Shown here piece by piece: positions 1 through 64,000 of a stretch of 64,000 nt of DNA. The notes beneath the pieces were generated by a model, which was given only the letters and a program-made list of their open reading frames with translations, did no database searches and was not told where the DNA came from. The position numbers were made by a program, and so were the translations under genes. Each line of letters begins with the position of its first letter. Position 1 is the first letter of the stretch. Origin of the DNA: Cyanidiococcus yangmingshanensis (Eukaryota; Rhodophyta; Bangiophyceae; Cyanidiales; Cyanidiaceae); the NCBI GenBank assembly GCA_013995675.1, contig VWRR01000001.1, positions 980,798 through 1,044,797 of the forward strand. Direction: 5' to 3'.

Positions 1-234
1 CGCGTGCCATCTGGAGGCTACATCGGCTGCAATGATCCGCATCTGGGCTGCAAGGACCCGATCGACAAGATGGAGAGCTTCTTCCTAGCGGAGACGCTCA
101 AATACGCATACCTGCTCTTCTCCGATGACTCGATTCTAGACATCAAAGCCGATTGGGTACTGAACACGGAGGCGCATCCGTTACGCATATCAAAGAATAG
201 CGGACAGGATTTGACCTCAGCTGTACATTCGTGA
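1..234 (+). CDS. Class I alpha-mannosidase (GH47), C-terminal end only
   Basis: The reading frame enters from the left edge and ends at TGA 232-234, so only about 77 C-terminal residues are visible. They carry the closing block of glycoside hydrolase family 47: the [20 protein letters not shown] segment followed by NTEAHPL. In this family the Glu of the first block lies in the active-site barrel, and the Thr of the TEAHP motif coordinates the catalytic calcium ion. GH47 enzymes trim alpha-1,2-linked mannose from N-glycans in the ER or Golgi, or act in ER-associated degradation (EDEM type). The short tail after TEAHPL favours a processing mannosidase, but ER and EDEM types cannot be separated from this piece. 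The family call is firm; the subtype is open. Confidence 0.9.
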
Positions 235-1058
235 GGCAAATCAAGCTGCATCTACCGAATAGGGATCCCGACTGTCGGACCCGAGAGATGCTGAGCGCTC
301 TCCGGACAAGTCACAGCCGGAACGCGTCGCCGTGGTCGGCACTCCTTGGGCGGCGGCGGGTACACACGCCCAGTCCATCTTTGAATTCACGCGGTCGCAA
401 GCTCCTTCTATTGTTGGCGTGAATGAACGCACATCAACGCATCCTGATTTCGCTCCTCTATGGCCGAACCATGAATACTCCGACGAAAGCATTCCCATAT
501 AGCCAGGGAACAACCACGCGTTGGGGGTACGTCCAATGCCCAGGACTCGACACGCTGGGTGTATCGCGCTGAAGCATGTTTTTGTCATCGCTCCTAGGTA
601 TCCCTCCTATGACTGGCTTCGCATTGATCTTGTGAATCAAGCTCTGTCCATGGTGCAGTGAACCTAAAACGTTACAGGTTGCGCTCCGAAAACGCTGCCT
701 GTATTCAAACGACGCGGCCTATCGTACAGGCGACCGGCACCAGACGAAGCCCTTGTCCATCCTTGTTTCGAGTCGTGGGTATATGCCAACTGTTTCGGCG
801 GCAATCCCACCGTTCATCGAAAGAATCAGGTGAAGCTATCGCGTTTTCAATCGTTGCACGAAGCAGAGTTGGGATTGGACTCAGAGCGTCTCACGGAATC
901 ACAGCTCGAGCAGTTCGTAGTTTCTTGGACGAGTACGCGAACCACGGGCCGGGACCGTCGACGAAGCTGTCATCGCTGCTCGTCGCGGACGCTTCTGAAA
1001 CAGCTTTTAGGAGACATTGAACGGTGAACAAGTTTGGAGACGCTCTAGGTGTTTGACC
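235..1058. other. Unassigned stretch with coding-like fragments
   Basis: No intact gene is recognised between the mannosidase and glutathione synthetase. On the plus strand one frame is open from 263 to 661 except for a TAG at 500-502. Protein-like text continues in other frames to about 1000, for example around 740-920. On the minus strand 241-588 is open for 115 codons, which weakens the plus-strand reading. The stretch may hold a decayed or frame-disrupted gene, or just flanking DNA. No family was recognised. Confidence 0.3.
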
Positions 1059-2797
1059 ATGTCGAAAACAGCGTCGGAGGAGAGGCTTCCTTTTCTACTG
1101 CACCCACCGACCCAGGCTGATGTGCTGGAACTCGCCGAGTACGCCCAGAGTGCGGCAGTGCTTTACGGACTGGTTATGGCGGCGAGTGCTTCCTCGAGTT
1201 CTGGCTCAGGGCAAGCGCCGACCTGGACAGCAATGCCGGTGCCAATGACGCTTTTTCCAACCGTGGTACCTCGTTCGTGTTATCACCAGGCGCGAAGCTT
1301 GATGGTGCCTCTGCAACGCTGCATGGATAGCCTCGCTCGAGATACGCCGTTCCTGCTCCAGTGCCTTCGCGTGACCGCGACACAAGACCCTTTCACGGCG
1401 CGTTTATGCGAGCTTGCGCGACAGAACCCAATGGAGGATGATCGACCGGCCTTGGGTATCCTCCGAGCAGACTATTTCATCACAACAGACAGGAGGTTGC
1501 GTCTCGTAGAGATCAATACGATCGCAAGCTCCTTCGGTGCGCTGGGAAGCCACCTGCGCTCGCTTCACACCCACGTGTTGCACCGGGCCGACATTCTCGG
1601 ACTCTTCAGGGATTTGCCGCACAGGGCGCATTCGGATCTTCCAGGCCACATCGATGCTGCCGTGGCCCAGCTTGCCTCATGGCGACGTGCTCAGTGCGAA
1701 AATAACATGCCCGAGAACGGTGCTCTGGAGGGGATAGCAGAGGCCCTAGCGCACGCCCATCGATGGTGGCGAGCGCAACAGGAGTCGCAGTCGTTGGACG
1801 TTGACACGGCAGTCGTCCTTTTTGTCACGCAGCCAGGTGAACGCAACATTTATGATCAAAAATGGGTTGAATTCACACTCTGGAAGGAACATAGTATTCG
1901 GGTGCGGCGTGCAACGCTCTCACAAATTGCAGAACGTGGGCAACTTGTCACCACAGGCTCTGGAACACGTCCGGCATTGACGCTCGCGATGGGCGCTGCA
2001 GGTGATCCTCGGGCGGAATTCGTCTCTGTAGTCTACTATCGTGCTGGCTATATACCCCAGGATTACCCGAGCGACCAGTGAATGGGAGGCTCGAGCGATG
2101 ATCGCGCGCTCCAGTGCCAGTAGAATGCCCTACGGTTGCCTACCAACTGGTCGGCAGCAAGCGCATGCAGCAGATTCTCGGCGAACCGGGTGTCTTTGAG
2201 CGCTACCTGAGCGACTCGCCCGACTCGAAGTGGCACGCACAGGACGCTGCATCTACCCAGCTGGAGGAGCGTGCGCATTCCAAAGCCGAAGCCGTGCTTG
2301 AAACCTTCGTGGGGATGTACGCTTTCGATGATCCGAGCAATCGCGCGGCGATTGTGCAACGTGTTCTGGACCATCCCGATGAGTTTGTCCTCAAGCCTCA
2401 ACGCGAAGGAGGCGGGAACAATCTCTACGGTGCTGATATGGTCAAATGCATTGAGGCCTACTGGAACGCTCCAGAGATGGTTCCTCGTCGCCAGGACCCG
2501 GAGCATCCCCTCTGTGCCTACGTGCTGATGGATCGAATTCATCCAGCGTCGTCGGAAAATGTGATTCTGCGAAATGGGAACGCTCCAGTCCGGAGCGAAT
2601 GTGTCTCCGAGTTAGGTATTTTCGGAATCTTTTTCGGCAATGCTCGGCATCGTGGGAGCGCATCCACGAGCACGATCATCGATATCTTGAACCAGGCGGT
2701 TGGGCACTTGCTACGGACCAAAGCAGCGCGACAAGATGATGGCGGAGTGGCAGCAGGTGTTGCAGCACTCGACTCGCCCTGGCTCGACACCGTCTAA
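1059..2797 (+). CDS. Glutathione synthetase, split by two one-base frame changes
   Basis: This is the eukaryotic ATP-grasp glutathione synthetase, which joins gamma-glutamylcysteine and glycine using ATP in the cytosol or plastid. The N-terminal part (1059-2078) includes the substrate-domain block LRADYFITTD...LVEINTIASSFG. The C-terminal part (about 2120-2797) has the ATP-binding block FVLKPQREGGGNNLYG, then SELGIFG and the signature GHLLRTKA...DGGVAAGVA. The middle piece EWEARAMIARSSA lies in a third frame at 2080-2118. If one base is passed over at 2079 and one at 2119, the chain aligns residue for residue with the family, giving about 578 residues against the usual 470-500. The extra length comes from insertions in the N-terminal half. 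The start is ATG 1059; an upstream TTG at 1017 is in frame but less likely. Function is certain if the breaks are sequencing errors, otherwise the gene is damaged or recoded. Confidence 0.9.
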
Positions 2798-3287
2798 ATA
2801 CTGATAGGGGATGTCTCCAAGTACTACAAGTTTAGGCTGATCTCCTAAACTACAGCGGATTTACGCCCGACTTGGGCGTTCGGCCGAAACCGATCCCTGT
2901 CGTCTTTTCTGGTGATCCGGTTTGAATCAAGGATATCCGAGCGCCCCCTTTCCAGTCAGTATCTCGATTGAAACACTGGAGCGTCCAAGTCGTTCGCTGC
3001 GTGGGTCGAGGGTTTCCTGTCCCGGAAGGAGTCGCCTCTGGAGACTCTTGTAACGCTCCTAGCGTCCACGAACTCGAGGATGCTCTCATGAAGAGCATTG
3101 GCTACAGCTCGTTCGCGCTTCGATTCAACAGACAACCCCAAAGTGAACACTCAAGCGCGACCATGAAAAAAGCTCGGGCGTGCCTCGACAACGAGCACTG
3201 TCTCCAAAAAGAGACACTCGAGTGTCTCTTCGTCTATCAAGCGCCTGGCGACTGACGACTGCAGCGAATCAAGCCCCATCATCATTC
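2798..3287. other. Intergenic stretch, nothing recognised
   Basis: The interval between glutathione synthetase and PDCD5 has only short open stretches. The longest, 2968-3255 plus, lacks family resemblance and shows no sign of selection visible by eye. The two flanking genes converge here, so both 3' ends and their polyadenylation signals should lie in it. Confidence 0.4.
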
Positions 3288-3716
3288 TCAATCATCCTCA
3301 TCATCCGACCAAGTTCGACGTCTGGCAATGGTCACACGCGGTCTGACGTCCGAATCCGAGTGCAAGCGCTGAAGCAGGGCGATGAGCTGAGTTTCGGTAA
3401 CCCGCGTTCCTGGTGCCAGTTCGCCAAAGCGCACTGCACGCAACAGATAGTCCTCTACAGCCCTTGCCTTGTCCGGTCTAACAAGTGCCACTCTAGCCAG
3501 GCGTTCGCTCGCCTCGTCACTCAGAATCAGACGTAGCAAACTGCGTCTTCGCTCCGCCTCTGCTGCCTCTGCCGCTGCTCGTTCACCGGCCTCGTCGGTT
3601 GTTTGTCTCCCAGTCTTACCCGAGTCAAGCGTTGTACCAGCTTCCGGCGTCATCGCCTCAGAAAGCGATGTCTTCTTGGAACCATGGTCTAGCCATGGAA
3701 ATCCATTTGGCTGCAT
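3288..3716 (-). CDS. PDCD5 / TFAR19 family DNA-binding protein
   Basis: The 142-residue product matches the programmed cell death 5 family, small helical DNA-binding proteins conserved from archaea to humans. The core runs from about residue 60 with LLRLILSDEASERLARVALV, then RPDKARAVEDYLLRAVRFGE and the third helix ending in LIALLQRL. The family's acidic tail is present as SDDEDD at the very C terminus. PDCD5 members bind DNA and, in eukaryotes, the TRiC chaperonin. The N terminus before the core is longer than usual and rich in Ala, Glu and Arg. I chose ATG 3716; the frame also extends to a GTG at 3737. The gene is divergent from the AT-hook gene to its right. Confidence 0.85.
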   Translation of the reverse strand: MQPNGFPWLDHGSKKTSLSEAMTPEAGTTLDSGKTGRQTTDEAGERAAAEAAEAERRRSLLRLILSDEASERLARVALVRPDKARAVEDYLLRAVRFGELAPGTRVTETQLIALLQRLHSDSDVRPRVTIARRRTWSDDEDD

Positions 3717-4196
3717 CGAGACTGACAAAGTCTCCACTGGGTGAGGCGGTTGCGAGCGTGTTGCCGCCCTTTCTGGAACGCCAGGCGTTGTCCTCGCGGC
3801 GCACGTGCGCGGGTACAGGTTCTGTACGGCGCGCGTTCCCGTTGTGGACGCTCATGTTGGTTCTGTAACAACGACACGGGGAACGAGACACAGGAGTGCC
3901 GAACCTGCACGTGACCTTTCTCGTCCTGGTGAATATATTGTGTGGGTGTATAAACCAGTGTCCCTGAAATCGAAAACTTTTTTGTGGAACGGTGAGAACG
4001 GCTTTGGGAGTCGCTCTCCGAACTAGATTGACAAGGTTCGACGTCTGGCGGTAGCGCTTGTGGCCACGAGGCTTCGTTTTCACTAGGTAAGGCTTTCTAG
4101 ATCGACAGACACTCTTAAAGACTGTTCGAGAGGATTTGCGTGTTCTGAGCCAGTGTTTCTCAGCGCTCAGCGAGTGGGTTCGTTCTCGACGCGTTC
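3717..4196. promoter_or_regulatory. Divergent intergenic region, PDCD5 / AT-hook gene
   Basis: These 480 bases separate two genes that point away from each other, so both promoters should lie here. No convincing TATA box or repeated operator-like element was seen. The assignment rests on gene orientation only. Confidence 0.4.
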
Positions 4197-5204
4197 ATGG
4201 AGCAGCGTGCCGCGCCTCATCCCGCCGTGGCTGTCGGCACCGAGATGGATGCTGGCTCTAGTTTAGAGAGCGACGCTGGCGCTACGCGTGCGGACAGCAA
4301 GGTCGTGGAGCACGATCAAACAGCACCGACGACGTCGACGACGACAATAACAAGAATAAGCGCGAAACGTGACATCACGGAAATGGACCATCACTTGGGA
4401 GACGATGCCGCGCCGTCGAGCGCAGTGCCACAGCAGCAGCGTCGAGCGCAGCGCGAACTGTTGGACCGGGAGCGCTCAGCTTTGGAGACATCACTGCCCT
4501 CGCCGTCGTCTTTGAATACTCAGGATGCCTCGCCAAGGACTGGGCAGGTTGGGGTCAGCACCACCACAATGCAGCCGACAGCAAGCAGCGCTGGTGCGAC
4601 GCCAACCACCACAGATGCTTGTGCGGATGCCAGCGCTGCTAGCGGCATCGTCGTTGCGAATACGGCTCCATTGCTGCTGCCCCGTCGCAAACGAGGTCGT
4701 CCTCGCAAGGAAGAGCTTCTCGCCCGGAAGCAGCAGTTGGTGACAGAGACGTCGGCGCCCGTGCTCAACAACAGTCATCAGCGATGGAGAGCGAGCATAT
4801 CCTCCGTCGACATACCTCGGACTGTCCACATCATGTACGACTATCCGGAAACCAAAAACCGTCACGGCGTTGGTGCCATCTCGCGTCCAGTTGAGCGATG
4901 TATCTCCGTAGAGGAACTCGAATCGCTGTCGGGAAAGAAACAGCCAGAAGCGCGCGTGCCTGCCATCAAGCTGAGTGAACCCTTTCCAGCGAGTGCCACC
5001 GTGCGCGTCCTCCGCATACCGCGACGAGTCGACGAGGCGCTCTCGATGGCGACCAAGACGAGAATCTCCGTCCAGACAGCGACAGACAAGTCACTGCTTG
5101 AGAACGCCGTTTCGAGCGAGGAGAATTTTGCCTCCGATCAAGTCATTGAGTTGGTTTCGAGCAAAACTGCAACACCTAGCGCTCGCCAATCCAAAGGAAT
5201 ATAA
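4197..5204 (+). CDS. AT-hook-containing low-complexity protein
   Basis: The 335-residue product is rich in Ser, Thr, Ala and Gln in its first 160 residues. It then has the strongly basic RRKRGRPRKEELLARK at about residues 163-178. RGRP flanked by basic residues is the AT-hook, which binds the minor groove of AT-rich DNA, so a nuclear chromatin or transcription role is likely. The second half has no recognised fold. The first in-frame ATG at 4197 is used. The stop at 5202-5204 overlaps an ATG in another frame (TAATG), and protein-like text continues in shifting frames beyond it. The annotated C terminus may therefore be premature. The AT-hook is clear; the biological role is unknown. Confidence 0.65.
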   Translation: MEQRAAPHPAVAVGTEMDAGSSLESDAGATRADSKVVEHDQTAPTTSTTTITRISAKRDITEMDHHLGDDAAPSSAVPQQQRRAQRELLDRERSALETSLPSPSSLNTQDASPRTGQVGVSTTTMQPTASSAGATPTTTDACADASAASGIVVANTAPLLLPRRKRGRPRKEELLARKQQLVTETSAPVLNNSHQRWRASISSVDIPRTVHIMYDYPETKNRHGVGAISRPVERCISVEELESLSGKKQPEARVPAIKLSEPFPASATVRVLRIPRRVDEALSMATKTRISVQTATDKSLLENAVSSEENFASDQVIELVSSKTATPSARQSKGI

Positions 5205-6012
5205 TGTCGCCCATGAGATCGGTCGAGTGCTGGAGTACACTCGATCCGGAGACGCTTGTCGCGCACTGGCCACGAAACTGGTGCGCCAGATTTCCCGACG
5301 ATATGCTGGAAACGCTCCCGCGCTAGGGATGCTGCTGTCGCAGAGCTCCGCGAAATCAAGCCGCTTCTTTCACTACCCGATGCCATGCTCTTCCAATCGA
5401 ATGGGCAACCTTCCGAGTCATTGTTTACGAACTGGGTAGGACCCCAGACTCAAGATCCTAAAGCGCTACCACTTCGAGATCAGCCGCACTTGCGGTCCAT
5501 CTCAGTGGACTCTCGGTCACAAGAACCCACCAATAGAACTGTTACGAACACTGGCGGGTACGGAACAGGCAGCCAGTGAAGCGATCATCGCTTTTGCTCG
5601 ATTCGTCTTCGATAGTCCCGTCCTCTGCGGGCATGACATGTTCGGTATCCGATTCATTCAAAGGCATCGATTATCGTCAGAGCGAGCATCGCGTTCCACC
5701 TGCCCGGCCACATGAAAGACTTTTTTGGGCGTTCCCCTCAGCAACGATCGTCGTTGAGACGAATGATTGCTCGTTCTCGTTCGGCAGTCGGTTTGGTGAT
5801 CTGGAACAATCGGCATTGGTCGTAGGCATGCTAATCATCGCCGATCGTTTGGATTCAGTTCAGCAGCTTGCCGTCGCATCACGACTAGTGATTTTAGGAG
5901 TCGCACGATGTCCGACCAAGATGGTTCATCTCGTCGATGGCAAACGGCCGTATGCGGAGAATCCATTCCCGGACGGTATAAGCCTGCCCCACGAGAGGCG
6001 TTTCCAAAGCCC
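5205..6012 (+). other. Protein-like fragments downstream of the AT-hook gene
   Basis: From the ATG at 5204 one frame reads about 40 residues with a Trp-rich composition and ends at TAG 5324. Further protein-like pieces follow: around 5300-5380 in a second frame, about 5380-5440 back in the first, and 5440-5719 in the third. The last piece includes RYHFEIS and AIIAFARFVFDSP. Read together they suggest one coding region broken several times, perhaps the true C-terminal half of the AT-hook gene. No family was recognised, and chance open stretches cannot be excluded. Confidence 0.3.
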
Positions 6013-6981
6013 TCAAGCATCGCCAGCCTTGTCTGGTCCCTCGTCGACAAGTCGACCCAGTCGTCTTTTCAACTCATTCAGCTGGCGTTCAGAAAACTCA
6101 CCTGCATACTCTCGATCTGGAGGTCCATTCTCGGGCGCATCGCGGAAGTAACGTTCGTATCCAGGCATGTTGTCTTGTGGTGGTACAATCATCATACCCG
6201 AGGGAACCAGGCCCATGCGAAGTCCCGTCTGCTCACAGAACTCATAGACCTGAGCGATACGAAGTTTTTCTACTTCGGCTTCAGGGAACTCTTGCGCGGC
6301 CAGCAAGTGCGCATAGTGCGTCGCCTCTACATTGCGCTCGAACGCGAGAATAATATCCTCATCGCCGAGTCGCAGACTATAGATTCCAGCTCCTCGTGGC
6401 GCTGATCGGAACACCAAGACGTAGACCTCCTTTCCAGGGTCGTAGAGAGCTTCCTCACCCTCGACAATGGTGGCCTCGACCTCGAACACCGACCGTCGCT
6501 CGCCTTGATCGCTAGCCACGATGTCGCGTGTTCGATCCGCGTCCTTGTCAGCGTCCTCATCAGACTGTTTCACCTTCCGTATACGCTTTTGGAGCTCCTC
6601 AAGAGGAAGCCAAGTTTCAGGTATGTCGTGAAACGTTCGTTCTCCCGTGTCGGTGGACTCTTCCGCGCCTCCGTCCTCATGTTTCCCGTCCTCAGCGGCA
6701 GCAGCAGCAGCAGCAGCGTCGTCGTCATCCCATGCGTCGGCATTTGCGTCCGCCGAGTCCAGCGTCGCACGCAGTCGACTCGCTGACCGCCAGGCGAACA
6801 GGTTAAGCGCTCCTCGAAGGCCAGCTTGGCGACGAGCATTCACCAGATTTTGGTGACGCCACCGACAACGAGAACAGGCCACAGCAGACCTGGTCGTTAG
6901 GGACGCGTTCAGTGTCCTTCCGCTCCAGTCGCCCGAAGCAACCGCGCTACCACAGACCAACCAAGCAGCAGAGACAAGCAT
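6013..6981 (-). CDS. DUF3110 protein, probably plastid-targeted
   Basis: The 322-residue product has a DUF3110 domain at about residues 185-275. The domain opens with VYVLVFRS, passes through GIYSLRLGDEDIILAFE and HYAHLLAAQEFPEAEVEKL, and ends near VPPQDN. DUF3110 proteins are known from cyanobacteria and plastid-bearing eukaryotes; their function is not established. The first 60 residues begin hydrophobic and are rich in Ala, Ser and Arg with almost no acidic residues, as expected for a transit peptide. An acidic Asp/Ala-rich linker follows, including an eight-alanine run encoded by GCN repeats at about 6696-6720. The ATG at 6981 is the first in frame. The gene is divergent from TRAPPC2. Family call firm, plastid location inferred. 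Confidence 0.82.
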   Translation of the reverse strand: MLVSAAWLVCGSAVASGDWSGRTLNASLTTRSAVACSRCRWRHQNLVNARRQAGLRGALNLFAWRSASRLRATLDSADANADAWDDDDAAAAAAAAEDGKHEDGGAEESTDTGERTFHDIPETWLPLEELQKRIRKVKQSDEDADKDADRTRDIVASDQGERRSVFEVEATIVEGEEALYDPGKEVYVLVFRSAPRGAGIYSLRLGDEDIILAFERNVEATHYAHLLAAQEFPEAEVEKLRIAQVYEFCEQTGLRMGLVPSGMMIVPPQDNMPGYERYFRDAPENGPPDREYAGEFSERQLNELKRRLGRLVDEGPDKAGDA

Positions 6982-7609
6982 AGCTTCGAGAAAATCACTT
7001 GAAGAAGCAAGTGATGTCCGTGGGCCTCAGCAACCGCTCAACTGGAGAATATCGTCAAGAACGGAACCTGACATCGATACAGAGCGCGGCGCAAGACCGT
7101 CCGGAACACTCGGCTAGGCCAGCATTCATGTGCAGTATTGCTGTTCTCCCTGGCGTCGAAAACCCGCAAGCCTTGAGCTTGTCTTCTGTCCGGAAGGAAA
7201 GCGAGGATACAGCTTGGGTGCTGGAAAAGGCCCCTGGCTGGAGAGACTGGAAACGACTGGAGGGCACAAGGCGAAAGATCGGAATCAAGTCAGAAGTCGG
7301 TTACTGTCGTCGGGGAGCCGCCAGCAAGGTGCCATTAACATCTTTACCACCTGTCGGTGCACCGAATGCCTCTAGAGCTCATAGACGTCACTGTTTAAGA
7401 ACAGACGAGGCGCAGTGAATCCGAACACGTCGTAAGCGAGCAAGCTGGGCGATCGTTGGTCTCGGGGGAAAACGTTTGCGCGCCCCGGCCCCTTGGTCGT
7501 TTCTGAGCACTAGCACGGACGAACGAGCGTACACCTGAGTGCACATTGGGCGGGGCGCTCGTTCTTACTTGCCCAACTACGGAGCATCGAACGTTGTTTC
7601 TTGAGACTC
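6982..7609. promoter_or_regulatory. Divergent intergenic region, DUF3110 gene / TRAPPC2
   Basis: About 630 bases lie between two outward-pointing genes, so both promoters are expected here. An open stretch at 6999-7418 plus is Ser/Arg-rich without family resemblance and is not called. No clear regulatory motif was identified. Confidence 0.4.
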
Positions 7610-8110
7610 ATGATTGAGCGGCTCTATTATTTTGTGATCGTCGGTCCGAATGATCGCGTGCTCTATGATCTCTTTTACCCAGCGTCACTATCAGAACTGG
7701 ACTGGCGAACGAGTTCGGATGCATCGAGCCCCACTGAACGAGGAGGTTTCGAATCCCATCATTTCGTCCCCAGCATCCAAGCAGTTTTACAGTTCGTTGC
7801 CTACAGCGCACTTGATCACATCGACGAGAAACTCTGGATAACTTCAGCGCGTAGCTTGAAACATGTGTTTCGGTTCCGTGAATGGTCTGCGTCTGTTCAT
7901 CTGACACCGAACGCGAGCACTCGCTTTGTCTTGGTACACGGCTCCAGTGAGGATGCGGCTCGCAACGTGCGTGCCTTCATGAACGCAGTCTACGAAGTCT
8001 ATGTTCCATGCGTTCTCTGCAATCCCTTTCAGGACGCAGAGGCACCAATTCAGAGTCAACGATTTCATGAAGTGGCCAAGAATCTGGCTAAGAGGTATCT
8101 CTCTGGCTAG
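7610..8110 (+). CDS. TRAPPC2 / sedlin, TRAPP complex subunit
   Basis: The 166-residue product matches sedlin (Trs20 in yeast), a longin-fold subunit of the TRAPP tethering complexes that act in ER-to-Golgi and later vesicle traffic. It opens with LYYFVIVGPNDRVLYDL, the family's first strand pair. It continues with QFVAYSALDHIDEKLW, matching the conserved helix and loop, then FVLVHGSSEDAARNVRAFMN, VYEVYVPCVLCNPF and a short C-terminal helix. Family length is about 140; the extra 25 residues form a Ser/Thr-rich insertion after the second strand. ATG 7610 puts the first strand at the N terminus, as in the family, and is preferred over a TTG at 7601. The gene looks intact. Confidence 0.9.
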   Translation: MIERLYYFVIVGPNDRVLYDLFYPASLSELDWRTSSDASSPTERGGFESHHFVPSIQAVLQFVAYSALDHIDEKLWITSARSLKHVFRFREWSASVHLTPNASTRFVLVHGSSEDAARNVRAFMNAVYEVYVPCVLCNPFQDAEAPIQSQRFHEVAKNLAKRYLSG

Positions 8111-9360
8111 AAGTTGCGTGTTTCGCCGGAGAGAGCACGGGAGCTAGGCTGCGTCCCTGTTTCAGGATGCACTCATCCGCCGAACCTGCTTTGGGATGCA
8201 TCCAGCAATCCGCATGCAGCAACTATGCTCCCGACAACTGGTGGCCATGTTTTTAGACCAGTGCCGAAAAAGACGAGGTTGGCGCACCACCTGCTGCGAC
8301 AATGCAGCTGGGGCATTCTATAGGAATTATTCCTGTCCATCGCCGGCCAGTGGACAACCTTTCCTCTCTGCTCGGAACAAGGCATACTCGCCAGCATACG
8401 TATCAACTCATTCAAAGAGTCTTTGGATTGGTGTGGGCAACCAGTTCGGTCAATGCGTTTGCCTCGGATGTGTGATTGCGACCACGTATGGTATTGGGAA
8501 AGCGTCAGAGAACTGTGGCGTGCTCTTTCCTGTCTCCGTCCACAGATCAAGTGTGCCTCTGGTGATAGTTCCTCGTACATGACGTGGCTGAGGCCGTTGT
8601 GAAACTGTAGAAAAGAGGCACTCAGGCGGCTTGAGGTCCGCCCTCTCTCGCCACGAGTAGGAAACCCAGTGTTCGAGGCTGGCGCCTATTCCACGGGCAC
8701 GTTCACAACAGATGATGTACGTCGATATAGATATGTCATGAGACTGCATTCACTTCTGCTGGGATGGCTTGCGGTTCGTTACTGCTGTGTTGCACTTCTC
8801 CAGCGTTTGTTGCACCCATAACGCCGCACTGGTGTCCAGCGAGTGACTCGCGCGCCCCTCGCTCATCGCAACCCTTTCGCTGCCACAACTGGGAGTGCCT
8901 CCTCCTGAACTATACAGATAAAGCGCTCCACTACGACTATTCCTTGCTCTTGCTTCGAGGGGTAGTTCGCCAGATGGCGTTCGACACGCTTCCGCAACGG
9001 ACGCCACCCGCGGAACCTGCGCCTTCGAGCTCGATCGAGAGCCAAGTGCTCATCCTACCCCAGTGCCGGACATCACCTCTTTTCATGCATCCGCCACCAC
9101 GAAGACACAGTCAAGGAGTTCACCAAGACGCTTTGATCGGTACGAACGAGTCAGCGAGCGCCCTCGTTGCCAACTAGAGCGCGTCCTGCATAATGCTTTT
9201 CGCCGAGACTCGACCGCCGGCAAAAATGCACCCTCGAGCGACTTGTCTCCAAGCGTTCGAGTGGCAACCGGTCTCGCCCGACTGACTGACAGAAAATAGA
9301 GAGGTTCGCTTGGTGGTGGTTTGTGTTGTTTTATTGGCGAACGTCCTATAGACACGCGCC
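8111..9360 (+). other. Fragments of an unidentified, frame-disrupted gene
   Basis: Between TRAPPC2 and CTR9 no full-length gene is open, but plausible protein text runs in a chain of frames. It spans about 8196-8310 (third frame), 8323-8475 (first frame, ending in SSVNAFASD) and 8477-8821 (second frame, with ELWRALSCLRPQ and YRYVMRLHSLLLGWLAVRYC). The last stretch is interrupted by one TGA near 8598. Each step moves the frame in the same direction as in the conserved split genes of this window. The end is hydrophobic, suggesting a membrane protein. No family was recognised. From 8822 to 9360 nothing convincing was seen. Confidence 0.35.
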
Positions 9361-12286
9361 ATGGCGTCCTTTACCTCGAATGACGGAACCTGGCGGCTAT
9401 TGATTGAGTCGCTCGAACGCGAGCAAGCACCATGGAGTCGTTGGCGATCCTGCTTTCTGACGCTCTGCGCAGAGCGGCGCTGGAACGAAGCCATCCAACT
9501 CGTTCAGGCAATGAGTCTTCGGTGGCCTGAGGCAGCGGCGGTGCTTGAGGCTGCTCTTGGGGTGACGTTAGCTTCGGAGCGCGTGGACGCAGCCGGAACG
9601 GTGCTGGCCCGCGTGGAACGACTTGGTGTTGCGTTGCCACCTGTCTGGCAGGGACTTGTTCGTTTTGCTCAAGACGACTACAGAGGAGCACAGCAACTCT
9701 TTGAAGAGAGCGCGCGCTCGGTTTCGCCACAAACGAGCCCTGTAGTCGCGCTCTTGACCCGATTCGGTCTTGGTCGTGTGCTGCTCGAGCGCAGCGATAT
9801 CGAGCCACAGCTTGCGCAGCAAGCAGCAGCCTGGTATGCAGATGCCATCTGGATGTATGGCGAGGCATCGCCTGGTGACTGGTGGCGCTCCTACGGCTAC
9901 GCATTGGCAGCAGCTGGGAAGTGGGTTCTCGCAACGCAGGTCTTCAGCTGGCGCCTTGCACGAGAATGTGAGCGGATCGACCCTGACGATGCCGACTCTA
10001 GCGGTGCAGTCTACGCCCAACCGCATGTGGAGACATTGCTTGGACTTTGGGCCTGTTTACGGGCATTGCATGGCTCGTCAAAAGCATCTCCCGACCGGGA
10101 TGCTTGCTCGCGAGACGCGGATGCGGTGGCTCGGGAGCTGCTTCGCGAGGCGTTTGTACTGTATCCGCAGGACCGGCGGGTTCGAAATGCCATCTCCCTT
10201 GAGCAACGAGAATGGGCGAATCGCTATCTGGAGACAGAGCGACTAAACCGACTGGACGGGGTAACGCGCAAAGCCCAAGCGCGCTCGGAGTACATTCTCG
10301 GGAGATGGGAAGAGCGACGGGGCGACTGGATAGCAGCCGAGACGCACTATGGAACCAGCGTGCAGTACTGGGCGGATATGGCGCCAGCTCGTCTTGCGCT
10401 TGCTCATTCACTCTTGCGCCGAAAAGAGCTTCGCCAAGCGATGGAACAAGTCGACTACGTGCGCATCCAAGGATCGCGCATGCTCTCCAGCCAGCTTGAT
10501 GCTTATCTGCGGGCGCTCTCGGCGGTGATTATCCAGGAAGAAGCAGCGCCAGGGGCAAGCACTGGCGCATCTGCGGTCTCAAAAGCGAGCGAGCAAGCGC
10601 TGCGTCTGCTGCAGGGCACCGAACCGCAGCAGCTGCCGCCAGAAGCGCTGGCTGTATATGCCGAGCTGGTGGATCACCAAGATCCAGATTTTGCTCTTCG
10701 ACTCTATACGCTCTTGACGAAGCATTGGAAGGATCCAATGATTTGGAATAACATTGCCGCGCTGAACGCGCGTCGCTCCCGATACGAGGACGCCCACGCG
10801 GCGTTGCAGCAGGCGTTTCGGCTGCTCACCAGTGACCAGGACTTGTCCATGGGGTGCTGGATGCCGGGTCCATCTTTTCTTCGAGACAGCCCGTCGCATC
10901 TCACTTTTGCATACAATCTCGGTCGTTTGCTGGAGAGTATGGGAGATGTGACCCGAGCCGAGGAAATCTACCGTTACGTTCACGAGCAGTTCCCGTCGTA
11001 TGGGGATGCGACGCTTCGTTTAGGCGTCTTGGCCGAGCAATACGCCAAGGACTCGAGCGTTGCGGAAACCTACTACCGTCAGGCAGTGCCGAATCCGCGA
11101 GCGGTAACAGCGCTTGCCTTTTTAGCTCAGGCGCGTGGCCAAGTCGAGGAGGCACAACAATGGTTCGAGTACTTTATTCGCCGAAAGAAGCTGCACAAGT
11201 CCCTGGATACGCAATATGAGGCGCGGAGCTATTGCGATATGATTACGGCTGCGTATTACATCACCTTGGCGCGTGCGACCGCTCGACACCATCAGCATCG
11301 TCGCCACAAGTTTCTCGTCGCGGCGGGTAATTTGCTGCTTGGCGTCCTCGAGAGGTCACGCGACAACGTCGCGGCAATGCTGCTGCTAGGGGTCTATTTC
11401 CGTGAATTGAACTTGCTCACGGAAGCAGAAGAGGCTCTCTCTGCAGTCGTTCAGCTGGGGCCCGTTGCCTGCTGCCGAGCCGTCCATTGTCGAGTGTGCG
11501 CGAGCGAATCTCATCGCAGTGCACCTGTTACGCGGAGCATCAGCGCCGACCTCGTTACGTAACGTTGTTCGGCTCGTGGAGGAGCATCTTCTGTTGGTGC
11601 CGAATGAGAACGCTGCTCTGGTGGCCCTGGCGGCAGCGCATTTCGGCCTCGCTCAATATCGAGCCAGTATGGATGTGCTACAGCGCGTGATCCGCCTCCA
11701 GCCGACAGCGCTATCGATATGGTTCGACTTTGGTCTCGCACTCGCGCGCGAGGCGCGCTCCCGTCTCGATCGACTCGACTACGTGGCCGATCTACAGGCC
11801 GGCACCCTCCTCCTCGAAAGCGCTGGAGGGTGCTTCCACGCGCTCGAGTCGAGCCTCCGAAACATGCAGCGGTCGGTATCCGAGGACCGCTATCGGCAAT
11901 GGCAGACTGCGTTGGCTGGTCCGACCAATCGGGTTGTTTCAGCGGACGCTGCGCGCGTCAACGGCGCCTGGTGCTTCCGCTGCTTGCCCGAAGCTCGTGA
12001 ACGTCTCGCCTATGCAACCGAACGCACGCATCGCAAACGCGAGGAACTGCGTCAACAGCAGCAGCTTCGCGAGGCTGCAGCTGCGCGTCAAGCGGAGGCA
12101 AACCGTCAGCGCCGTGAAGCCCAGCAGCGCGAGGCGGCCGAGCTCGAAAAACTCGCTCGCGAACAACAGCTCGAGTTCCTCCGTCGACAGGAAGAGTGGG
12201 AGGCTCAACGTGGAAAAAGCCGCCGCAAGTCTCATGTCATGGTCGACCTCGACGAGGATCTAGGCGAGAATCGCGAGACGACTTGA
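9361..12286 (+). CDS. CTR9-like TPR subunit of the Paf1 complex, one frame change
   Basis: CTR9 is the large tetratricopeptide scaffold of the nuclear Paf1 complex, which travels with RNA polymerase II and supports histone modification. The first reading frame (9361 to about 11463) carries successive TPR-like helix pairs, for example NNIAALNARRSRYEDAHAAL and YNLGRLLESMGDVTRAEEIY. The second (from about 11465) continues with more TPRs, such as LVALAAAHFGLAQYRASMDV. It ends in a long charged coiled coil rich in Arg, Glu and Gln and an acidic tail, the usual CTR9 ending. Together they make about 974 residues, normal for CTR9. The frame changes by one extra base within the run ggggcccgttg near 11456-11466. 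ATG 9361 is the first Met. CTR9 is favoured over other TPR proteins (for example anaphase-promoting subunits) by the coiled-coil tail. Confidence 0.78.
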
Positions 12287-12934
12287 ACCAGTTCCTTCCT
12301 TAAAGACCCTCAAAAAGAGTACATGTCATCAGTGGTTACGCCTGATTTCGCTCAATGGCCTACGCCCGAGCGAATCGCCGTTGCGGGAACTCGGGCCTCG
12401 AGTCGAATACCGGAACACTTCTTGATGATCGCCGCACCCAAAAAGACAGTCCTCGGTTCACGAGAAAGCAGAACGCTATCGGAATCATGCCCTGTGGTCT
12501 CCTAGTTGATCAAGCAGTAGGCGATCGAGAAGCGTCCCCATGGTTTCATGTTCAAAAAGACACTGTCCAGATAATGCATATTGATCCATGTTCAGTACGG
12601 CCTCCCGTCTGCGCCACCTGTAACCGGCGCGCCCTGCCTCGTGGTGCGCGTACCGACCCGTCCATCGCGGCGGCGTTAAATGCCCAGTGTGAGGGTGGCG
12701 CGCCACCGTCGCCACCTCGGGCCAGATGGCGTGTGTCGCCGCCGGCCGGTGCGATCCGAACTCGTCCGTCGTCCGCCGCCGTCCGCCGCCACCGTCGGCA
12801 CCGCCTCGTTGTACTGCACGCACTGCACGCACTGCACGCATTGTTTGACTGCGTGTGACGCTCTTTTTCTGTATACGTCTCGCTTTACCGCGAGTATCAC
12901 TGACGCTCGACTTGAGCGTACGCAACGATTAAAT
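12287..12934. other. Intergenic stretch with GC-rich short repeats
   Basis: This region between CTR9 and the helicase holds no recognised gene. It is GC-rich around 12690-12810, with a doubled gtccgccgcc unit. It likely contains the helicase promoter and 5' leader. Plus-strand frames stay open across it, so the helicase frame extends upstream without stop to about 12680, but that part reads as low-complexity Arg/Pro text. Confidence 0.45.
12813..12839. repeat. 9-bp tandem repeat, three copies
   Basis: The unit actgcacgc occurs three times head to tail about 100 bases upstream of the helicase start. It could be a simple microsatellite in the leader or promoter. Confidence 0.8.
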
Positions 12935-15148
12935 ATGACGTTTATTTCCAATGTCCTTTCGGGAATACAGTCCACAGGTCTGTTTTCACGGGCGGGTTCG
13001 TGGGGTGATCCGATGACGCGTCTCTGCGGTCAGCCGTCTCGGTTTTGCAACTCGATAGGCTTCTCGCTACGTCACAACCAGGCGAAGTTTACGTATTCTC
13101 CTCATAAACATGTGCCTACGCGGCGCTGTTCGACGCTGATGAAAGTTCCCTTGCCAGCGGGTGAAGCGGAGGCGGTGTCCAACGGCTCTGCAGTGGACGC
13201 TGTCGTGACTGTTCACGGCAGTGTGCGTCCCGACTGGAAACTGGAGCGCTTTCCGCTCTCGAGTGGGACCGCGGCTGTGCTTCGCGAACGGGGGATCACG
13301 GAGCTGACCGAGATTCAGGCGCTGACGTTTGATGACATGCGCAACGGACTTGATGTTATTGGGCGCTCCCATACGGGCACGGGCAAGACCTATGCGTTTG
13401 GGGTGCCCATGGTGGAGCGTCTTGCTGCGGCTCGCGGGGGAGAGCGCGGCGCTCGCGGCCGCCCGCCGTCTGCGCTGGTTCTGACGCCTACGCGCGAGCT
13501 CGCGAAACAGGTGACCGAACAACTGCGTCAGATTGGTCAACCGCACGACCTGCGCGTCGAGTGCTTCTATGGCGGCGCCTCTTACGGCCCCCAGGAGGAT
13601 GCGCTTCAGCGAGGTCTCGATATCGTTGTTGGAACCCCAGGTCGTATTCTGGATCATATCGAGCGGAATACGCTGGATCTGAGCCAGGTGCGCATCGCGA
13701 TCCTGGATGAAGCGGATGAGATGCTCTCCATGGGATTCGCCGAGGACGTGGAACGAATTTTCAACGAAATGCCTTCAAAGAACGAGCGACAGACGGTGCT
13801 GTTCTCGGCTACGGTCCCGCCATGGGTGCAGAAGATTGCGGCGCAGCATCAGCGAACCCCAGTCATCCACGACGTCGTTGGCAAGACCGAAACCAGGGCG
13901 GCGAAGAACGTGCGGCACGTAGCAGTGCGTGTGCCTGAGGCGGATTTCGCTCGTCTGGCGATGCTGGAAGATATTATTTTCGCTCATGCAGGTTCTGGTA
14001 ACCAGCGATGTATTGTATTCACGGGAACGAAGCGCGAGGCTGACGAAATCGCGATGGCCGGATCGATTTTTCGCGGTAGCGTGGCCCAGGTCCTCCACGG
14101 AGACGTGAGTCAGCGCCAGCGGGAGCTCACGCTTCAGCAGTTTCGCGATGGTCGCTTCTCCGTTCTCGTCGCAACCGATGTTGCTGCGCGTGGTCTGGAT
14201 ATTCATGAAGTCGATGTAGTGGTACAACTGCGTCCACCTCGTGATGCCGACACCTACATCCATCGTTCCGGTCGTACGGGCCGTGCCGGGCGCAGTGGCA
14301 CTGCAGTGACCATGTACAGTGATGCCGAACGTGGCCTTCTCCGTTCCCTGGAACGAGGTGCTTCGATTCGGTTCGAGCATGTAGGCCCACCGACGCTGGA
14401 GCGAGTTCTCGATGTTGCTGCGCAGAATGCTGCGCGTGCAGTCGGCGAAGCGAGCACCAATCAGGTTGTGCCGCATTTTCAGCAGGCAGCTGACGAACTC
14501 GCCACCGTGCAGTTCGAGGGCGATGCGCGTCGAGCCCTCGCCGCTGCCTTGGCCGTCATCTCGGGACGCACGCACATCGAACATCGCTCGTTACTGACCG
14601 GGGAGATTGGCCTGCGCACCCTGCTGTTGACGCTGAATCAGCCAGAGATCTCTCCACGCGATGTCCTCGGCATCGTTCGGCGTCTGAGCCAAGGAGGCAA
14701 ACTCTTCTCCGACGACATTGGGAAAGTGCGGCTGTGTCGCAACCCACGGCAAGCTGTCTTCGACGTCTCTGTCGAGAGCGCCGATGAAATCCTGCGTCGG
14801 ATACAATCGAGCGGAACCCAGGACGAAAGTGCTTCCAAATCGACGTCTCCTCAATCAGCTGCTTCATCGCGCAACGGTACCAGCGAGCATTCGAAAGCAA
14901 TGGACTATTCAATTGAGGTGTGTGCAGAGCTCCCCGAACTACGCGTAGACGACTATCGTTTCAGCCCGGGTCGTCTGGAACGGCGACGTGGTCGTTCCCT
15001 AGACGACGATGCTGATCGTGTCTACTTGAATGGACGCACGCGCGATCTGCCTGGTGGACGCACAGGGCGGCGGGAGCGTTCCTCGCGGACTCGCGGCGGT
15101 CGACCTCTCCCCAGACGCTCCGTCTCCTATACCGGTGATCTGGACTAG
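12935..15148 (+). CDS. DEAD-box RNA helicase, RH3-like, probably plastid
   Basis: From ATG 12935 the product is 737 residues. It has all core motifs: Walker A HTGTGKT near residue 146, PTREL, TPGR, DEAD near residue 258, SAT near 291, then TDVAARGLDI and HRSGRTGRAG. After the helicase core a C-terminal region including GEIGLRTLLLTL, VLGIVRRLSQGGKLFSDDIG and AVFDVSVESADEILRRIQ resembles the GUCT domain of plant plastid RH3 and nucleolar RH7/DDX21 helicases. The tail is rich in Arg, Gly and Asp. The N-terminal 70 residues are Ser/Arg/Phe-rich with few acids, consistent with a transit peptide. RH3-type enzymes help group II intron splicing and ribosome assembly in plastids. Intact over 2.2 kb. 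Plastid placement is inference. Confidence 0.88.
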   Translation: MTFISNVLSGIQSTGLFSRAGSWGDPMTRLCGQPSRFCNSIGFSLRHNQAKFTYSPHKHVPTRRCSTLMKVPLPAGEAEAVSNGSAVDAVVTVHGSVRPDWKLERFPLSSGTAAVLRERGITELTEIQALTFDDMRNGLDVIGRSHTGTGKTYAFGVPMVERLAAARGGERGARGRPPSALVLTPTRELAKQVTEQLRQIGQPHDLRVECFYGGASYGPQEDALQRGLDIVVGTPGRILDHIERNTLDLSQVRIAILDEADEMLSMGFAEDVERIFNEMPSKNERQTVLFSATVPPWVQKIAAQHQRTPVIHDVVGKTETRAAKNVRHVAVRVPEADFARLAMLEDIIFAHAGSGNQRCIVFTGTKREADEIAMAGSIFRGSVAQVLHGDVSQRQRELTLQQFRDGRFSVLVATDVAARGLDIHEVDVVVQLRPPRDADTYIHRSGRTGRAGRSGTAVTMYSDAERGLLRSLERGASIRFEHVGPPTLERVLDVAAQNAARAVGEASTNQVVPHFQQAADELATVQFEGDARRALAAALAVISGRTHIEHRSLLTGEIGLRTLLLTLNQPEISPRDVLGIVRRLSQGGKLFSDDIGKVRLCRNPRQAVFDVSVESADEILRRIQSSGTQDESASKSTSPQSAASSRNGTSEHSKAMDYSIEVCAELPELRVDDYRFSPGRLERRRGRSLDDDADRVYLNGRTRDLPGGRTGRRERSSRTRGGRPLPRRSVSYTGDLD

Positions 15149-15818
15149 ACAGGTGTTGGAGTCCTGTTTCTCTTTACATGCCCTAAAATGGAGCAGCAAG
15201 CTGTTTTTGGAGGCGCACCAGCCTCCTGCAATTCATGATATGGACACAGCGCTTCATTGCATGCAGTCATGCGGCTAGTGCTTCGAAGGTGTTCGACGAG
15301 CAGCTCCCGCTGTCTCGTCTGTTCCAGACCTCTTGACGATGGGGTTCCTTCGAAAAGCTTCAAAGGAGCGCGCTGTTCGCCTGCCATCAATACAGATGAG
15401 TATCGATTTCGCTCGAGGCGACGTCGATGATCCACGGAGAACGAGGGCCCGCGAGGCCCTGGACATATCTCGATTGGACGATGATGCGCCGGCGTCCTCG
15501 ACGCCACCGCACGCTTGTCCAGAACCTCTCCGCTAGATACGCCCTCCTCGCCGAGCTCTTCTCGTTCGCGACAGGAGGCGCGTTCAGAAACCGCGCAGCG
15601 TTCTGAAGCACCGGCATGGTGATCGCTTACGCCCTGCGTTTGCCCCGGCAGCGAACACACGTTGAAGACAAAATGCGCGGAATGCTTCGCACTCGGTCCT
15701 CAGGGTCTGCCGCTCCCCATCCGATACAATCTTCCTTCGTCGCCTCCAGTGAGATCCGCTCCTCTTCAAGGGTGTTGCGTTTGCGAACTCTAAACCCTCG
15801 GCCTGTTCGCCCAAATGA
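15149..15818. other. Intergenic stretch between convergent genes
   Basis: No gene recognised. A minus-strand frame is open at 15145-15660, but its text is charged and without family features, and part of it overlaps the helicase end. The helicase and the next gene converge here. Confidence 0.4.
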
Positions 15819-18776
15819 TTAGCGACCGGCAAGGCGCTCCTCCAGACTCCGTCGCAGTTGCCGCTCCTCTTCCAGCGCTACATGCATGCTTTCGATCTGT
15901 CGTCGAAGAACTGCTTCTCGTTCCCGGCGGCTCGCTCGGGAAGCAGAGGCCGTTCCCCAAGAAGCGCCCTGACTCCCAGCCGTATCTTCGATAATCCATT
16001 TGCCGTCTCTTAGGATGCGGCGCGACGCATGACGACCATAGGGGCCACTCGCCACTGCACGATTCCCAGCTGCTGCATCTCGCACTCCGAGACCGCTGGT
16101 TGCCGGTAGCGACGACGGACCTGCTATGGACCCAGTGAACGGGTCAGCGAGCATCGGCGAGGCGGTGCGGCCAACATTTGAACCGCTCGTAGAGCGATGC
16201 AAACCAGTAAGGGCTGCGTTCAGTGGGCCACTCGCGATAGGCAGCGACCCGGAGATCGCTCCCGAGTGTAGTCCAGCCAACACGGGCCCGTGCAAGCCGG
16301 CCGGCATCGGGGTTCCCGCCTGTGGTGTCGATGGAGCAGACTCGCCTGTATCTTCGCCACTACCATTGGCACTACCGAGTCCTACTGCGCGTTGAAATGC
16401 TGCCAAAAGTGGGTCCTCGTCGCTGCCAAAACTGCCGTGCTCGCCCATGAGGTAAGAGATGGCACCCACCGGCCCAGTCGCCGCCGATCGGATTGCTGCC
16501 TGCGACCTATTCCTAGCGTCGCCTCGCTGGCGATTTGCTGGATCACCCTGGCTCTCCGCCGGATCGTCGCTCGACATTTCACTGTACAGGAAGCGTCGCT
16601 CAGCCATCCGGGATACTGCTGGAGCGTCCACTACATCAACTGTCGTATTTGTCGGCTGGTCTTGGTCGGGAACTGGAATCGATGGGGTGGCAGACTCCGG
16701 AACGAACGTCATACCGCCACCACCAACCACGCGTTGTGCTCCCAGAGATTCCCCCCGAACAGAATGTTCCGGCGATGTCGCCAGTCCCGTGGCTGTGTTT
16801 TCGCCAAAAACGTGGCGTTCCAGCTTGCGTAGACGACGCGCCAATGATCTGATACTCGCTCGCTCACTTGCCGCAACACTGCGTGTCTCCGACAAAACAA
16901 TTGCGGTCCATGCATCAACACAATTATGCAAGTCTCGATTGCCGGATACACATTCATCTCGATACGTCGCAAGCTCTCGATTCAAAAAGTCCAGCTCACG
17001 CTCGAGAGCCTCGATGCGCGCGAGTGCAGCTTCCAGGAGAGGCGCACGATCCCCTTCCGCGGTCGCAGATCCGGAGGCCAGCACCGGCGCCATGTCGACG
17101 GGACCGCTGAGCGGTACGTCTGTGTCGGGCCTCGCGGATGCCCGCATCGGTGGTCTTGTTGTGCTCTGCGGCTTTGTTTCTAGATCAGCTGGCAGCGCGG
17201 CGGGTACCAATGAAGCATCAGGATTACTGGTTGATGCTCCCGAGATAGGCGCTGCCGCAGCGACAGCTGCATTTCTGAGCAGTGCGGTCGAGGATGCCGC
17301 CGGCTCGGTCGTCAAGGACGACGACAATTGCGGCTCATTCTGTCCCGATAATCCAGTTACTAGTTCGGCTCGCGTGGCAAAGGCATTGACAACCTCGCCA
17401 GCGTCTGAGAGCGAGCCTCGACTCGAGGTTTTGTTAGCATCGTTAGTAGAGAAAACATTTGGTACATTGAATCCTCCCAGCGGCACTGCCGTGCTGGCAC
17501 CAGTACCTGTTGTCGCACCGTAACTCGCTGGTCCGATGTAGTTAAGCGCATTCGAGCTGCTGCCACGAGATCTCCCAAACCCAACCATTGGTGAAGAGAA
17601 GAGTTCACCGTAGAGCTCTGTCAGCGTTCGCAGGGCAGCAATCGCGCGGGGCATGTTGGCCGAGTCTTCTTCCATCAGCACGTGGTCATTGTCATCGGAA
17701 GATGAGCGGGCCTCTTCTCGGGGAATCTGATACGCATGACCATAGAGGAAGAGCAGCGGCCCCAGCAAAGTCGCCGCAGAGTCCGTGGCCGCAGAGGCGA
17801 AACTCGCGAGCACAGCTCTACAGAACGGATCGATCATCTGGTCCAGGACGTACTGGAGAGCCTCGACACGCTTGTCTCGAACCATGCCTCCGTGACGAAG
17901 GAGCGCGGCATGGAGACGGCGATTCGCCGCGGTCTCGTCATCAACCAAACTGCCAGAAACACTACTCGCAGAGCTGGCTCCAGTGCGAATCGTGCGCGGC
18001 ATCTCACCTTCCGCTGCAGCCATGACACTCTCTGCCTCTTCGGCACCAAAGAGCGGAAAGAAGCGATCTTCAAGCCAGGCTGCCAACGCTCCTACAATCG
18101 CCCACGGCGAACGCGTTGTTAAACTCAGCGTAGAGGCAAGTGATGCACCCCCGTGTCGGTCCAGGGGCGCTGCTGCGGTCACCGCGGGTGCGCCGCCTGT
18201 AGGCGTATCGTAACCACTGGACATTTCCTCGCGGTCGAAGGCCAGTCGCAACTGTTTCGCGTCCTCGCGTTCCGTCGCCTCCCGAATTGAACGGCGCCAT
18301 CCACTCAGCGTCCAACTAAACGATTCGTTACTCATGATGGTGCCCCCGAACGCGCCACCACCTAGACCGACCACGACATCTTGAGCGAGCGCGCCGCTCA
18401 CCGACGCTGCGACGCCACCGGAAGATGTTAAACCGGACCACCCTGATGGTTGTGCACGCTCGTCTATCTCTGGAGCCGGCTGCTCTTCACTAGACTCCTG
18501 TGGCGCCTCAAGACGGCCGCGCGGCACACTGTGCGTCCAGACGCCGCCACCCCAGCCTGCTACGCCGATAGCGCGCACCGCCTTAACGATCCAACGAGGC
18601 GCCCGCGGACAGTACACCATCCCGGTAGGCGCCATCACAACTGCCGCTGAACGAGAACGCTCTATAAATAACGAGCCCGGGCGCCCGAGGCTGCCTTGAG
18701 TCGTAGCATAGCGTAGTGGTGACGCCTGTGCACTCGCCGGGCTATGGTTTACGGTGGAGCCCCGGTTCGGACGCAT
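15819..18776 (-). CDS. Large Ser/Ala-rich protein with coiled coils, unknown function
   Basis: A single frame encodes up to 985 residues. Most of it is low-complexity Ser, Ala, Gly, Thr and Pro. A more ordered part near residues 180-380 has hydrophobic helices, including PWAIVGALAAWLEDRFFPLF and LLGPLLFLYGHAYQI. A clear coiled coil follows at about residues 580-620 (ARIEALERELDFLNRELATY), then another at 650-680. A third at the extreme C terminus (ESMHVALEEERQLRRSLEER) closes the protein. ATG 18776 is the first in frame; ATG 18635 or a later one could be the true start because the first 50 residues lack features. A long plus-strand frame opposite it (16459-17523) is a shadow of the GC-rich codons. 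It may be a structural or cytoskeletal protein, but that is not shown. Confidence 0.7.
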   Translation of the reverse strand: MRPNRGSTVNHSPASAQASPLRYATTQGSLGRPGSLFIERSRSAAVVMAPTGMVYCPRAPRWIVKAVRAIGVAGWGGGVWTHSVPRGRLEAPQESSEEQPAPEIDERAQPSGWSGLTSSGGVAASVSGALAQDVVVGLGGGAFGGTIMSNESFSWTLSGWRRSIREATEREDAKQLRLAFDREEMSSGYDTPTGGAPAVTAAAPLDRHGGASLASTLSLTTRSPWAIVGALAAWLEDRFFPLFGAEEAESVMAAAEGEMPRTIRTGASSASSVSGSLVDDETAANRRLHAALLRHGGMVRDKRVEALQYVLDQMIDPFCRAVLASFASAATDSAATLLGPLLFLYGHAYQIPREEARSSSDDNDHVLMEEDSANMPRAIAALRTLTELYGELFSSPMVGFGRSRGSSSNALNYIGPASYGATTGTGASTAVPLGGFNVPNVFSTNDANKTSSRGSLSDAGEVVNAFATRAELVTGLSGQNEPQLSSSLTTEPAASSTALLRNAAVAAAAPISGASTSNPDASLVPAALPADLETKPQSTTRPPMRASARPDTDVPLSGPVDMAPVLASGSATAEGDRAPLLEAALARIEALERELDFLNRELATYRDECVSGNRDLHNCVDAWTAIVLSETRSVAASERASIRSLARRLRKLERHVFGENTATGLATSPEHSVRGESLGAQRVVGGGGMTFVPESATPSIPVPDQDQPTNTTVDVVDAPAVSRMAERRFLYSEMSSDDPAESQGDPANRQRGDARNRSQAAIRSAATGPVGAISYLMGEHGSFGSDEDPLLAAFQRAVGLGSANGSGEDTGESAPSTPQAGTPMPAGLHGPVLAGLHSGAISGSLPIASGPLNAALTGLHRSTSGSNVGRTASPMLADPFTGSIAGPSSLPATSGLGVRDAAAGNRAVASGPYGRHASRRILRDGKWIIEDTAGSQGASWGTASASRASRREREAVLRRQIESMHVALEEERQLRRSLEERLAGR

Positions 18777-20767
18777 TCGCCAACGTCACCACGGCCGAAC
18801 GAGTCCGTCGCCGAGACAGCGCCAAACGAGTCTCGGCAGTGAGTATTGCAGCGGCGTTGTGCGCCAATAGAATAGACCCAGAACACGAACCTCGAAAAGG
18901 AACTCTTGCAAACAACGAGTTCAGGGACCTCGCCAGTAGTCGCGAACGAGCTCTCGACAACGTCACCAGATAAGAGAAGCGTAGGTGTCCACGACCGATT
19001 GCGATGAACGCATCGTTAACGTCGTCGCGGTTCGCGGGTTGGCCGTCCGGGCGGCGACCCATCGCGACGGCCCCGCGACAACCGCACCTTGGGGGCGAAT
19101 CCAGGCGGTCGCCGCCGCCGCCGCGCGCTCGATTGGCGGGCGCGCCGCTGACGTGCCCCACTCACCGAGATTGGCAACCCGGTGGCGCGACAGGGGCGGC
19201 TCGATCGATCCGAATAGGTCTCTGTACCGCAGTAAACTCGCCTGGATGGTCGCAGCTCGACATTTCGATTCGATGCAAGCCGCAGGGATCAATCATAGAG
19301 AGGAACTTGTGCGGGAAGAAAAAATAATTTATCGAGCGATGTGGTGTCACTGTGCTGCAATTAGGCGAGCGAGCGAGTGAGGCATCGACGGCAAACCGTT
19401 GCTTCTGCGTTCAGCACGGCGGTCGCGCAGTTTCCACAACCATGAACCTGGCAACAGATCCACAAAGCTGTTGTTCGCATTTTCTTTTACCTCCAAGACG
19501 AGTGAGGTAACAAGTCTACCTTTTTGAGCCGCCGATTCTCTTCATCTTCGTTCGGGAAAGTCTATGAATGTGTTGTTACAAGTCGAATTCGGCTGAGTTG
19601 TCTATGCGCGCCTCCCTCGCGGCCACGAATGCGTGTTTATCAGTTCGGTTCCCGCCACACGCACGCGCACGCATTCGTGTGCAACGTGTCCTGCGTGTTG
19701 AACAGGGTCTGCCTACTGAGAGTGGATCGCTCGTAGCCACACGCATGTATCAGAAAGGGCATCCATGTACGTGGCGAGGATTCGGTTCAGCGGTGGTGGG
19801 AACCAAGCACCAGTCAGCTATCCATATAGCCATGGACTCCGTCACGACGTCTCTGGTGACAAGCTCACCGTAGGAACCCTTATTCGCACGTCCATGTCTA
19901 TCCAGTCCGAATCATAAACCAAGAGGTGTTTATGTCGTGATCTCATGTAGCGCCATAGAACGAGCAATCGAGTTCAACGTTGATTTTGGCGGAACATTGC
20001 CACAATGGAGCTTGTCCTCGCCTCCAGATATTATCCCATCTGCCGCAAAAAGTCTTTTGTATGCAGTCGGGGTGGTTTTGCAACAGCGCTCAACGCTCCC
20101 AAGGACGTTTGGTCGTTCCGGGCGGAGCCTGCAGAGCAACCAGATCATGCTCTTGCTCTCACGACAAGAGCAGTTGCAGATAACTCGAGTTCATTCAGCC
20201 ACAAATCGAGCGCAGCGTATTTCTGTCCGACCAAGGCACACGCCACACGAATACTCAAAGACAATCCTGGGCCAGAAAGGGTTCGCGTTGGCCTCAGCGC
20301 GCTGCGCGGCGATCCCGAGGGCTTGCTTTACTGCCTCCATACTCTGCTCGGCACCGAAAACGTCTTTATCGATCCTACTTGAGCTCGCTACTCGTCAACC
20401 AGCTTCCTATACAACAACGAGCTTTCTGTTTCCTCCGTCGGTCCGGTGTCTAGGCACGAGAGAGGCGGCAGCCAGGTGGACAGCGCCTATCGTCAAAATC
20501 CGTTTCTCCTTCGACTCGCGAAGACCGTTTCCATCCGCGCCCTTGATCAAACAGTTCCCTACGCTGTTCTTTTTGAATTTGGACAGCACATGTTCCCGAG
20601 CATGTCAACAGGATACGAAGCCTAAGTTGTCCTCGTTTCTCGCAAAACATAGTGAATATATCATAACTGCTGTTGGATTGTTGTGATTGGACTATACAAG
20701 GGTTCGTTGTGGGGTGAAGAAGGCGGCATCATCAGCTGGGCAAGACTCCTTTCTGGTTTGTTTGTTG
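18777..20767. other. Two-kilobase gap, no confident gene
   Basis: This interval separates the divergent 985-residue and zincin-like genes. Open stretches on the plus strand at 18985-19380, 19937-20686 and 20005-20382 overlap in different frames. None shows a recognisable domain. The 20005-20382 frame (125 codons, ending SALRGDPEGLLYCLHTLLG) reads most like protein and could be a small gene. No tRNA with an intact B-box was seen by eye; permuted or intron-bearing tRNAs would be missed. Confidence 0.35.
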
Positions 20768-23021
20768 ATGCGACCACTACCGGCCTCCAGCGAACGACCT
20801 TACGCGGTCTTTCGGGAAGAACGTTCAGGTCGGACCGCGACGACCGAAAAGTCAAGGGCCTTGGCTGCACTGGTGGCACCCGTGGCTCCTCGTCGGGCTC
20901 TGCTTGACGCTTGGGAGCGCTTTTCTGGTTAGGGTTGATGCTGTCGAGAAACCGCTCACGACGTTGACACGTGCACAACAATCGACGTGGCGACTCGTAC
21001 CAGCAAGTCCCTCCATTCTCGTGCGAGGATCTCTCTCGACATTCAACATCACTTTCATCGAACCGTACGACGTTGCGGCCAAGGAAGCGTTCGCGTTCGC
21101 CGCGCTACAATGGGCAAACGTCTTTCGTTCGAGTGTGCCGGTCCGCATCGTCACAACCTACACGGCTCTGACAGGGACACCTACCACGAGCAGCGATCTC
21201 GGTTCAACCTTTGCCTATCTGGTGATGGGGAACGGCACCAATGGCTTGATTAATCGTACTTGGTACAACACCGCGTTGGCTGGCGCTATTTCTGGGGCCG
21301 CTCTCGTCGCACATACCCCCTTTGATATGCAAATCGAGTTGAACAGCGCGGCTCCATGGCACTTTGATCCCTACACAACCATCGACCCGTTGACAGCGCC
21401 GCATGAGATCGACCTAGCAACAACGATACTGCGACAGATTGCGGTTGGCCTCGGTTTTAGCGGCACAATCACTGCCGATTCCGAGACCAAAACTGCGCGT
21501 TATGGCCTCGCCTACGATACGCACTACGGATATCCGGCGTTCTCAGTGCCTGGTCGCTTCGACTCGTTGCTAGTGGACGCAGCCGGCTGCGGAGTGATCA
21601 CCGCTTGCCAGCCGTATGGAGGAGCCGCTCTCTACAGTGCGCTCACAACGCTGAATAACATTTTTATACAGGACGTGGATGGCAATCCGTTCATGCTTTT
21701 CAGTCCGGATCCATACAATCCGGCGACGAATACGTATCAGTTCTCGCCAACGACGTGGTTATGGGATTGCGTTCAAGCTGGTTTCCAGACGGTGCGTTGT
21801 AGTTCGCTGGTTACTCCGTATGCCGTTCCTGGTGAGCAGAACTACAACATTGGGGCGAACACGCTGGCCATCATGGCGGTGTTGATGAGCAACCGCACGC
21901 TACCGTCACCAGCGCCGGCCTACTGCACCGCAGCCTGCACCAGCGATACGACCATCGCAGTGGAGGCCATCGCTGCCTTCCAAGACTTTTCTGAAGACGC
22001 TGCTGCTGCTGCTGCACCAGTCGCTCCGGCAGTGACACCGAGCTCTGCGATCATGGTCGCGCAACGAGTCAGCGTCGCGACGAGCTTGATGCCGCGCACA
22101 TCGCCCGGTATGCCTGTGCTGGCACCCGTAACAGGCACCGCGACCACCAAGACGGTCTTTGTACCGACTGTGCCGGTGCCATTGCCATCTACCTCTGGTG
22201 TTCCGCGCTCGCTCCTACCTTCGTGCGACCAAGTTCGAAAGGCATACGCAAGCGCTCTGCAAGATGTGCTCCATGCGTACAATTTCAGCAATAGTGCAGT
22301 CGCACCCGTCCATTGTCGTTTGGATCGTGGCTCGGAGCGATACCTCCTCAGTGCATCGATTGTGGGTCTCGACCACTCCGCGGTTTCCGACTTGCGCGCA
22401 ACGCTTTTGGATAGTGTGAATACCACCGGTGTCCTCATTGCAGCCTCTATGCAGATCGCGCTAGGAACGAGTCTCTCGCTGGATCCTGTTGCCGTGGTTC
22501 GACTCTACGAGCGCACTGGCGTGTCGGCACCGGTGCTTCCGCCGCCGGTCCCATTACAGACTGCGCTTCAGTATGCGGGCGCTTTCGACGTGCACTGGCG
22601 CCTCGAAGCTGCTCCCGGGACAGTGGTGAATCAGACCACCTTTTGCTCCAATGCTGCGATCCAATCGCTCATCCAGAGTGCGACGATCACAATTCTGGAG
22701 CTCTCCATCAGTAAGACCCTGAACACTTCGGTTTTTGGGATTGCGGAGCTATCGCTCATTCCCGAACGGAGCGAATGCGCGCTGTATCGGGGGTCTCCGA
22801 ATAGTGCGCCGCCAGCAAAGTACGACCTGCTCTTCTCTGTGGCGGTTGCGCGTTCGGCAACGAACCTGCAAAGGAGTGCGGCCTTTGTGCCGGCTGCATC
22901 CAACGCAGCCCAGACATTGGCCTCCGTGGACGTTACGAGTATCTTGCGGACATTGGCGCCGAGGGGACTCTACTCAGACACTGTCTTCGTCCATATCGTT
23001 TATAATTCTTTTACTTTTTAA
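20768..23021 (+). CDS. Membrane-anchored or secreted zincin-like protein lacking the active site
   Basis: The main frame is open to TAA at 23019-23021 and encodes about 705 residues from 20904. No ATG lies near its 5' end. Upstream in the same frame is a hydrophobic segment (HWWHPWLLVGLCLTLGSAFLV) that looks like a signal anchor. A plausible ATG at 20768 is in the neighbouring frame, so one extra base near 20855-20865 would join them. The family resemblance is to secreted zinc proteases whose core reads WY..ALA, D-I-x-x-x-x-NS, then HExxHxLGF. Here the equivalents are TWYNTALAGA, FDMQIELNSAAPW and ILRQIAVGLGF at 21426-21458. Both metal-binding His and the catalytic Glu are therefore replaced. 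The second half is Thr/Ala/Pro-rich with a folded-looking C-terminal region. Several N-x-S/T sites fit a secreted glycoprotein. Catalysis is unlikely; binding or structural role inferred. Confidence 0.65.
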
Positions 23022-23457
23022 ACACGACGCCTGTGGAAATAGCGTACTGATTCAACGTTTGACGTACTGTGAACGAGATGGCTCGCTCGTTTCTGTTCCA
23101 GTTAGGCCAGCGATTGCAGACGCCGAGTCCAGTGCCACACCGAGCATGAACGGGACTCGGAAGCGTGTCATGGCCCTCATTGCATTGAGATGCATTGCAG
23201 TCAGGAAAGCGAGCTGTCGTCCCGAAGGTTGACATCCGTGAATGGATCGCTTACTAGAGATCGTGCAACGACCGATCTTGCGACCGTTTGCTCTTGTATC
23301 GGGTCTGCTCGCGCTCCCGTGCCTGCATAGCGTCACTTGCACCAGCGCAAGGCATGTTGACTGGTCTCCCGAGTCGGTTCACAACCGAACGAGCCAAAGC
23401 TCGCCTGAATAAAAGTCTTCGTTGGTCGACGCGAGGTCGTACCGGGCCGCGAGGCTC
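23022..23457. other. Intergenic stretch before the 122-bp array
   Basis: No gene is recognised. Short open stretches on both strands do not resemble any family. Confidence 0.35.
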
Positions 23458-23826
23458 TCTCGAATGGTCCATGCGGCCAGGATATGCACGCCCTGGAGAA
23501 TATGCTCGGTCTGCGTGAGCCTTGCCGGTCACCGGTTTGGTATCCGTGGTCAAGCAGAGGCAGCATATCCAAAGGGTGCCTCGAAAGGTCCATGCGGCCA
23601 GAAAAATGCACGCCCTGGAGAATATGCTCGGTCTGCGTGAGCCTTGCCGGTCACCGGTTTGGTATCCGTGGTCAAGCAGAGGCAGCATATCCAAAGGGTG
23701 CCTCGAAAGGTCCATGCGGCCAGAAAAATGCACGCCCTGGAGAATATGCTCGGTCTGCGTGAGCCTTGCCGGTCACCGGTTTGGTATCCGTGGTCAAACA
23801 GAGGCAGCATATCCAAAGGGTGCCTT
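23458..23826. repeat. 122-bp tandem array, three copies
   Basis: Three head-to-tail copies with an exact period of 122 bases: the string gtctgcgtga recurs at 23509, 23631 and 23753. Copies two and three are almost identical. Copy one differs mainly at its left end, where gatatgcacg replaces aaaaatgcacg. Because 122 is not a multiple of three, each copy is read in a different frame, so the array does not encode a repeated protein. It sits in the gap between two convergent genes. A non-coding minisatellite is the simplest reading. Confidence 0.9.
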
Positions 23827-24208
23827 TTCCTGGGCGCCGGTGGATGAGATGAAGAACGCTTCCGCTTCCCAAGAGGGAAACCTCCTTGCTCGGCATCGTT
23901 CCACTGCGGCTCCTTGGGTACCGTATTTCCCTCGAGGCCGACAGAATCGAGTCTCTGTCACGGAAAACGCGGCAGCTGGACGCTGAACAACGGGCATATG
24001 GTCTGCGTTACGCACTAGTCGTTGACTCGCTCACGAACCTCATTCATCCTTCAGGAAGCTTTCTTGATCTTCTACGATCTGATTCAGCGCCAAGTCCATG
24101 CTAGGCAACGCGACAAGGTCTCGTGTACACAAACGTGACGCCCTGTGGCAGTGGCCGCACGACACCCGAGCGACTCCGCAAAAAACCTGTTTTGCGTACC
24201 ATATAGGT
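23827..24208. other. Intergenic stretch after the 122-bp array
   Basis: No gene or RNA is recognised. It should hold the 3' end signals of the minus-strand gene to the right. Confidence 0.35.
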
Positions 24209-26456
24209 TCATGTGGTTGCTGGTGTCGCCAAGGTCTCCTGAAGAGCACTCCAGGTCTCTTCATCCAGATAGCAACGGATATGTTGGATGCTCTCGCGAA
24301 AACGCTCCCGCGACTGGGCATAGATTCCGCGAGACACACAAGTCGCAAGCAGCAGTGCCGGTTGCTGTACACCCAAGACCGAACGCATCAGTTCACTCGC
24401 GGCAATCTGTTCGGCGAGATACAGCGGCCAGTGAGTCAGCAAGTAGTTTGTCATTGCCGCAGCGTTGGCTTCGTCGACCGGTTTTTTATCGGTGAGCGTC
24501 CACCAGAACAATCGATCATTCCATGCGTGGGCGTCGGTGGCAAACCACCCAAGCGCTAGGGCCAGAACCAGAACCACCCACGGCCAAAGAACTGCTGAGG
24601 AATGGGGTGTTCCAGCCCCCCTCAAGGCTGGTTGCACCGAGTGCCTCGAGAGCCTGCAGAATAGGTCGCTTGTCCGTTGCGCGAGCTCGCTCGAGCACGT
24701 CTTGCAGCCACTTGGGTACTCGTTCATCATCCTGGGACGGTGCGTGCTCCACAGGGCGATTCCATCGAGCAAAGTGGCCGGAAAACCACTGGCTATGACT
24801 CCCGAACGATGTCGTGGCCTTACGCCATGCCAAGGCCTGTCCTGAAAGGCTACGAAGGTAGGGCGTGTCGATGAGCGGCAACCAGTCATGATGATGGACA
24901 TGTGCTGTCGCGTCGTCGAGCTTGTTAGCGGATCGACGCTGCCGAGGCGGAGCGTGTCGCGCTATCAACATCTCTGCTGCCTGTCGTTCATCAGGCTCTC
25001 TAGTCTCCGTGATCGGTGTTCCATCTCGTTGCTCAGTCGTTTCACCCTCGTGCCAGGTGCCTTGAACCGTGTTTGCTGTTTTTAATCCAGTTTTCTGCCC
25101 TGGATGATGCGATACGTCGCACGTCGGTGAAGACAATTGCATTGTCGAAGCCGGTTGCAATACCGAATGCGCCAAAGACGACGCCCCCATCGGTTGGATC
25201 TCGCATGACTCGGCTCGGTTGGATCCGCATGTCATCGAGGGAGCATTTCTCGGCGACATGAAAAGATCATTCATCGAGCAATGCTGCGATGCTCCGTCTG
25301 CCAGCATCTTCGAATGTCTATTGGTGGCGGTACTCGGCTCTGTCTCGAAGGAGATTTGCTTGGGCGAGCTGGACGGCGGACCCGTCACCAGAAGGCATGC
25401 TACAGCCAAGGCGCTCTCCTCAGCGTCGCTGTGCTCAAAGTCACCGATGGCATCCAACGCTTTTCGTAAGGAGCCTTCAGACTGTGATGTCAGCGCCATG
25501 GCGTACTCGAAACGCGACGAGTCTGAGACGCCATGTTTCGTCAACAAGGTCGCCCGAGATAGAGGCTCCAGACCAGCCAATGCACACGCCTGAGCACCAT
25601 GAAGAGCAAAAGACAGAGGCCAACCAGCAATGAACTCCATCAAATACATCGAACGATCTGAAGCAAGCGGCTTTTCGCGAGAATTCAACAACAGCACTGC
25701 TTCCGGTACATTGGCCAGTACAAGCGCCTCCCGCTTCGGGGCATACACCGCGTCTACAAAGCCGCCGGCGAAAAGGTCTGCTGCAACCAACCAAGGCAGC
25801 GCACGACTCGTGCGAGTCCCTTCCAATGAATCCAAAAAGGTAAGATGAGCACCCTTCCAGTCGTGGCTCTGTAGCGTCTGCTGCAGTTGCCACCAGACCG
25901 CAGCCGGATACACGATTCTCTCCATCTTGGCCATTCGCCGTTTGCCAGCGAGTAGTGCTGCTCGATCGCCCGTTGTTGTTCCAGTTTGTAAAAGGCGCCA
26001 AGCTCGCTCGAGAGTTCGCCGCTGTTTCGCCTCCAGCTCTCGATAACGCGGCGATCGGGCACCCCAGTGCACCATCTCGGCCGATGGGAATATGAAAACC
26101 AGTTGAATGCACGCTCGTGAAATGGCCTCCGTTCCAGCGTTCCCCAGCGTGAAAGCCAGGAGCCATTGTTCCAGGTCAGCGATCGCACGTGCCTGCAGGC
26201 TCGGTGTCAGGAAGCCGTACGCGTTCAAAAGCGCACAGTCGTCAATCACTTGCCAGGATGTCCGATTCCCAGGGCGTTGCGACATTGCGTCAGCTAATGG
26301 CTGAGCGACGAGAGCGTGTTGGAGCCAAGCTTCTAGATCCCACGCGATTCGCAGCGTTGAGCAGCCAGCCTGCGGCCAAAGGCTTGTGCACGGTGCACTG
26401 TGACAGTACCCGAGGCGTTCGCAAGCCTCGCGAAAGCCGTACACCTGTAGCCACAT
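24209..26456 (-). CDS. Unknown protein with C-terminal membrane segment, one frame change
   Basis: The upstream frame runs from ATG 26456 for about 620 residues: a helical N-terminal half rich in Leu, Ala and Trp (for example QQTLQSHDWKGAHLTFLDSL), then a long Ser/Thr/His-rich region from about residue 370. The reading should shift by one extra base near 24575-24600. The next frame gives LWPWVVLVLALALGWF, a clear transmembrane helix, then a soluble tail of about 100 residues ending at 24209. Total is about 748 residues. Without the shift the upstream frame reads on only to 24516 with a Ser/Gly tail. The helical half could be a repeat scaffold, but no family was recognised. The shift has the same sign as those in the conserved genes. 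Confidence 0.6.
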
Positions 26457-27514
26457 ACTCAAGATCGTCCTTTATGCAATAAAGTTCACGCACGAACACC
26501 GACCTGCTGCCCCAGTTCCCAACAACAGTAACGTTTTTCCTAGAGAAACGATAATGCGTAGGCAAGCGGCAGTGGCGGTCGAACAGGTACGACGGCGCAT
26601 ATGATCGCCCTTGCAGCTGCCACGAAATGACCCCTATACTGCCCTTTTTGCTTCTGACTCGAGGTCTCTTCGCCAGAAAAGTACGCACTCGTTGCTTTAG
26701 GGTTGTTTGGGAACCTTTCGTCACCTTCGAGATCATGGACAATTGCAAAATTCCCGATTTGAGATCTTTCCAAATGGCACCAGATTCCCAATGCCTTGGT
26801 GTGCCCCGCTTCTTCGATTCCAGTCTATTGCACGATCAAGTCTGAAGCATCGAATATCCGAATGAATAGCGAGCGACGACGTTTACCTCCTTTACACAAC
26901 ATTCTTGGTCGTGGACGTAGCACGAGTCCAATCTCCGTATACCACAGCTCGCTGAACGAGATCCAGACATCGACGAGCCTTGTCAAAGCGTCGTTTTGTA
27001 TGTGAATGGTTCTGCGAATCAATCACTCCTCATGCCTGCTCCATGCAAAGCAACATGTTGTGGCGAAAATGCTTACCGAATCTCTGTAGCAGTCTGTCTG
27101 CGGACCAGGATCAAGCCAAGAACAGACGCTTCATTCAAGCTGTTCCCATGGTTTTGAACCATGGAACACGACAAAGGATCCGCAATGACCATAGAGGATT
27201 TAAGAAATCGATATTTCGTCATTAGAGGATCATTTCCGACAAGAGGTTGCGATCGCGTGCGGAGCACGCACCGTCGTCGATGCACCGGACTGCTTCTCGA
27301 TCGCGTGCGGATCACACACCGTCGTCGATGCACCGGACTGCATCTCGATCGCGTGCTGGTTTGCACGATCTCGCCCTTCTCAACCGCTTTTTCTCTTTCA
27401 TGAATGCGACTCCCTATCTTCAAGGTTTCGAACGAGTCCACGGAAAGCGCCGCTTCATAGATTCATGAAATCTTTCTCTTAAAAGCTTACTGACACAGTG
27501 CATGTCTGTCAAGT
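26457..27514. promoter_or_regulatory. Divergent intergenic region with a 48-bp repeat
   Basis: About one kilobase lies between outward-pointing genes, so both promoters are expected here. No protein with recognisable features was found. It contains the 48-bp tandem repeat described separately, 150-260 bases upstream of the lipase-like gene. Confidence 0.4.
27251..27357. repeat. 48-bp tandem repeat, 2.2 copies
   Basis: Copies start at 27251, 27299 and 27347 (partial), each with gatcgcgtgc. The full copies differ at four positions. Although 48 is a multiple of three, no frame through it connects to a recognisable protein. It lies in the upstream region of the lipase-like gene. Confidence 0.9.
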
Positions 27515-30410
27515 ATGGCGGGCTCAGAGGTTTCCTTTACTGTAAGTGAGCGGGTGTCTGCTGGCGACGCGCGACGGAGCCGTCTAGGTGCTCGAGTCGG
27601 CACCGGAAGACGTCTTAGTCGCTTGACGAGTTTTTTCGCGACTCCACAAATCCGCAGCAACCCCAAAGAAGCCAAGTTTTTGCTGGAGACGCTTTCATCG
27701 GAGCAGATTACTTGGCAAATTTTGAATCTCGTCGGAGCGATCGTTTTTTCGTTAGCGTATACGCTGACTTTGAGCTTTGTTGCGCGTAGGGATGCAGCAG
27801 CGGTTCCAGCGCTCAACCTGATCGATCGCGTTGTTGTGTTCGGCTTTTGTGCGCTTCAGCTGACTTTCAGCGTCCTCTATCTGGTTCGTCTGTATCGGTA
27901 TGGTTGGATTCGCTGCACCATGGAGATGCGTTCCTGTTTCCTGCAGGGTTACTTTCATGTTCATCACCATGAACCTGGTTGGGAATGTAGCGCGCACAGT
28001 CTCCGAGACGAGCTCTACCACCATCGCGATCCTCTATGTGTCGAGTCTAATTTGGCAGTGGTTCTGGATATTTGGGTTCTACTGGCATGCCATGGCGATT
28101 TTGCGACTGTATCGCAACATCAAGGATCGATGGAGTTTCCTGCAGCGTAATCGAATGGTACTAAGCATGTGTTTTCTGATTGCAGCACTTCAAACAGCGT
28201 TTTGCGGCTGGTCTCGAACAGCGCTCGGACTGACCTGGCCATCGATGCTGGCCCAGTACATAGAGCGTCAACAATACCAGGACATCGCTTATTCGATCAC
28301 CTTTGGATTGGTCGTTGCACTGAGATTGTTTCTGGATGGGTGGATTGCCTTCGAGCTGTATCTGACGTTCCGCGTCCTGCTCGATTTGCCGTACACCTGC
28401 TGTCATCACAAGCAAATGGCTGCACGGTTTTTCCGCGTGATAACGGCGATTTCATATATCTTCTTGGTTGCGAATGATACGCTGTCAGGGAGTCTCGTTC
28501 CCCTGCCCACAAAGGACGCCTCTATAGGCGGGGTGCAGATTCACTTGCTTGGGGTCGCGCGCTTCACCGGCGGCACGCTTGCGATGCTCTTTATCTGGTC
28601 GATTCTGTTGCTCTATACGCACTTGCCGCCTACCGTTTCGGGCATCTGGAGTCCGTGGATTGCGGCATTAGTTCCAGACCCCGCAGCATACCAACGAAAA
28701 CGAGCTGAAGCTGCCCGTCTGCGATCTAGACGCGGGCACTCCAGTCTCAGTACAAGTCCTGGCGGGCCTTGGACACGGTCGCAAGTCGACGATGAGCAAG
28801 AACTTCCCAAAACAAACCTGTACTACAAAACTGAAGCCGAAGCGATCACTGGTGGTGATCACTGGCTCTCGCGCTCGCTGGTGCTCGAGACCCACATCCT
28901 GCTTTTCAATTTGGCGTACTTGTCGTATCGACCATGGCGTGATCCGCAGAAGTACGCTGAAATCTTTGATCGCTACGGGGTCGGAGAGAAGTATCCGCTT
29001 CAGGCTCGCGTCGTGCGACGTGTATCCAGTTCGATCATGGACGTCCATGTGCTCATCATCGAGCTTGCTGACCGGATTGTCGTGAGTTTTCGTGGTACCA
29101 AAAGCACACGTAACCTGCGTACGGATATCAACTTTCGACGAGTTCGCCTGGATTTGCACCTGCACGCTCAAGAGTGCCCCAATGTAGCGGACGCGTGGCG
29201 TAGGAGCGTTTGCAGCAAGCACTGGATGCGCCGAGTCATTCGCAAGGCACCGAAGCTGGTCGCAGTACGACGCCGAATCACACCGCGACAAGAGATACCT
29301 CTGAAAATGGTGTCGAATCGTCTTCATGCTCCTCATCTGCAGCGCGGGAGACTCATAAAGCTGATCGTCGAGCTGCAGAGAATTCCGCCAAGTCGGTTGA
29401 TCCCGATTTGGAACAAGGCGCTGGAGCCGCCGAGTCAGCCCGATCTCTGGGGCGCACTTACGGCTGGTGGTGGCGCCTCCGGACCATGAGCCCCTGGAGA
29501 TTCGGAGGTATCCGTGCCCAGGCTGGAGAGAATTTCTCATGGTTCATCGGTCGACGCGTCCCAATGAAGGTGCACGATGGTTTTGCGCACGCTTACTTGT
29601 CGGTGCGTGAGGAGCTTGTGGACGCCCTGGTGCCGCTTATTGCGAAGCCTGTACTGCTGCCCTTTGTGGATGAACTTGAGGAACCCAACCTCTCTGGTAC
29701 TTGGTCCGACGTATACGGAAACGACGCTCAAGATGGACCTCAGTGGTCGCAGTACGCGCTGGAACATGCGAGTCCGTCGGAACGACGGAGCGATGCCAGT
29801 GGCGATCCGTTCGAGGCTGAGCCATCGACTTGGAGATCTTTACAGCGTTCGGCATCTGGATCAAGCGACCATGAGGGAAGGGCATCGACAGCATCGAACT
29901 TGCCGCTGCGAGCGCACAAACCGGTGATATTCTGCGGTCATTCTCTTGGCGCGGCGCTTGCAACCATTGCGGCACTAGACTTGACTACGTTTCAGAACCC
30001 ACAATCTCTGCATCTATCCTCTGATCGAGTCATGTGCGTTACCTTCGGATCACCACGAGTTGGTAATCGCTCGTTCAGTAGGACGTTCCGTCGTATGGTT
30101 CCGTTCTCCTTCCGTTGGGCCGCAGGTCGGCGATATCGTTACCAAGGTGCCTTTTTGGGGTTACGAGCACGTTCCGGTCAAGGTTATGATCGATCCGTTG
30201 ACGGGTAGCATTCTCATGGATCCCTCTATTATGGAGGAGTTTGTGGTGGCCTTTCGCAATTCTGTGGACGCCCATCTGCGAAATGCGTACACCCAGGGCC
30301 TGCAAAAGTGGTGCAGCCGATATCATCCTGGATGGGACGTGCATTTCTGGGACTTTCATGACGTCCCGGATGAGCATGCCATGGGCGCGACGCTTGAGAG
30401 CGTTATGTGA
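27515..30410 (+). CDS. Multi-pass membrane lipase of the class 3 / diacylglycerol lipase type, several frame changes
   Basis: The N-terminal half holds about seven or eight transmembrane helices (27690-28620), for example LNLVGAIVFSLAYTLTLSF and GGTLAMLFIWSILLLY. The C-terminal half is a class 3 lipase. It has IVVSFRGTKSTRNLRTDINF (oxyanion strand), VHDGFAHAYLSV, the nucleophile elbow FCGHSLGAALA with its Ser, VTFGSPRVGN, and DIVTKVP...YEHVP with the late Asp and His. Membrane helices followed by a lipase-3 domain is the layout of sn-1 diacylglycerol lipases, which release 2-monoacylglycerol. The frame changes near 27952 (one extra base), near 29200 (one missing or two extra) and near 30135 (one extra, just before DIVTKVP). 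An Ala/Ser-rich loop at 29210-29450 interrupts the lipase domain. About 960 residues in all. ATG 27515 is used. Family confident; precise substrate inferred. Confidence 0.8.
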
Positions 30411-31440
30411 TAAGCAAGTCCACACAACATGGCATCGTTATCTAATTCTCGCTTGCCTCATTGCGGATGATAAATCGAAACTTTTGGATTCGCGGTGGAG
30501 TCTTCAGACAAGTGCGACTCGTCGTCGAGGAGGCGCTCCGTCTGGTTGGCTGGCTGGCAGGCTGGCAGAGTAGACCCATGCTGGCAAGCTCATACATCCT
30601 GTGAATAGACTTTGCGGAGACTCGGCTGCAGATTGGATTGAATGGAGATTTGTATCTTCTCCAAGCTTTTCATATCCTGACAGTGATGATGATTCCTTTT
30701 CGTGAGGAAGGCTGGGTTCCGACGCGCAAACAAGGTTTGAATCCGAATAGAGTCAATATCATGCTGAGGTAACCAAACCTTTTCCCCAACAAAGGCTCCT
30801 CTCCATTGAAAAGGATAGATTCTGACTCGCCGAGTAAATTGAAACAGATGCTCAGATTCGTTGAACGTCTCCACTGTATGCTTCGGGTGAAACCTTTATT
30901 CCGCAATGCAGACCGGACTTGTCATGGTATCGAGCTCAAACAAAGTCGACGATTGTGCCGCAAGCCAGCTGGAGATCTATCCGATCATCTTGAGAAATGG
31001 TTACGACCAAGCTACCTGCTCGATCTGGCACGCTTTCAGTCGGTGGGTGTCAATTGCAATCCAAACAAACATAACCACGAATGACTGTGTATCCGTCTTC
31101 ATCGTCACGATCATGGTCGGTGCTACCGCTCTGCCTCATGATTGTGGGCAAGTCTCGATATCCTTCTCGAATCGAACGAGTGGTGCCACGCTCCAGTTGC
31201 TCATTGATGCCTGGCGCTAGCCAACAAGCTGAACAACAAAGACACCAACGACTGGTGGATCGATTTTCTCTTGGGATACAAAAACCCCATTTATGCTCGC
31301 TCGGATCGAACGAGTCTGTAAAAGGATACTTGAGTCAGGTTCAAGCAGTGGAAGGCGACCCATATGACTCATGCCTACCCTGATTAGACACGTGGTTTCC
31401 TATCGCTCATCCGGTGCGACTACCGAGCACCGATGCGCCG
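30411..31440. other. Intergenic stretch, nothing recognised
   Basis: The base composition is more AT-rich than in the flanking genes. Open stretches are short (about 100 codons or fewer) on both strands and without family features. The flanking genes converge here. Confidence 0.4.
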
Positions 31441-32544
31441 CTATGGTGTTTCATCCAACATTGTGCGCTTTCGAATAGAGCGTGCCTCAACTCCATTGGG
31501 CGTAGAGCGTCGCTTCGCAGTGGAGGCGGTGCCTGATGCTCCTTCTAGCACCGGCTCTACCAGCAATGTTTCCGATTGTGCCCTTGCTGGAACCTCTGCC
31601 TCCGAAGCAGGCGACGTTGCTGCTGCCTCTTTTCCCGTACGCTTCCGGCGGACGCGCCGTTTTCGTCCCTCTTGCGTAGGCTCTGCGGCGCTCAATCGAG
31701 TAACGTCCTCACTTTCGCTCGACGATGATGTTGAGCGTTCATCCGGTTGATTCATGGCCTGGTGATGATATGTCTCATCGGGCGTTTTCGCGTTCGATCG
31801 GATCGACTCACGCTGTGACTCCGGATCCGCCACATCAAGATCAAGCATCAGGCGTTGTTCTTCCGGAGAGCAAAGCTCACCCCCGACTTCCAGCTTCGCC
31901 AGCAGGAGCTGAAAACGGCTCTCTGGGCGCCTCAGTATCCGCGCTACAACCCGCGTTGGTGCAGAGAGGGCACCATCCTCGGCTGCCGCGTCCGCAAGCT
32001 CCTCGAGGTGTTCATGAGCAGCCATGCGCCGATAGACTGGTCCTATTGTGGTCCCTCGCGTCATTTTCATTACTTGCCTCAGGAAAGTGTTCGACTGAGC
32101 TTGCAGCCGGTACTCTCGGTGACGCATAAGCTCGCGGGCACGGCGCTCTGCATAGGACATGTAGCGGCTGACACGCGTCCACACACTCAACTGACTCAGT
32201 TTCCGAGCGCCTCGAACCTGTTGCAGTCGCTCCAGATCTGCCAGAAACCTTTTTGAAACTCGTTCTATAGACTTGTCTGCATCTGTATCCCAATTGAGTG
32301 GGACGACCTCTGTCGAGGCGCTCAAGGCAGTCAGCGTCTCATCAAGCGTAACCAGCGCCTTGGCTGACAGTGCAGCACAACGCGCTGCGAAGCGTACCTG
32401 CTCATCGGGGCCAAGCCGTGTCTGCACAAGCGCACGCAGCTCCCTCACAGTGGGTAGCGGACTGAGGTCGCCAGCTGCTCGAGCTTTTGCCCATCGTCGT
32501 CGTTGTCGTCTCAGCTCGCGCGCTGTCCGTTCATCCTCGGGCAT
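31441..32544 (-). CDS. Basic charged protein, unknown, probably nuclear
   Basis: The 367-residue product begins at ATG 32544 with a very basic, Arg-rich N terminus (RELRRQRRRWAKARA). Its middle, about residues 35-240, is predicted helical with many Arg, Glu and Leu (VSRYMSYAERRARELMRHRE). A Ser/Glu-rich acidic stretch follows. The C-terminal part then has EGRKRRVRRKRTGKE at about residues 287-301, a strong candidate nuclear localisation signal. No domain family was recognised. It is divergent from the next gene with 240 bases between, so the two may share a promoter region. RNA or chromatin binding is plausible from composition only. Confidence 0.6.
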   Translation of the reverse strand: MPEDERTARELRRQRRRWAKARAAGDLSPLPTVRELRALVQTRLGPDEQVRFAARCAALSAKALVTLDETLTALSASTEVVPLNWDTDADKSIERVSKRFLADLERLQQVRGARKLSQLSVWTRVSRYMSYAERRARELMRHREYRLQAQSNTFLRQVMKMTRGTTIGPVYRRMAAHEHLEELADAAAEDGALSAPTRVVARILRRPESRFQLLLAKLEVGGELCSPEEQRLMLDLDVADPESQRESIRSNAKTPDETYHHQAMNQPDERSTSSSSESEDVTRLSAAEPTQEGRKRRVRRKRTGKEAAATSPASEAEVPARAQSETLLVEPVLEGASGTASTAKRRSTPNGVEARSIRKRTMLDETP

Positions 32545-32784
32545 GATCGCTGCAGGGGCGCAAAGCCGGTCCGAACCGCAGCTGTTGTGCGAGTGCAGAG
32601 CGCCACCAAAAAGCTGCAGATCAACTTGATGATCTCAGCAGAAAAATGTTTACCAAAATGAACAGAAAATTAGAGCCGACGAACCGCGAAGCACGTCACC
32701 ACGAATACAGACTTGGTTGAAAAGATACTCAAGTCGCGCTTGGGGCGTCACCAGCAGCGAGCCGTCCTGCGGCGCTGCCGAACG

Positions 32785-33618
32785 ATGCCGCCGGCAAGTT
32801 CTTTGACCTTCATCGGCCAGGGTCGCTTTTTGAGAGGCTTTGGTCCCTCGCCTTGGCTTTTGAGCCGACTAGAGTCTCTTGTCGACTATCGGATGCGGAA
32901 CGAACACTCTATGGATCCGAGGGTAGTTGAATTAAAGCAACTGGAAGGAGTCGTTGCCTTTTTAGAGACATCATGGCGAGCTCCGCATCGCGGCCACACC
33001 GGACAAGGCGGTTTGAGGACAAGGGCCCGTCCGAGTCGTACAACAGCTCGTTGGCGACGTCAAGGCCTCGTTAAGCACCCGTCATTGACAATAACTGCGG
33101 GAATTTGGGACGGGATTCGGGGAGTTTTCGGGGGACAGCAAAACGAAGCTAATAAACCGTCTGCGAAGAGCTATCGCGAACAAGAAATCGAGGAGCAGCG
33201 GCGTATCATGGAGGAGAAACTAGCGGCACGTCGGGCGGGGCGTCACCTGGACGGCGTTGTGGAGCGCCGTCGAGCTGTTCAAGAACACACCGACGCGAAA
33301 GAGAAGCCAAAACCTGGCGAGGATCCGTTGATTGCCTGGGAACGGCAGCGAGAGAAGGAACGCGCGGCCGGCACCTGGAAAGAGGTTGGCTACGGCGAGG
33401 AGCCCAAGCAGGGCATTATTTTCCCATGGCCATCCTTCGGGATCCCGCGTTATGATTACGGAGAGCGCTTTGATCTCCGGTTGCCCTATGTAGATGAAGG
33501 TTATGTAGATGAAGAGGCGGATGTTATGGGGAAGCTGTTTGGCGGACGTCGAAGCTCAAGAGAAACGAAGCCAGATCATTTGAATAGCGAGAACGCTGAC
33601 TCGAATAGCGACCATTGA
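32785..33618 (+). CDS. Conserved-looking protein of unknown function, possibly plastid-targeted
   Basis: From ATG 32785 the product is 277 residues; the frame extends upstream to a TTG at 32713. The N-terminal 50 residues contain a hydrophobic, Arg-containing segment that could be a transit peptide. A charged helix follows at about residues 130-175 (EQEIEEQRRIMEEKLAARRA). The C-terminal block, about residues 177-255, is dense in aromatic and charged residues: DPLIAWERQREKERAAGTWK, GIIFPWPSFGIPRYDYGERF and DLRLPYVDEGYVDEEADVMG. That density is typical of a conserved family, but I cannot name it. The gene is intact and divergent from the basic-protein gene on the left. Confidence 0.6.
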   Translation: MPPASSLTFIGQGRFLRGFGPSPWLLSRLESLVDYRMRNEHSMDPRVVELKQLEGVVAFLETSWRAPHRGHTGQGGLRTRARPSRTTARWRRQGLVKHPSLTITAGIWDGIRGVFGGQQNEANKPSAKSYREQEIEEQRRIMEEKLAARRAGRHLDGVVERRRAVQEHTDAKEKPKPGEDPLIAWERQREKERAAGTWKEVGYGEEPKQGIIFPWPSFGIPRYDYGERFDLRLPYVDEGYVDEEADVMGKLFGGRRSSRETKPDHLNSENADSNSDH

Positions 33619-34536
33619 GCATCTCAGCCATCAGGGATCGCCGCGAAACGGGTCGGACTAGTTAGACGGTCACTCGAAGAAGAATCGGCTTGTGCGATGC
33701 TGCGGTATCCTATATGATATACCGTGCTATAGTATGTTATGCGAGACTCGGCTACGGTGTGCCCTGGTGTCGCCACGGCACAAAGGACATAGCCCGCACA
33801 CGCTCGCAGCGTTCCTTTCGTACATACCGAACGCAATGAATATGCGGCTGCTTCTGATGCCGTTTCGATTCGATGATGGGCGTAGACGTGCATCTGCTAC
33901 CGTCCAAAAACGCATAAATACATTTCTCTGGTCAATTGACAGTTCGCTCTGACGTTCTGGGATATTCGAAGAACATGAAGCGCGCCGGTAAAGTGAACGT
34001 GAGCATTTGAGACACCTTCTGACGAATGCAGTCAGCCTTCCGAAGATGCTTAGGAAAAAATAGATGCAGGGGACGAAGACCCTCCCTGCGCAAGTGATGC
34101 ACTTTCGGAGATGTCTCCCGATATGAAGAGAGCTCGAATGATGGTTTCGTTGACAGGACACGGTGATTCAGAGGGAATCATGCAAAACCTCTTCATCTAA
34201 GAACGCTTCCGACATTTACTGTGCACCACCATTTGGGTGATCGGTGAACAGGATCCATGAACTCTTTCGAAAGAACCCATCTCTGACGGAATGAATACAA
34301 CCAAGACTGAATCGGTTCACGGCAGAAGCATCTGGAACGAATCTGGCAAAGCCATCCAGATTGCCTGGAGCAGGCAACACGAAAACTTTCACCGAAAGCT
34401 CTATGGCTAGACGGGAAACTCGTGGCGGGACAATTCGGTGAGCGTTTAGAGTCCTTTCAGTCGTGCCCTGCTCATAGGCAGCAGTGGAGAAGGTTTGTGT
34501 GTGTGTGTGTGCTCCCACCACTGCGAGCTGACTGGA
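33619..34536. other. Intergenic stretch with a short GT microsatellite
   Basis: No gene is recognised. A (tg) run at about 34496-34511 lies 25 bases before the next start codon, so it should fall in the 5' leader or core promoter of the ubiquitin-like/WLM gene. Confidence 0.4.
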
Positions 34537-35412
34537 ATGTTCAGCGCCCTCAACGAACGACCCGCTTTGGGTGATGAACGTCCAACCGAGACCGTTTCGG
34601 GGAGTTTATCGGCAGCGGGGGAGACGCAAAACCTCTCCATTTGGGTGAATGGACGCCCCTTTAACTTGCCGTTTCAAGATTCGGTAAATCCCATCGATGA
34701 TTTGATTGAGAGAGTCGCGTTGACCTGGAACTACGCGCCTGAAAGCGTAAAACTCATCAGCCAAGGGCGCCTCCTACGGACGAACGAGTCGCTTCTAGAG
34801 GCCGGGCGCAGTGGTCAGCGTTTGCGGGCTACAGGTACTCCAGCCGTCGCGCTGGAGCGCATTCGAAGCACCAAACCAGATCCGCTTGTTCGACCACTGG
34901 CGTTTGACGTCCCGGGTACCCGTCCTGCTCGTCCTCTAGATACTCAGTTGCGACCGCGACCAGCCAACTGGGATGCTGCTCGCTACGGATTTGGTGGGGT
35001 TCGCGTCCTCGAAAGGTTCGACGATGCAGCCCAAGCGCGAGCCTTGCTTGAGCGTCTTATCGCTGATCCCGGTGTGGACTATGTTATGCGGAAATGGCGT
35101 TGGCGTGTTAGCCTCCTCAGCGAAATGGCTCCCGATGGTCGGGTCTCGATCGATCCTGTCTGTGTTATGGGTCTGAACCAGAATCGTGGAGCTGTGATCC
35201 AACTCCGTCTCCGAACAGACGATTTGGCGGGCTTTCGGCGTTACGACTCTATCCGAGAGGTCCTAGCACACGAACTTGCCCACAACGAGTACACCGAACA
35301 TGATGCCATTTTTTATCGATTCATGAGACAAGTTCTGGCGGAAATGAACCGTCACGATTGGCGACGACACCGCGGATATCGATTGGGGTCGCAATACGAA
35401 GACACCGGGTAA
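34537..35412 (+). CDS. Ubiquitin-like and WLM metalloprotease-domain protein
   Basis: The 291-residue product has a ubiquitin-like domain at about residues 30-100 (SIWVNGRPFNLPF, then VKLISQGRLL, the usual K-L-I-x-x-G-R pattern). A WLM domain follows at about 140-285. The WLM zinc site is intact: HELAHNEYTEHD at residues 245-256 supplies the HExxH pair and the third ligand region. WLM proteins include yeast Wss1 and plant/fungal Ub-WLM proteins; they act on SUMO- or ubiquitin-marked and DNA-crosslinked proteins. An N-terminal ubiquitin-like fold with WLM matches the Ub-WLM subgroup. ATG 34537 is the first Met after a GT microsatellite. The gene is intact. Nuclear or proteasome-linked role is inferred from the family. 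Confidence 0.85.
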   Translation: MFSALNERPALGDERPTETVSGSLSAAGETQNLSIWVNGRPFNLPFQDSVNPIDDLIERVALTWNYAPESVKLISQGRLLRTNESLLEAGRSGQRLRATGTPAVALERIRSTKPDPLVRPLAFDVPGTRPARPLDTQLRPRPANWDAARYGFGGVRVLERFDDAAQARALLERLIADPGVDYVMRKWRWRVSLLSEMAPDGRVSIDPVCVMGLNQNRGAVIQLRLRTDDLAGFRRYDSIREVLAHELAHNEYTEHDAIFYRFMRQVLAEMNRHDWRRHRGYRLGSQYEDTG

Positions 35413-36336
35413 CATGTATCAGTCAGTCGGTCTGCCTGTCTGTCTGGTCAAGGTCGAATAGCGCCATGAAGGGGTCGTCGTTCACATCGATAATAAAGCC
35501 CAGTTCTGACGAGTGCAGTAGCTCAGTACACGAGAACAGGCAATCTGCAAGGAGGAGTTCAGGCACAAGGGCGCATAGCCATTCTCTACAGTAGGCATTT
35601 TCTGCTCAGCAAAATCGTAAAACACCGAGCATCGCGTCGTAGAAAGATCCACGAAACGCTCGGGAACATCTTCTGTATGCGGAGCCTCCGCAGCGACTCG
35701 CTCGTAGATCGGCAAGATGGTGACATTCGAGAGCGGTTGGCGTCGGCATACCGTCCACGAAACCGTTCATCAAGCCTTGTCCAAGGTCTGGATATACATT
35801 CAGCCGAGACATGGTTCGCATTTCTACAACAGCACCTGGAACAGAAGATGTTTACGAGACTGCCAGAGCAGGATACCCTGTCCCAATCCGGTAAATTGTA
35901 CGCTGTCCATATCTTGTTCGGATCTGAGGCCAGTTCTCATACCATACACTCTTCGCAATCTATACGTGAACGACTCCAGCGCAGTTGAGCGTCATCTTAA
36001 CTTTGGTTATCAGCCACTGCATTTTCACCAAAGGATGCATCTGGCCTATTTCTCTGAACAAACTAGAACTCGATCTCTTTCGTTTGGACACAAGCAAGAT
36101 ACCGATGGAACCATATTGGGATCCGGAGGGGAATAGTCTTAGAAAGACGAAGTGTTCGCGTCTCGTCTAGCCAGTTTTCCTGAAACATTTTGTGGGTCAT
36201 CGCAACGATATCGTCTGGAGTGACTCGCGAGGTACTCGTTTGACCCGGCCTTGACCGGAGCCGGCGCCTTGTCAACCGAAACTCGAAACAAGTCTGTTGC
36301 GGTTGTTCAGCATCACGTTGTACTCGCTTTTGGCGC
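35413..36336 (-). pseudogene. Fragments of an unidentified minus-strand gene
   Basis: Read on the minus strand, protein-like segments follow one another in changing frames. They include about 36230-36063 (VTPDDIVAMTHKMFQENWLD), 36060-35965 (REIGQMHPLVKMQWLITKV), about 35960-35850 (YENWPQIRTRYGQRTIYRIG), 35840-35715 and 35715-35482 (DVPERFVDLSTTRCSVFYDF). Several breaks have the one-extra-base sign seen elsewhere; one TAG lies near 35962. The order and density of Trp, Tyr and Pro suggest a real folded protein of about 280 residues that is either decayed or misread. No family was recognised. It lies between convergent-tail and head-on neighbours, so no operon argument applies. Confidence 0.4.
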
Positions 36337-37326
36337 ATGGGCTTTCAGGTGGGCTGCACTGGGCTCATTCGTTATGTTACGCCGCTAGTCTCGCCTATGA
36401 ACGGGGTTCGCAAGCGTTTCCGAGCGGCTACGTCTCTTCAAGGAGCGCTGCCTGGTGCAACGCCTCCGAGCGGAATCCTAGTTGTGAACAAACCCCAGAA
36501 CTGGACCTCGTTTGACGTAGTCAATAAAATTCGGTCCGTTCTGGAGAAGCATCTACGACAGCACGAGACCGCTTCGGTAGCAGCTGGCCCTGTTGAAGCG
36601 TCGACAAAGGCTGCAACTCGGCATCGCGATCGTCGCTTTCGACTTCGTGTTGGGCACAGCGGTACGCTGGACCCGCTTGCGACTGGCGTGCTGGTCTTAG
36701 CGGTGGGCCCTGTATATACTCGTCAGCTTCGAGACCTTCAGCAGGGACGCAAGCAGTATCGAGCCACGTTTCAGCTTGGTGCGGCGACCGACACCCAGGA
36801 TTGCACGGGTCAGGTACTGGAGCGATCGAGTTACGAACATCTGAAGGAGTACGGAGTAGATGAGATCAATCGTCTGTTGCAGTCTGCAGCATTCACAGGT
36901 AAGATCATGCAGCAGGTCCCAGCGTACTCGGCGGTACGTGTCCAAGGCCAACGACTTTATGAGCTCGCCCGGGAAGGACGGATCAATTCGATCAACGAGC
37001 TACCCAGCCGGACAATCACTATTTTTGAGGCTCGCTGTGAACACTTTGATTCTCAGCAAGGAACCGGTACACTATTTTTGGACTGCTCTGGGGGGACGTA
37101 TGTGCGCACCTTGATTCATGACATGGGTAGGAGGCTCGGCACTCATGCCCATATGACAAGCCTGGTTCGACTTCGCGTAGGATCCTACTCGCTGGATGAG
37201 TCTAACGAGCACTGTCTACGCACGGTGGAAGAATTGTCCGACCCTGAACGGATCCTGGCTTGCCTGCAGTCAACGAATGTGTCGTCGACAACATCAACAT
37301 CGTCTGAGCGTGCGGCATCGCAGTGA
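36337..37326 (+). CDS. truB: tRNA pseudouridine-55 synthase, TruB family
   Basis: TruB converts uridine 55 of tRNA to pseudouridine. The 329-residue product has the family opening GILVVNKPQNWTSFDVVNKI at residues 46-65 and the catalytic block VGHSGTLDPLATGVLVLAVG with the nucleophile Asp112. These are followed by QYRATFQLGAATDTQD, the VPAYSAVRVQGQRLYELARE block and CSGGTYVRTLIHDMG. About 45 residues before the domain and a Ser/Thr tail after it are extra to the bacterial length. The N-terminal extension contains Arg, Ser and Thr with few acids, so organelle targeting (plastid or mitochondrion) is likely. An insertion of about 30 residues separates the first two blocks. ATG 36337 is the first in frame. 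Intact. Confidence 0.9.
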   Translation: MGFQVGCTGLIRYVTPLVSPMNGVRKRFRAATSLQGALPGATPPSGILVVNKPQNWTSFDVVNKIRSVLEKHLRQHETASVAAGPVEASTKAATRHRDRRFRLRVGHSGTLDPLATGVLVLAVGPVYTRQLRDLQQGRKQYRATFQLGAATDTQDCTGQVLERSSYEHLKEYGVDEINRLLQSAAFTGKIMQQVPAYSAVRVQGQRLYELAREGRINSINELPSRTITIFEARCEHFDSQQGTGTLFLDCSGGTYVRTLIHDMGRRLGTHAHMTSLVRLRVGSYSLDESNEHCLRTVEELSDPERILACLQSTNVSSTTSTSSERAASQ

Positions 37327-38191
37327 CAGAGGCAAACGATGCACCCTGGGTCTTGTTCGGGACCAGTCAGGGTTGCACGAAAACGCACCCGTTTGGAGCT
37401 TCATCAGGCAGGAGTACTCTGTCTGCATTTCTGGGTTTTCGCCAAGAACCGCAGCAGCGCACTCAAAAACGTTATCGCTCGCCTGGTTGTTTGTCGTGGA
37501 GTCGCTGCTCCGTGCGCACCACGACCGAGTCGTGGTCGCCACCATGCACTACCCGAATATCTCACGATGTGTACACAACGCATACGCAAAAAAAGCGATG
37601 CCATTGGAGGTCATTTTTGTAGCAATTCATGGACGGGGGTCTGGTAGATGCCCGCCACGAGTACCCAACCAGACTGGTATCGCGTACGAGACACGCGATC
37701 GAGAGCGCCTACCCGAGACTCGTTGTGAACCTTCACGAGCGAAACTGCAGCTGTTTGACCTATCCCGCGACTGCCACACCGGTCAAGGTCTCAGACAGAA
37801 AGCGGAGCGCTAGCCATAGCCTCGACTTGAAGCGTCGAACTCAACCTGCCGGCACCAGGGCACCCATCCATAGCGACACAAATACTCACTTGGATAGCCC
37901 TCCTTCCCGCGTTCATGGTTCCAAAAGTTCTGTTGATCAGGGTTGCGGTGGATCAACCGGCCCGCTAACGTGAATGCTTTTCTCTTCAAAATAGAGACGA
38001 CTTGGCTCGCGAGCGATATCGACTTGGACAAGCAATCAAGACCATCAGGCGCTAAAAGTGTCGCCGAAAGGTTCCCGAGTGCTCAACCGACAGGGTCGGG
38101 GTAACACCAGACTCCACAATACAAACGCTGTCCACAAAAATAAACAATTACATCGAGTAAGCAATGTTCTGTTGGGCGCCGTCCAACGACT
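37327..38191 (+). other. Protein-like fragments, unassigned
   Basis: Downstream of TruB, plus-strand text around 37430-37620 (SLAWLFVVESLLRAHHDRVV, then HYPNISRCVHNAYAKKAMPL) leads into a second frame, 37629-37973, that begins DGGLVDARHEYPTRLVSRTR. The step is again one extra base. A small frame-disrupted gene is possible, but no family was recognised and antisense frames are also open in part. It converges with the DUF202 gene. Confidence 0.3.
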
Positions 38192-39130
38192 CTATTTAAA
38201 GATGAGAACGAGAGAAATAATACCAGAGGTGAGCAGCAGAAACACAACGACCCAGGGGAAGACCGTGTCAGCTGCAAACTGGCCACGCTCAATGGCCAAT
38301 ATCTGACTGTAATAGCGCCATAGCCCGATAACCAGCGTCATTAGACCAAGGCTTATGAAGACGGTGCCAGTGGCATCCGCCAGTCGTGTGCCGATCAGCT
38401 TGGCGATAGCGACACCCAGGGTGACTGACGCCAGACTCGTGCGAATCATGGATAGAAAAGTTCGCTCAAGGGCCAGCAAGTCCCGTGCTCTGGAGCCCAC
38501 ATTCCGCGACGCATGGTACTGCAGCAGCTGTTGGAGATGAAAGGTTTCCGCTGGGCTCGCGGATGACGCTGCTGTCGGCGTTGCGGTTGTGTTTGGTGTC
38601 TTTTCAGCGTTCGGGCGGGACTCTACTCGTGCGGGCACCGAAGCCGAGTTCGATGAGCGGTGCTTGCAGTTTTCCTCGCTTTTCCGACTATTATCGGCGT
38701 TTCTAGGTCGTCCATGGTCCAGTGAGGCATTCGCATCTGGGATGGCCGTCGTGTTGCCGGACTGAACGGGCTGGCCCATAGCGCCTGACAACTCACGCTG
38801 CGATCGCTCGTTCATCCTTTCGATATCCGCGCCAATACTGTATCCTGCTCTCCCGTTGATTGTCCAGTCCCTGGAGGCATAGGCGGGAAAGAATGATCGA
38901 CCAGGAGGCTGTTCCTCCTCTGCAGCTACACCGCTTGCCGTTGGAACGGCCTCCACTCGAGTCGAAGGTTGTTCAGTTTCCTGCAGCGCAGCGCCTTCCC
39001 TACTGGAGACGTTTGAGGACGACTGAGCAGGCGGAGCGTTAGCAGGTCCTGATTCTAGGTCCAGTCGCGCCCAGTGACCGTCAGGCTCCGGTTCGCCCTG
39101 AACTCGTCTCTGATCTTCTCGTCCTCGCAT
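38192..39130 (-). CDS. DUF202 membrane protein, VTC-like C-terminal domain
   Basis: From ATG 39130 the product is 312 residues; the frame also extends to a GTG at 39364. The first 190 residues are low-complexity and polar. The last 110 form a DUF202 domain: RDLLALERTFLSMIRTSLAS begins it with the family's conserved Arg-x-x-Leu-Ala-x-Glu-Arg-Thr. Three transmembrane helices follow (around VTLGVAIAKL, VFISLGLMTLVIGLW and VFPWVVVFLLLTSGIISLVL). DUF202 forms the membrane part of the VTC polyphosphate polymerase subunits and also occurs in short proteins of unknown role. SPX and VTC catalytic domains are absent here, so a Vtc1-like accessory role on vacuole or acidocalcisome membranes is a reasonable guess. 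Divergent from NDOR1. Confidence 0.8.
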   Translation of the reverse strand: MRGREDQRRVQGEPEPDGHWARLDLESGPANAPPAQSSSNVSSREGAALQETEQPSTRVEAVPTASGVAAEEEQPPGRSFFPAYASRDWTINGRAGYSIGADIERMNERSQRELSGAMGQPVQSGNTTAIPDANASLDHGRPRNADNSRKSEENCKHRSSNSASVPARVESRPNAEKTPNTTATPTAASSASPAETFHLQQLLQYHASRNVGSRARDLLALERTFLSMIRTSLASVTLGVAIAKLIGTRLADATGTVFISLGLMTLVIGLWRYYSQILAIERGQFAADTVFPWVVVFLLLTSGIISLVLIFK

Positions 39131-39645
39131 ACGCCGAAGCGGTGTGGCTGCAACCGTATGACCAATCCACCTTTTTGTTTCAGCAGAACAGGACACCTGC
39201 GCTTCCAGCCATACACCAGGTAGCCATAACCATCCACTGGGGGATACTGGCACGAAGAGCGCCGCCGTCAATGCAGGTCCAGTACAGCACCGTTGTGAGC
39301 GAGCAAGTCCACGTTCGCAGTGCTGGCACGAGGCAGTGCTGGTCGCGACGCGCTGCTGCGGCACCGTTCGCCAACTCGGGTACGAATAGCGGTTAGGCCT
39401 GGACAGGTTGCGGATCGAGTCTCGACCCGAAAGGTTGCCCTTGAACTACATTTCTTTGATAGTGATACTGCAGCATAAACCTCAGTGTGTGCGGCACTTG
39501 GAAACCGCAGTGAGCTTTTTTTTGGGGTTGTCGACCAGCGAGTACAAGTTGGACGCTAGCGTTGCCGCTTCGGGACTGTTCGTGCAGCGGTGACGAGTCG
39601 TACGAAACCAGTTCCAATTTGGTGTCTCCTACATGATCACTCTTC
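39131..39645. promoter_or_regulatory. Divergent intergenic region, DUF202 gene / NDOR1
   Basis: About 515 bases between outward-pointing genes. The minus-strand frame of the DUF202 gene stays open through the first half, so a longer DUF202 N terminus is possible. No regulatory motif was recognised. Confidence 0.4.
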
Positions 39646-41361
39646 ATGCAGGACGAAGCACTTGATCAGGCACTGATCATTTACGGTTCGCAGACAGGTA
39701 ACGCTGCGGATGCAGCTGCAGCTTTGGCAGAGGCGCTAGGCCCCGGTGCCGACTGTCGAAGTGCACAGTTCTACGATCCCGCTGAGCTTCCTTCTGAGAC
39801 GCTGGTCCTATTCGTTGTCTCGACCTACGGAGATGGTGAGTCGCCCGATAACTTTGCTTCTTTCTGGCGTTTCTTGCGACAGCGCCGTCTTCCCGGAGAC
39901 TGGCTTCGGACGGTGCGCTATGCGGTGTTCGGACTCGGCGATCGAAGCTACCCAAAGTACAATGCTGTAGCCCGACGACTCGATGTGCGTTTGAATCAAC
40001 TAGGAGCCAAGCGAATCCTTCCAGTCGGGCTCGGTGACGGCGCGCTCTGGGAAGACGCCTTCCGCGAGTGGCTCACAAGCCTCCTCGGACAGAAACGAAT
40101 GAATGCTTACCAACAACAGCGGCAGACGGTGTTACGACCCCGTTGGAATCTTCGGCCTGTGGCTCGACAGGCATTCTTTTTGGATGCACAGGAGCTTGTT
40201 CATGATCGGCGCTCTGCTGACGAGAAGCACGTCTTCCTTTTCCGCTTTCAAGTGCAGGGCGTGGAGAAGCAGGGACCCGTCTTCCAGCCTGGCGACGTTG
40301 CATATATCGTCCCACAGAATCGCGACAGTGCTGTAGATGCTTTCTTTCAGCTGTTTCCTTCATGGAGTCCACAAGAAATGTACTGGATGGAAAACATGAC
40401 TCGGGAAGTGGTCTCTGCACGGACGCTTGTACAGCGCCTCTTCGATCTGAATGGGATCCCTCGTCGACGCTTCCTCCGACAGCTTGCCGTCTTCGCCAGA
40501 GAGCCGCCTGAACAAACTCGTCTCATTGAGATTGCGGAAAATGCTGCTGTCTACGCGAACTACATCCTTCAAGAGCAGCGCACGACGCTGCTCGTTTTGC
40601 GAGATTTTCCGTCTGCTCGCTTCCCTACCATGGGGCATGCACTGGACGTGATGCCCCGAATCCAGCCACGTGGTTACTCGATTGCCACCGACATGCGCTG
40701 CAAGACAGCCAGCAATGAGAGCGAAGTAAGCGCAGTGGTTGAGTTGTGTGTCCGACTCGTACGCTATGTGACCCCGTTGCGTCGGATTCGCGTCGGTACT
40801 TCGAGTGCTTATTTGCGTAGTTTGCAAGGCGGAGACCAGGTCTGCCTCTGGATTCAGCGAGGTTCGCTTCGTTTACCTCCGGATCCACGGTATCCAATCT
40901 TGATGGTTGCGGTCGGTACGGGTATTGGCGTCTTTCGTTGCATTGCTTCGCATTTGGCCTCCGTTTCTCCCGCCACCAATCCCTGTAACAAAGTACTGGT
41001 TTATGGCTGTCGCAACGACCAGGCAGATGATTTGTTTCGTGATTCTTGGCCGTCGTCCGTCGTTCAACGCTTGCCTGCGTATTCACGACCTTTGGATGGC
41101 CGCGGACGATGCTATGTACAGGATCGTATTCGTCAGGACGCTGACTATATTTATCATGCTTGTTTTGAGGGCGCTGATCGCCTCGAAACCGTCCATGTTT
41201 TGGTGGCGGGCAGCTCGAGCACCAGCATGCCAGCGGAGGTGCGGCGTGCACTCCTCGAGGCAGTGCTTTGTGGCTCCGCAGGTCTCAGCGTCGCGGCTGC
41301 TGAGCGAACCCTCAGTCTCATGTCGGCTCAGGGGCGGTATAGCGTTGAAGTTTGGGACTAG
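39646..41361 (+). CDS. NADPH-dependent diflavin oxidoreductase (NDOR1 / Tah18 type)
   Basis: NDOR1/Tah18 passes electrons from NADPH through FAD and FMN to the anamorsin/Dre2 Fe-S protein at the start of cytosolic iron-sulfur cluster assembly. The 571-residue product has the full layout. A flavodoxin domain has IIYGSQTGNA at residues 11-20, the STYGDGE loop at 59-65 and FGLGDRSYPKYN at 95-106. The FAD-binding domain has RGYSIA at 342-347. The NADPH domain has VAVGTGIGVFR at 421-431, VLVYGCRND and a C-terminal Trp570. Length is normal for the family (about 580-600), shorter than cytochrome P450 reductase, and there is no N-terminal membrane anchor, which fits NDOR1. In the NADPH site the usual P-G-T-G-x-A-P-F-R is altered to V-G-T-G-I-G-V-F-R. 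ATG 39646 is the first Met. Intact. Confidence 0.9.
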   Translation: MQDEALDQALIIYGSQTGNAADAAAALAEALGPGADCRSAQFYDPAELPSETLVLFVVSTYGDGESPDNFASFWRFLRQRRLPGDWLRTVRYAVFGLGDRSYPKYNAVARRLDVRLNQLGAKRILPVGLGDGALWEDAFREWLTSLLGQKRMNAYQQQRQTVLRPRWNLRPVARQAFFLDAQELVHDRRSADEKHVFLFRFQVQGVEKQGPVFQPGDVAYIVPQNRDSAVDAFFQLFPSWSPQEMYWMENMTREVVSARTLVQRLFDLNGIPRRRFLRQLAVFAREPPEQTRLIEIAENAAVYANYILQEQRTTLLVLRDFPSARFPTMGHALDVMPRIQPRGYSIATDMRCKTASNESEVSAVVELCVRLVRYVTPLRRIRVGTSSAYLRSLQGGDQVCLWIQRGSLRLPPDPRYPILMVAVGTGIGVFRCIASHLASVSPATNPCNKVLVYGCRNDQADDLFRDSWPSSVVQRLPAYSRPLDGRGRCYVQDRIRQDADYIYHACFEGADRLETVHVLVAGSSSTSMPAEVRRALLEAVLCGSAGLSVAAAERTLSLMSAQGRYSVEVWD

Positions 41362-41707
41362 CGCTTAGGTATCGAAAATCTCTTTCACGAGTGCATAGGG
41401 AAGGCTACTGGCTGTGTGTATGTGTGACCAGGAGGATTATCGACCACTTTGGTACCAAGCCCTTGCGGCTAGATGAGCTGTGTCTTTACGGGATTTGCGC
41501 TGGTTTCTTCCGAGTGGGTCGCGAGTCGCTCGAACGCATCGAGATGCCTGCTTCACGGGTTATTCTGTGCCAGGCAGCCGAGACGTCCATGACGATTGGT
41601 CATGGCCGAAAACAGCAGCAGCAGCAGCAGCAGCCCTAGTCTAGTCCGGCTGGAACAAGCGCCGACTTGTGAAACCGAGCCAACTCCAACGATCTCTGGA
41701 CGGCACA
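41362..41707. other. Convergent intergenic stretch with a CAG run
   Basis: Between the convergent NDOR1 and NMN adenylyltransferase genes. The only feature seen is the (CAG)7 tract at 41613-41633. Confidence 0.4.
41613..41633 (+). repeat. (CAG)7 microsatellite
   Basis: Seven uninterrupted CAG units downstream of NDOR1. An open frame through it ends a few codons later and is not considered a gene. Confidence 0.9.
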
Positions 41708-42577
41708 TCATTCATCATCATTGTCCCGATACAGTCCTTGTTCTTGAATGTATTCTTCAACCGGACGCGGGATGAGGTATCGAACCGAGCGCCCTTGGGT
41801 GATCCGTTTCCGAATAAGCGTCGATGAAATACTGCACTGCACCGGCGCCTCTCTCCAGAGAAAGATAGAGTCTGGAAACCGACGTAAAACACGCGCCAGC
41901 GGGGCCTCCTCTTCGCTGCCCAAAGTCGGGCGCGGCAGTGCGAGCACTCGGCACAAGGCGAAAAGCTTTTGCAAATGTTCTGCGGGCCAGACCTTTGGGC
42001 TGTCCATCGAGGCGACCAAGTCTGCCCCACAGACGAAATAAAATGACAGTTCAGGGTCGTCGGGGCGTCGCTCTGCCTCGAGTCGCTCACGCAAACGCTG
42101 TACCACTCGAAATGTTGGGGTATAGGCCGCTTGTTGGGCTTCCCAGGCGTCTACATACAGCCAGTCGGAGTTTTGCACAGCTAGTGAGCACATCTGCAAG
42201 CGGTGGGTCGCTGCCACCAACCCCGGCTTTCCGTAGGCATCATGCACTGGAGAGAGAAAGCCCTTCCAGACTTGTTCGTGGAACGTGGTTTCTACATACT
42301 CACGAGCTTGTTCTAGAGCAACTAGGTGCATCAGTGTCGGTGGTGAAAAGCTCCCAGCGCTGATCAGTATACCCGCTCGTTGACGTTGCAGGGTGTTCCG
42401 CACCGTTCCGCTCGCCATGCAGAGGACACCTCCCGATACCCACATGCAGCGCAGTCCTCTCACAGCATCTGGGCTCCGACAGACGACTTGTGGAGACAGT
42501 TTCACGACGCACAACACTTGTCTTGACCGAGCGCAGACGGGTCTACGAACTCTGCTTGGGGTTACGAAAGACGGCAT
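41708..42577 (-). CDS. Nicotinamide mononucleotide adenylyltransferase
   Basis: NMNAT joins NMN (or nicotinic acid mononucleotide) and ATP to make NAD(+) or its deamido form. The product has the nucleotidyltransferase signature ILISAGSFSPPTLMHLVALE (the G-S-F-x-P-P-T-x-x-H-L motif) and the closing CSISSTLIRKRITQGRSVRY block with ISSTxIR. FVCGADLVASM lies between. The C terminus LIPRPVEEYIQEQGLY is the usual last helix. ATG 42418 would place the signature about 15 residues from the N terminus as in most eukaryotic NMNATs. ATG 42577 adds 53 residues rich in Arg, Ser and Cys that might target an organelle. The longer form is listed, the shorter equally possible. Divergent from the glutaredoxin gene. 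Confidence 0.88.
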   Translation of the reverse strand: MPSFVTPSRVRRPVCARSRQVLCVVKLSPQVVCRSPDAVRGLRCMWVSGGVLCMASGTVRNTLQRQRAGILISAGSFSPPTLMHLVALEQAREYVETTFHEQVWKGFLSPVHDAYGKPGLVAATHRLQMCSLAVQNSDWLYVDAWEAQQAAYTPTFRVVQRLRERLEAERRPDDPELSFYFVCGADLVASMDSPKVWPAEHLQKLFALCRVLALPRPTLGSEEEAPLARVLRRFPDSIFLWREAPVQCSISSTLIRKRITQGRSVRYLIPRPVEEYIQEQGLYRDNDDE

Positions 42578-42714
42578 CGGTTGCCTGCCGTTGGCGCACA
42601 CTGCGTCTGGAACTGCCTTGAACAGTTAGTATTCTGGTCGCTGTTTGAAGTTTACGCACGATCAAAGACGAGATATTGAACTAATCCGTGTTGACCGATC
42701 AAGTGCTCAAGTTC
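42578..42714. promoter_or_regulatory. Short divergent promoter region, NMNAT / glutaredoxin
   Basis: Only 137 bases (or 296 if NMNAT starts at 42418) separate the two outward-pointing genes, so a bidirectional promoter is likely. No specific element was recognised. Confidence 0.45.
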
Positions 42715-43056
42715 ATGGGTCGTTCTAGTCTGGATGGAGAGGCGGAGAAACAGGTCAAATCTGCGCTTGAAGAGCGGGGCGTAGTCGTCGTGTTCAGCAA
42801 AACATACTGCGGTTTCTGTGCTGCAGTGAAACGCCTTTTTGAGCGACTCGGGATACCCTACAAGGCGCTTGAACTAGATCTGCTTCCCCTTGGAGCAGCG
42901 ATGCAGCGTGTGCTGGCGGGTATGACAGGACAAAGGACGGTCCCCAGCGTCTGGGTGCGAGGTCAACACCTCGGCGGGAACGACGCTGTGCAGGAGCTAT
43001 ACCGAGCGGGTCGGCTCCTGCCCATTCTTGACGCTGCTGGTATCGTTCACGGATGA
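42715..43056 (+). CDS. Dithiol glutaredoxin with CGFC active site
   Basis: The 113-residue product is a complete glutaredoxin, which reduces disulfides or glutathionylated proteins using glutathione. VVVFSKTYCGFCAAVKRLFE holds the active site at Cys32 and Cys35. TVPSVWVRGQHLGGNDAVQEL supplies the cis-proline and glutathione-binding GG-N-D segment. The CGFC motif is intermediate between classical CPYC dithiol enzymes and CGFS monothiol enzymes; with two cysteines it should act as a dithiol type, and such motifs sometimes bind an Fe-S cluster. ATG 42715 gives a normal length with no targeting peptide; the frame extends to a GTG at 42688. Intact. Confidence 0.9.
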   Translation: MGRSSLDGEAEKQVKSALEERGVVVVFSKTYCGFCAAVKRLFERLGIPYKALELDLLPLGAAMQRVLAGMTGQRTVPSVWVRGQHLGGNDAVQELYRAGRLLPILDAAGIVHG

Positions 43057-44570
43057 GCAACTCGAGCAGTTTATGCTCGTGGTGATGAGGCTATCGGTTC
43101 ATGCACTGCTGACCGATACCCACACAGGTCTGTGACGATGTTGCAAGCACAGAAGCTTTGGGGGTCTGTCGTGAACATCGGCGTCGGCCCTCTCTTTCGT
43201 GACGACGTCGACGACACCTGCACTTTCATAGATTTTCAACCACACACGGTTGTGAGCTCCATCTGTACCGATGCGTTGAAGATGAGCCATGTGTGGATGA
43301 CGCTGAGGATACCGCCGTACGCACTGGCCAATATGTGCAGGTCTAGTTAGCTTGTTAGCTTGCTCGCATGGCAGGGCTATTGCTGGTCAAGGTCCTGCGC
43401 ACTCGGTTGTGATCAAGAAAGGATGAACACAATACATACCCTTTGAATCCAAATTCAGGACGCGTAAAAGAGGTGACCGCGGCTCCCAAGTACACGTTGA
43501 TGATCGTGACGCCAAATGCAGCGACCACGCCCTTCAGAAATACGAAACGCTCGAACGTGTTCTAGTGTGTGCGCCCCAATGCCCTCGCTTGCCGAGTTCA
43601 GATCCTCCCCAGACAAGAGAGGAGTTCAGCGTATACGTTGATTTCATCAAAGTGATCGAGTGCACGGGCCAGTGAGCGATTATTCAAAAAATCTATCGAC
43701 TTGGAGACTTGCTCATCTGAAATTTGCACCTATCCGCTAGGTCTTTACACGTTTCGACAGGTTCTTGCTTCGGCGGTCTGGGTGGCAGAACATCATGACT
43801 GGGCGGGCATCCTCGGTCCGCCCAGAAACGAATGCGCTGAAAAAATCCACGACATCATAGACAGGTCTGTTGTTCGAGTCAAGGAAAGGATGGGTTTCGA
43901 TGAGTCCTCGTGCATCGCCGTTGACGCCATATGTTGTATTTGGGCGAACTGCAGATCATGCGGCCAAGAGCTTGACAACCACGAAACCTCGAGCGATGAT
44001 GGTTTGTCGGCAAACATTGTGAAGCTGCTTTCCTGCCAGTTTGTTCAGCGCCTCAGAGCTGCTGCTGCTTGGCCCGTCAACTATTTAGGAATACTCTTTT
44101 CTCTATCAAGAAATTGCGGCAACGATGCTGTCGAGGTCCGAATCCAGTCCATGCACCCAAGTCTAGACAGGTGCTGTGCATTTGGCTTTATCAGATGCAA
44201 TAGTCTGAGACGGAGTGCAACGCTTTATTTGAGTATGGGTTACCAATCATGGAGTACAATAGCAACAACAATGCTGCCGAGATCCGAATCCAGTTCGAGC
44301 ATCCAGGTCTATACAGGTGTTGAGCATTTGGTGACGCGACCCTATGCAACACGCCGTCCTTACCGTCTCCGTTTGACAGCACACACAGAATCCAAAAACA
44401 CTTTGGAAATGAAAAAAGACACTCACCAACTTTATGCCAGCAAACTTTACGTTACAACAAAGGCGGTAGAGACGAACACGTCCAATTCCCTGTCCGGCCA
44501 AAACGCATCACCACTCACAAATATACACGACGATGATACTTTGTTTGTGCCGTCCTTTCTTCAATTCGAT
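43057..44570. other. Gap with a duplicated decayed coding segment
   Basis: No intact gene is called. A plus-strand frame is open at 43701-44756, but its last 60 codons are antisense to the DnaJ-type gene and its composition is AT-rich and featureless. Within it lies the 65-bp imperfect duplication listed separately. The region could hold a decayed gene. Confidence 0.4.
44121..44331. repeat. Imperfect 65-bp duplication, offset 146 bp
   Basis: Copies at 44121-44185 and 44267-44331 share most bases, for example the cores tccgaatccag and caggt. In matching frames both would read as related peptides (ending VEVRIQSMHP and AEIRIQFEHP). The second is followed by a stop. This suggests an old internal repeat of a coding sequence now decayed. 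Confidence 0.65.
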
Positions 44571-45566
44571 TTAACGCCAGTCTCTTTTCAAGCGGGCAGC
44601 ACGGTCCCAGTCGTAGCCGTCGTCAAGATGCACCGGTACTGCGTCACCACGAAGCGAGGCCTCGTCGCTATGCACAAGCGTGCCACCACCGCCACAGCGC
44701 GGACAGCGCTCCCGCCCAGTACCTCGGCAACGGGTGCAGTTCGCCTTGACTGCTGATACCCGAACTCTGCCTTTCGAGAAGAGGCCCTGCGCTGCGCCAC
44801 GCGCGACGACTGTAGTGGACTGCTTCCTCTTGGTTGAGCTGTCGCTGGTGCTGGGCAGACTCCAGCGCTGACAGAGACACTCGATGGTGCCTTCACCCTC
44901 ACAGGCTGGACAGTTTGTTTGCGCATCCCTTGGTTCTGTTCCACGAGTTATTCTCAGCCACGCTTTTCGCAAGCTTGCTGGCGGCTGCTGCGCCAAGTGC
45001 GACACCGCAAGACCGGCGAGTGCCCCCAGCGCCCATACCAACGGTGTAGACGGATTGAGTCCGTTCGGATCACCAACAGCGTGCGCACCTGGGCCACCAA
45101 ACCAAGCAAGCACTGTTGTTGGCACACCCGTTCCAATCACAAGACTTATGTGATGTCCAGCTGCAGCTTGAGATGCAGTCACAGCACCGACGCTGCCACC
45201 CAGAACAGCGCTTATCACGGAGCGCTGCCGACGCCGCCTCGCTACTGCAACATCGATTCTGGGTGCGGAAGGCCACGGTTTTCCAAACTGCCTCCCTGTT
45301 TCCTGAATACTACGACAATGCACACATTGCTGATGCCATGTTTGATACAAACTACCTACAAAACCAGAGTCTACTCGCTTCAGCGGGGGTCGTTGTCCGA
45401 CCATGAGTGCGCGGGTGAACTGCGTATGGAACCCGAACGACCTCTCCGCTGTCTCGACGAGACCGACGGGTGTCCGTTGCACCTTGCGAGATGCGCGCGA
45501 ACTTCTGAATGAGAACAAGAATGAACAATGTTGGACGAACCTGAAGCGAGATGCGTCGGCCACCAT
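44571..45566 (-). CDS. DnaJ-type zinc-finger membrane protein, probably plastid
   Basis: From ATG 45566 the product is 331 residues. The N-terminal 100 are Arg, Ser and Phe-rich with few acids, consistent with a transit peptide. Two hydrophobic segments follow at about residues 115-200 (SAVLGGSVGAVTASQAAAG and LVWALGALAGLAVSHLA). The C-terminal third has the Cys pairs of DnaJ zinc fingers: CPACEGEGTIECLC, then CTRCRGTGRERCPRCGGGG. There is no J domain, so this belongs to the DnaJ-like zinc-finger proteins such as plant BSD2, LQY1 and ORANGE, which act in plastid protein folding or photosystem repair. Membrane segments followed by zinc fingers recall ORANGE and LQY1. Which subgroup it belongs to is not resolved. 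Intact. Confidence 0.75.
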   Translation of the reverse strand: MVADASRFRFVQHCSFLFSFRSSRASRKVQRTPVGLVETAERSFGFHTQFTRALMVGQRPPLKRVDSGFVGSLYQTWHQQCVHCRSIQETGRQFGKPWPSAPRIDVAVARRRRQRSVISAVLGGSVGAVTASQAAAGHHISLVIGTGVPTTVLAWFGGPGAHAVGDPNGLNPSTPLVWALGALAGLAVSHLAQQPPASLRKAWLRITRGTEPRDAQTNCPACEGEGTIECLCQRWSLPSTSDSSTKRKQSTTVVARGAAQGLFSKGRVRVSAVKANCTRCRGTGRERCPRCGGGGTLVHSDEASLRGDAVPVHLDDGYDWDRAARLKRDWR

Positions 45567-45754
45567 CACCGAGCGTCCGTGATCCCTCCTGGTGAACGTC
45601 GACGGCGGGCGGCGTCACGCTTCGTGTGGATGCGTGTGCTCGATCGCCGCTGGGCCGCTGGCGACGTGTCCCACAGGGCGATCGATGCCGTGGGCCCGCA
45701 CAGATGTGCCTGGAGGCCATCTGTTTCCCGTCGATACCCGACTCTTGTGTCTCT

Positions 45755-46411
45755 TTACGTACGAGCGGATGTCGCGCCTCGCGTTCCGCCTCTATGTATC
45801 TCACGAACAATCCAATCGATTCCTTCACGGATTCCCTCGCCGGTGATCGCTGAACAGCCGACGATATGCCAACATCGGCATGGAATTTCGTCTAGCCCGA
45901 GTTCTTGGTGAAGTTCCTCGCTCTGCATTGCCTCTGGTAGATCTTGCTTCGTGGCAAAGATTAATAGAGGTGCTTGGTGAAGCTTCACGGCAGAACGATA
46001 GAAACGCCGTAGCTCGCGGCGGTTCACGTCCAGGAGCCGGCGATCAGCTGCATCGACGACGTAGATGACGCCCTGGATCCCATCCTGATACATTGGCCAT
46101 AGTGGACGGAGCTTGTCCGTGCCGCCTAGGTCATGGAAGAGGATTTCGTCTGAGCCCCAATGGATTGTCTCTTCTACAGAACCTAAGGTTGGTACAGTGA
46201 TGATGAACTTTTGGAGTTTCAGCCGATAAAGAAGGGTTGTGGCACCAGCGCCGTCGAGACCTAGCAGTAGCAGTTCGATCCGTTGACCAGAGCGGTATGC
46301 GTTGATTTTTCCGCTAGCCCCACTACTTCCATTTTTTCTGACACCACCGCCACTGTTTCCGCCGCCGCCGACGCCGTCGCGCTCTGAGGGTTTGCCAAAA
46401 CAAGCGCCCAT
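45755..46411 (-). CDS. Arf-like GTPase-fold protein with degenerate nucleotide site
   Basis: The 218-residue product begins MGACFGK with Gly2 and Cys4, a likely site for N-myristoylation and palmitoylation, then a Gly/Ser linker of about 30 residues. The Arf core follows from residue 44. The P-loop reads GLDGAGATT (51-59), with Ala57 where Arf proteins have the invariant Lys. Switch I keeps PTLG (74-77). Switch II reads DLGGTD (94-99), with Thr98 in place of the catalytic Gln. The guanine-binding motif reads TKQD (154-157) rather than NKQD, and CSAITGEG matches the last G motif. About 180 residues is typical for Arf; the extra part is the linker. Loss of both Lys and Gln predicts little or no GTP hydrolysis and weak nucleotide binding. 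Membrane-bound scaffold role inferred. Confidence 0.85.
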   Translation of the reverse strand: MGACFGKPSERDGVGGGGNSGGGVRKNGSSGASGKINAYRSGQRIELLLLGLDGAGATTLLYRLKLQKFIITVPTLGSVEETIHWGSDEILFHDLGGTDKLRPLWPMYQDGIQGVIYVVDAADRRLLDVNRRELRRFYRSAVKLHQAPLLIFATKQDLPEAMQSEELHQELGLDEIPCRCWHIVGCSAITGEGIREGIDWIVREIHRGGTRGATSART

Positions 46412-47125
46412 ATTGCAACAGGGTTCCTAGCGCGCTCTGCGTGAGACCACTGCCAGTTGTTGTCGCACACGCAGACCCGCAGAATCAGCGAATGTCTCGA
46501 TCAGTCCAAGTTTTGACTGATCTCCCGAACCAGCCAGTTCTAGTTCTGCAACAAAAGCGATGCCGGAACCTAGATGGTTTGGGCTCCGACAGGGGCTAAG
46601 CGCGGTTCAAAGCGGCGATTCAAGTTGTTTCGCCACGAGCGGCGCCACCAATACCGCAATTACAGCGCAGCTCGGATCAAGCGCGCTGGGAGAACGTATT
46701 CTGATCACTAGAGATTCAAGTTTTGGAGGTGATCTAGCGACCGATCACGTGCCGCTCGCTATCCGATGCTGGTCGGGCCTCGAAGCGAACAACACGCTTC
46801 CCAAGAGCTGTTAGGTCTGGCGCAGATAAAATGGAATCAATAGCGTCCGGAGCCAGTCACCAACCTGTGATGGCCCAGCTGTATACAGCAACGGCAGTTT
46901 AAACAGACTGGGATCCGAACGCCCAAAACAACCAGTTGCCCAGAACGGCGCTTTGAGAGAGGTTAGCAGAGGGTTGTGCGAATATGCCAGGCGCAGGCGC
47001 CATACTGCTGAGACGGGAGGGCCTCCGCGCCGGTGGCGCCGATCATCCCGACGAACCGATCGCTTGCGCGGGTTGTTGGCGCGCGATGTCCATGGCACGC
47101 TGGGGGCGTATGCGTGCAGACACGG
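46412..47125. other. Intergenic stretch, nothing recognised
   Basis: No gene or RNA is recognised. It presumably contains the promoter of the Arf-like gene next to 46411. Confidence 0.4.
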
Positions 47126-47370
47126 ACTCGAACGCAAATGGTGAAATGAAGATGTTTGCATATCTGTAGAGACAGGATTGGAACTCGAGGAATCGAGAAA
47201 CGCGTACGCAGACTCGAACGCAAATGGCGAAATGAAGATGTTTGCATATCTGTAGAGACAGGATTGGAACTCGAGGAATCGAGAAACGCGTACGCAGACT
47301 CGAACGCAATTGGTGAAATGAAGATGTTCGCATATCTGTAGAGACAGGATTGGAATTCGAGGAATCGAGT
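47126..47370. repeat. 86-bp tandem array, three copies
   Basis: The string gaaatgaagatg recurs at 47143, 47229 and 47315, giving an exact 86-base period. Copies are nearly identical (aaatggtga / aaatggcga / aattggtga differences). Each copy also contains the inner near-direct pair ctcgagga / atcgaga. 86 is not a multiple of three, and stop codons occur in each copy, so the array is non-coding. Confidence 0.9.
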
Positions 47371-47582
47371 TATACTCTTACATGGGAGGTGATGAGTCGA
47401 TCGGGCAGCATAAAGATACATGAATGGCCTTTGAGCGCCGAAAACAGCGACTCGGTCCACAGAGTAGGACGCACGTGTTAGTTTTATTGGTCACGGTCCC
47501 GTGGATCGAATCGTTCGCCATGATGGGCAAATTTAGCACACAACGCTTTTCGAGAATCTCTCTCGATCGAAAAATCATCATT

Positions 47583-50187
47583 TCAATACGCGGGCGAGCC
47601 AGATTTGTGCTGCGTCGCACTCGCCCGGTAAAGTTCGCCACAGGAACCATCAAGAGCAACATCGTTTAGGCGGGCGTATCGGCGCATCGCGACGTGAATG
47701 GCGCCCGTGCTTGCCGTCGACGACGAGTTGCTGCAGTTCGCGGCGCTCGCAAGCGTCCATCTAGTCCGAACTCGAAGGAAGCTGTTCACGTCATTCGCGG
47801 CACCTTTGTTCGATCGCTCGAGTCGGAGAACTTGCCCAATTTCCCTCCGCAGTCTGCTTCCGGCGCGCAGGCAACCAGCGTCGAGGCGCTCAATGAATCG
47901 ATTGGCAACGAGCCGACAATATCTAGTAATCTGTATCAAGGCGTGCGGTTGCCAGGCTGGGGAAGTGACCGCCACTGCAGATACGTCTTCGCTGCATATC
48001 GGATGAACAATCGGTTGCAGGCGTGCAGGGTATCCTTCTTCTCTGTAGAGATCGATCCATGTTTCAGCCCGAGAGTGGAGTCGATTGCAGCGTGGTGCGT
48101 CATTCTGGCCGAGCACTGTGTTAAGATTTCGCGACACAGTCTCGACTCGGGGCTCGTTCCGCGATCTAGAGCATCTGTTTGCTGTGTGGTCAGGTTCCAC
48201 TTCCGGTGCCAATGCGTCGCGCTCGCAGACACCGATAGAGCTGGGCCGCACTCCTGATCCGCGACTCTGCCAGTGCCCATGTCTCGAGCTCGATGGCAGG
48301 TCTCACCAGTGATCCATTGCGGCCGTTCGTCGAGGACGCGCAGCGCAAAGATAGCAAAAAGTTCGACCAGTCTTACGGAAGCGAAATCATTCGGATTCAT
48401 TAATGGTGGCTGCCAGCAGCTGCAGACTCGGCTCACATAAATACGGAAAAGCAGTTTGCGGTCAACTGCACGAATCAGAGACAAATTTGAGACCGTGACT
48501 GGCAATGATGCGAGTGCCTCTACGTACTCGCCCAACCGACACGTGCAAGTGTCCAACAAGTGACGCACAATTCGAGCCGTGGCTCCTATCGGATGCCGTC
48601 CGTGAAAGAGCAAAAGCTCCGCTGGCTGCAGATTCAAACGATGGAGCAATGTTCCGTCCACGTTCACTAGTCGCTCCGGGACCAGGTACGACTCTCTCGG
48701 CGAGAGCGGGCGGCCATGGATCGCTTCAAGGAGGCGCTCGGCGGTGCCATCCACTCTCAAGAATGCAGGGATTCGAGTTCCATCCCGCGATTCAAGGCAC
48801 CCTAAAAAGATTTGCTTCCACGCCTGCAGCTTTGCTATGGAAGGGAACAATTCCGCAGAGGATTTCATTATGGGAGGCCGTTCTTCGATGGGACCATGAA
48901 GCGGCCCAGGCACGAACCATTCGTGGCAGAGGCGTAGTTCTGTCATAGCCCGAAGCATCAACGTCTCGAAATTCGCTCGATCAGCCTCACGAAGGAGGGC
49001 ATCCTCGACCGCTGCCGAGTCATCATCTGTCGCTGCGATTGCTGGCATCATCCAAGGACGAACAAGCATTTGTTCCTGCAGCAGAACATCGTCGAGCCAT
49101 TCATGTGTCGAGGGTACCGCTTCCATCGTTTCGGCAGCGGCGATCTTTCGAAACGCTGCTCATGATAGCGCCACGCCACATATGCCGCGAAGCAACAACG
49201 AAGTGCTTCTTGTGTTCCAACAGAGGCGTCTCCTTCGTTTCTATGAACTGGATCAAGCAGGTTAGCTTGTGGACCGATGCCAACCGCGGACCAGATCCTC
49301 GCAGGTACGTAGCGAAGCACTGCGGGCAGCAGAGATCTCATGAGGTACTTCGCCTCAGCGTCGCGTAAAGCCGAGCGCCTAGCCCACATCTGGTTTGAGC
49401 AGGCGCTATGTTCACCAGTGATGAGGTTGATGGTGCGCTGGCGCCAGCGCACCAGAAAGTACGCAATTTCAGGCGAAATACACCCATCCCAGTTCAGCCC
49501 AGAGCTCGTAACGAACAGCACTACGAATGCTACGGACAGTTGCGCGTAGCGGACCAGGTTTGGAGGCGTAATGTACCAGATGAGAAACAAAATGCCAGGC
49601 GTTGCGGCGCTCCGTCACTACGACAGTGCTTGGGTCCGTCTCACTGTGAGCGCTCGTCTGGAAAAGTCTCTGTTGCAGTATCGCTAGGAGCACTTCTGCA
49701 ATACACCTTTCGAGGTTGAAAACGTCCTGTTTCAACTTCTCCCAATCATCTTGCGGAGTAGAGGCGTCTATGAGCCGTTGAGTGTGCAACGCAACAAAGG
49801 CCGCGAGCGCTTCGGTTGCCTCCTGCGGTTCGGAATGCCCCAAAAGGCTGAGAAGCGTTTTCGCGGCCGGCAGTGGCAGCTTCCCGAGTCCTTCCTCCCC
49901 CGTCATAAGAATGACTGTCTATTGATCGGCTGTTTGGTGCACCCTGTGCGGCCAGTGAGCGTCCTCTAGGGAAAACGCACTCGTTCGCGCTCGAAGGAGC
50001 CGTTCTGGAACTGTGAAGACGCGCTCGCTTCTGCTCCTTGGAAACTGGACAAGTACTGGTTCCCCGCGTTTATCTCCAGAAGCCGCATCACTGCGAGCAG
50101 CAGGTCAGTTGCGGCAGTTAGCTGTGTTGACCAGTTTCGACCACGTTGAGGAGGCCGACTGACGCTACCGTCTCGGGCAGAGTGCAA
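47583..50187 (-). pseudogene. Unknown minus-strand gene, broken or misread in several places
   Basis: Long protein-like segments follow one another on the minus strand: 50187-49966 (TAATDLLLAVMRLLEINAGN), 49906-49550 from an ATG, 49590-49048 with hydrophobic segments (AQLSVAFVVLFVTSSGLNWD), 49126-47936 from an ATG (396 codons, with LQAWKQIFLGCLESRDGTRI) and 48080-47583. The frames change at each boundary, near 49560, 49125 and 48000. The first visible shift has the one-extra-base sign; the others are one missing or two extra. Combined length would be about 850 residues, a helical protein with possible membrane segments. No domain was recognised in any piece. It may be one gene or two. Confidence 0.45.
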
Positions 50188-51550
50188 CCAGTACGCCGCT
50201 CGTTTTACCTCTGCTAGAAGTGTGAGACTTATCCGTCTCGTCTCTGCTCGCCGTTATCTATCAAATCAAACACCTCTGAGCGAGTCCGAATGCAGTGCTA
50301 GCGTTCAGTTTCGAGTCGCCGACCCTATTCCTGACCCCAGCAGAGGGCGGTCTGCAGCCTTGGAGATAGGCACACCTCGTCTTGATACGCGCTCGACGTC
50401 GACTTGTAAGGCACACAAGCCCGTGCAGCGTCAAAACGCCTTAGTGCTTGAGCCGTGGACTTGATCCCTTCGTTTCATTTGTTCAGAAATAAACTGAATG
50501 GAAAGGAACTTGAGTTCTACCTTTTGATAAGGGCAGTTTTCTGGGACCACAAATTCTCTGTATTGAACGCGACACTAGGGCTTTGCGAAACAGAGCAGAT
50601 AGGGAATCCCCAGATCGTCTCAGTTTGCGAGCAGATCTCAGTAGATGTCTTGGTGACACGTTCAGCTGCCCGCGTAGAGTGGATAGCCGCAACTTTAGAT
50701 ATTCATGCATATCCTAGTGACGTTCACCGCGTCAAGTCGCCAAGCGCGATTCTAGGTCCTGAACTGGGGAGGCAGCTGAGCTCAGTCTGAACTGGCTCGG
50801 GCTAAACCGCTCCAATGACGAGGTATACGCAATCCGATCTTTACGACACCAGTCGAAGAAATCTCGTTCAGCTCGTCATATGTTGCTTCTTTATCCCGCA
50901 AGTTTTCGTAAGACACCTCGTCCGTGCTTGGTCGTGATCATCCGTTTGCTCGACCTGACCGTCCAGCAGCCGTGGAGCATCCCTATCATTCCTGAAGTGT
51001 CAACTCACCCCTTCTATCTGGGAGCACTAGGAATATTCATACAGAACAGGCCGGTATACAGAGGGAACGCCATCGCTTCTGCTCGGTCGGTGGACACAGA
51101 GACCCTTACTGATCGTTTCCCTACAACGTTGTCCCCTCGAGTGTTGTAGCAACCGCATACTTTGTTGATCGTTCCCCAGAGATGCCACACGCTCCGAGGT
51201 GTGTGCTCCCAGGTAGACGCAAGTGCTGGCTCATGTCCTTCAGACAAGCGATCACTAGTTCAAAAGGCGCCGTCGCTACCTCGCAGCATGAAGTTTACTG
51301 CAAAGTGTCCAAGCACACTTTCGTCACTGCATCCGTCATCACTCTATACATATTTTTGTTGACTTGATGATTTTTTAACGACTTGTGTCTGCCCAGGAAC
51401 GAGTTCTAGCCACCGTTTCGGCGACGTTACTGGAGCTGGCGAAAGGCAGCGCTCGCAGCGTTCTCAATCTGCAGACGGATCACTGGATTTCGTTTCGTGT
51501 ATCTCGTTGGAGATCTGGAGCTTGTTTCGCCTCTCGTTTGGTTGACGCCT
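50188..51550. other. Intergenic stretch before PEP synthase
   Basis: No recognised gene. Plus-strand frames at 50222-50464 and 50455-50790 lack family features; a small hypothetical gene at 50455-50790 (111 codons) cannot be excluded. The promoter of the PEP synthase gene should lie near the right end. Confidence 0.35.
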
Positions 51551-53951
51551 ATGACGTCCACAAACTGCTCCGTGGATGCTGGCATAAGGTATGTTTTGGA
51601 TCTCAAAGAAGTCAAAAACACTGACCGAGGTACTGTTGGAGGGAAGAACGCTAGCCTGGGAGAGATTCTGAGTCTTGGCCTCAGGGCACCGTCAGGTTTT
51701 GCAGTGACCGTTGCTGCGTACGACGCGCTTTTGGAATTCAATAACCTGAAGCCACAGATTCAGTCCATTATCGATGATATGAGGAGTGAGTCCTCGGACT
51801 CGCTTGAATGTGCTGCGACGCAGATATGGGAGCTGTTTGAGGGCGCGCGCTATCCCCCGCCAGTAGAACGAGCGATTCGAAGCGCCTACAGTACCCTGGC
51901 GAGTGCGCTGCAGACGCCTGAGCCGTTCGTTGCTGTGCGCAGCAGTGCGACCGCAGAAGACTCTGCAGAGGCCAGTTTTGCTGGTCAGCAGGAGACGTAC
52001 CTGTGCGTGCATGGAGTCGAGTCCGTTCTGCTGTACATTAAGAAATGCTACGCCTCGTTGTTTTCGCCGCGAGCAACAGCCTATCGTGAAGAGAAAGGCT
52101 ACGCGCATCTGGAGATGCGTCTGAGTGTCGGTGTCATGCAAATGATTCAGAGTCTCGTTTCAGGTGTTTGCTTCACCCTGGATCCGGTCAATGGCAAGCG
52201 TGATGTCATTGTCACAGAGTGTTGCTGGGGTCTCGGCGAGATGGTTGTTCAGGGCAAAGTCCAGCCTGATCGCTATGTGGTTGAGAAGGCAACAGGGCGA
52301 GTGCTCGAACGTCATGTTGCAGCCAAGCCAATGATGATGGTGCGCGCTGGCCTCGCTGATGGCATTCAGAGTGGCGCTGCAGCAGCGGTTGATGCGCTGA
52401 CGCGCGAGGTCCCAGTGCCAGCCGAGCGGATCCAAGCGCCTTGCCTATCTGATGAGCAGTTACAGGAGCTGGTTCGTATGGCGATCGATATCGAGAAGCA
52501 TTACACAATCCCTATGGACATTGAGTGGGCGATTGACGAAGAGACGCACCAGCTCTACGTACTCCAGGCGCGCCCCGAAACGGTGTGGTCTAGTCGCAAG
52601 GCGGCTTCTCGCCGTGAAGTGCTCGTGCGCGGCCTTGGTGCATCGCCTGGGCGTGCATATGGAAAAGTGCGAGTCCTTATTGATGTCCAGGAAATTGCAG
52701 AATTTCAGCTTGGCGAGGTCCTGGTGACCACCATGACCACTCCGGACTGGGTTCCGGCCATGAGGCGAGCTGCAGCAATCGTAACCGACAGCGGTGGCAT
52801 GACTGCTCACGCTGCTATTGTCTCGCGGGAACTCGGCCTGCCTTGTGTGGTCGGTACAGGCAAGGCGACCGAGATCCTTCGCAGTGGACAGACAGGTGAC
52901 TGTCGATGGAACGCTGGGTGTGGTGCTACGTGGCATCCACGCCACCGAAGACGAAGCGGAGCACGAGACGCTATCGTCGCGGGACGGCCTCACTGGGGCC
53001 CCTGTGCCCATCACGGCCACTCGTGTGTACATGAACCTGGGAGAACCGGAAAAGATTCAAGAGCTGAGGCGGTTGCCCTTCGACGGTATTGGACTAATGC
53101 GTGTCGAATTTATTCTAGCGAGCTGGGTCGGCCATCATCCCATGTACATTATTGAGAACAAGGAGGAAGATATGCTTGTTGAGAAGCTTGCGGAGGGTAT
53201 TTCTATGGTGGCCCAGGCAGCATATCCAAGACCGGTTATTGTTCGTTTCAGTGATTTCAAAACCAATGAGTACCGCTCTCTGAAAGGAGGCGAACGTTTC
53301 GAGATTGCCGAATCAAACCCGATGCTTGGTTGGCGCGGGGTCTCTCGATACGTCAGCGCCGAGTACGAGGGCGGGTTTCGTCTCGAATGCCGGGCAATGA
53401 AACAAGCACGAGAGGAGCTTGGCATGAAGAACATCTGGGCTATGTTGCCGTTTGCCAGGACCACCTGGGAGGTGCGGCGTGCCCTCGCGTTGATGCGCTC
53501 CGAAGGCCTGGAGCGCGGTCCAGACTTCAAGGTGCTGCTGATGGCAGAAGTTCCCAGTGTAGTGCTACTGGCGAGTGAATTCGCTCAACTATGTGATGGC
53601 TTCAGCATTGGCAGCAACGATCTGACGCAGTTGTTGTTGGGCGCCGACCGCGACTCTCCCAAGCTGGCAACGCTTGGTTATTTTGACGAGCGCGACCCCG
53701 CAGTGAAAATAGCTATGCGGATGCTCATTGAGGAAGCGCATCGTGCCAACATCACCGTGAGCATTTGCGGACAGGCACCTTCAGTTTATCCGGACCTGAC
53801 TGAGTTTCTTGTGCGCTGTGGCATTGATAGCGTGAGTGTGAATCCGGACGCAGTCGTGAGTACCCGGAAACTCATCGCTAGTGTCGAGCAGAAGATTATG
53901 TTGGAGAATGCGCGCAAGGCACTGGAAAGCAGTCGATTGGCAGGATTCTAG
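51551..53951 (+). CDS. ppsA: Phosphoenolpyruvate synthase (pyruvate, water dikinase), one frame change
   Basis: PEP synthase makes PEP, AMP and phosphate from pyruvate and ATP. From ATG 51551 the N-terminal ATP-grasp part shows [31 protein letters not shown] and the [20 protein letters not shown] segment. The swivelling domain has [20 protein letters not shown] with the phosphorylated His at residue 420 (E. coli PpsA His421). The frame then changes by one extra base near 52890-52896, inside the conserved G-Q-x-V-T-V-D-G loop. The PEP/pyruvate barrel follows with [27 protein letters not shown] and the Cys of SICGQAPS. About 799 residues, normal for PpsA. It resembles bacterial and archaeal PpsA rather than plant pyruvate phosphate dikinase, so ancient transfer is possible. 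Function would be gluconeogenic or glycolytic PEP supply. No clear transit peptide. Confidence 0.9.
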
Positions 53952-55138
53952 GCCTCATGATTTTGCAGACCCCTGAAATTTCAAACTAACTGGGCAAGGA
54001 ACGAGAGTCGAAGGAGTGGGACTTGATCGAATGCACTGATCATATATTTTGTCGCCGTGGTTGGGAATAATGGGAGAATTTCGCTTTTTGCCGTGTTTAA
54101 ACCAACCTCGCTGGAAACAAGCGCCGTTGTTTTCGAGTCCTCAGTCCTGTCAATTACTCCTAAGTTATGCTGCCGCTTTTTCGGCGCACCGCCTTCTCCT
54201 CGAGCTAACGTAAGACATGAATACGCTTAGAAGAGCTCTCATCTCAACGTACTCATTTGGGACATTGGGACAAGAGGTCTGAACTGTGCACACGTTGCAC
54301 ACCTGAGGTCAGCCTTGTCCTCGACTTGGATAGACTTGTCCCAAAAATATGACGGGCGAAAAAGACTCTGCATGGGGCTGCTGTGGATGAACTTTGCCGA
54401 GTGCTGATTCGTCGAGGATCCGTTCATGGACATGACCAACTCATAATATCCACATTTAGGGATTTTGTGAGGCCCTGGGCGGTTGCACGACACTTTGCAA
54501 ATGCGATTGGATGGTGTCCCGTCGGGCAAAACCTCCGCACTAGAGGCTACAGCAACTTGTTCTAAAGCTTCTCATCGTATGGGCTTGCTCGACATTACCC
54601 ATGATAGGCTTTCGCGGCCTCCTCTACGTATCTCATTGTCAAGAACCACTGGTAGATCAGCTTTTTTGTGTTCGATAGACAGGTGCTCCGAATTTCGGTG
54701 CGCATTATCTGGAGATGTTTTCTCTGTACAAATGGTCAGTTTTATCTGTTCGCATGGCGCTCTTCTGATACAGCTGCCACCCTGTCGGCTATAAGCTCAA
54801 ATGCTGTGGCGATCCCGGCCAGTCAAAGATTGGGGCTCTCTTTCCACGGACCAAGAACTGACGGGAGCAGCGCGAGATGCGGCGTTTCCGGTTCGGTGGT
54901 CTACTTGGTTCGCTTCGAATTTTTTGACCCAAAGAGGATGAGGGCAGTTATTCGATCATGGACTGGAGCTCGCATCGCCACGACACCGTTAACGACTCTG
55001 CCCTTTGGGGTGACGTTGTCCGGAGCTGAGGCTCCTCGTCCTATTGTCTGCGTCCGCAACGAATGCCGTCGCGTTCTGAAGCGACGGAATATAGCGCCGC
55101 TTCGTGTCATCGTCATGGCAGTACTACAGCCTGTGGAC
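53952..55138. other. Intergenic stretch, nothing recognised
   Basis: AT-richer than the flanking genes at its left end. A plus-strand frame at 54668-55213 is open for 181 codons but has no family features and overlaps the minus-strand candidate to its right; it is not called. Confidence 0.35.
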
Positions 55139-55715
55139 TTAACAGTGAAAAAAACATGTCAGCGGTCCCAAGGACTCTCGCAGGCCGGTATCACTGTTCC
55201 ACAGCGAGTTTAGCAATGCGCTTTTCAATCGACGCCACGAGTATCTGTCTTCTGTGTCAGGACGCTCGTGGCAACCTTGCATGGAGGGTTCATCGCGCTC
55301 CCTAAACGCTTCCATTTTCAGGCCAGAATCGCTGATGCGCACGAGTCCATGTGCATCGCAGGCAACAAGAGGCGAGCCCGTCACGCTCACCGCATGGGTG
55401 CAGTACTTTGCATGATTTCCGTCAGAGACTCTGTCTACTCTCTGCTGTAGCAACCGCATGGTTCTCTTGAAAGCAGCAACCAAAAAAAACCAAAGCGGCG
55501 GATCTGCCCAACAACAATTCAATGTCCTTGATTCGCTCGGGCGTCCTCGAGGCCGAGTTTCCCGCTCGGAACGTCCACAACTCGACAACGGTCGCACGCA
55601 ACGTTCTCTTGCTCTGACTTGTCGCCAACAGCGCAGCTGCCAGCGAAACCGTCAAGTTCGCACATCTGGAGAAACTTCTTCCTTCATTTCGCAGCAATAT
55701 ACTGGTTTGACTCAC
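55139..55715 (-). CDS. Possible small protein with one frame change, unknown
   Basis: On the minus strand an N-terminal piece, from about 55715 (LTVSLAAALLATSQSKRTLR, then RTPERIKDIELLLGRSAAL), leads into a second piece ending at 55139 (KRTMRLLQQRVDRVSDGN, HAVSVTGSPLVACDAHGLVR, RRLKSALLNSLW). The pieces overlap around 55480-55500, where one extra base would join them, the same sign as in the conserved split genes. The product would be about 190 residues, with helices and a central strand-rich part. I do not recognise the family. Confidence 0.4.
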
Positions 55716-57881
55716 CTCCTAGGCGTCAACAACACCGCTGCTCCATGGTTACCTCAGTGATTCGACTTATGCGACGCAAACGCCAAGACCCAGCATGTTG
55801 AACGCCGGGAAAGCTTCTGCCACCAATCAAGGACCGCGTCCATATCTTTCAGAAGGGCTGCGCTTCAGCATATGAACCTGAAAAAGCATCATGCCCAGCG
55901 TCTCGTACACAAAGCCGGGTCTCGACAAGATCGCTTCACGAGCAAACATGCGTCTACACGAGCCTACTTGCGCTGTTATTCAAACCGTTTTGGAGAATTC
56001 GTACAAGTATCCTTTTCCTTGTCGTGAGCCGTCATGTAAGCCAGCTCGTGTGACTGGCACGGTCCGTGTCGACGACCCGGAGTGGCTGCCAGCCATCAGT
56101 GCGTGGCGGTGGTGCTCGCACCCTTTCGTGTCGTCGGCCAAGGATATCCCGCCAGCGTGATCGCTCGGGCGTTACGTGGCGGCGGCTCAGGCGCTGCTCT
56201 CGGCGGGTGCGCCCGCCGCCGCGCCACCGTCGGTCGTCGTGGTCAGAGCAGCCCGTCGATCTCGGGCGCCGCAGGACGCGATGGCGCCCGTTCGGGTGGC
56301 GCGTTTCCTACGTAAAAATCTGCTGTTCTTTCGTCCGCGCGTTCGTCTTGCAGGCAGCTCTGTTCTCTTGATACCAAAGAAATACTTCGTAGTAGCATTT
56401 CCTGATGTCCTGAGAAGCCGCGTCCGTCTCCAACTGATATTACAGCGAAGCGCACGGGTTTGATGTGCATATCGACGCGCGAGCTGCCGCCTGTTGAGGG
56501 CGAGTTTCCCGAGGGCGCCTCCCGGATAGCCATCTGTTGTCTCAAGTTCACGACAAAGGGAGACGAGCGCGCGTTCATCAAGTATCCCTATACGCTAGAT
56601 AATGGTTGTATTTGCTGTTGTGATTGTTGTGCAGCATAAGTTTCGAGCTGCAAGACGGACCGTGCCGACTGAAGGGCTTGCGAGGGCGGGTTGAGGGGAG
56701 GCCGCTTTTTGACGGGCCCCAGGCGATGGCGTTTGTTGCTTTCTGAGACGGACAACAAGGGCCCTCTGGGGACTCGGCGGAGCTCCAGCTGTCTCTGAAC
56801 TCGATCATGTCGTTGTGTTTCCGGAGGCGCTACGTGGGCGGCGTGACCAGGGTTCACGGATCGAACTGGAGATACTGACTGACAAGAACACACGGCGGGT
56901 TCGTCGCTGGGACTTGTCGGCATAGAGCGGTGTGGTTTCTCTCACGATTGGACGGTTTTGTGGAGACCGTGTCAGTCCGTTATCCTGAAAGGTTTCTTGG
57001 ATACCTCATGAAGGATATCTTTCGCAAACTAACGGAAAGAAGGATCATCCGAACGTAAATCATTGATAGATATATATAGAGCATGTCGATTCGTACTTGA
57101 GCAATATACAGTTTGTGTCCTGAACAAGGGCGGCAGTAGCGCGACGGCTGCAGTCTGCCATTCACGCAGGCACAAGCTGAAAGTCCCCGATCAGCGTTAT
57201 TCTGCTACATTGTCGCGCACTCTGTCGCAATGAAACGGAAAGTGCCTGCCGAAATATCTCCGGCTTCTCCAGTCGTGCCTCTGTGACAGCGTCCAGTCGC
57301 AGGCGTTTTGGCTCCTTTCTTCGGTCCGAAACCATTTTCCTGCCTCCTTTTTGGATGTAAACACAGAGTTCTCAGCCAAAAAAGCTTTTCGGGGAGTTTC
57401 GAGCGTCCACAGACGTTCAGCGCGACTCGCGAGCTCCTCGCTATCTCAGGACTCTAGACCGTCTGTTCGCTGGAGAGACAAACGCTGCTCCGTGCGACAT
57501 CCTTAAAGGAGCCGTACACAGACACATTTGAGTAGTGTTCAGATGATCATGTTCTCAAGTGTTTTCGCAAAAACGTGAAGATCGTCCGAAACGCTTCGCG
57601 GTATGACCAGCCTGGGTTCCCGGAGAGACACGTACAGCTATCGATCCTCTCATGTTCGTACGAGGCACCGAGGCGCCGTCATTCGCGCAGCGCTGCGAAC
57701 GTTCGTTTCCCGCTCTTGTGACGCAAAACTTCTCGACAAACAGGTAACTTGCACAAGACGTGGCAATAACGGAACGAAAATCACCCTCTGGCGACTCGTA
57801 TGTGATATGTATAACAGACGCTGAGCCTGCAGGTATGCGATACGCTCACTGGAGAACAACCGAGCTAGCTCGTTAGCGTCC
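55716..57881. other. Two-kilobase gap, no confident gene
   Basis: Short open stretches occur on both strands, the longest about 110 codons, without recognisable features. 56160-56290 is GC-rich with Ala/Arg codon runs. 57060-57080 contains a short tata repeat. The promoter of the DHHC gene should be at the right end. Confidence 0.35.
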
Positions 57882-59344
57882 ATGTTTTGCGAGTTTGTGC
57901 CTCCGAAGCGACGTTTGTTCGCGGTGGCTGTGCTTGCCACTGCGGTCCCCCAAATCATTTTCTTAGCCGGTGTGGCTCCATACTTTTGTACTGTGGAGTC
58001 TCCTCGAGGATGGAGTGTACTTGCGGTGGGACTTTTCATAATTGGAGCTGCTTGGGCTTGCTACCTGGTTGCGGCCCTGTCTGATCCTGGCTGGGTTCCC
58101 TATCAAGCGGAACATGAAAAATGCCTCCTTTACCGGGAGGCTTCGAGTGGACTGCCGCTTGGTCTTCGAGTGCGTGATCCCAGATCAGGAGAGGAACTCA
58201 TCCTGAAGTATTGCGAGACCTGTCGAGTTTTCCGTCCACCGCGCAGCAAAGCATTGCTGGGTGTGCCAGCGCTGTTGTGTCCGGATGGATCATCATTGCG
58301 TATGGCTGGGCCAGTGCGTGGGCGCCCAGAATCATCGATTTTTTCTGGGTTATCTAGTTTTTATTCTTCTAACACTTATATATGGTGTTGTTGTTTGCTT
58401 TCTTCAAATTGGTCTCGAAACCGAGCGACTCGGTGGCGGCAAAGCCGGCTTCCGTGCAGCGTTGGTGAATCGCCCACATCCAGCTATTTTGGCACTTGTC
58501 GTCGGTGTGTATTGCCTTCTAGGTTGGGGCATTTATTAGTGCGCTTTACCTGGTTCAGCTGTTTTTTGCGTGCACAGGAAGGACCACAGCGGAGGCGTGT
58601 GGTCGTCATCCGATAAAGCGAGGGTCGCGCATCGGCCCCGCTGGGCTCGTCGAAGTGCTTTGCGTGGCGCCCGAAACGGAGCTCGGAGCGAAGAAAGAGC
58701 CTTCCGGTACTGAGATCAAGCGAGTTTGGCAGTATGAGATCATTGGCGTGGAACGTTCAGAGCATGCAGTGCACAGTGCTGTTACAGGGAGTGTCGCGAT
58801 CCTCAACAACGTTTATGACGTTCGCTGGTCAGCGTTCGAAAAGCTGCGTAGCATATCTGTAGTGCCTGAACCGGTCGCGAATGAGTCGACAGCGTTATCG
58901 TCAGAAAAAACGAATGAAGCGTCCGCATTTGTTCACTTTTTTGACCGGCACGAGCTCATGCTGATACGCCGGTGGATTATGGGAGGCATGACGGAGCCAA
59001 CCTTGGAGCGACACCCGTATGAGGATCAACAGGATGTTGAATGCGAAAGGCATGGCCGAGACTTGCTGCGATCACTCGTTAACGGCGAACGAACTGTCGC
59101 TTCAGAGCGAGATGTAGACGTGATTCGGGAGATGCTTGCTATTTGGCGACGACGTTTGCACTACCGAAACGCGTTGCTGGAGAGCAAGCATACGACTGAT
59201 GAGGACGGCACTCTCCAGCAAAAGGAAGACCTCGAGCCCAACGGTAGCCATTTGGACTTGGCAGGCAGGAGAACTCGACAGGAGCGCATTATCTGCACAT
59301 GCTGCAACGGCCGCGTAACGATGACCGATTCATGTGGCGCCTAG
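57882..59344 (+). CDS. DHHC-type protein S-acyltransferase, two frame changes
   Basis: DHHC enzymes attach palmitate to cysteines of membrane proteins in the ER, Golgi or plasma membrane. The N-terminal frame holds two transmembrane segments ([37 protein letters not shown]), SDPGWVP, and the start of the Cys-rich domain, [15 protein letters not shown]. After one extra base near 58250 the next frame continues [20 protein letters not shown] with the catalytic DHHC, then [13 protein letters not shown] and two further membrane segments. A second extra base near 58533, in a run of four G, leads to [20 protein letters not shown] with the conserved TTxE motif. A charged cytosolic tail of about 240 residues follows, ending in CTCCNGRV. 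Total about 486 residues. The enzyme would need both changes bypassed to be made. Start is ATG 57882. Confidence 0.88.
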
Positions 59345-62300
59345 ATATGGTAAGCAGCTGGCGAGTGCAATGGTCCCGACGTTCTTGATTAGAACGGGGT
59401 GGGGTCTCTGTTATGCGCTTGCCCAGGCAGAGTCCTGACAGGGTCGCTGGTGGGTATACGGTCGAGGCCCTGGATCCTAGTCTTTGTCGAGGCAACGAGC
59501 AACTTATCCAGAACGTTTGTGCATCGGCGAGCGATTCTCAGCTGGAGTCCGTAAACTTCGCCGGCAGACAGGGATGCTGCTCGGTTATAGTGGCTTGAAT
59601 CCATTCGAAGCGGCCCTAGCTCGGATCGATCTCATCCGACGGTGGAATCAAGCTAGCCATTCTGGACTCGAGCTCTGCGATCATTGCAAGAAGTGCTTGG
59701 TGTCCTTGCTAGGACGCTCAGTAAAACCATGTATAATGGAAAAGGCCAACCAAGATTCCCTGCTGTGAATTCTCGAACCCGGTCCTTGTTACGTACACAT
59801 AAGCAAAGAGTAGCCAATACTAATTTGCCCTAGCTAGATAACGTTACCAGAAAGTCAATATTGTAGATTCGGCTTACAGTGAGAATTTGGAGTGATACCG
59901 TCCGCTGGAGAACCTCGACACCATCGAGCGCGAATCTGGAATCACGATTTTTCCGTGGATCAAGCGTTTTGATGCTGATCAGAGAGAGCGTTTCGAGCGT
60001 GCAAGCAAGCATGTAGCTGCGAGCGCAGTTTTTATGTCCGAGAAACCAGAGCTAGGTCTCTTTTTTGTTTAAATTCCATCCCGAGGAGAGCGATCAACGA
60101 GTGCCCTAGAGAGTCGACTAGGCTCGCTTTGGTTTGAGAAGTATTGAAGGTGGACTTCCTGCTGCAATCGGATATAGAAGCAGAGTGGCCTGCTCAAGAC
60201 AATCTCCATACTTTTAGAGAAAACAGCGGCGATAGTTACAGAAATATGATGATATCCGGAGCGAGCCGCACCACAGCACCGTCATTCTGTATCGGAAGCG
60301 GATCGCACCAAATTGGATCGCCAAGGCAACGGACCGGCTGTGACTATGCGAGTAGTAACGAGAGAACATTGCAAGTGCACGAGGTTAGCGAGAATATCAT
60401 CTTGCCATATTGGTGTAGAAGTGGCATCAAGAGTGGAGACCAACCTTTCACAGTATGTACGACGGAGCTCGTCCAGTACATAGGGCGTATGCTCTGCTCA
60501 GCCTCTGATGAGTTCATCACTACGTGCAGTCGAAGAGAGCCACCACATGGCATTCATGGGAGAGCGCTGATTCCTCACCTCCAGATACAGTGTTCGACGC
60601 AGACACGCAGGCAGCTCGGAGGTGGAAGAGCCCATGATTACAATGATACATTGGCGCAAGCATGCACACTCCAGGGTCTGGTTAGTAGCGTTGGAAATCG
60701 ATGATCCAGGCTTATAAGCTGAACTTGTTTGATGGAGCGGCGGCGACAAGTTCAAGACTGACAGCGTTGATGCAGTCACAATTCCAGTCTGTGGCTTGTG
60801 ATGTGGCACGGGAACTATTCACTCTAGAATTATGTATAGTTGGCAGTGACCACGTGTGGTTCTCGATCGCACATTGCGCTTCAGTGTTAAGCATGGGCTG
60901 TCCATTTAGAGAAGGGACCTGATTCGCGAAAAGAGGCTGAACGCTATGGACTGGAGCTGTGCCAGTGGATCCGCAGCGCCCAAATGCCTCGCATAGAGGG
61001 AAGATGGGAATCCACTTTACTCCGAAAGAGTCTGTTAGGAGGAGACTATACTCGACGAAATGAAACGCCAAATAAAGACGGCATTATTACCGATGCAAGG
61101 TTGGAGATTTTGAAGAGTTCTCCTGATGGAATGCTCTCCCGAGGTTTCTGCAGGATGGCAGTCCAAAGAATCACCGTTATCTGTAGACGCAGGTCGGTCA
61201 GGTCGTAACAGATCTGAAACGCGTCCGATTCGATACCCCCGAAAAGCCTGCATAGGGTGGTCCCAGTGAGGATATTGGCGGGGAGCGAATACGACAGCCT
61301 CCAGATTTGCGATTTCGGTCGTTCAGCATGAGAGGAATGATAAGAGAATGGACTCAGATGGCAAGCTCAGAACTTGTTCAAGAGTGCATTTGGATGGCAG
61401 AGTATCTCGATCGTGTATGCATAGACCGCTTGATCACCAAATGCTCGCGAACGAAGCTTTCTAACCCTTAGGTCAACCAGCATAGTTTCAGAAAAAGAAT
61501 GGTCATGAATTAGTTGGAGTGCGAGATGAGCCACCACAAATATGGGACTTGTGTGGAGAACATCTCTTGACTGCAGGCCACGGGTGGGCATGCAAACAAC
61601 AGGCACAAATCACGAATAGCGCTATGAATTGAAGTGCCGTGTTCGCCTTTTATCATGGCACACTTACGGCGCCGAGGGCTGCTTTTCTGAAAAATCCTAA
61701 TATGCTTGTTGCTAATATCACTCGAAGAGTGAGGTTCGAGCAAAAAAGCGCACAATATAAGAATCGTCAGCGATCTGTCGCACCGGAACAGAGCAGCATC
61801 TCTGTATAGGGCCGTACCGACGCGCACCGACATTTGACTAGATGTGGCGCACTTGCCCGCTGCGGTTTTCTGCTGCCAGCTGGTTGAGAGCGCCTTCTTA
61901 TCGATTTCTTTTCGGGAGTAGTTCCAATTTTTTTCTTGCGCTCTGTGTCTAGACCGCCGGTTATTGGTTGTCACTATCGTTGATGGTTGTGGGTGGTAGT
62001 GCTCATAACAGTCGACTGATGAAAGGGGTGCCGCGGTCCGCTCCGGCGCCTCTAGAAACTGTATCGGAAAGGAAAAAAATTGACTCCAGGGCTGGCAGTT
62101 ATCGTTGCTGTTGAGAACGCTTTTATTAGTGAACCCTCGAGCATTTTTTTCTGTTTTTTTGATCTTCGTCTTTTGTTTCCACCTGTTTTTGTAAAAAGTC
62201 TCATAAGATTTTACGTTTGTGGCGATCGATAAGATCAGTCCCTGATCAGGTCCAACTGGAGGCAGGGCTGTCACAAAGAGCTCCAATAGAAAAGAGCACA

Positions 62301-62992
62301 TCCAGCGCCGGAGTGATATGTCGACGCTACCGGTCCAGCCAATGCTTTTGTCTGGTCTCTCTCCGAATAAGAACAGCAAATATGTCTAGATAAGAAGTAG
62401 ATTTTCACTAATTCGCGTCTCGTCGGTTCGGATCGCATAATAACCCAAGGTCTCTTCCTAGTGTTCGTGGCTTTGTTTCCCTTATTGAACATTCCTGTAA
62501 CATGGCCGCTTCTATCGCTGGCGTTGTATCGCTAAGGAGTGTGACATGGATCAAGGATCCAAGATACTAGAATGGCACCCGCGGATTGGCGACAGCCGCC
62601 GCTCGGCTGGGGTGCGCGCCGTGTCCGTCTGTCAGTCGCAGGACGCTGTGGCGCAGCAGGTGCTGTCCTGGGGAGCTGTCAGGGAATGCTGTCTTGGGGG
62701 CTGTCACGTTGATCCTGTGACAGTGAGCTGTCTCGTGGACGCTGTCCCGCCGGAGGCGGCGGCGCATCACTGCTGGGGGCAGCGCATCGATTGCGCGTGC
62801 GAGCGTTCGCATGCACTCGCTCGATCGCTTGCTGGCGCTCGCTGGAGATCGCTGGCGTTCGCGTGCGGCGTCGCAGCGTCTGTCCATTTTCGGTCAGGCA
62901 AAAGCGTGCGTGCGCCTGCGCCTACGCCTGCGCCTAGGCATTGGCGGGAAATGCGCGCCGCGCGCTGGATCTGTCGCGACCAATTCTGTGTT

Positions 62993-63140
62993 GTCCAGGC
63001 CAGTAATAGCCTATGGTGTCATGATGTGTCTCGCTCCATCGAGATCATTCGAGTCCAGTCCAGTAGTATCCTATGGTGTCCAGATGTGTCTAGCTCTGTT
63101 GAGATAAGTCGTGTCCAGTCCAGTGGTAGCCTATGGTGTC
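62993..63140. repeat. 60-bp tandem repeat, about 2.5 copies
   Basis: The string cctatggtgtc recurs at 63010, 63070 and 63130, an exact 60-base period; each unit starts gtccag(g/t)c and also contains tgatgtgtct-like text. Divergence between copies is about 20 percent, so this is an older array than the 122-bp and 86-bp ones. Confidence 0.85.
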
Positions 63141-63157
63141 GTAGATTGCCGGCCGAA

Positions 63158-63200
63158 CGATGGTAACCGATGGTGTCCGATGGTGTCCGATGGTGACCGT
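63158..63200. repeat. 10-bp tandem repeat, four copies
   Basis: The unit tggtgtccga recurs four times, with tggtaaccga first and tggtgaccgt last, directly after the 60-bp array. The tggtgtc core is shared with the 60-bp unit, so it may have arisen from it by slippage. Confidence 0.85.
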
Positions 63201-64000
63201 TTGATCCTGCTCCGTGTCTCCAATGATTGATTTTCGATCTCCAATCGCCGATATGTTTGTTGTCTGCTCGTATGATAGAGTACTCGCCCGTGGCGATCCA
63301 TGCCTGATATCGCTTGAGGACCATGGATTGATTAACATGATGAACCGATGATTGTTTGACAAGTTCATCACTAGATTGGTGAGTGTATGCGAAACAGGCT
63401 TAAACGCCCCGCCACTGGCGTGCCATGGCTCGTCCCAGCGACTAGAAAAGAAAGCAGCCCCAAGGCATCTCCGGCGGCGCCCTTGAATCGCGTGATGTGC
63501 GCCGCCTAGATCGGGCGGGACGGCGGCGCCGAATCCGTTGGAGGCGGCGGCGCGCTCAATCGCCGGAACGAATCGCATGGAGCGCGGCGCGGCCGGCGCC
63601 AGCGGACCCACCAACGAAATCGAGTCGATCTGGGTGCGCTCTGATCGTCGGCGCCAGCAGGTGGTGACCTAGCGAGTCGGGTATCCGTTGATCCGCGGCG
63701 ATAAAAGAATCTGGAAGCGATCAGATTCGGCAGCGTGCGCGAGCGCCGTGTTCGTAGCAAAGCCCCATGGTAGCGAACGATCGATAGGGACAGAGGTCTC
63801 CAGCAGAGCGCTGAGAAAGAGCGAACGCACAAGGATACCCAAAGTAAGAAGCAGACTACTGGTAAGGATCTAGACCGAAATTGTTCCCAAAGATGGAACG
63901 CAGAGCAATGAAAACAACCAACGCTCGCAGCGACGGTAAACAAAAAACTGCTGACCATTTCAGTCGGGAGCAACTAATCCATCCCGATCGATAAAAACTA

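What the first reader, a model, noticed from the sequence alone, without database searches (positions are those of the whole stretch)
1059..59344. Recurrent one-base frame changes of the same sign in unrelated conserved genes
Seen: glutathione synthetase (near 2079 and 2119), CTR9 (near 11464), the unknown membrane protein (near 24590), the lipase (near 27952, 29200, 30135), PEP synthase (near 52893) and the DHHC enzyme (near 58250 and 58533) each continue in another frame with the expected next residues. Nine of these ten steps are one extra base; if signs were random, nine or more of ten the same way as predicted would have chance 11/1024. Several are not in homopolymers. Insertion-type consensus error is the leading explanation; decay or +1 ribosomal frameshifting are alternatives. 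The intact long genes show it is not universal.
Basis: partly seen in the sequence, partly recalled or inferred. Interest (0 to 1): 0.7.

Follow-up and report, generated by a model that had tools for sequence, protein, structure and literature searches.

The report
Extra-base errors in an algal assembly
The repeated one-base frame changes are real in this sequence file, but they look like spurious extra bases left in an uncorrected long-read draft of a red-alga genome, not a new way of reading genes.

Summary
Confirmed as an observation, ordinary as an explanation. The window ends contig C1 of a 12.07-Mb, 20-contig genome whose size and telomere repeat fit the red alga Cyanidiococcus yangmingshanensis (inferred). 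The bias is genome-wide: in 20 further 10-kb pieces, one per contig, 22 of 26 switches have the extra-base sign, and simulated changes show the detector is sign-neutral. Switches occur at 0.27 per kb of coding DNA, without excess clustering, in genes that include CCT-alpha, TrpB and MnmG. No shared motif, homopolymer excess or stop-codon link was found. Of three histone H3 copies on one contig, two coding sequences are identical and the third equals them but for one extra base; it has another extra base upstream of its start codon. Published Illumina-corrected assemblies of this species report ordinary gene sets (92.4% complete BUSCOs, 36 introns in one), which does not fit 30% broken genes. 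Best reading: residual insertion errors in an unpolished draft. Recoding, decay and RNA editing are very unlikely. Reads could not be mapped here.

The parts
1054..2794 (+). Glutathione synthetase (eukaryotic type) in three frames; junctions within about 2064-2082 and 2102-2121, both extra-base sign
   Evidence: HMM; TIGR01986; PF03917, PF03199
9381..12280 (+).
   Evidence: segment scores 132.5 and 55.3; interval; TPR repeats in the first frame
24215..26451 (-). Protein of unknown family in two frames; junction about 24573, extra-base sign
   Evidence: no Pfam match for either piece
27494..30407 (+). Class-3 lipase with hydrophobic N-terminal part; junctions about 27952 (plausible only), 29203 (the one opposite-sign step) and 30111
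   Evidence: Lipase_3 PF01764 positions 64-124 of 140 in the frame between 29203 and 30111
51644..53926 (+). Phosphoenolpyruvate synthase in two frames; junction within 52887-52894, extra-base sign
   Evidence: (PRK06464 5-447 then 445-797)
57825..59344 (+). DHHC palmitoyltransferase in three frames; junctions about 58251 and 58521-58540, extra-base sign; missed by the HMM
   Evidence: sequence read by eye; PF01529 E 1.4e-20, from profile position 21
44605..46288 (-). Arf-family GTPase and downstream coding; two HMM switches here are judged doubtful and not counted as confirmed
   Evidence: middle segment score 6.1; Arf complete in one frame

Best explanation
The one-base steps are residual insertion errors in the consensus of a long-read draft assembly of a Cyanidiococcus red alga that was not corrected with accurate short reads. 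Shown: the same-sign bias holds over the genome, without excess clustering and without a shared motif, homopolymer excess or stop-codon link, and one extra base lies upstream of the start codon of a duplicated gene. Inferred: that the bases are absent from the cell's DNA, that the cause is an insertion tendency of single-pass long reads, the species, and that this file is an earlier or less finished draft than the published corrected ones.
For: Sample of 20 x 10 kb: 26 switches in 95.6 kb coding (0.27 per kb), 22 of extra-base sign, 21 of 69 coding chains broken, dispersion chi-square 17.5 on 19 degrees of freedom. Sign-neutral detector. Profiles were tried at 10 of the 26 sample sites; 8 are supported: CCT-alpha 2-249, 252-301, 299-446, 446-521 (three sites); TrpB 1-87, 86-215, 212-384 (two); ABC-F PRK11819 9-108, 113-303, 309-536 (two); MnmG 1-101 then a best stretch from 166 (one). 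Histone H3 on C20: two coding sequences are identical over 411 bases and the third equals them but for one extra base; aligned with one of them over 653 columns the third has 2 extra bases, one of them upstream of the ATG, no missing base and 2 substitutions. No k-mer stands out (best p 0.004 in 2720 tests); runs of 4 or more near 6 of 30 sites, background 16.5%. Of 20 contig ends fetched plus the window's own end, 8 of 21 carry five or more telomeric units, whereas the published corrected assembly of strain 8.1.23 F7 has 19 pairs plus one single end, 92.4% complete BUSCOs and 36 introns after Bowtie2/Pilon correction; a second corrected strain has 20 of 20 telomere-to-telomere contigs and 35 introns.
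Against: Errors in long reads are described as predominantly homopolymer-linked indels (passages of PMC12007338); these show no homopolymer excess, though that paper also reports insertions not tied to homopolymers. DNA around 16 tRNA matches (49.3 kb, 11.3 kb called coding, 13 chains; one of the 16 loci overlaps a training piece) gave 0 switches where about 3 were expected. Two of 10 profile-tried sample sites got no clear support: L006, where the first piece matched no family and the CysRS profile lies wholly in the second frame, and L010. H3: against the third copy L066 both other copies also show one extra base in the diverged outer flank, with 5 mismatches, so not every flank difference need be error. 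The near-identical part of the C8 and C16 subtelomeres (about 5.95 kb) has only 2 one-base indels and 3 substitutions, which fits the rate but is weak. No reads, RNA or second assembly were compared; which strain and which deposited assembly G000 is was not shown.
Confidence: 0.94

Rival explanations
1. The extra bases are real in DNA and mRNA, and ribosomes of this alga shift +1 at them, as in Euplotes.
For: Same-sign bias in conserved genes; essential products must be made.
Against: First-frame stop follows within 6 nt at 2 of 30 sites against 7.9% by chance, median 67.5 nt against 53; AAA-TAR at 1 of 30; no shared k-mer; an extra base also lies upstream of the start codon of an H3 copy; an opposite-sign step in CCT-alpha with profile support; published gene sets of the species have ordinary ORFs.
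Confidence: 0.02
2. The genes are decaying pseudogenes or this clone is a hypermutated line.
For: Frame breaks are in 21 of 69 coding chains of the sample.
Against: CCT-alpha, TrpB and MnmG are hit, with profile agreement otherwise intact; the broken H3 coding copy differs from two others by nothing but the extra base.
Confidence: 0.01
3. Deletional RNA editing removes the extra bases from transcripts.
For: None seen beyond the same-sign bias.
Against: Needs the bases to be real in DNA, which the published corrected assemblies argue against; no shared site feature.
Confidence: 0.005
4. The steps are introns or separate genes mis-joined.
For: Two of my own HMM switches in the window (45884, 45372) look like this, and L006 may.
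Against: Profile coordinates overlap or abut within a few residues at PEP synthase, CCT-alpha and TrpB, so there is no room for an intron; published assemblies of the species have 35-36 introns in all.
Confidence: 0.015

Closest known systems
Gene-fragmenting indel errors in long-read draft assemblies (PMC12007338; passages including part of the abstract seen)
   Same: Scattered one-base indels break many unrelated genes; corrected with accurate reads or references.
   Different: Here the sign is mainly extra base and homopolymers are not enriched.
Widespread +1 programmed ribosomal frameshifting in Euplotes (PMC4759687; outline with abstract and section 5 seen)
   Same: Many genes need a +1 step.
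   Different: Euplotes steps occur mostly at AAA-TAR stop sites, in 11.4% of genes; here no stop or slippery motif was found, both signs occur, and an upstream flank is also hit.
Corrective frameshifting of indels in mitochondria (PMC5009743; passages seen)
   Same: Indels in genes that must work.
   Different: Those are organelle cases; this is nuclear DNA with sites over the whole genome.

Membership tests
Residual long-read consensus error | Unrelated and indispensable genes are hit without regard to function | tested here: met
   (profile support at 8 of 10 sample sites tried, out of 26)
Residual long-read consensus error | Chance-like scatter along the genome | tested here: met
   chi-square 17.5 on 19 degrees of freedom over 20 pieces, few events per piece; DNA around tRNA matches 0 against about 3 expected
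Residual long-read consensus error | Also present outside coding sequence | tested here: met
   one extra base upstream of the ATG of one H3 copy; 2 one-base indels in about 5.95 kb of near-identical subtelomeres, coding content not examined; few events
Residual long-read consensus error | Absent from accurate reads or a corrected assembly of the same strain | not testable with these tools
   indirect only: published BUSCO and intron counts; strain of G000 not shown
Residual long-read consensus error | Homopolymer association (common, not defining) | tested here: not met
   runs of 4 or more near 6 of 30 sites, background 16.5%; runs of 3 or more 16 of 30, background 58%
Euplotes-type +1 programmed frameshifting | First frame ends in AAA-TAR or a similar stop at the shift | tested here: not met
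   AAA-TAR 1 of 30; stop within 6 nt 2 of 30, chance 7.9%
Euplotes-type +1 programmed frameshifting | UGA reassigned | not tested
   first-frame stops at the sites are TGA in 21 of 30, which does not settle it
Pseudogene decay | Dispensable genes with relaxed sequence | tested here: not met

The most novel reading that the evidence does not exclude
A red alga whose nuclear genes carry thousands of extra bases that are skipped in translation or removed from mRNA without any shared signal.
Probability: 0.02. Interest if true: 0.95.

Novelty: not a real feature. Interest (0 to 1): 0.07.

Why it matters
As biology it does not. As a warning it does: 21 of 69 coding chains in a 20-piece sample of this assembly are broken, so gene models, pseudogene calls and protein sets drawn from it would be wrong, and a corrected assembly should be used.

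Tried and rejected
Slippery-site or motif search around 30 extra-base switches (8 in the window, the 2 doubtful ones included, and 22 in the sample): nothing beyond chance. Stop-codon link: none. Ribosomal RNA as a non-coding test: the Rfam searches for SSU and LSU gave no usable answer; the two rDNA loci found through 5.8S and fetched hold long runs of N and divergent spacers, so they were not used. tRNA matches (16) as a non-coding test: too few; their surroundings were used as mostly held-out DNA. Independent relatives: none confirmed for the CTR9-like piece in genome contigs or for the second glutathione synthetase piece in viral contigs. Two HMM switches in the window (45884, 45372) were dropped from the confirmed list but stay in the motif and stop tests. 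Of the 4 opposite-sign switches in the sample only the one in CCT-alpha was tried with profiles, and it is supported; the other 3 were not tried; all 4 are kept in the count. A literature search for ribosomal frameshift with red alga listed 10 of 20 papers, judged from the listing alone, and one for PacBio insertion errors found none; I claim nothing from either. Confidence was lowered from 0.95 to 0.94 because the strain of G000 is not shown.

Full report
What the window is. The window is C1:980798-1044797, the 3' end of a 1,044,797-base contig, in a genome of 12,072,675 bases in 20 contigs. Its GC is 0.554; 20 other 10-kb pieces range from 0.476 to 0.570, mean about 0.534. Arrays of AATGGGGGG stand at several contig ends. 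These fit Cyanidiococcus yangmingshanensis, listed for two strains with 12.0 and 12.1 Mb, 54.6% GC, 20 contigs and telomere AATGGGGGG (PMC13353863, passages); Cyanidioschyzon shares the telomere but has 16.5 Mb. Species is inferred and the strain is not shown; no name was given. Of 20 contig ends fetched (400 bases each) plus the window's own end, 8 of 21 carry five or more telomeric units and two more carry one to three. The published corrected assembly of strain 8.1.23 F7 has 19 telomere pairs and one single end (PMC9812998, passages), and that of NIES-4659 Ha1 has 20 of 20 telomere-to-telomere contigs. So this file is probably a less finished draft. PMC9812998 says that drafts of two strains of the species existed before and cites a 2020 genome paper as its reference 21 (passages), which I did not see.

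The observation. A 3-periodic order-4 Markov model with frame-shift transitions, trained on the window and the 20 pieces, gave nine same-strand frame switches in the window, eight of the extra-base sign. Two (45884, 45372) are additional and doubtful, since the Arf domain is complete in one frame. The DHHC pair is missed by the model but supported by the sequence and, for the first, by PF01529 starting right after the junction. 27952 is plausible only. The PEP synthase profile runs on without loss across its step.

Is the sign bias real? In 20 pieces of 10 kb, one from each contig, there are 26 switches, 22 of the extra-base sign (two-sided p 0.0005). Planting single-base changes in 30 intact chains, three times each, showed equal sensitivity to both signs, 73 of 90 and 74 of 90, all with the right sign; 2 switches appeared in the unmodified templates. 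The rate is 0.27 per kb of coding DNA, 21 of 69 chains are broken, and counts per piece show no excess scatter, chi-square 17.5 on 19 degrees of freedom. DNA around 16 tRNA matches, not used in training except where one locus overlaps L006, gave none in 11.3 kb coding where about 3 were expected.

Which genes. Profiles were tried at 10 of the 26 sample sites. CCT-alpha is spread over four frames (TIGR02340 2-249, 252-301, 299-446, 446-521), with two extra-base steps and one opposite step. TrpB takes three frames (TIGR00263 1-87, 86-215, 212-384) and an ABC-F protein three (PRK11819 9-108, 113-303, 309-536). MnmG takes two (TIGR00136 1-101, then a best stretch from 166; a second stretch is not shown). 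Not supported: L006, where the CysRS profile lies wholly in the second frame. L010 is partial: a 60S acidic ribosomal protein matches Pfam in one frame with two stretches, while its middle seems to lie in another frame by eye. Genes such as CCT-alpha cannot be decaying (general knowledge).

Mechanism tests. Near 30 extra-base switches no k-mer stands out in 2720 tests and homopolymers are not enriched. The first frame's next stop lies a median 67.5 nt on, against 53 expected, and within 6 nt at 2 of 30 against 7.9%. AAA-TAR occurs once in 30. Euplotes genes, by contrast, mostly shift at AAA-TAR, and 11.4% need it (PMC4759687, section 5). A histone-family search gave 14 matches, among them three H3 copies on C20, one of them in two overlapping pieces; a further H3-like match on C5 was not compared (the name H3 is recalled from the protein). 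Two coding sequences are identical over 411 bases and the third equals them but for one extra base. Aligned with one of the others over 653 columns, the third has a second extra base, upstream of the ATG, no missing base and two substitutions; against the remaining copy L066 both others show one more extra base and further mismatches in the outer, diverged flank. An extra base outside the coding sequence is expected of error and not of translational recoding. The C8 and C16 subtelomeres align over 7513 columns with 99 mismatches and 11 gaps; within the near-identical part of about 5.95 kb there are 3 substitutions and 2 one-base indels, compatible with the rate but weak.

Outside evidence. The authors of the corrected 8.1.23 F7 assembly used PacBio Sequel reads, HGAP4 and repeated Bowtie2/Pilon correction with Illumina reads (PMC9812998, passages), and modelled genes with Augustus, exonerate and manual inspection (section 24). 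They report 4,832 proteins, 36 introns and 92.4% complete BUSCOs. NIES-4659 Ha1, also Pilon-corrected, has 4,884 genes and 35 introns (PMC13353863, passages). A genome with about 30% of coding chains broken would hardly give that, so the corrected assemblies very likely lack these bases. This is inference; the sequences were not compared.

Verdict. With the detector's sensitivity of about 0.81 the true rate would be near 0.33 per kb, some thousands of extra bases in the genome (extrapolation). Interest as biology is low.

Noticed in passing
window 62574-64000: The contig end is a repeat with matches on 19 of 20 contigs, nearly all near contig ends and mostly at 79-95% identity (61 matches listed, itself included); no telomeric array at this end; subtelomeric in character.
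   Followed up: partly
L010:2341-2772 (minus): A 60S acidic ribosomal protein has its start and acidic end in one frame and, by eye, its middle in another, which would need two compensating steps in a very short gene.
   Followed up: partly
G000:C20:297577-327453: A cluster of histone-family matches in inverted pairs, with a third H3 copy between them that carries the extra bases.
   Followed up: partly
L062, L063: The two ribosomal RNA units have divergent spacers (about 95% identity over the best 2.1-kb alignment); long stretches are N.
   Followed up: no
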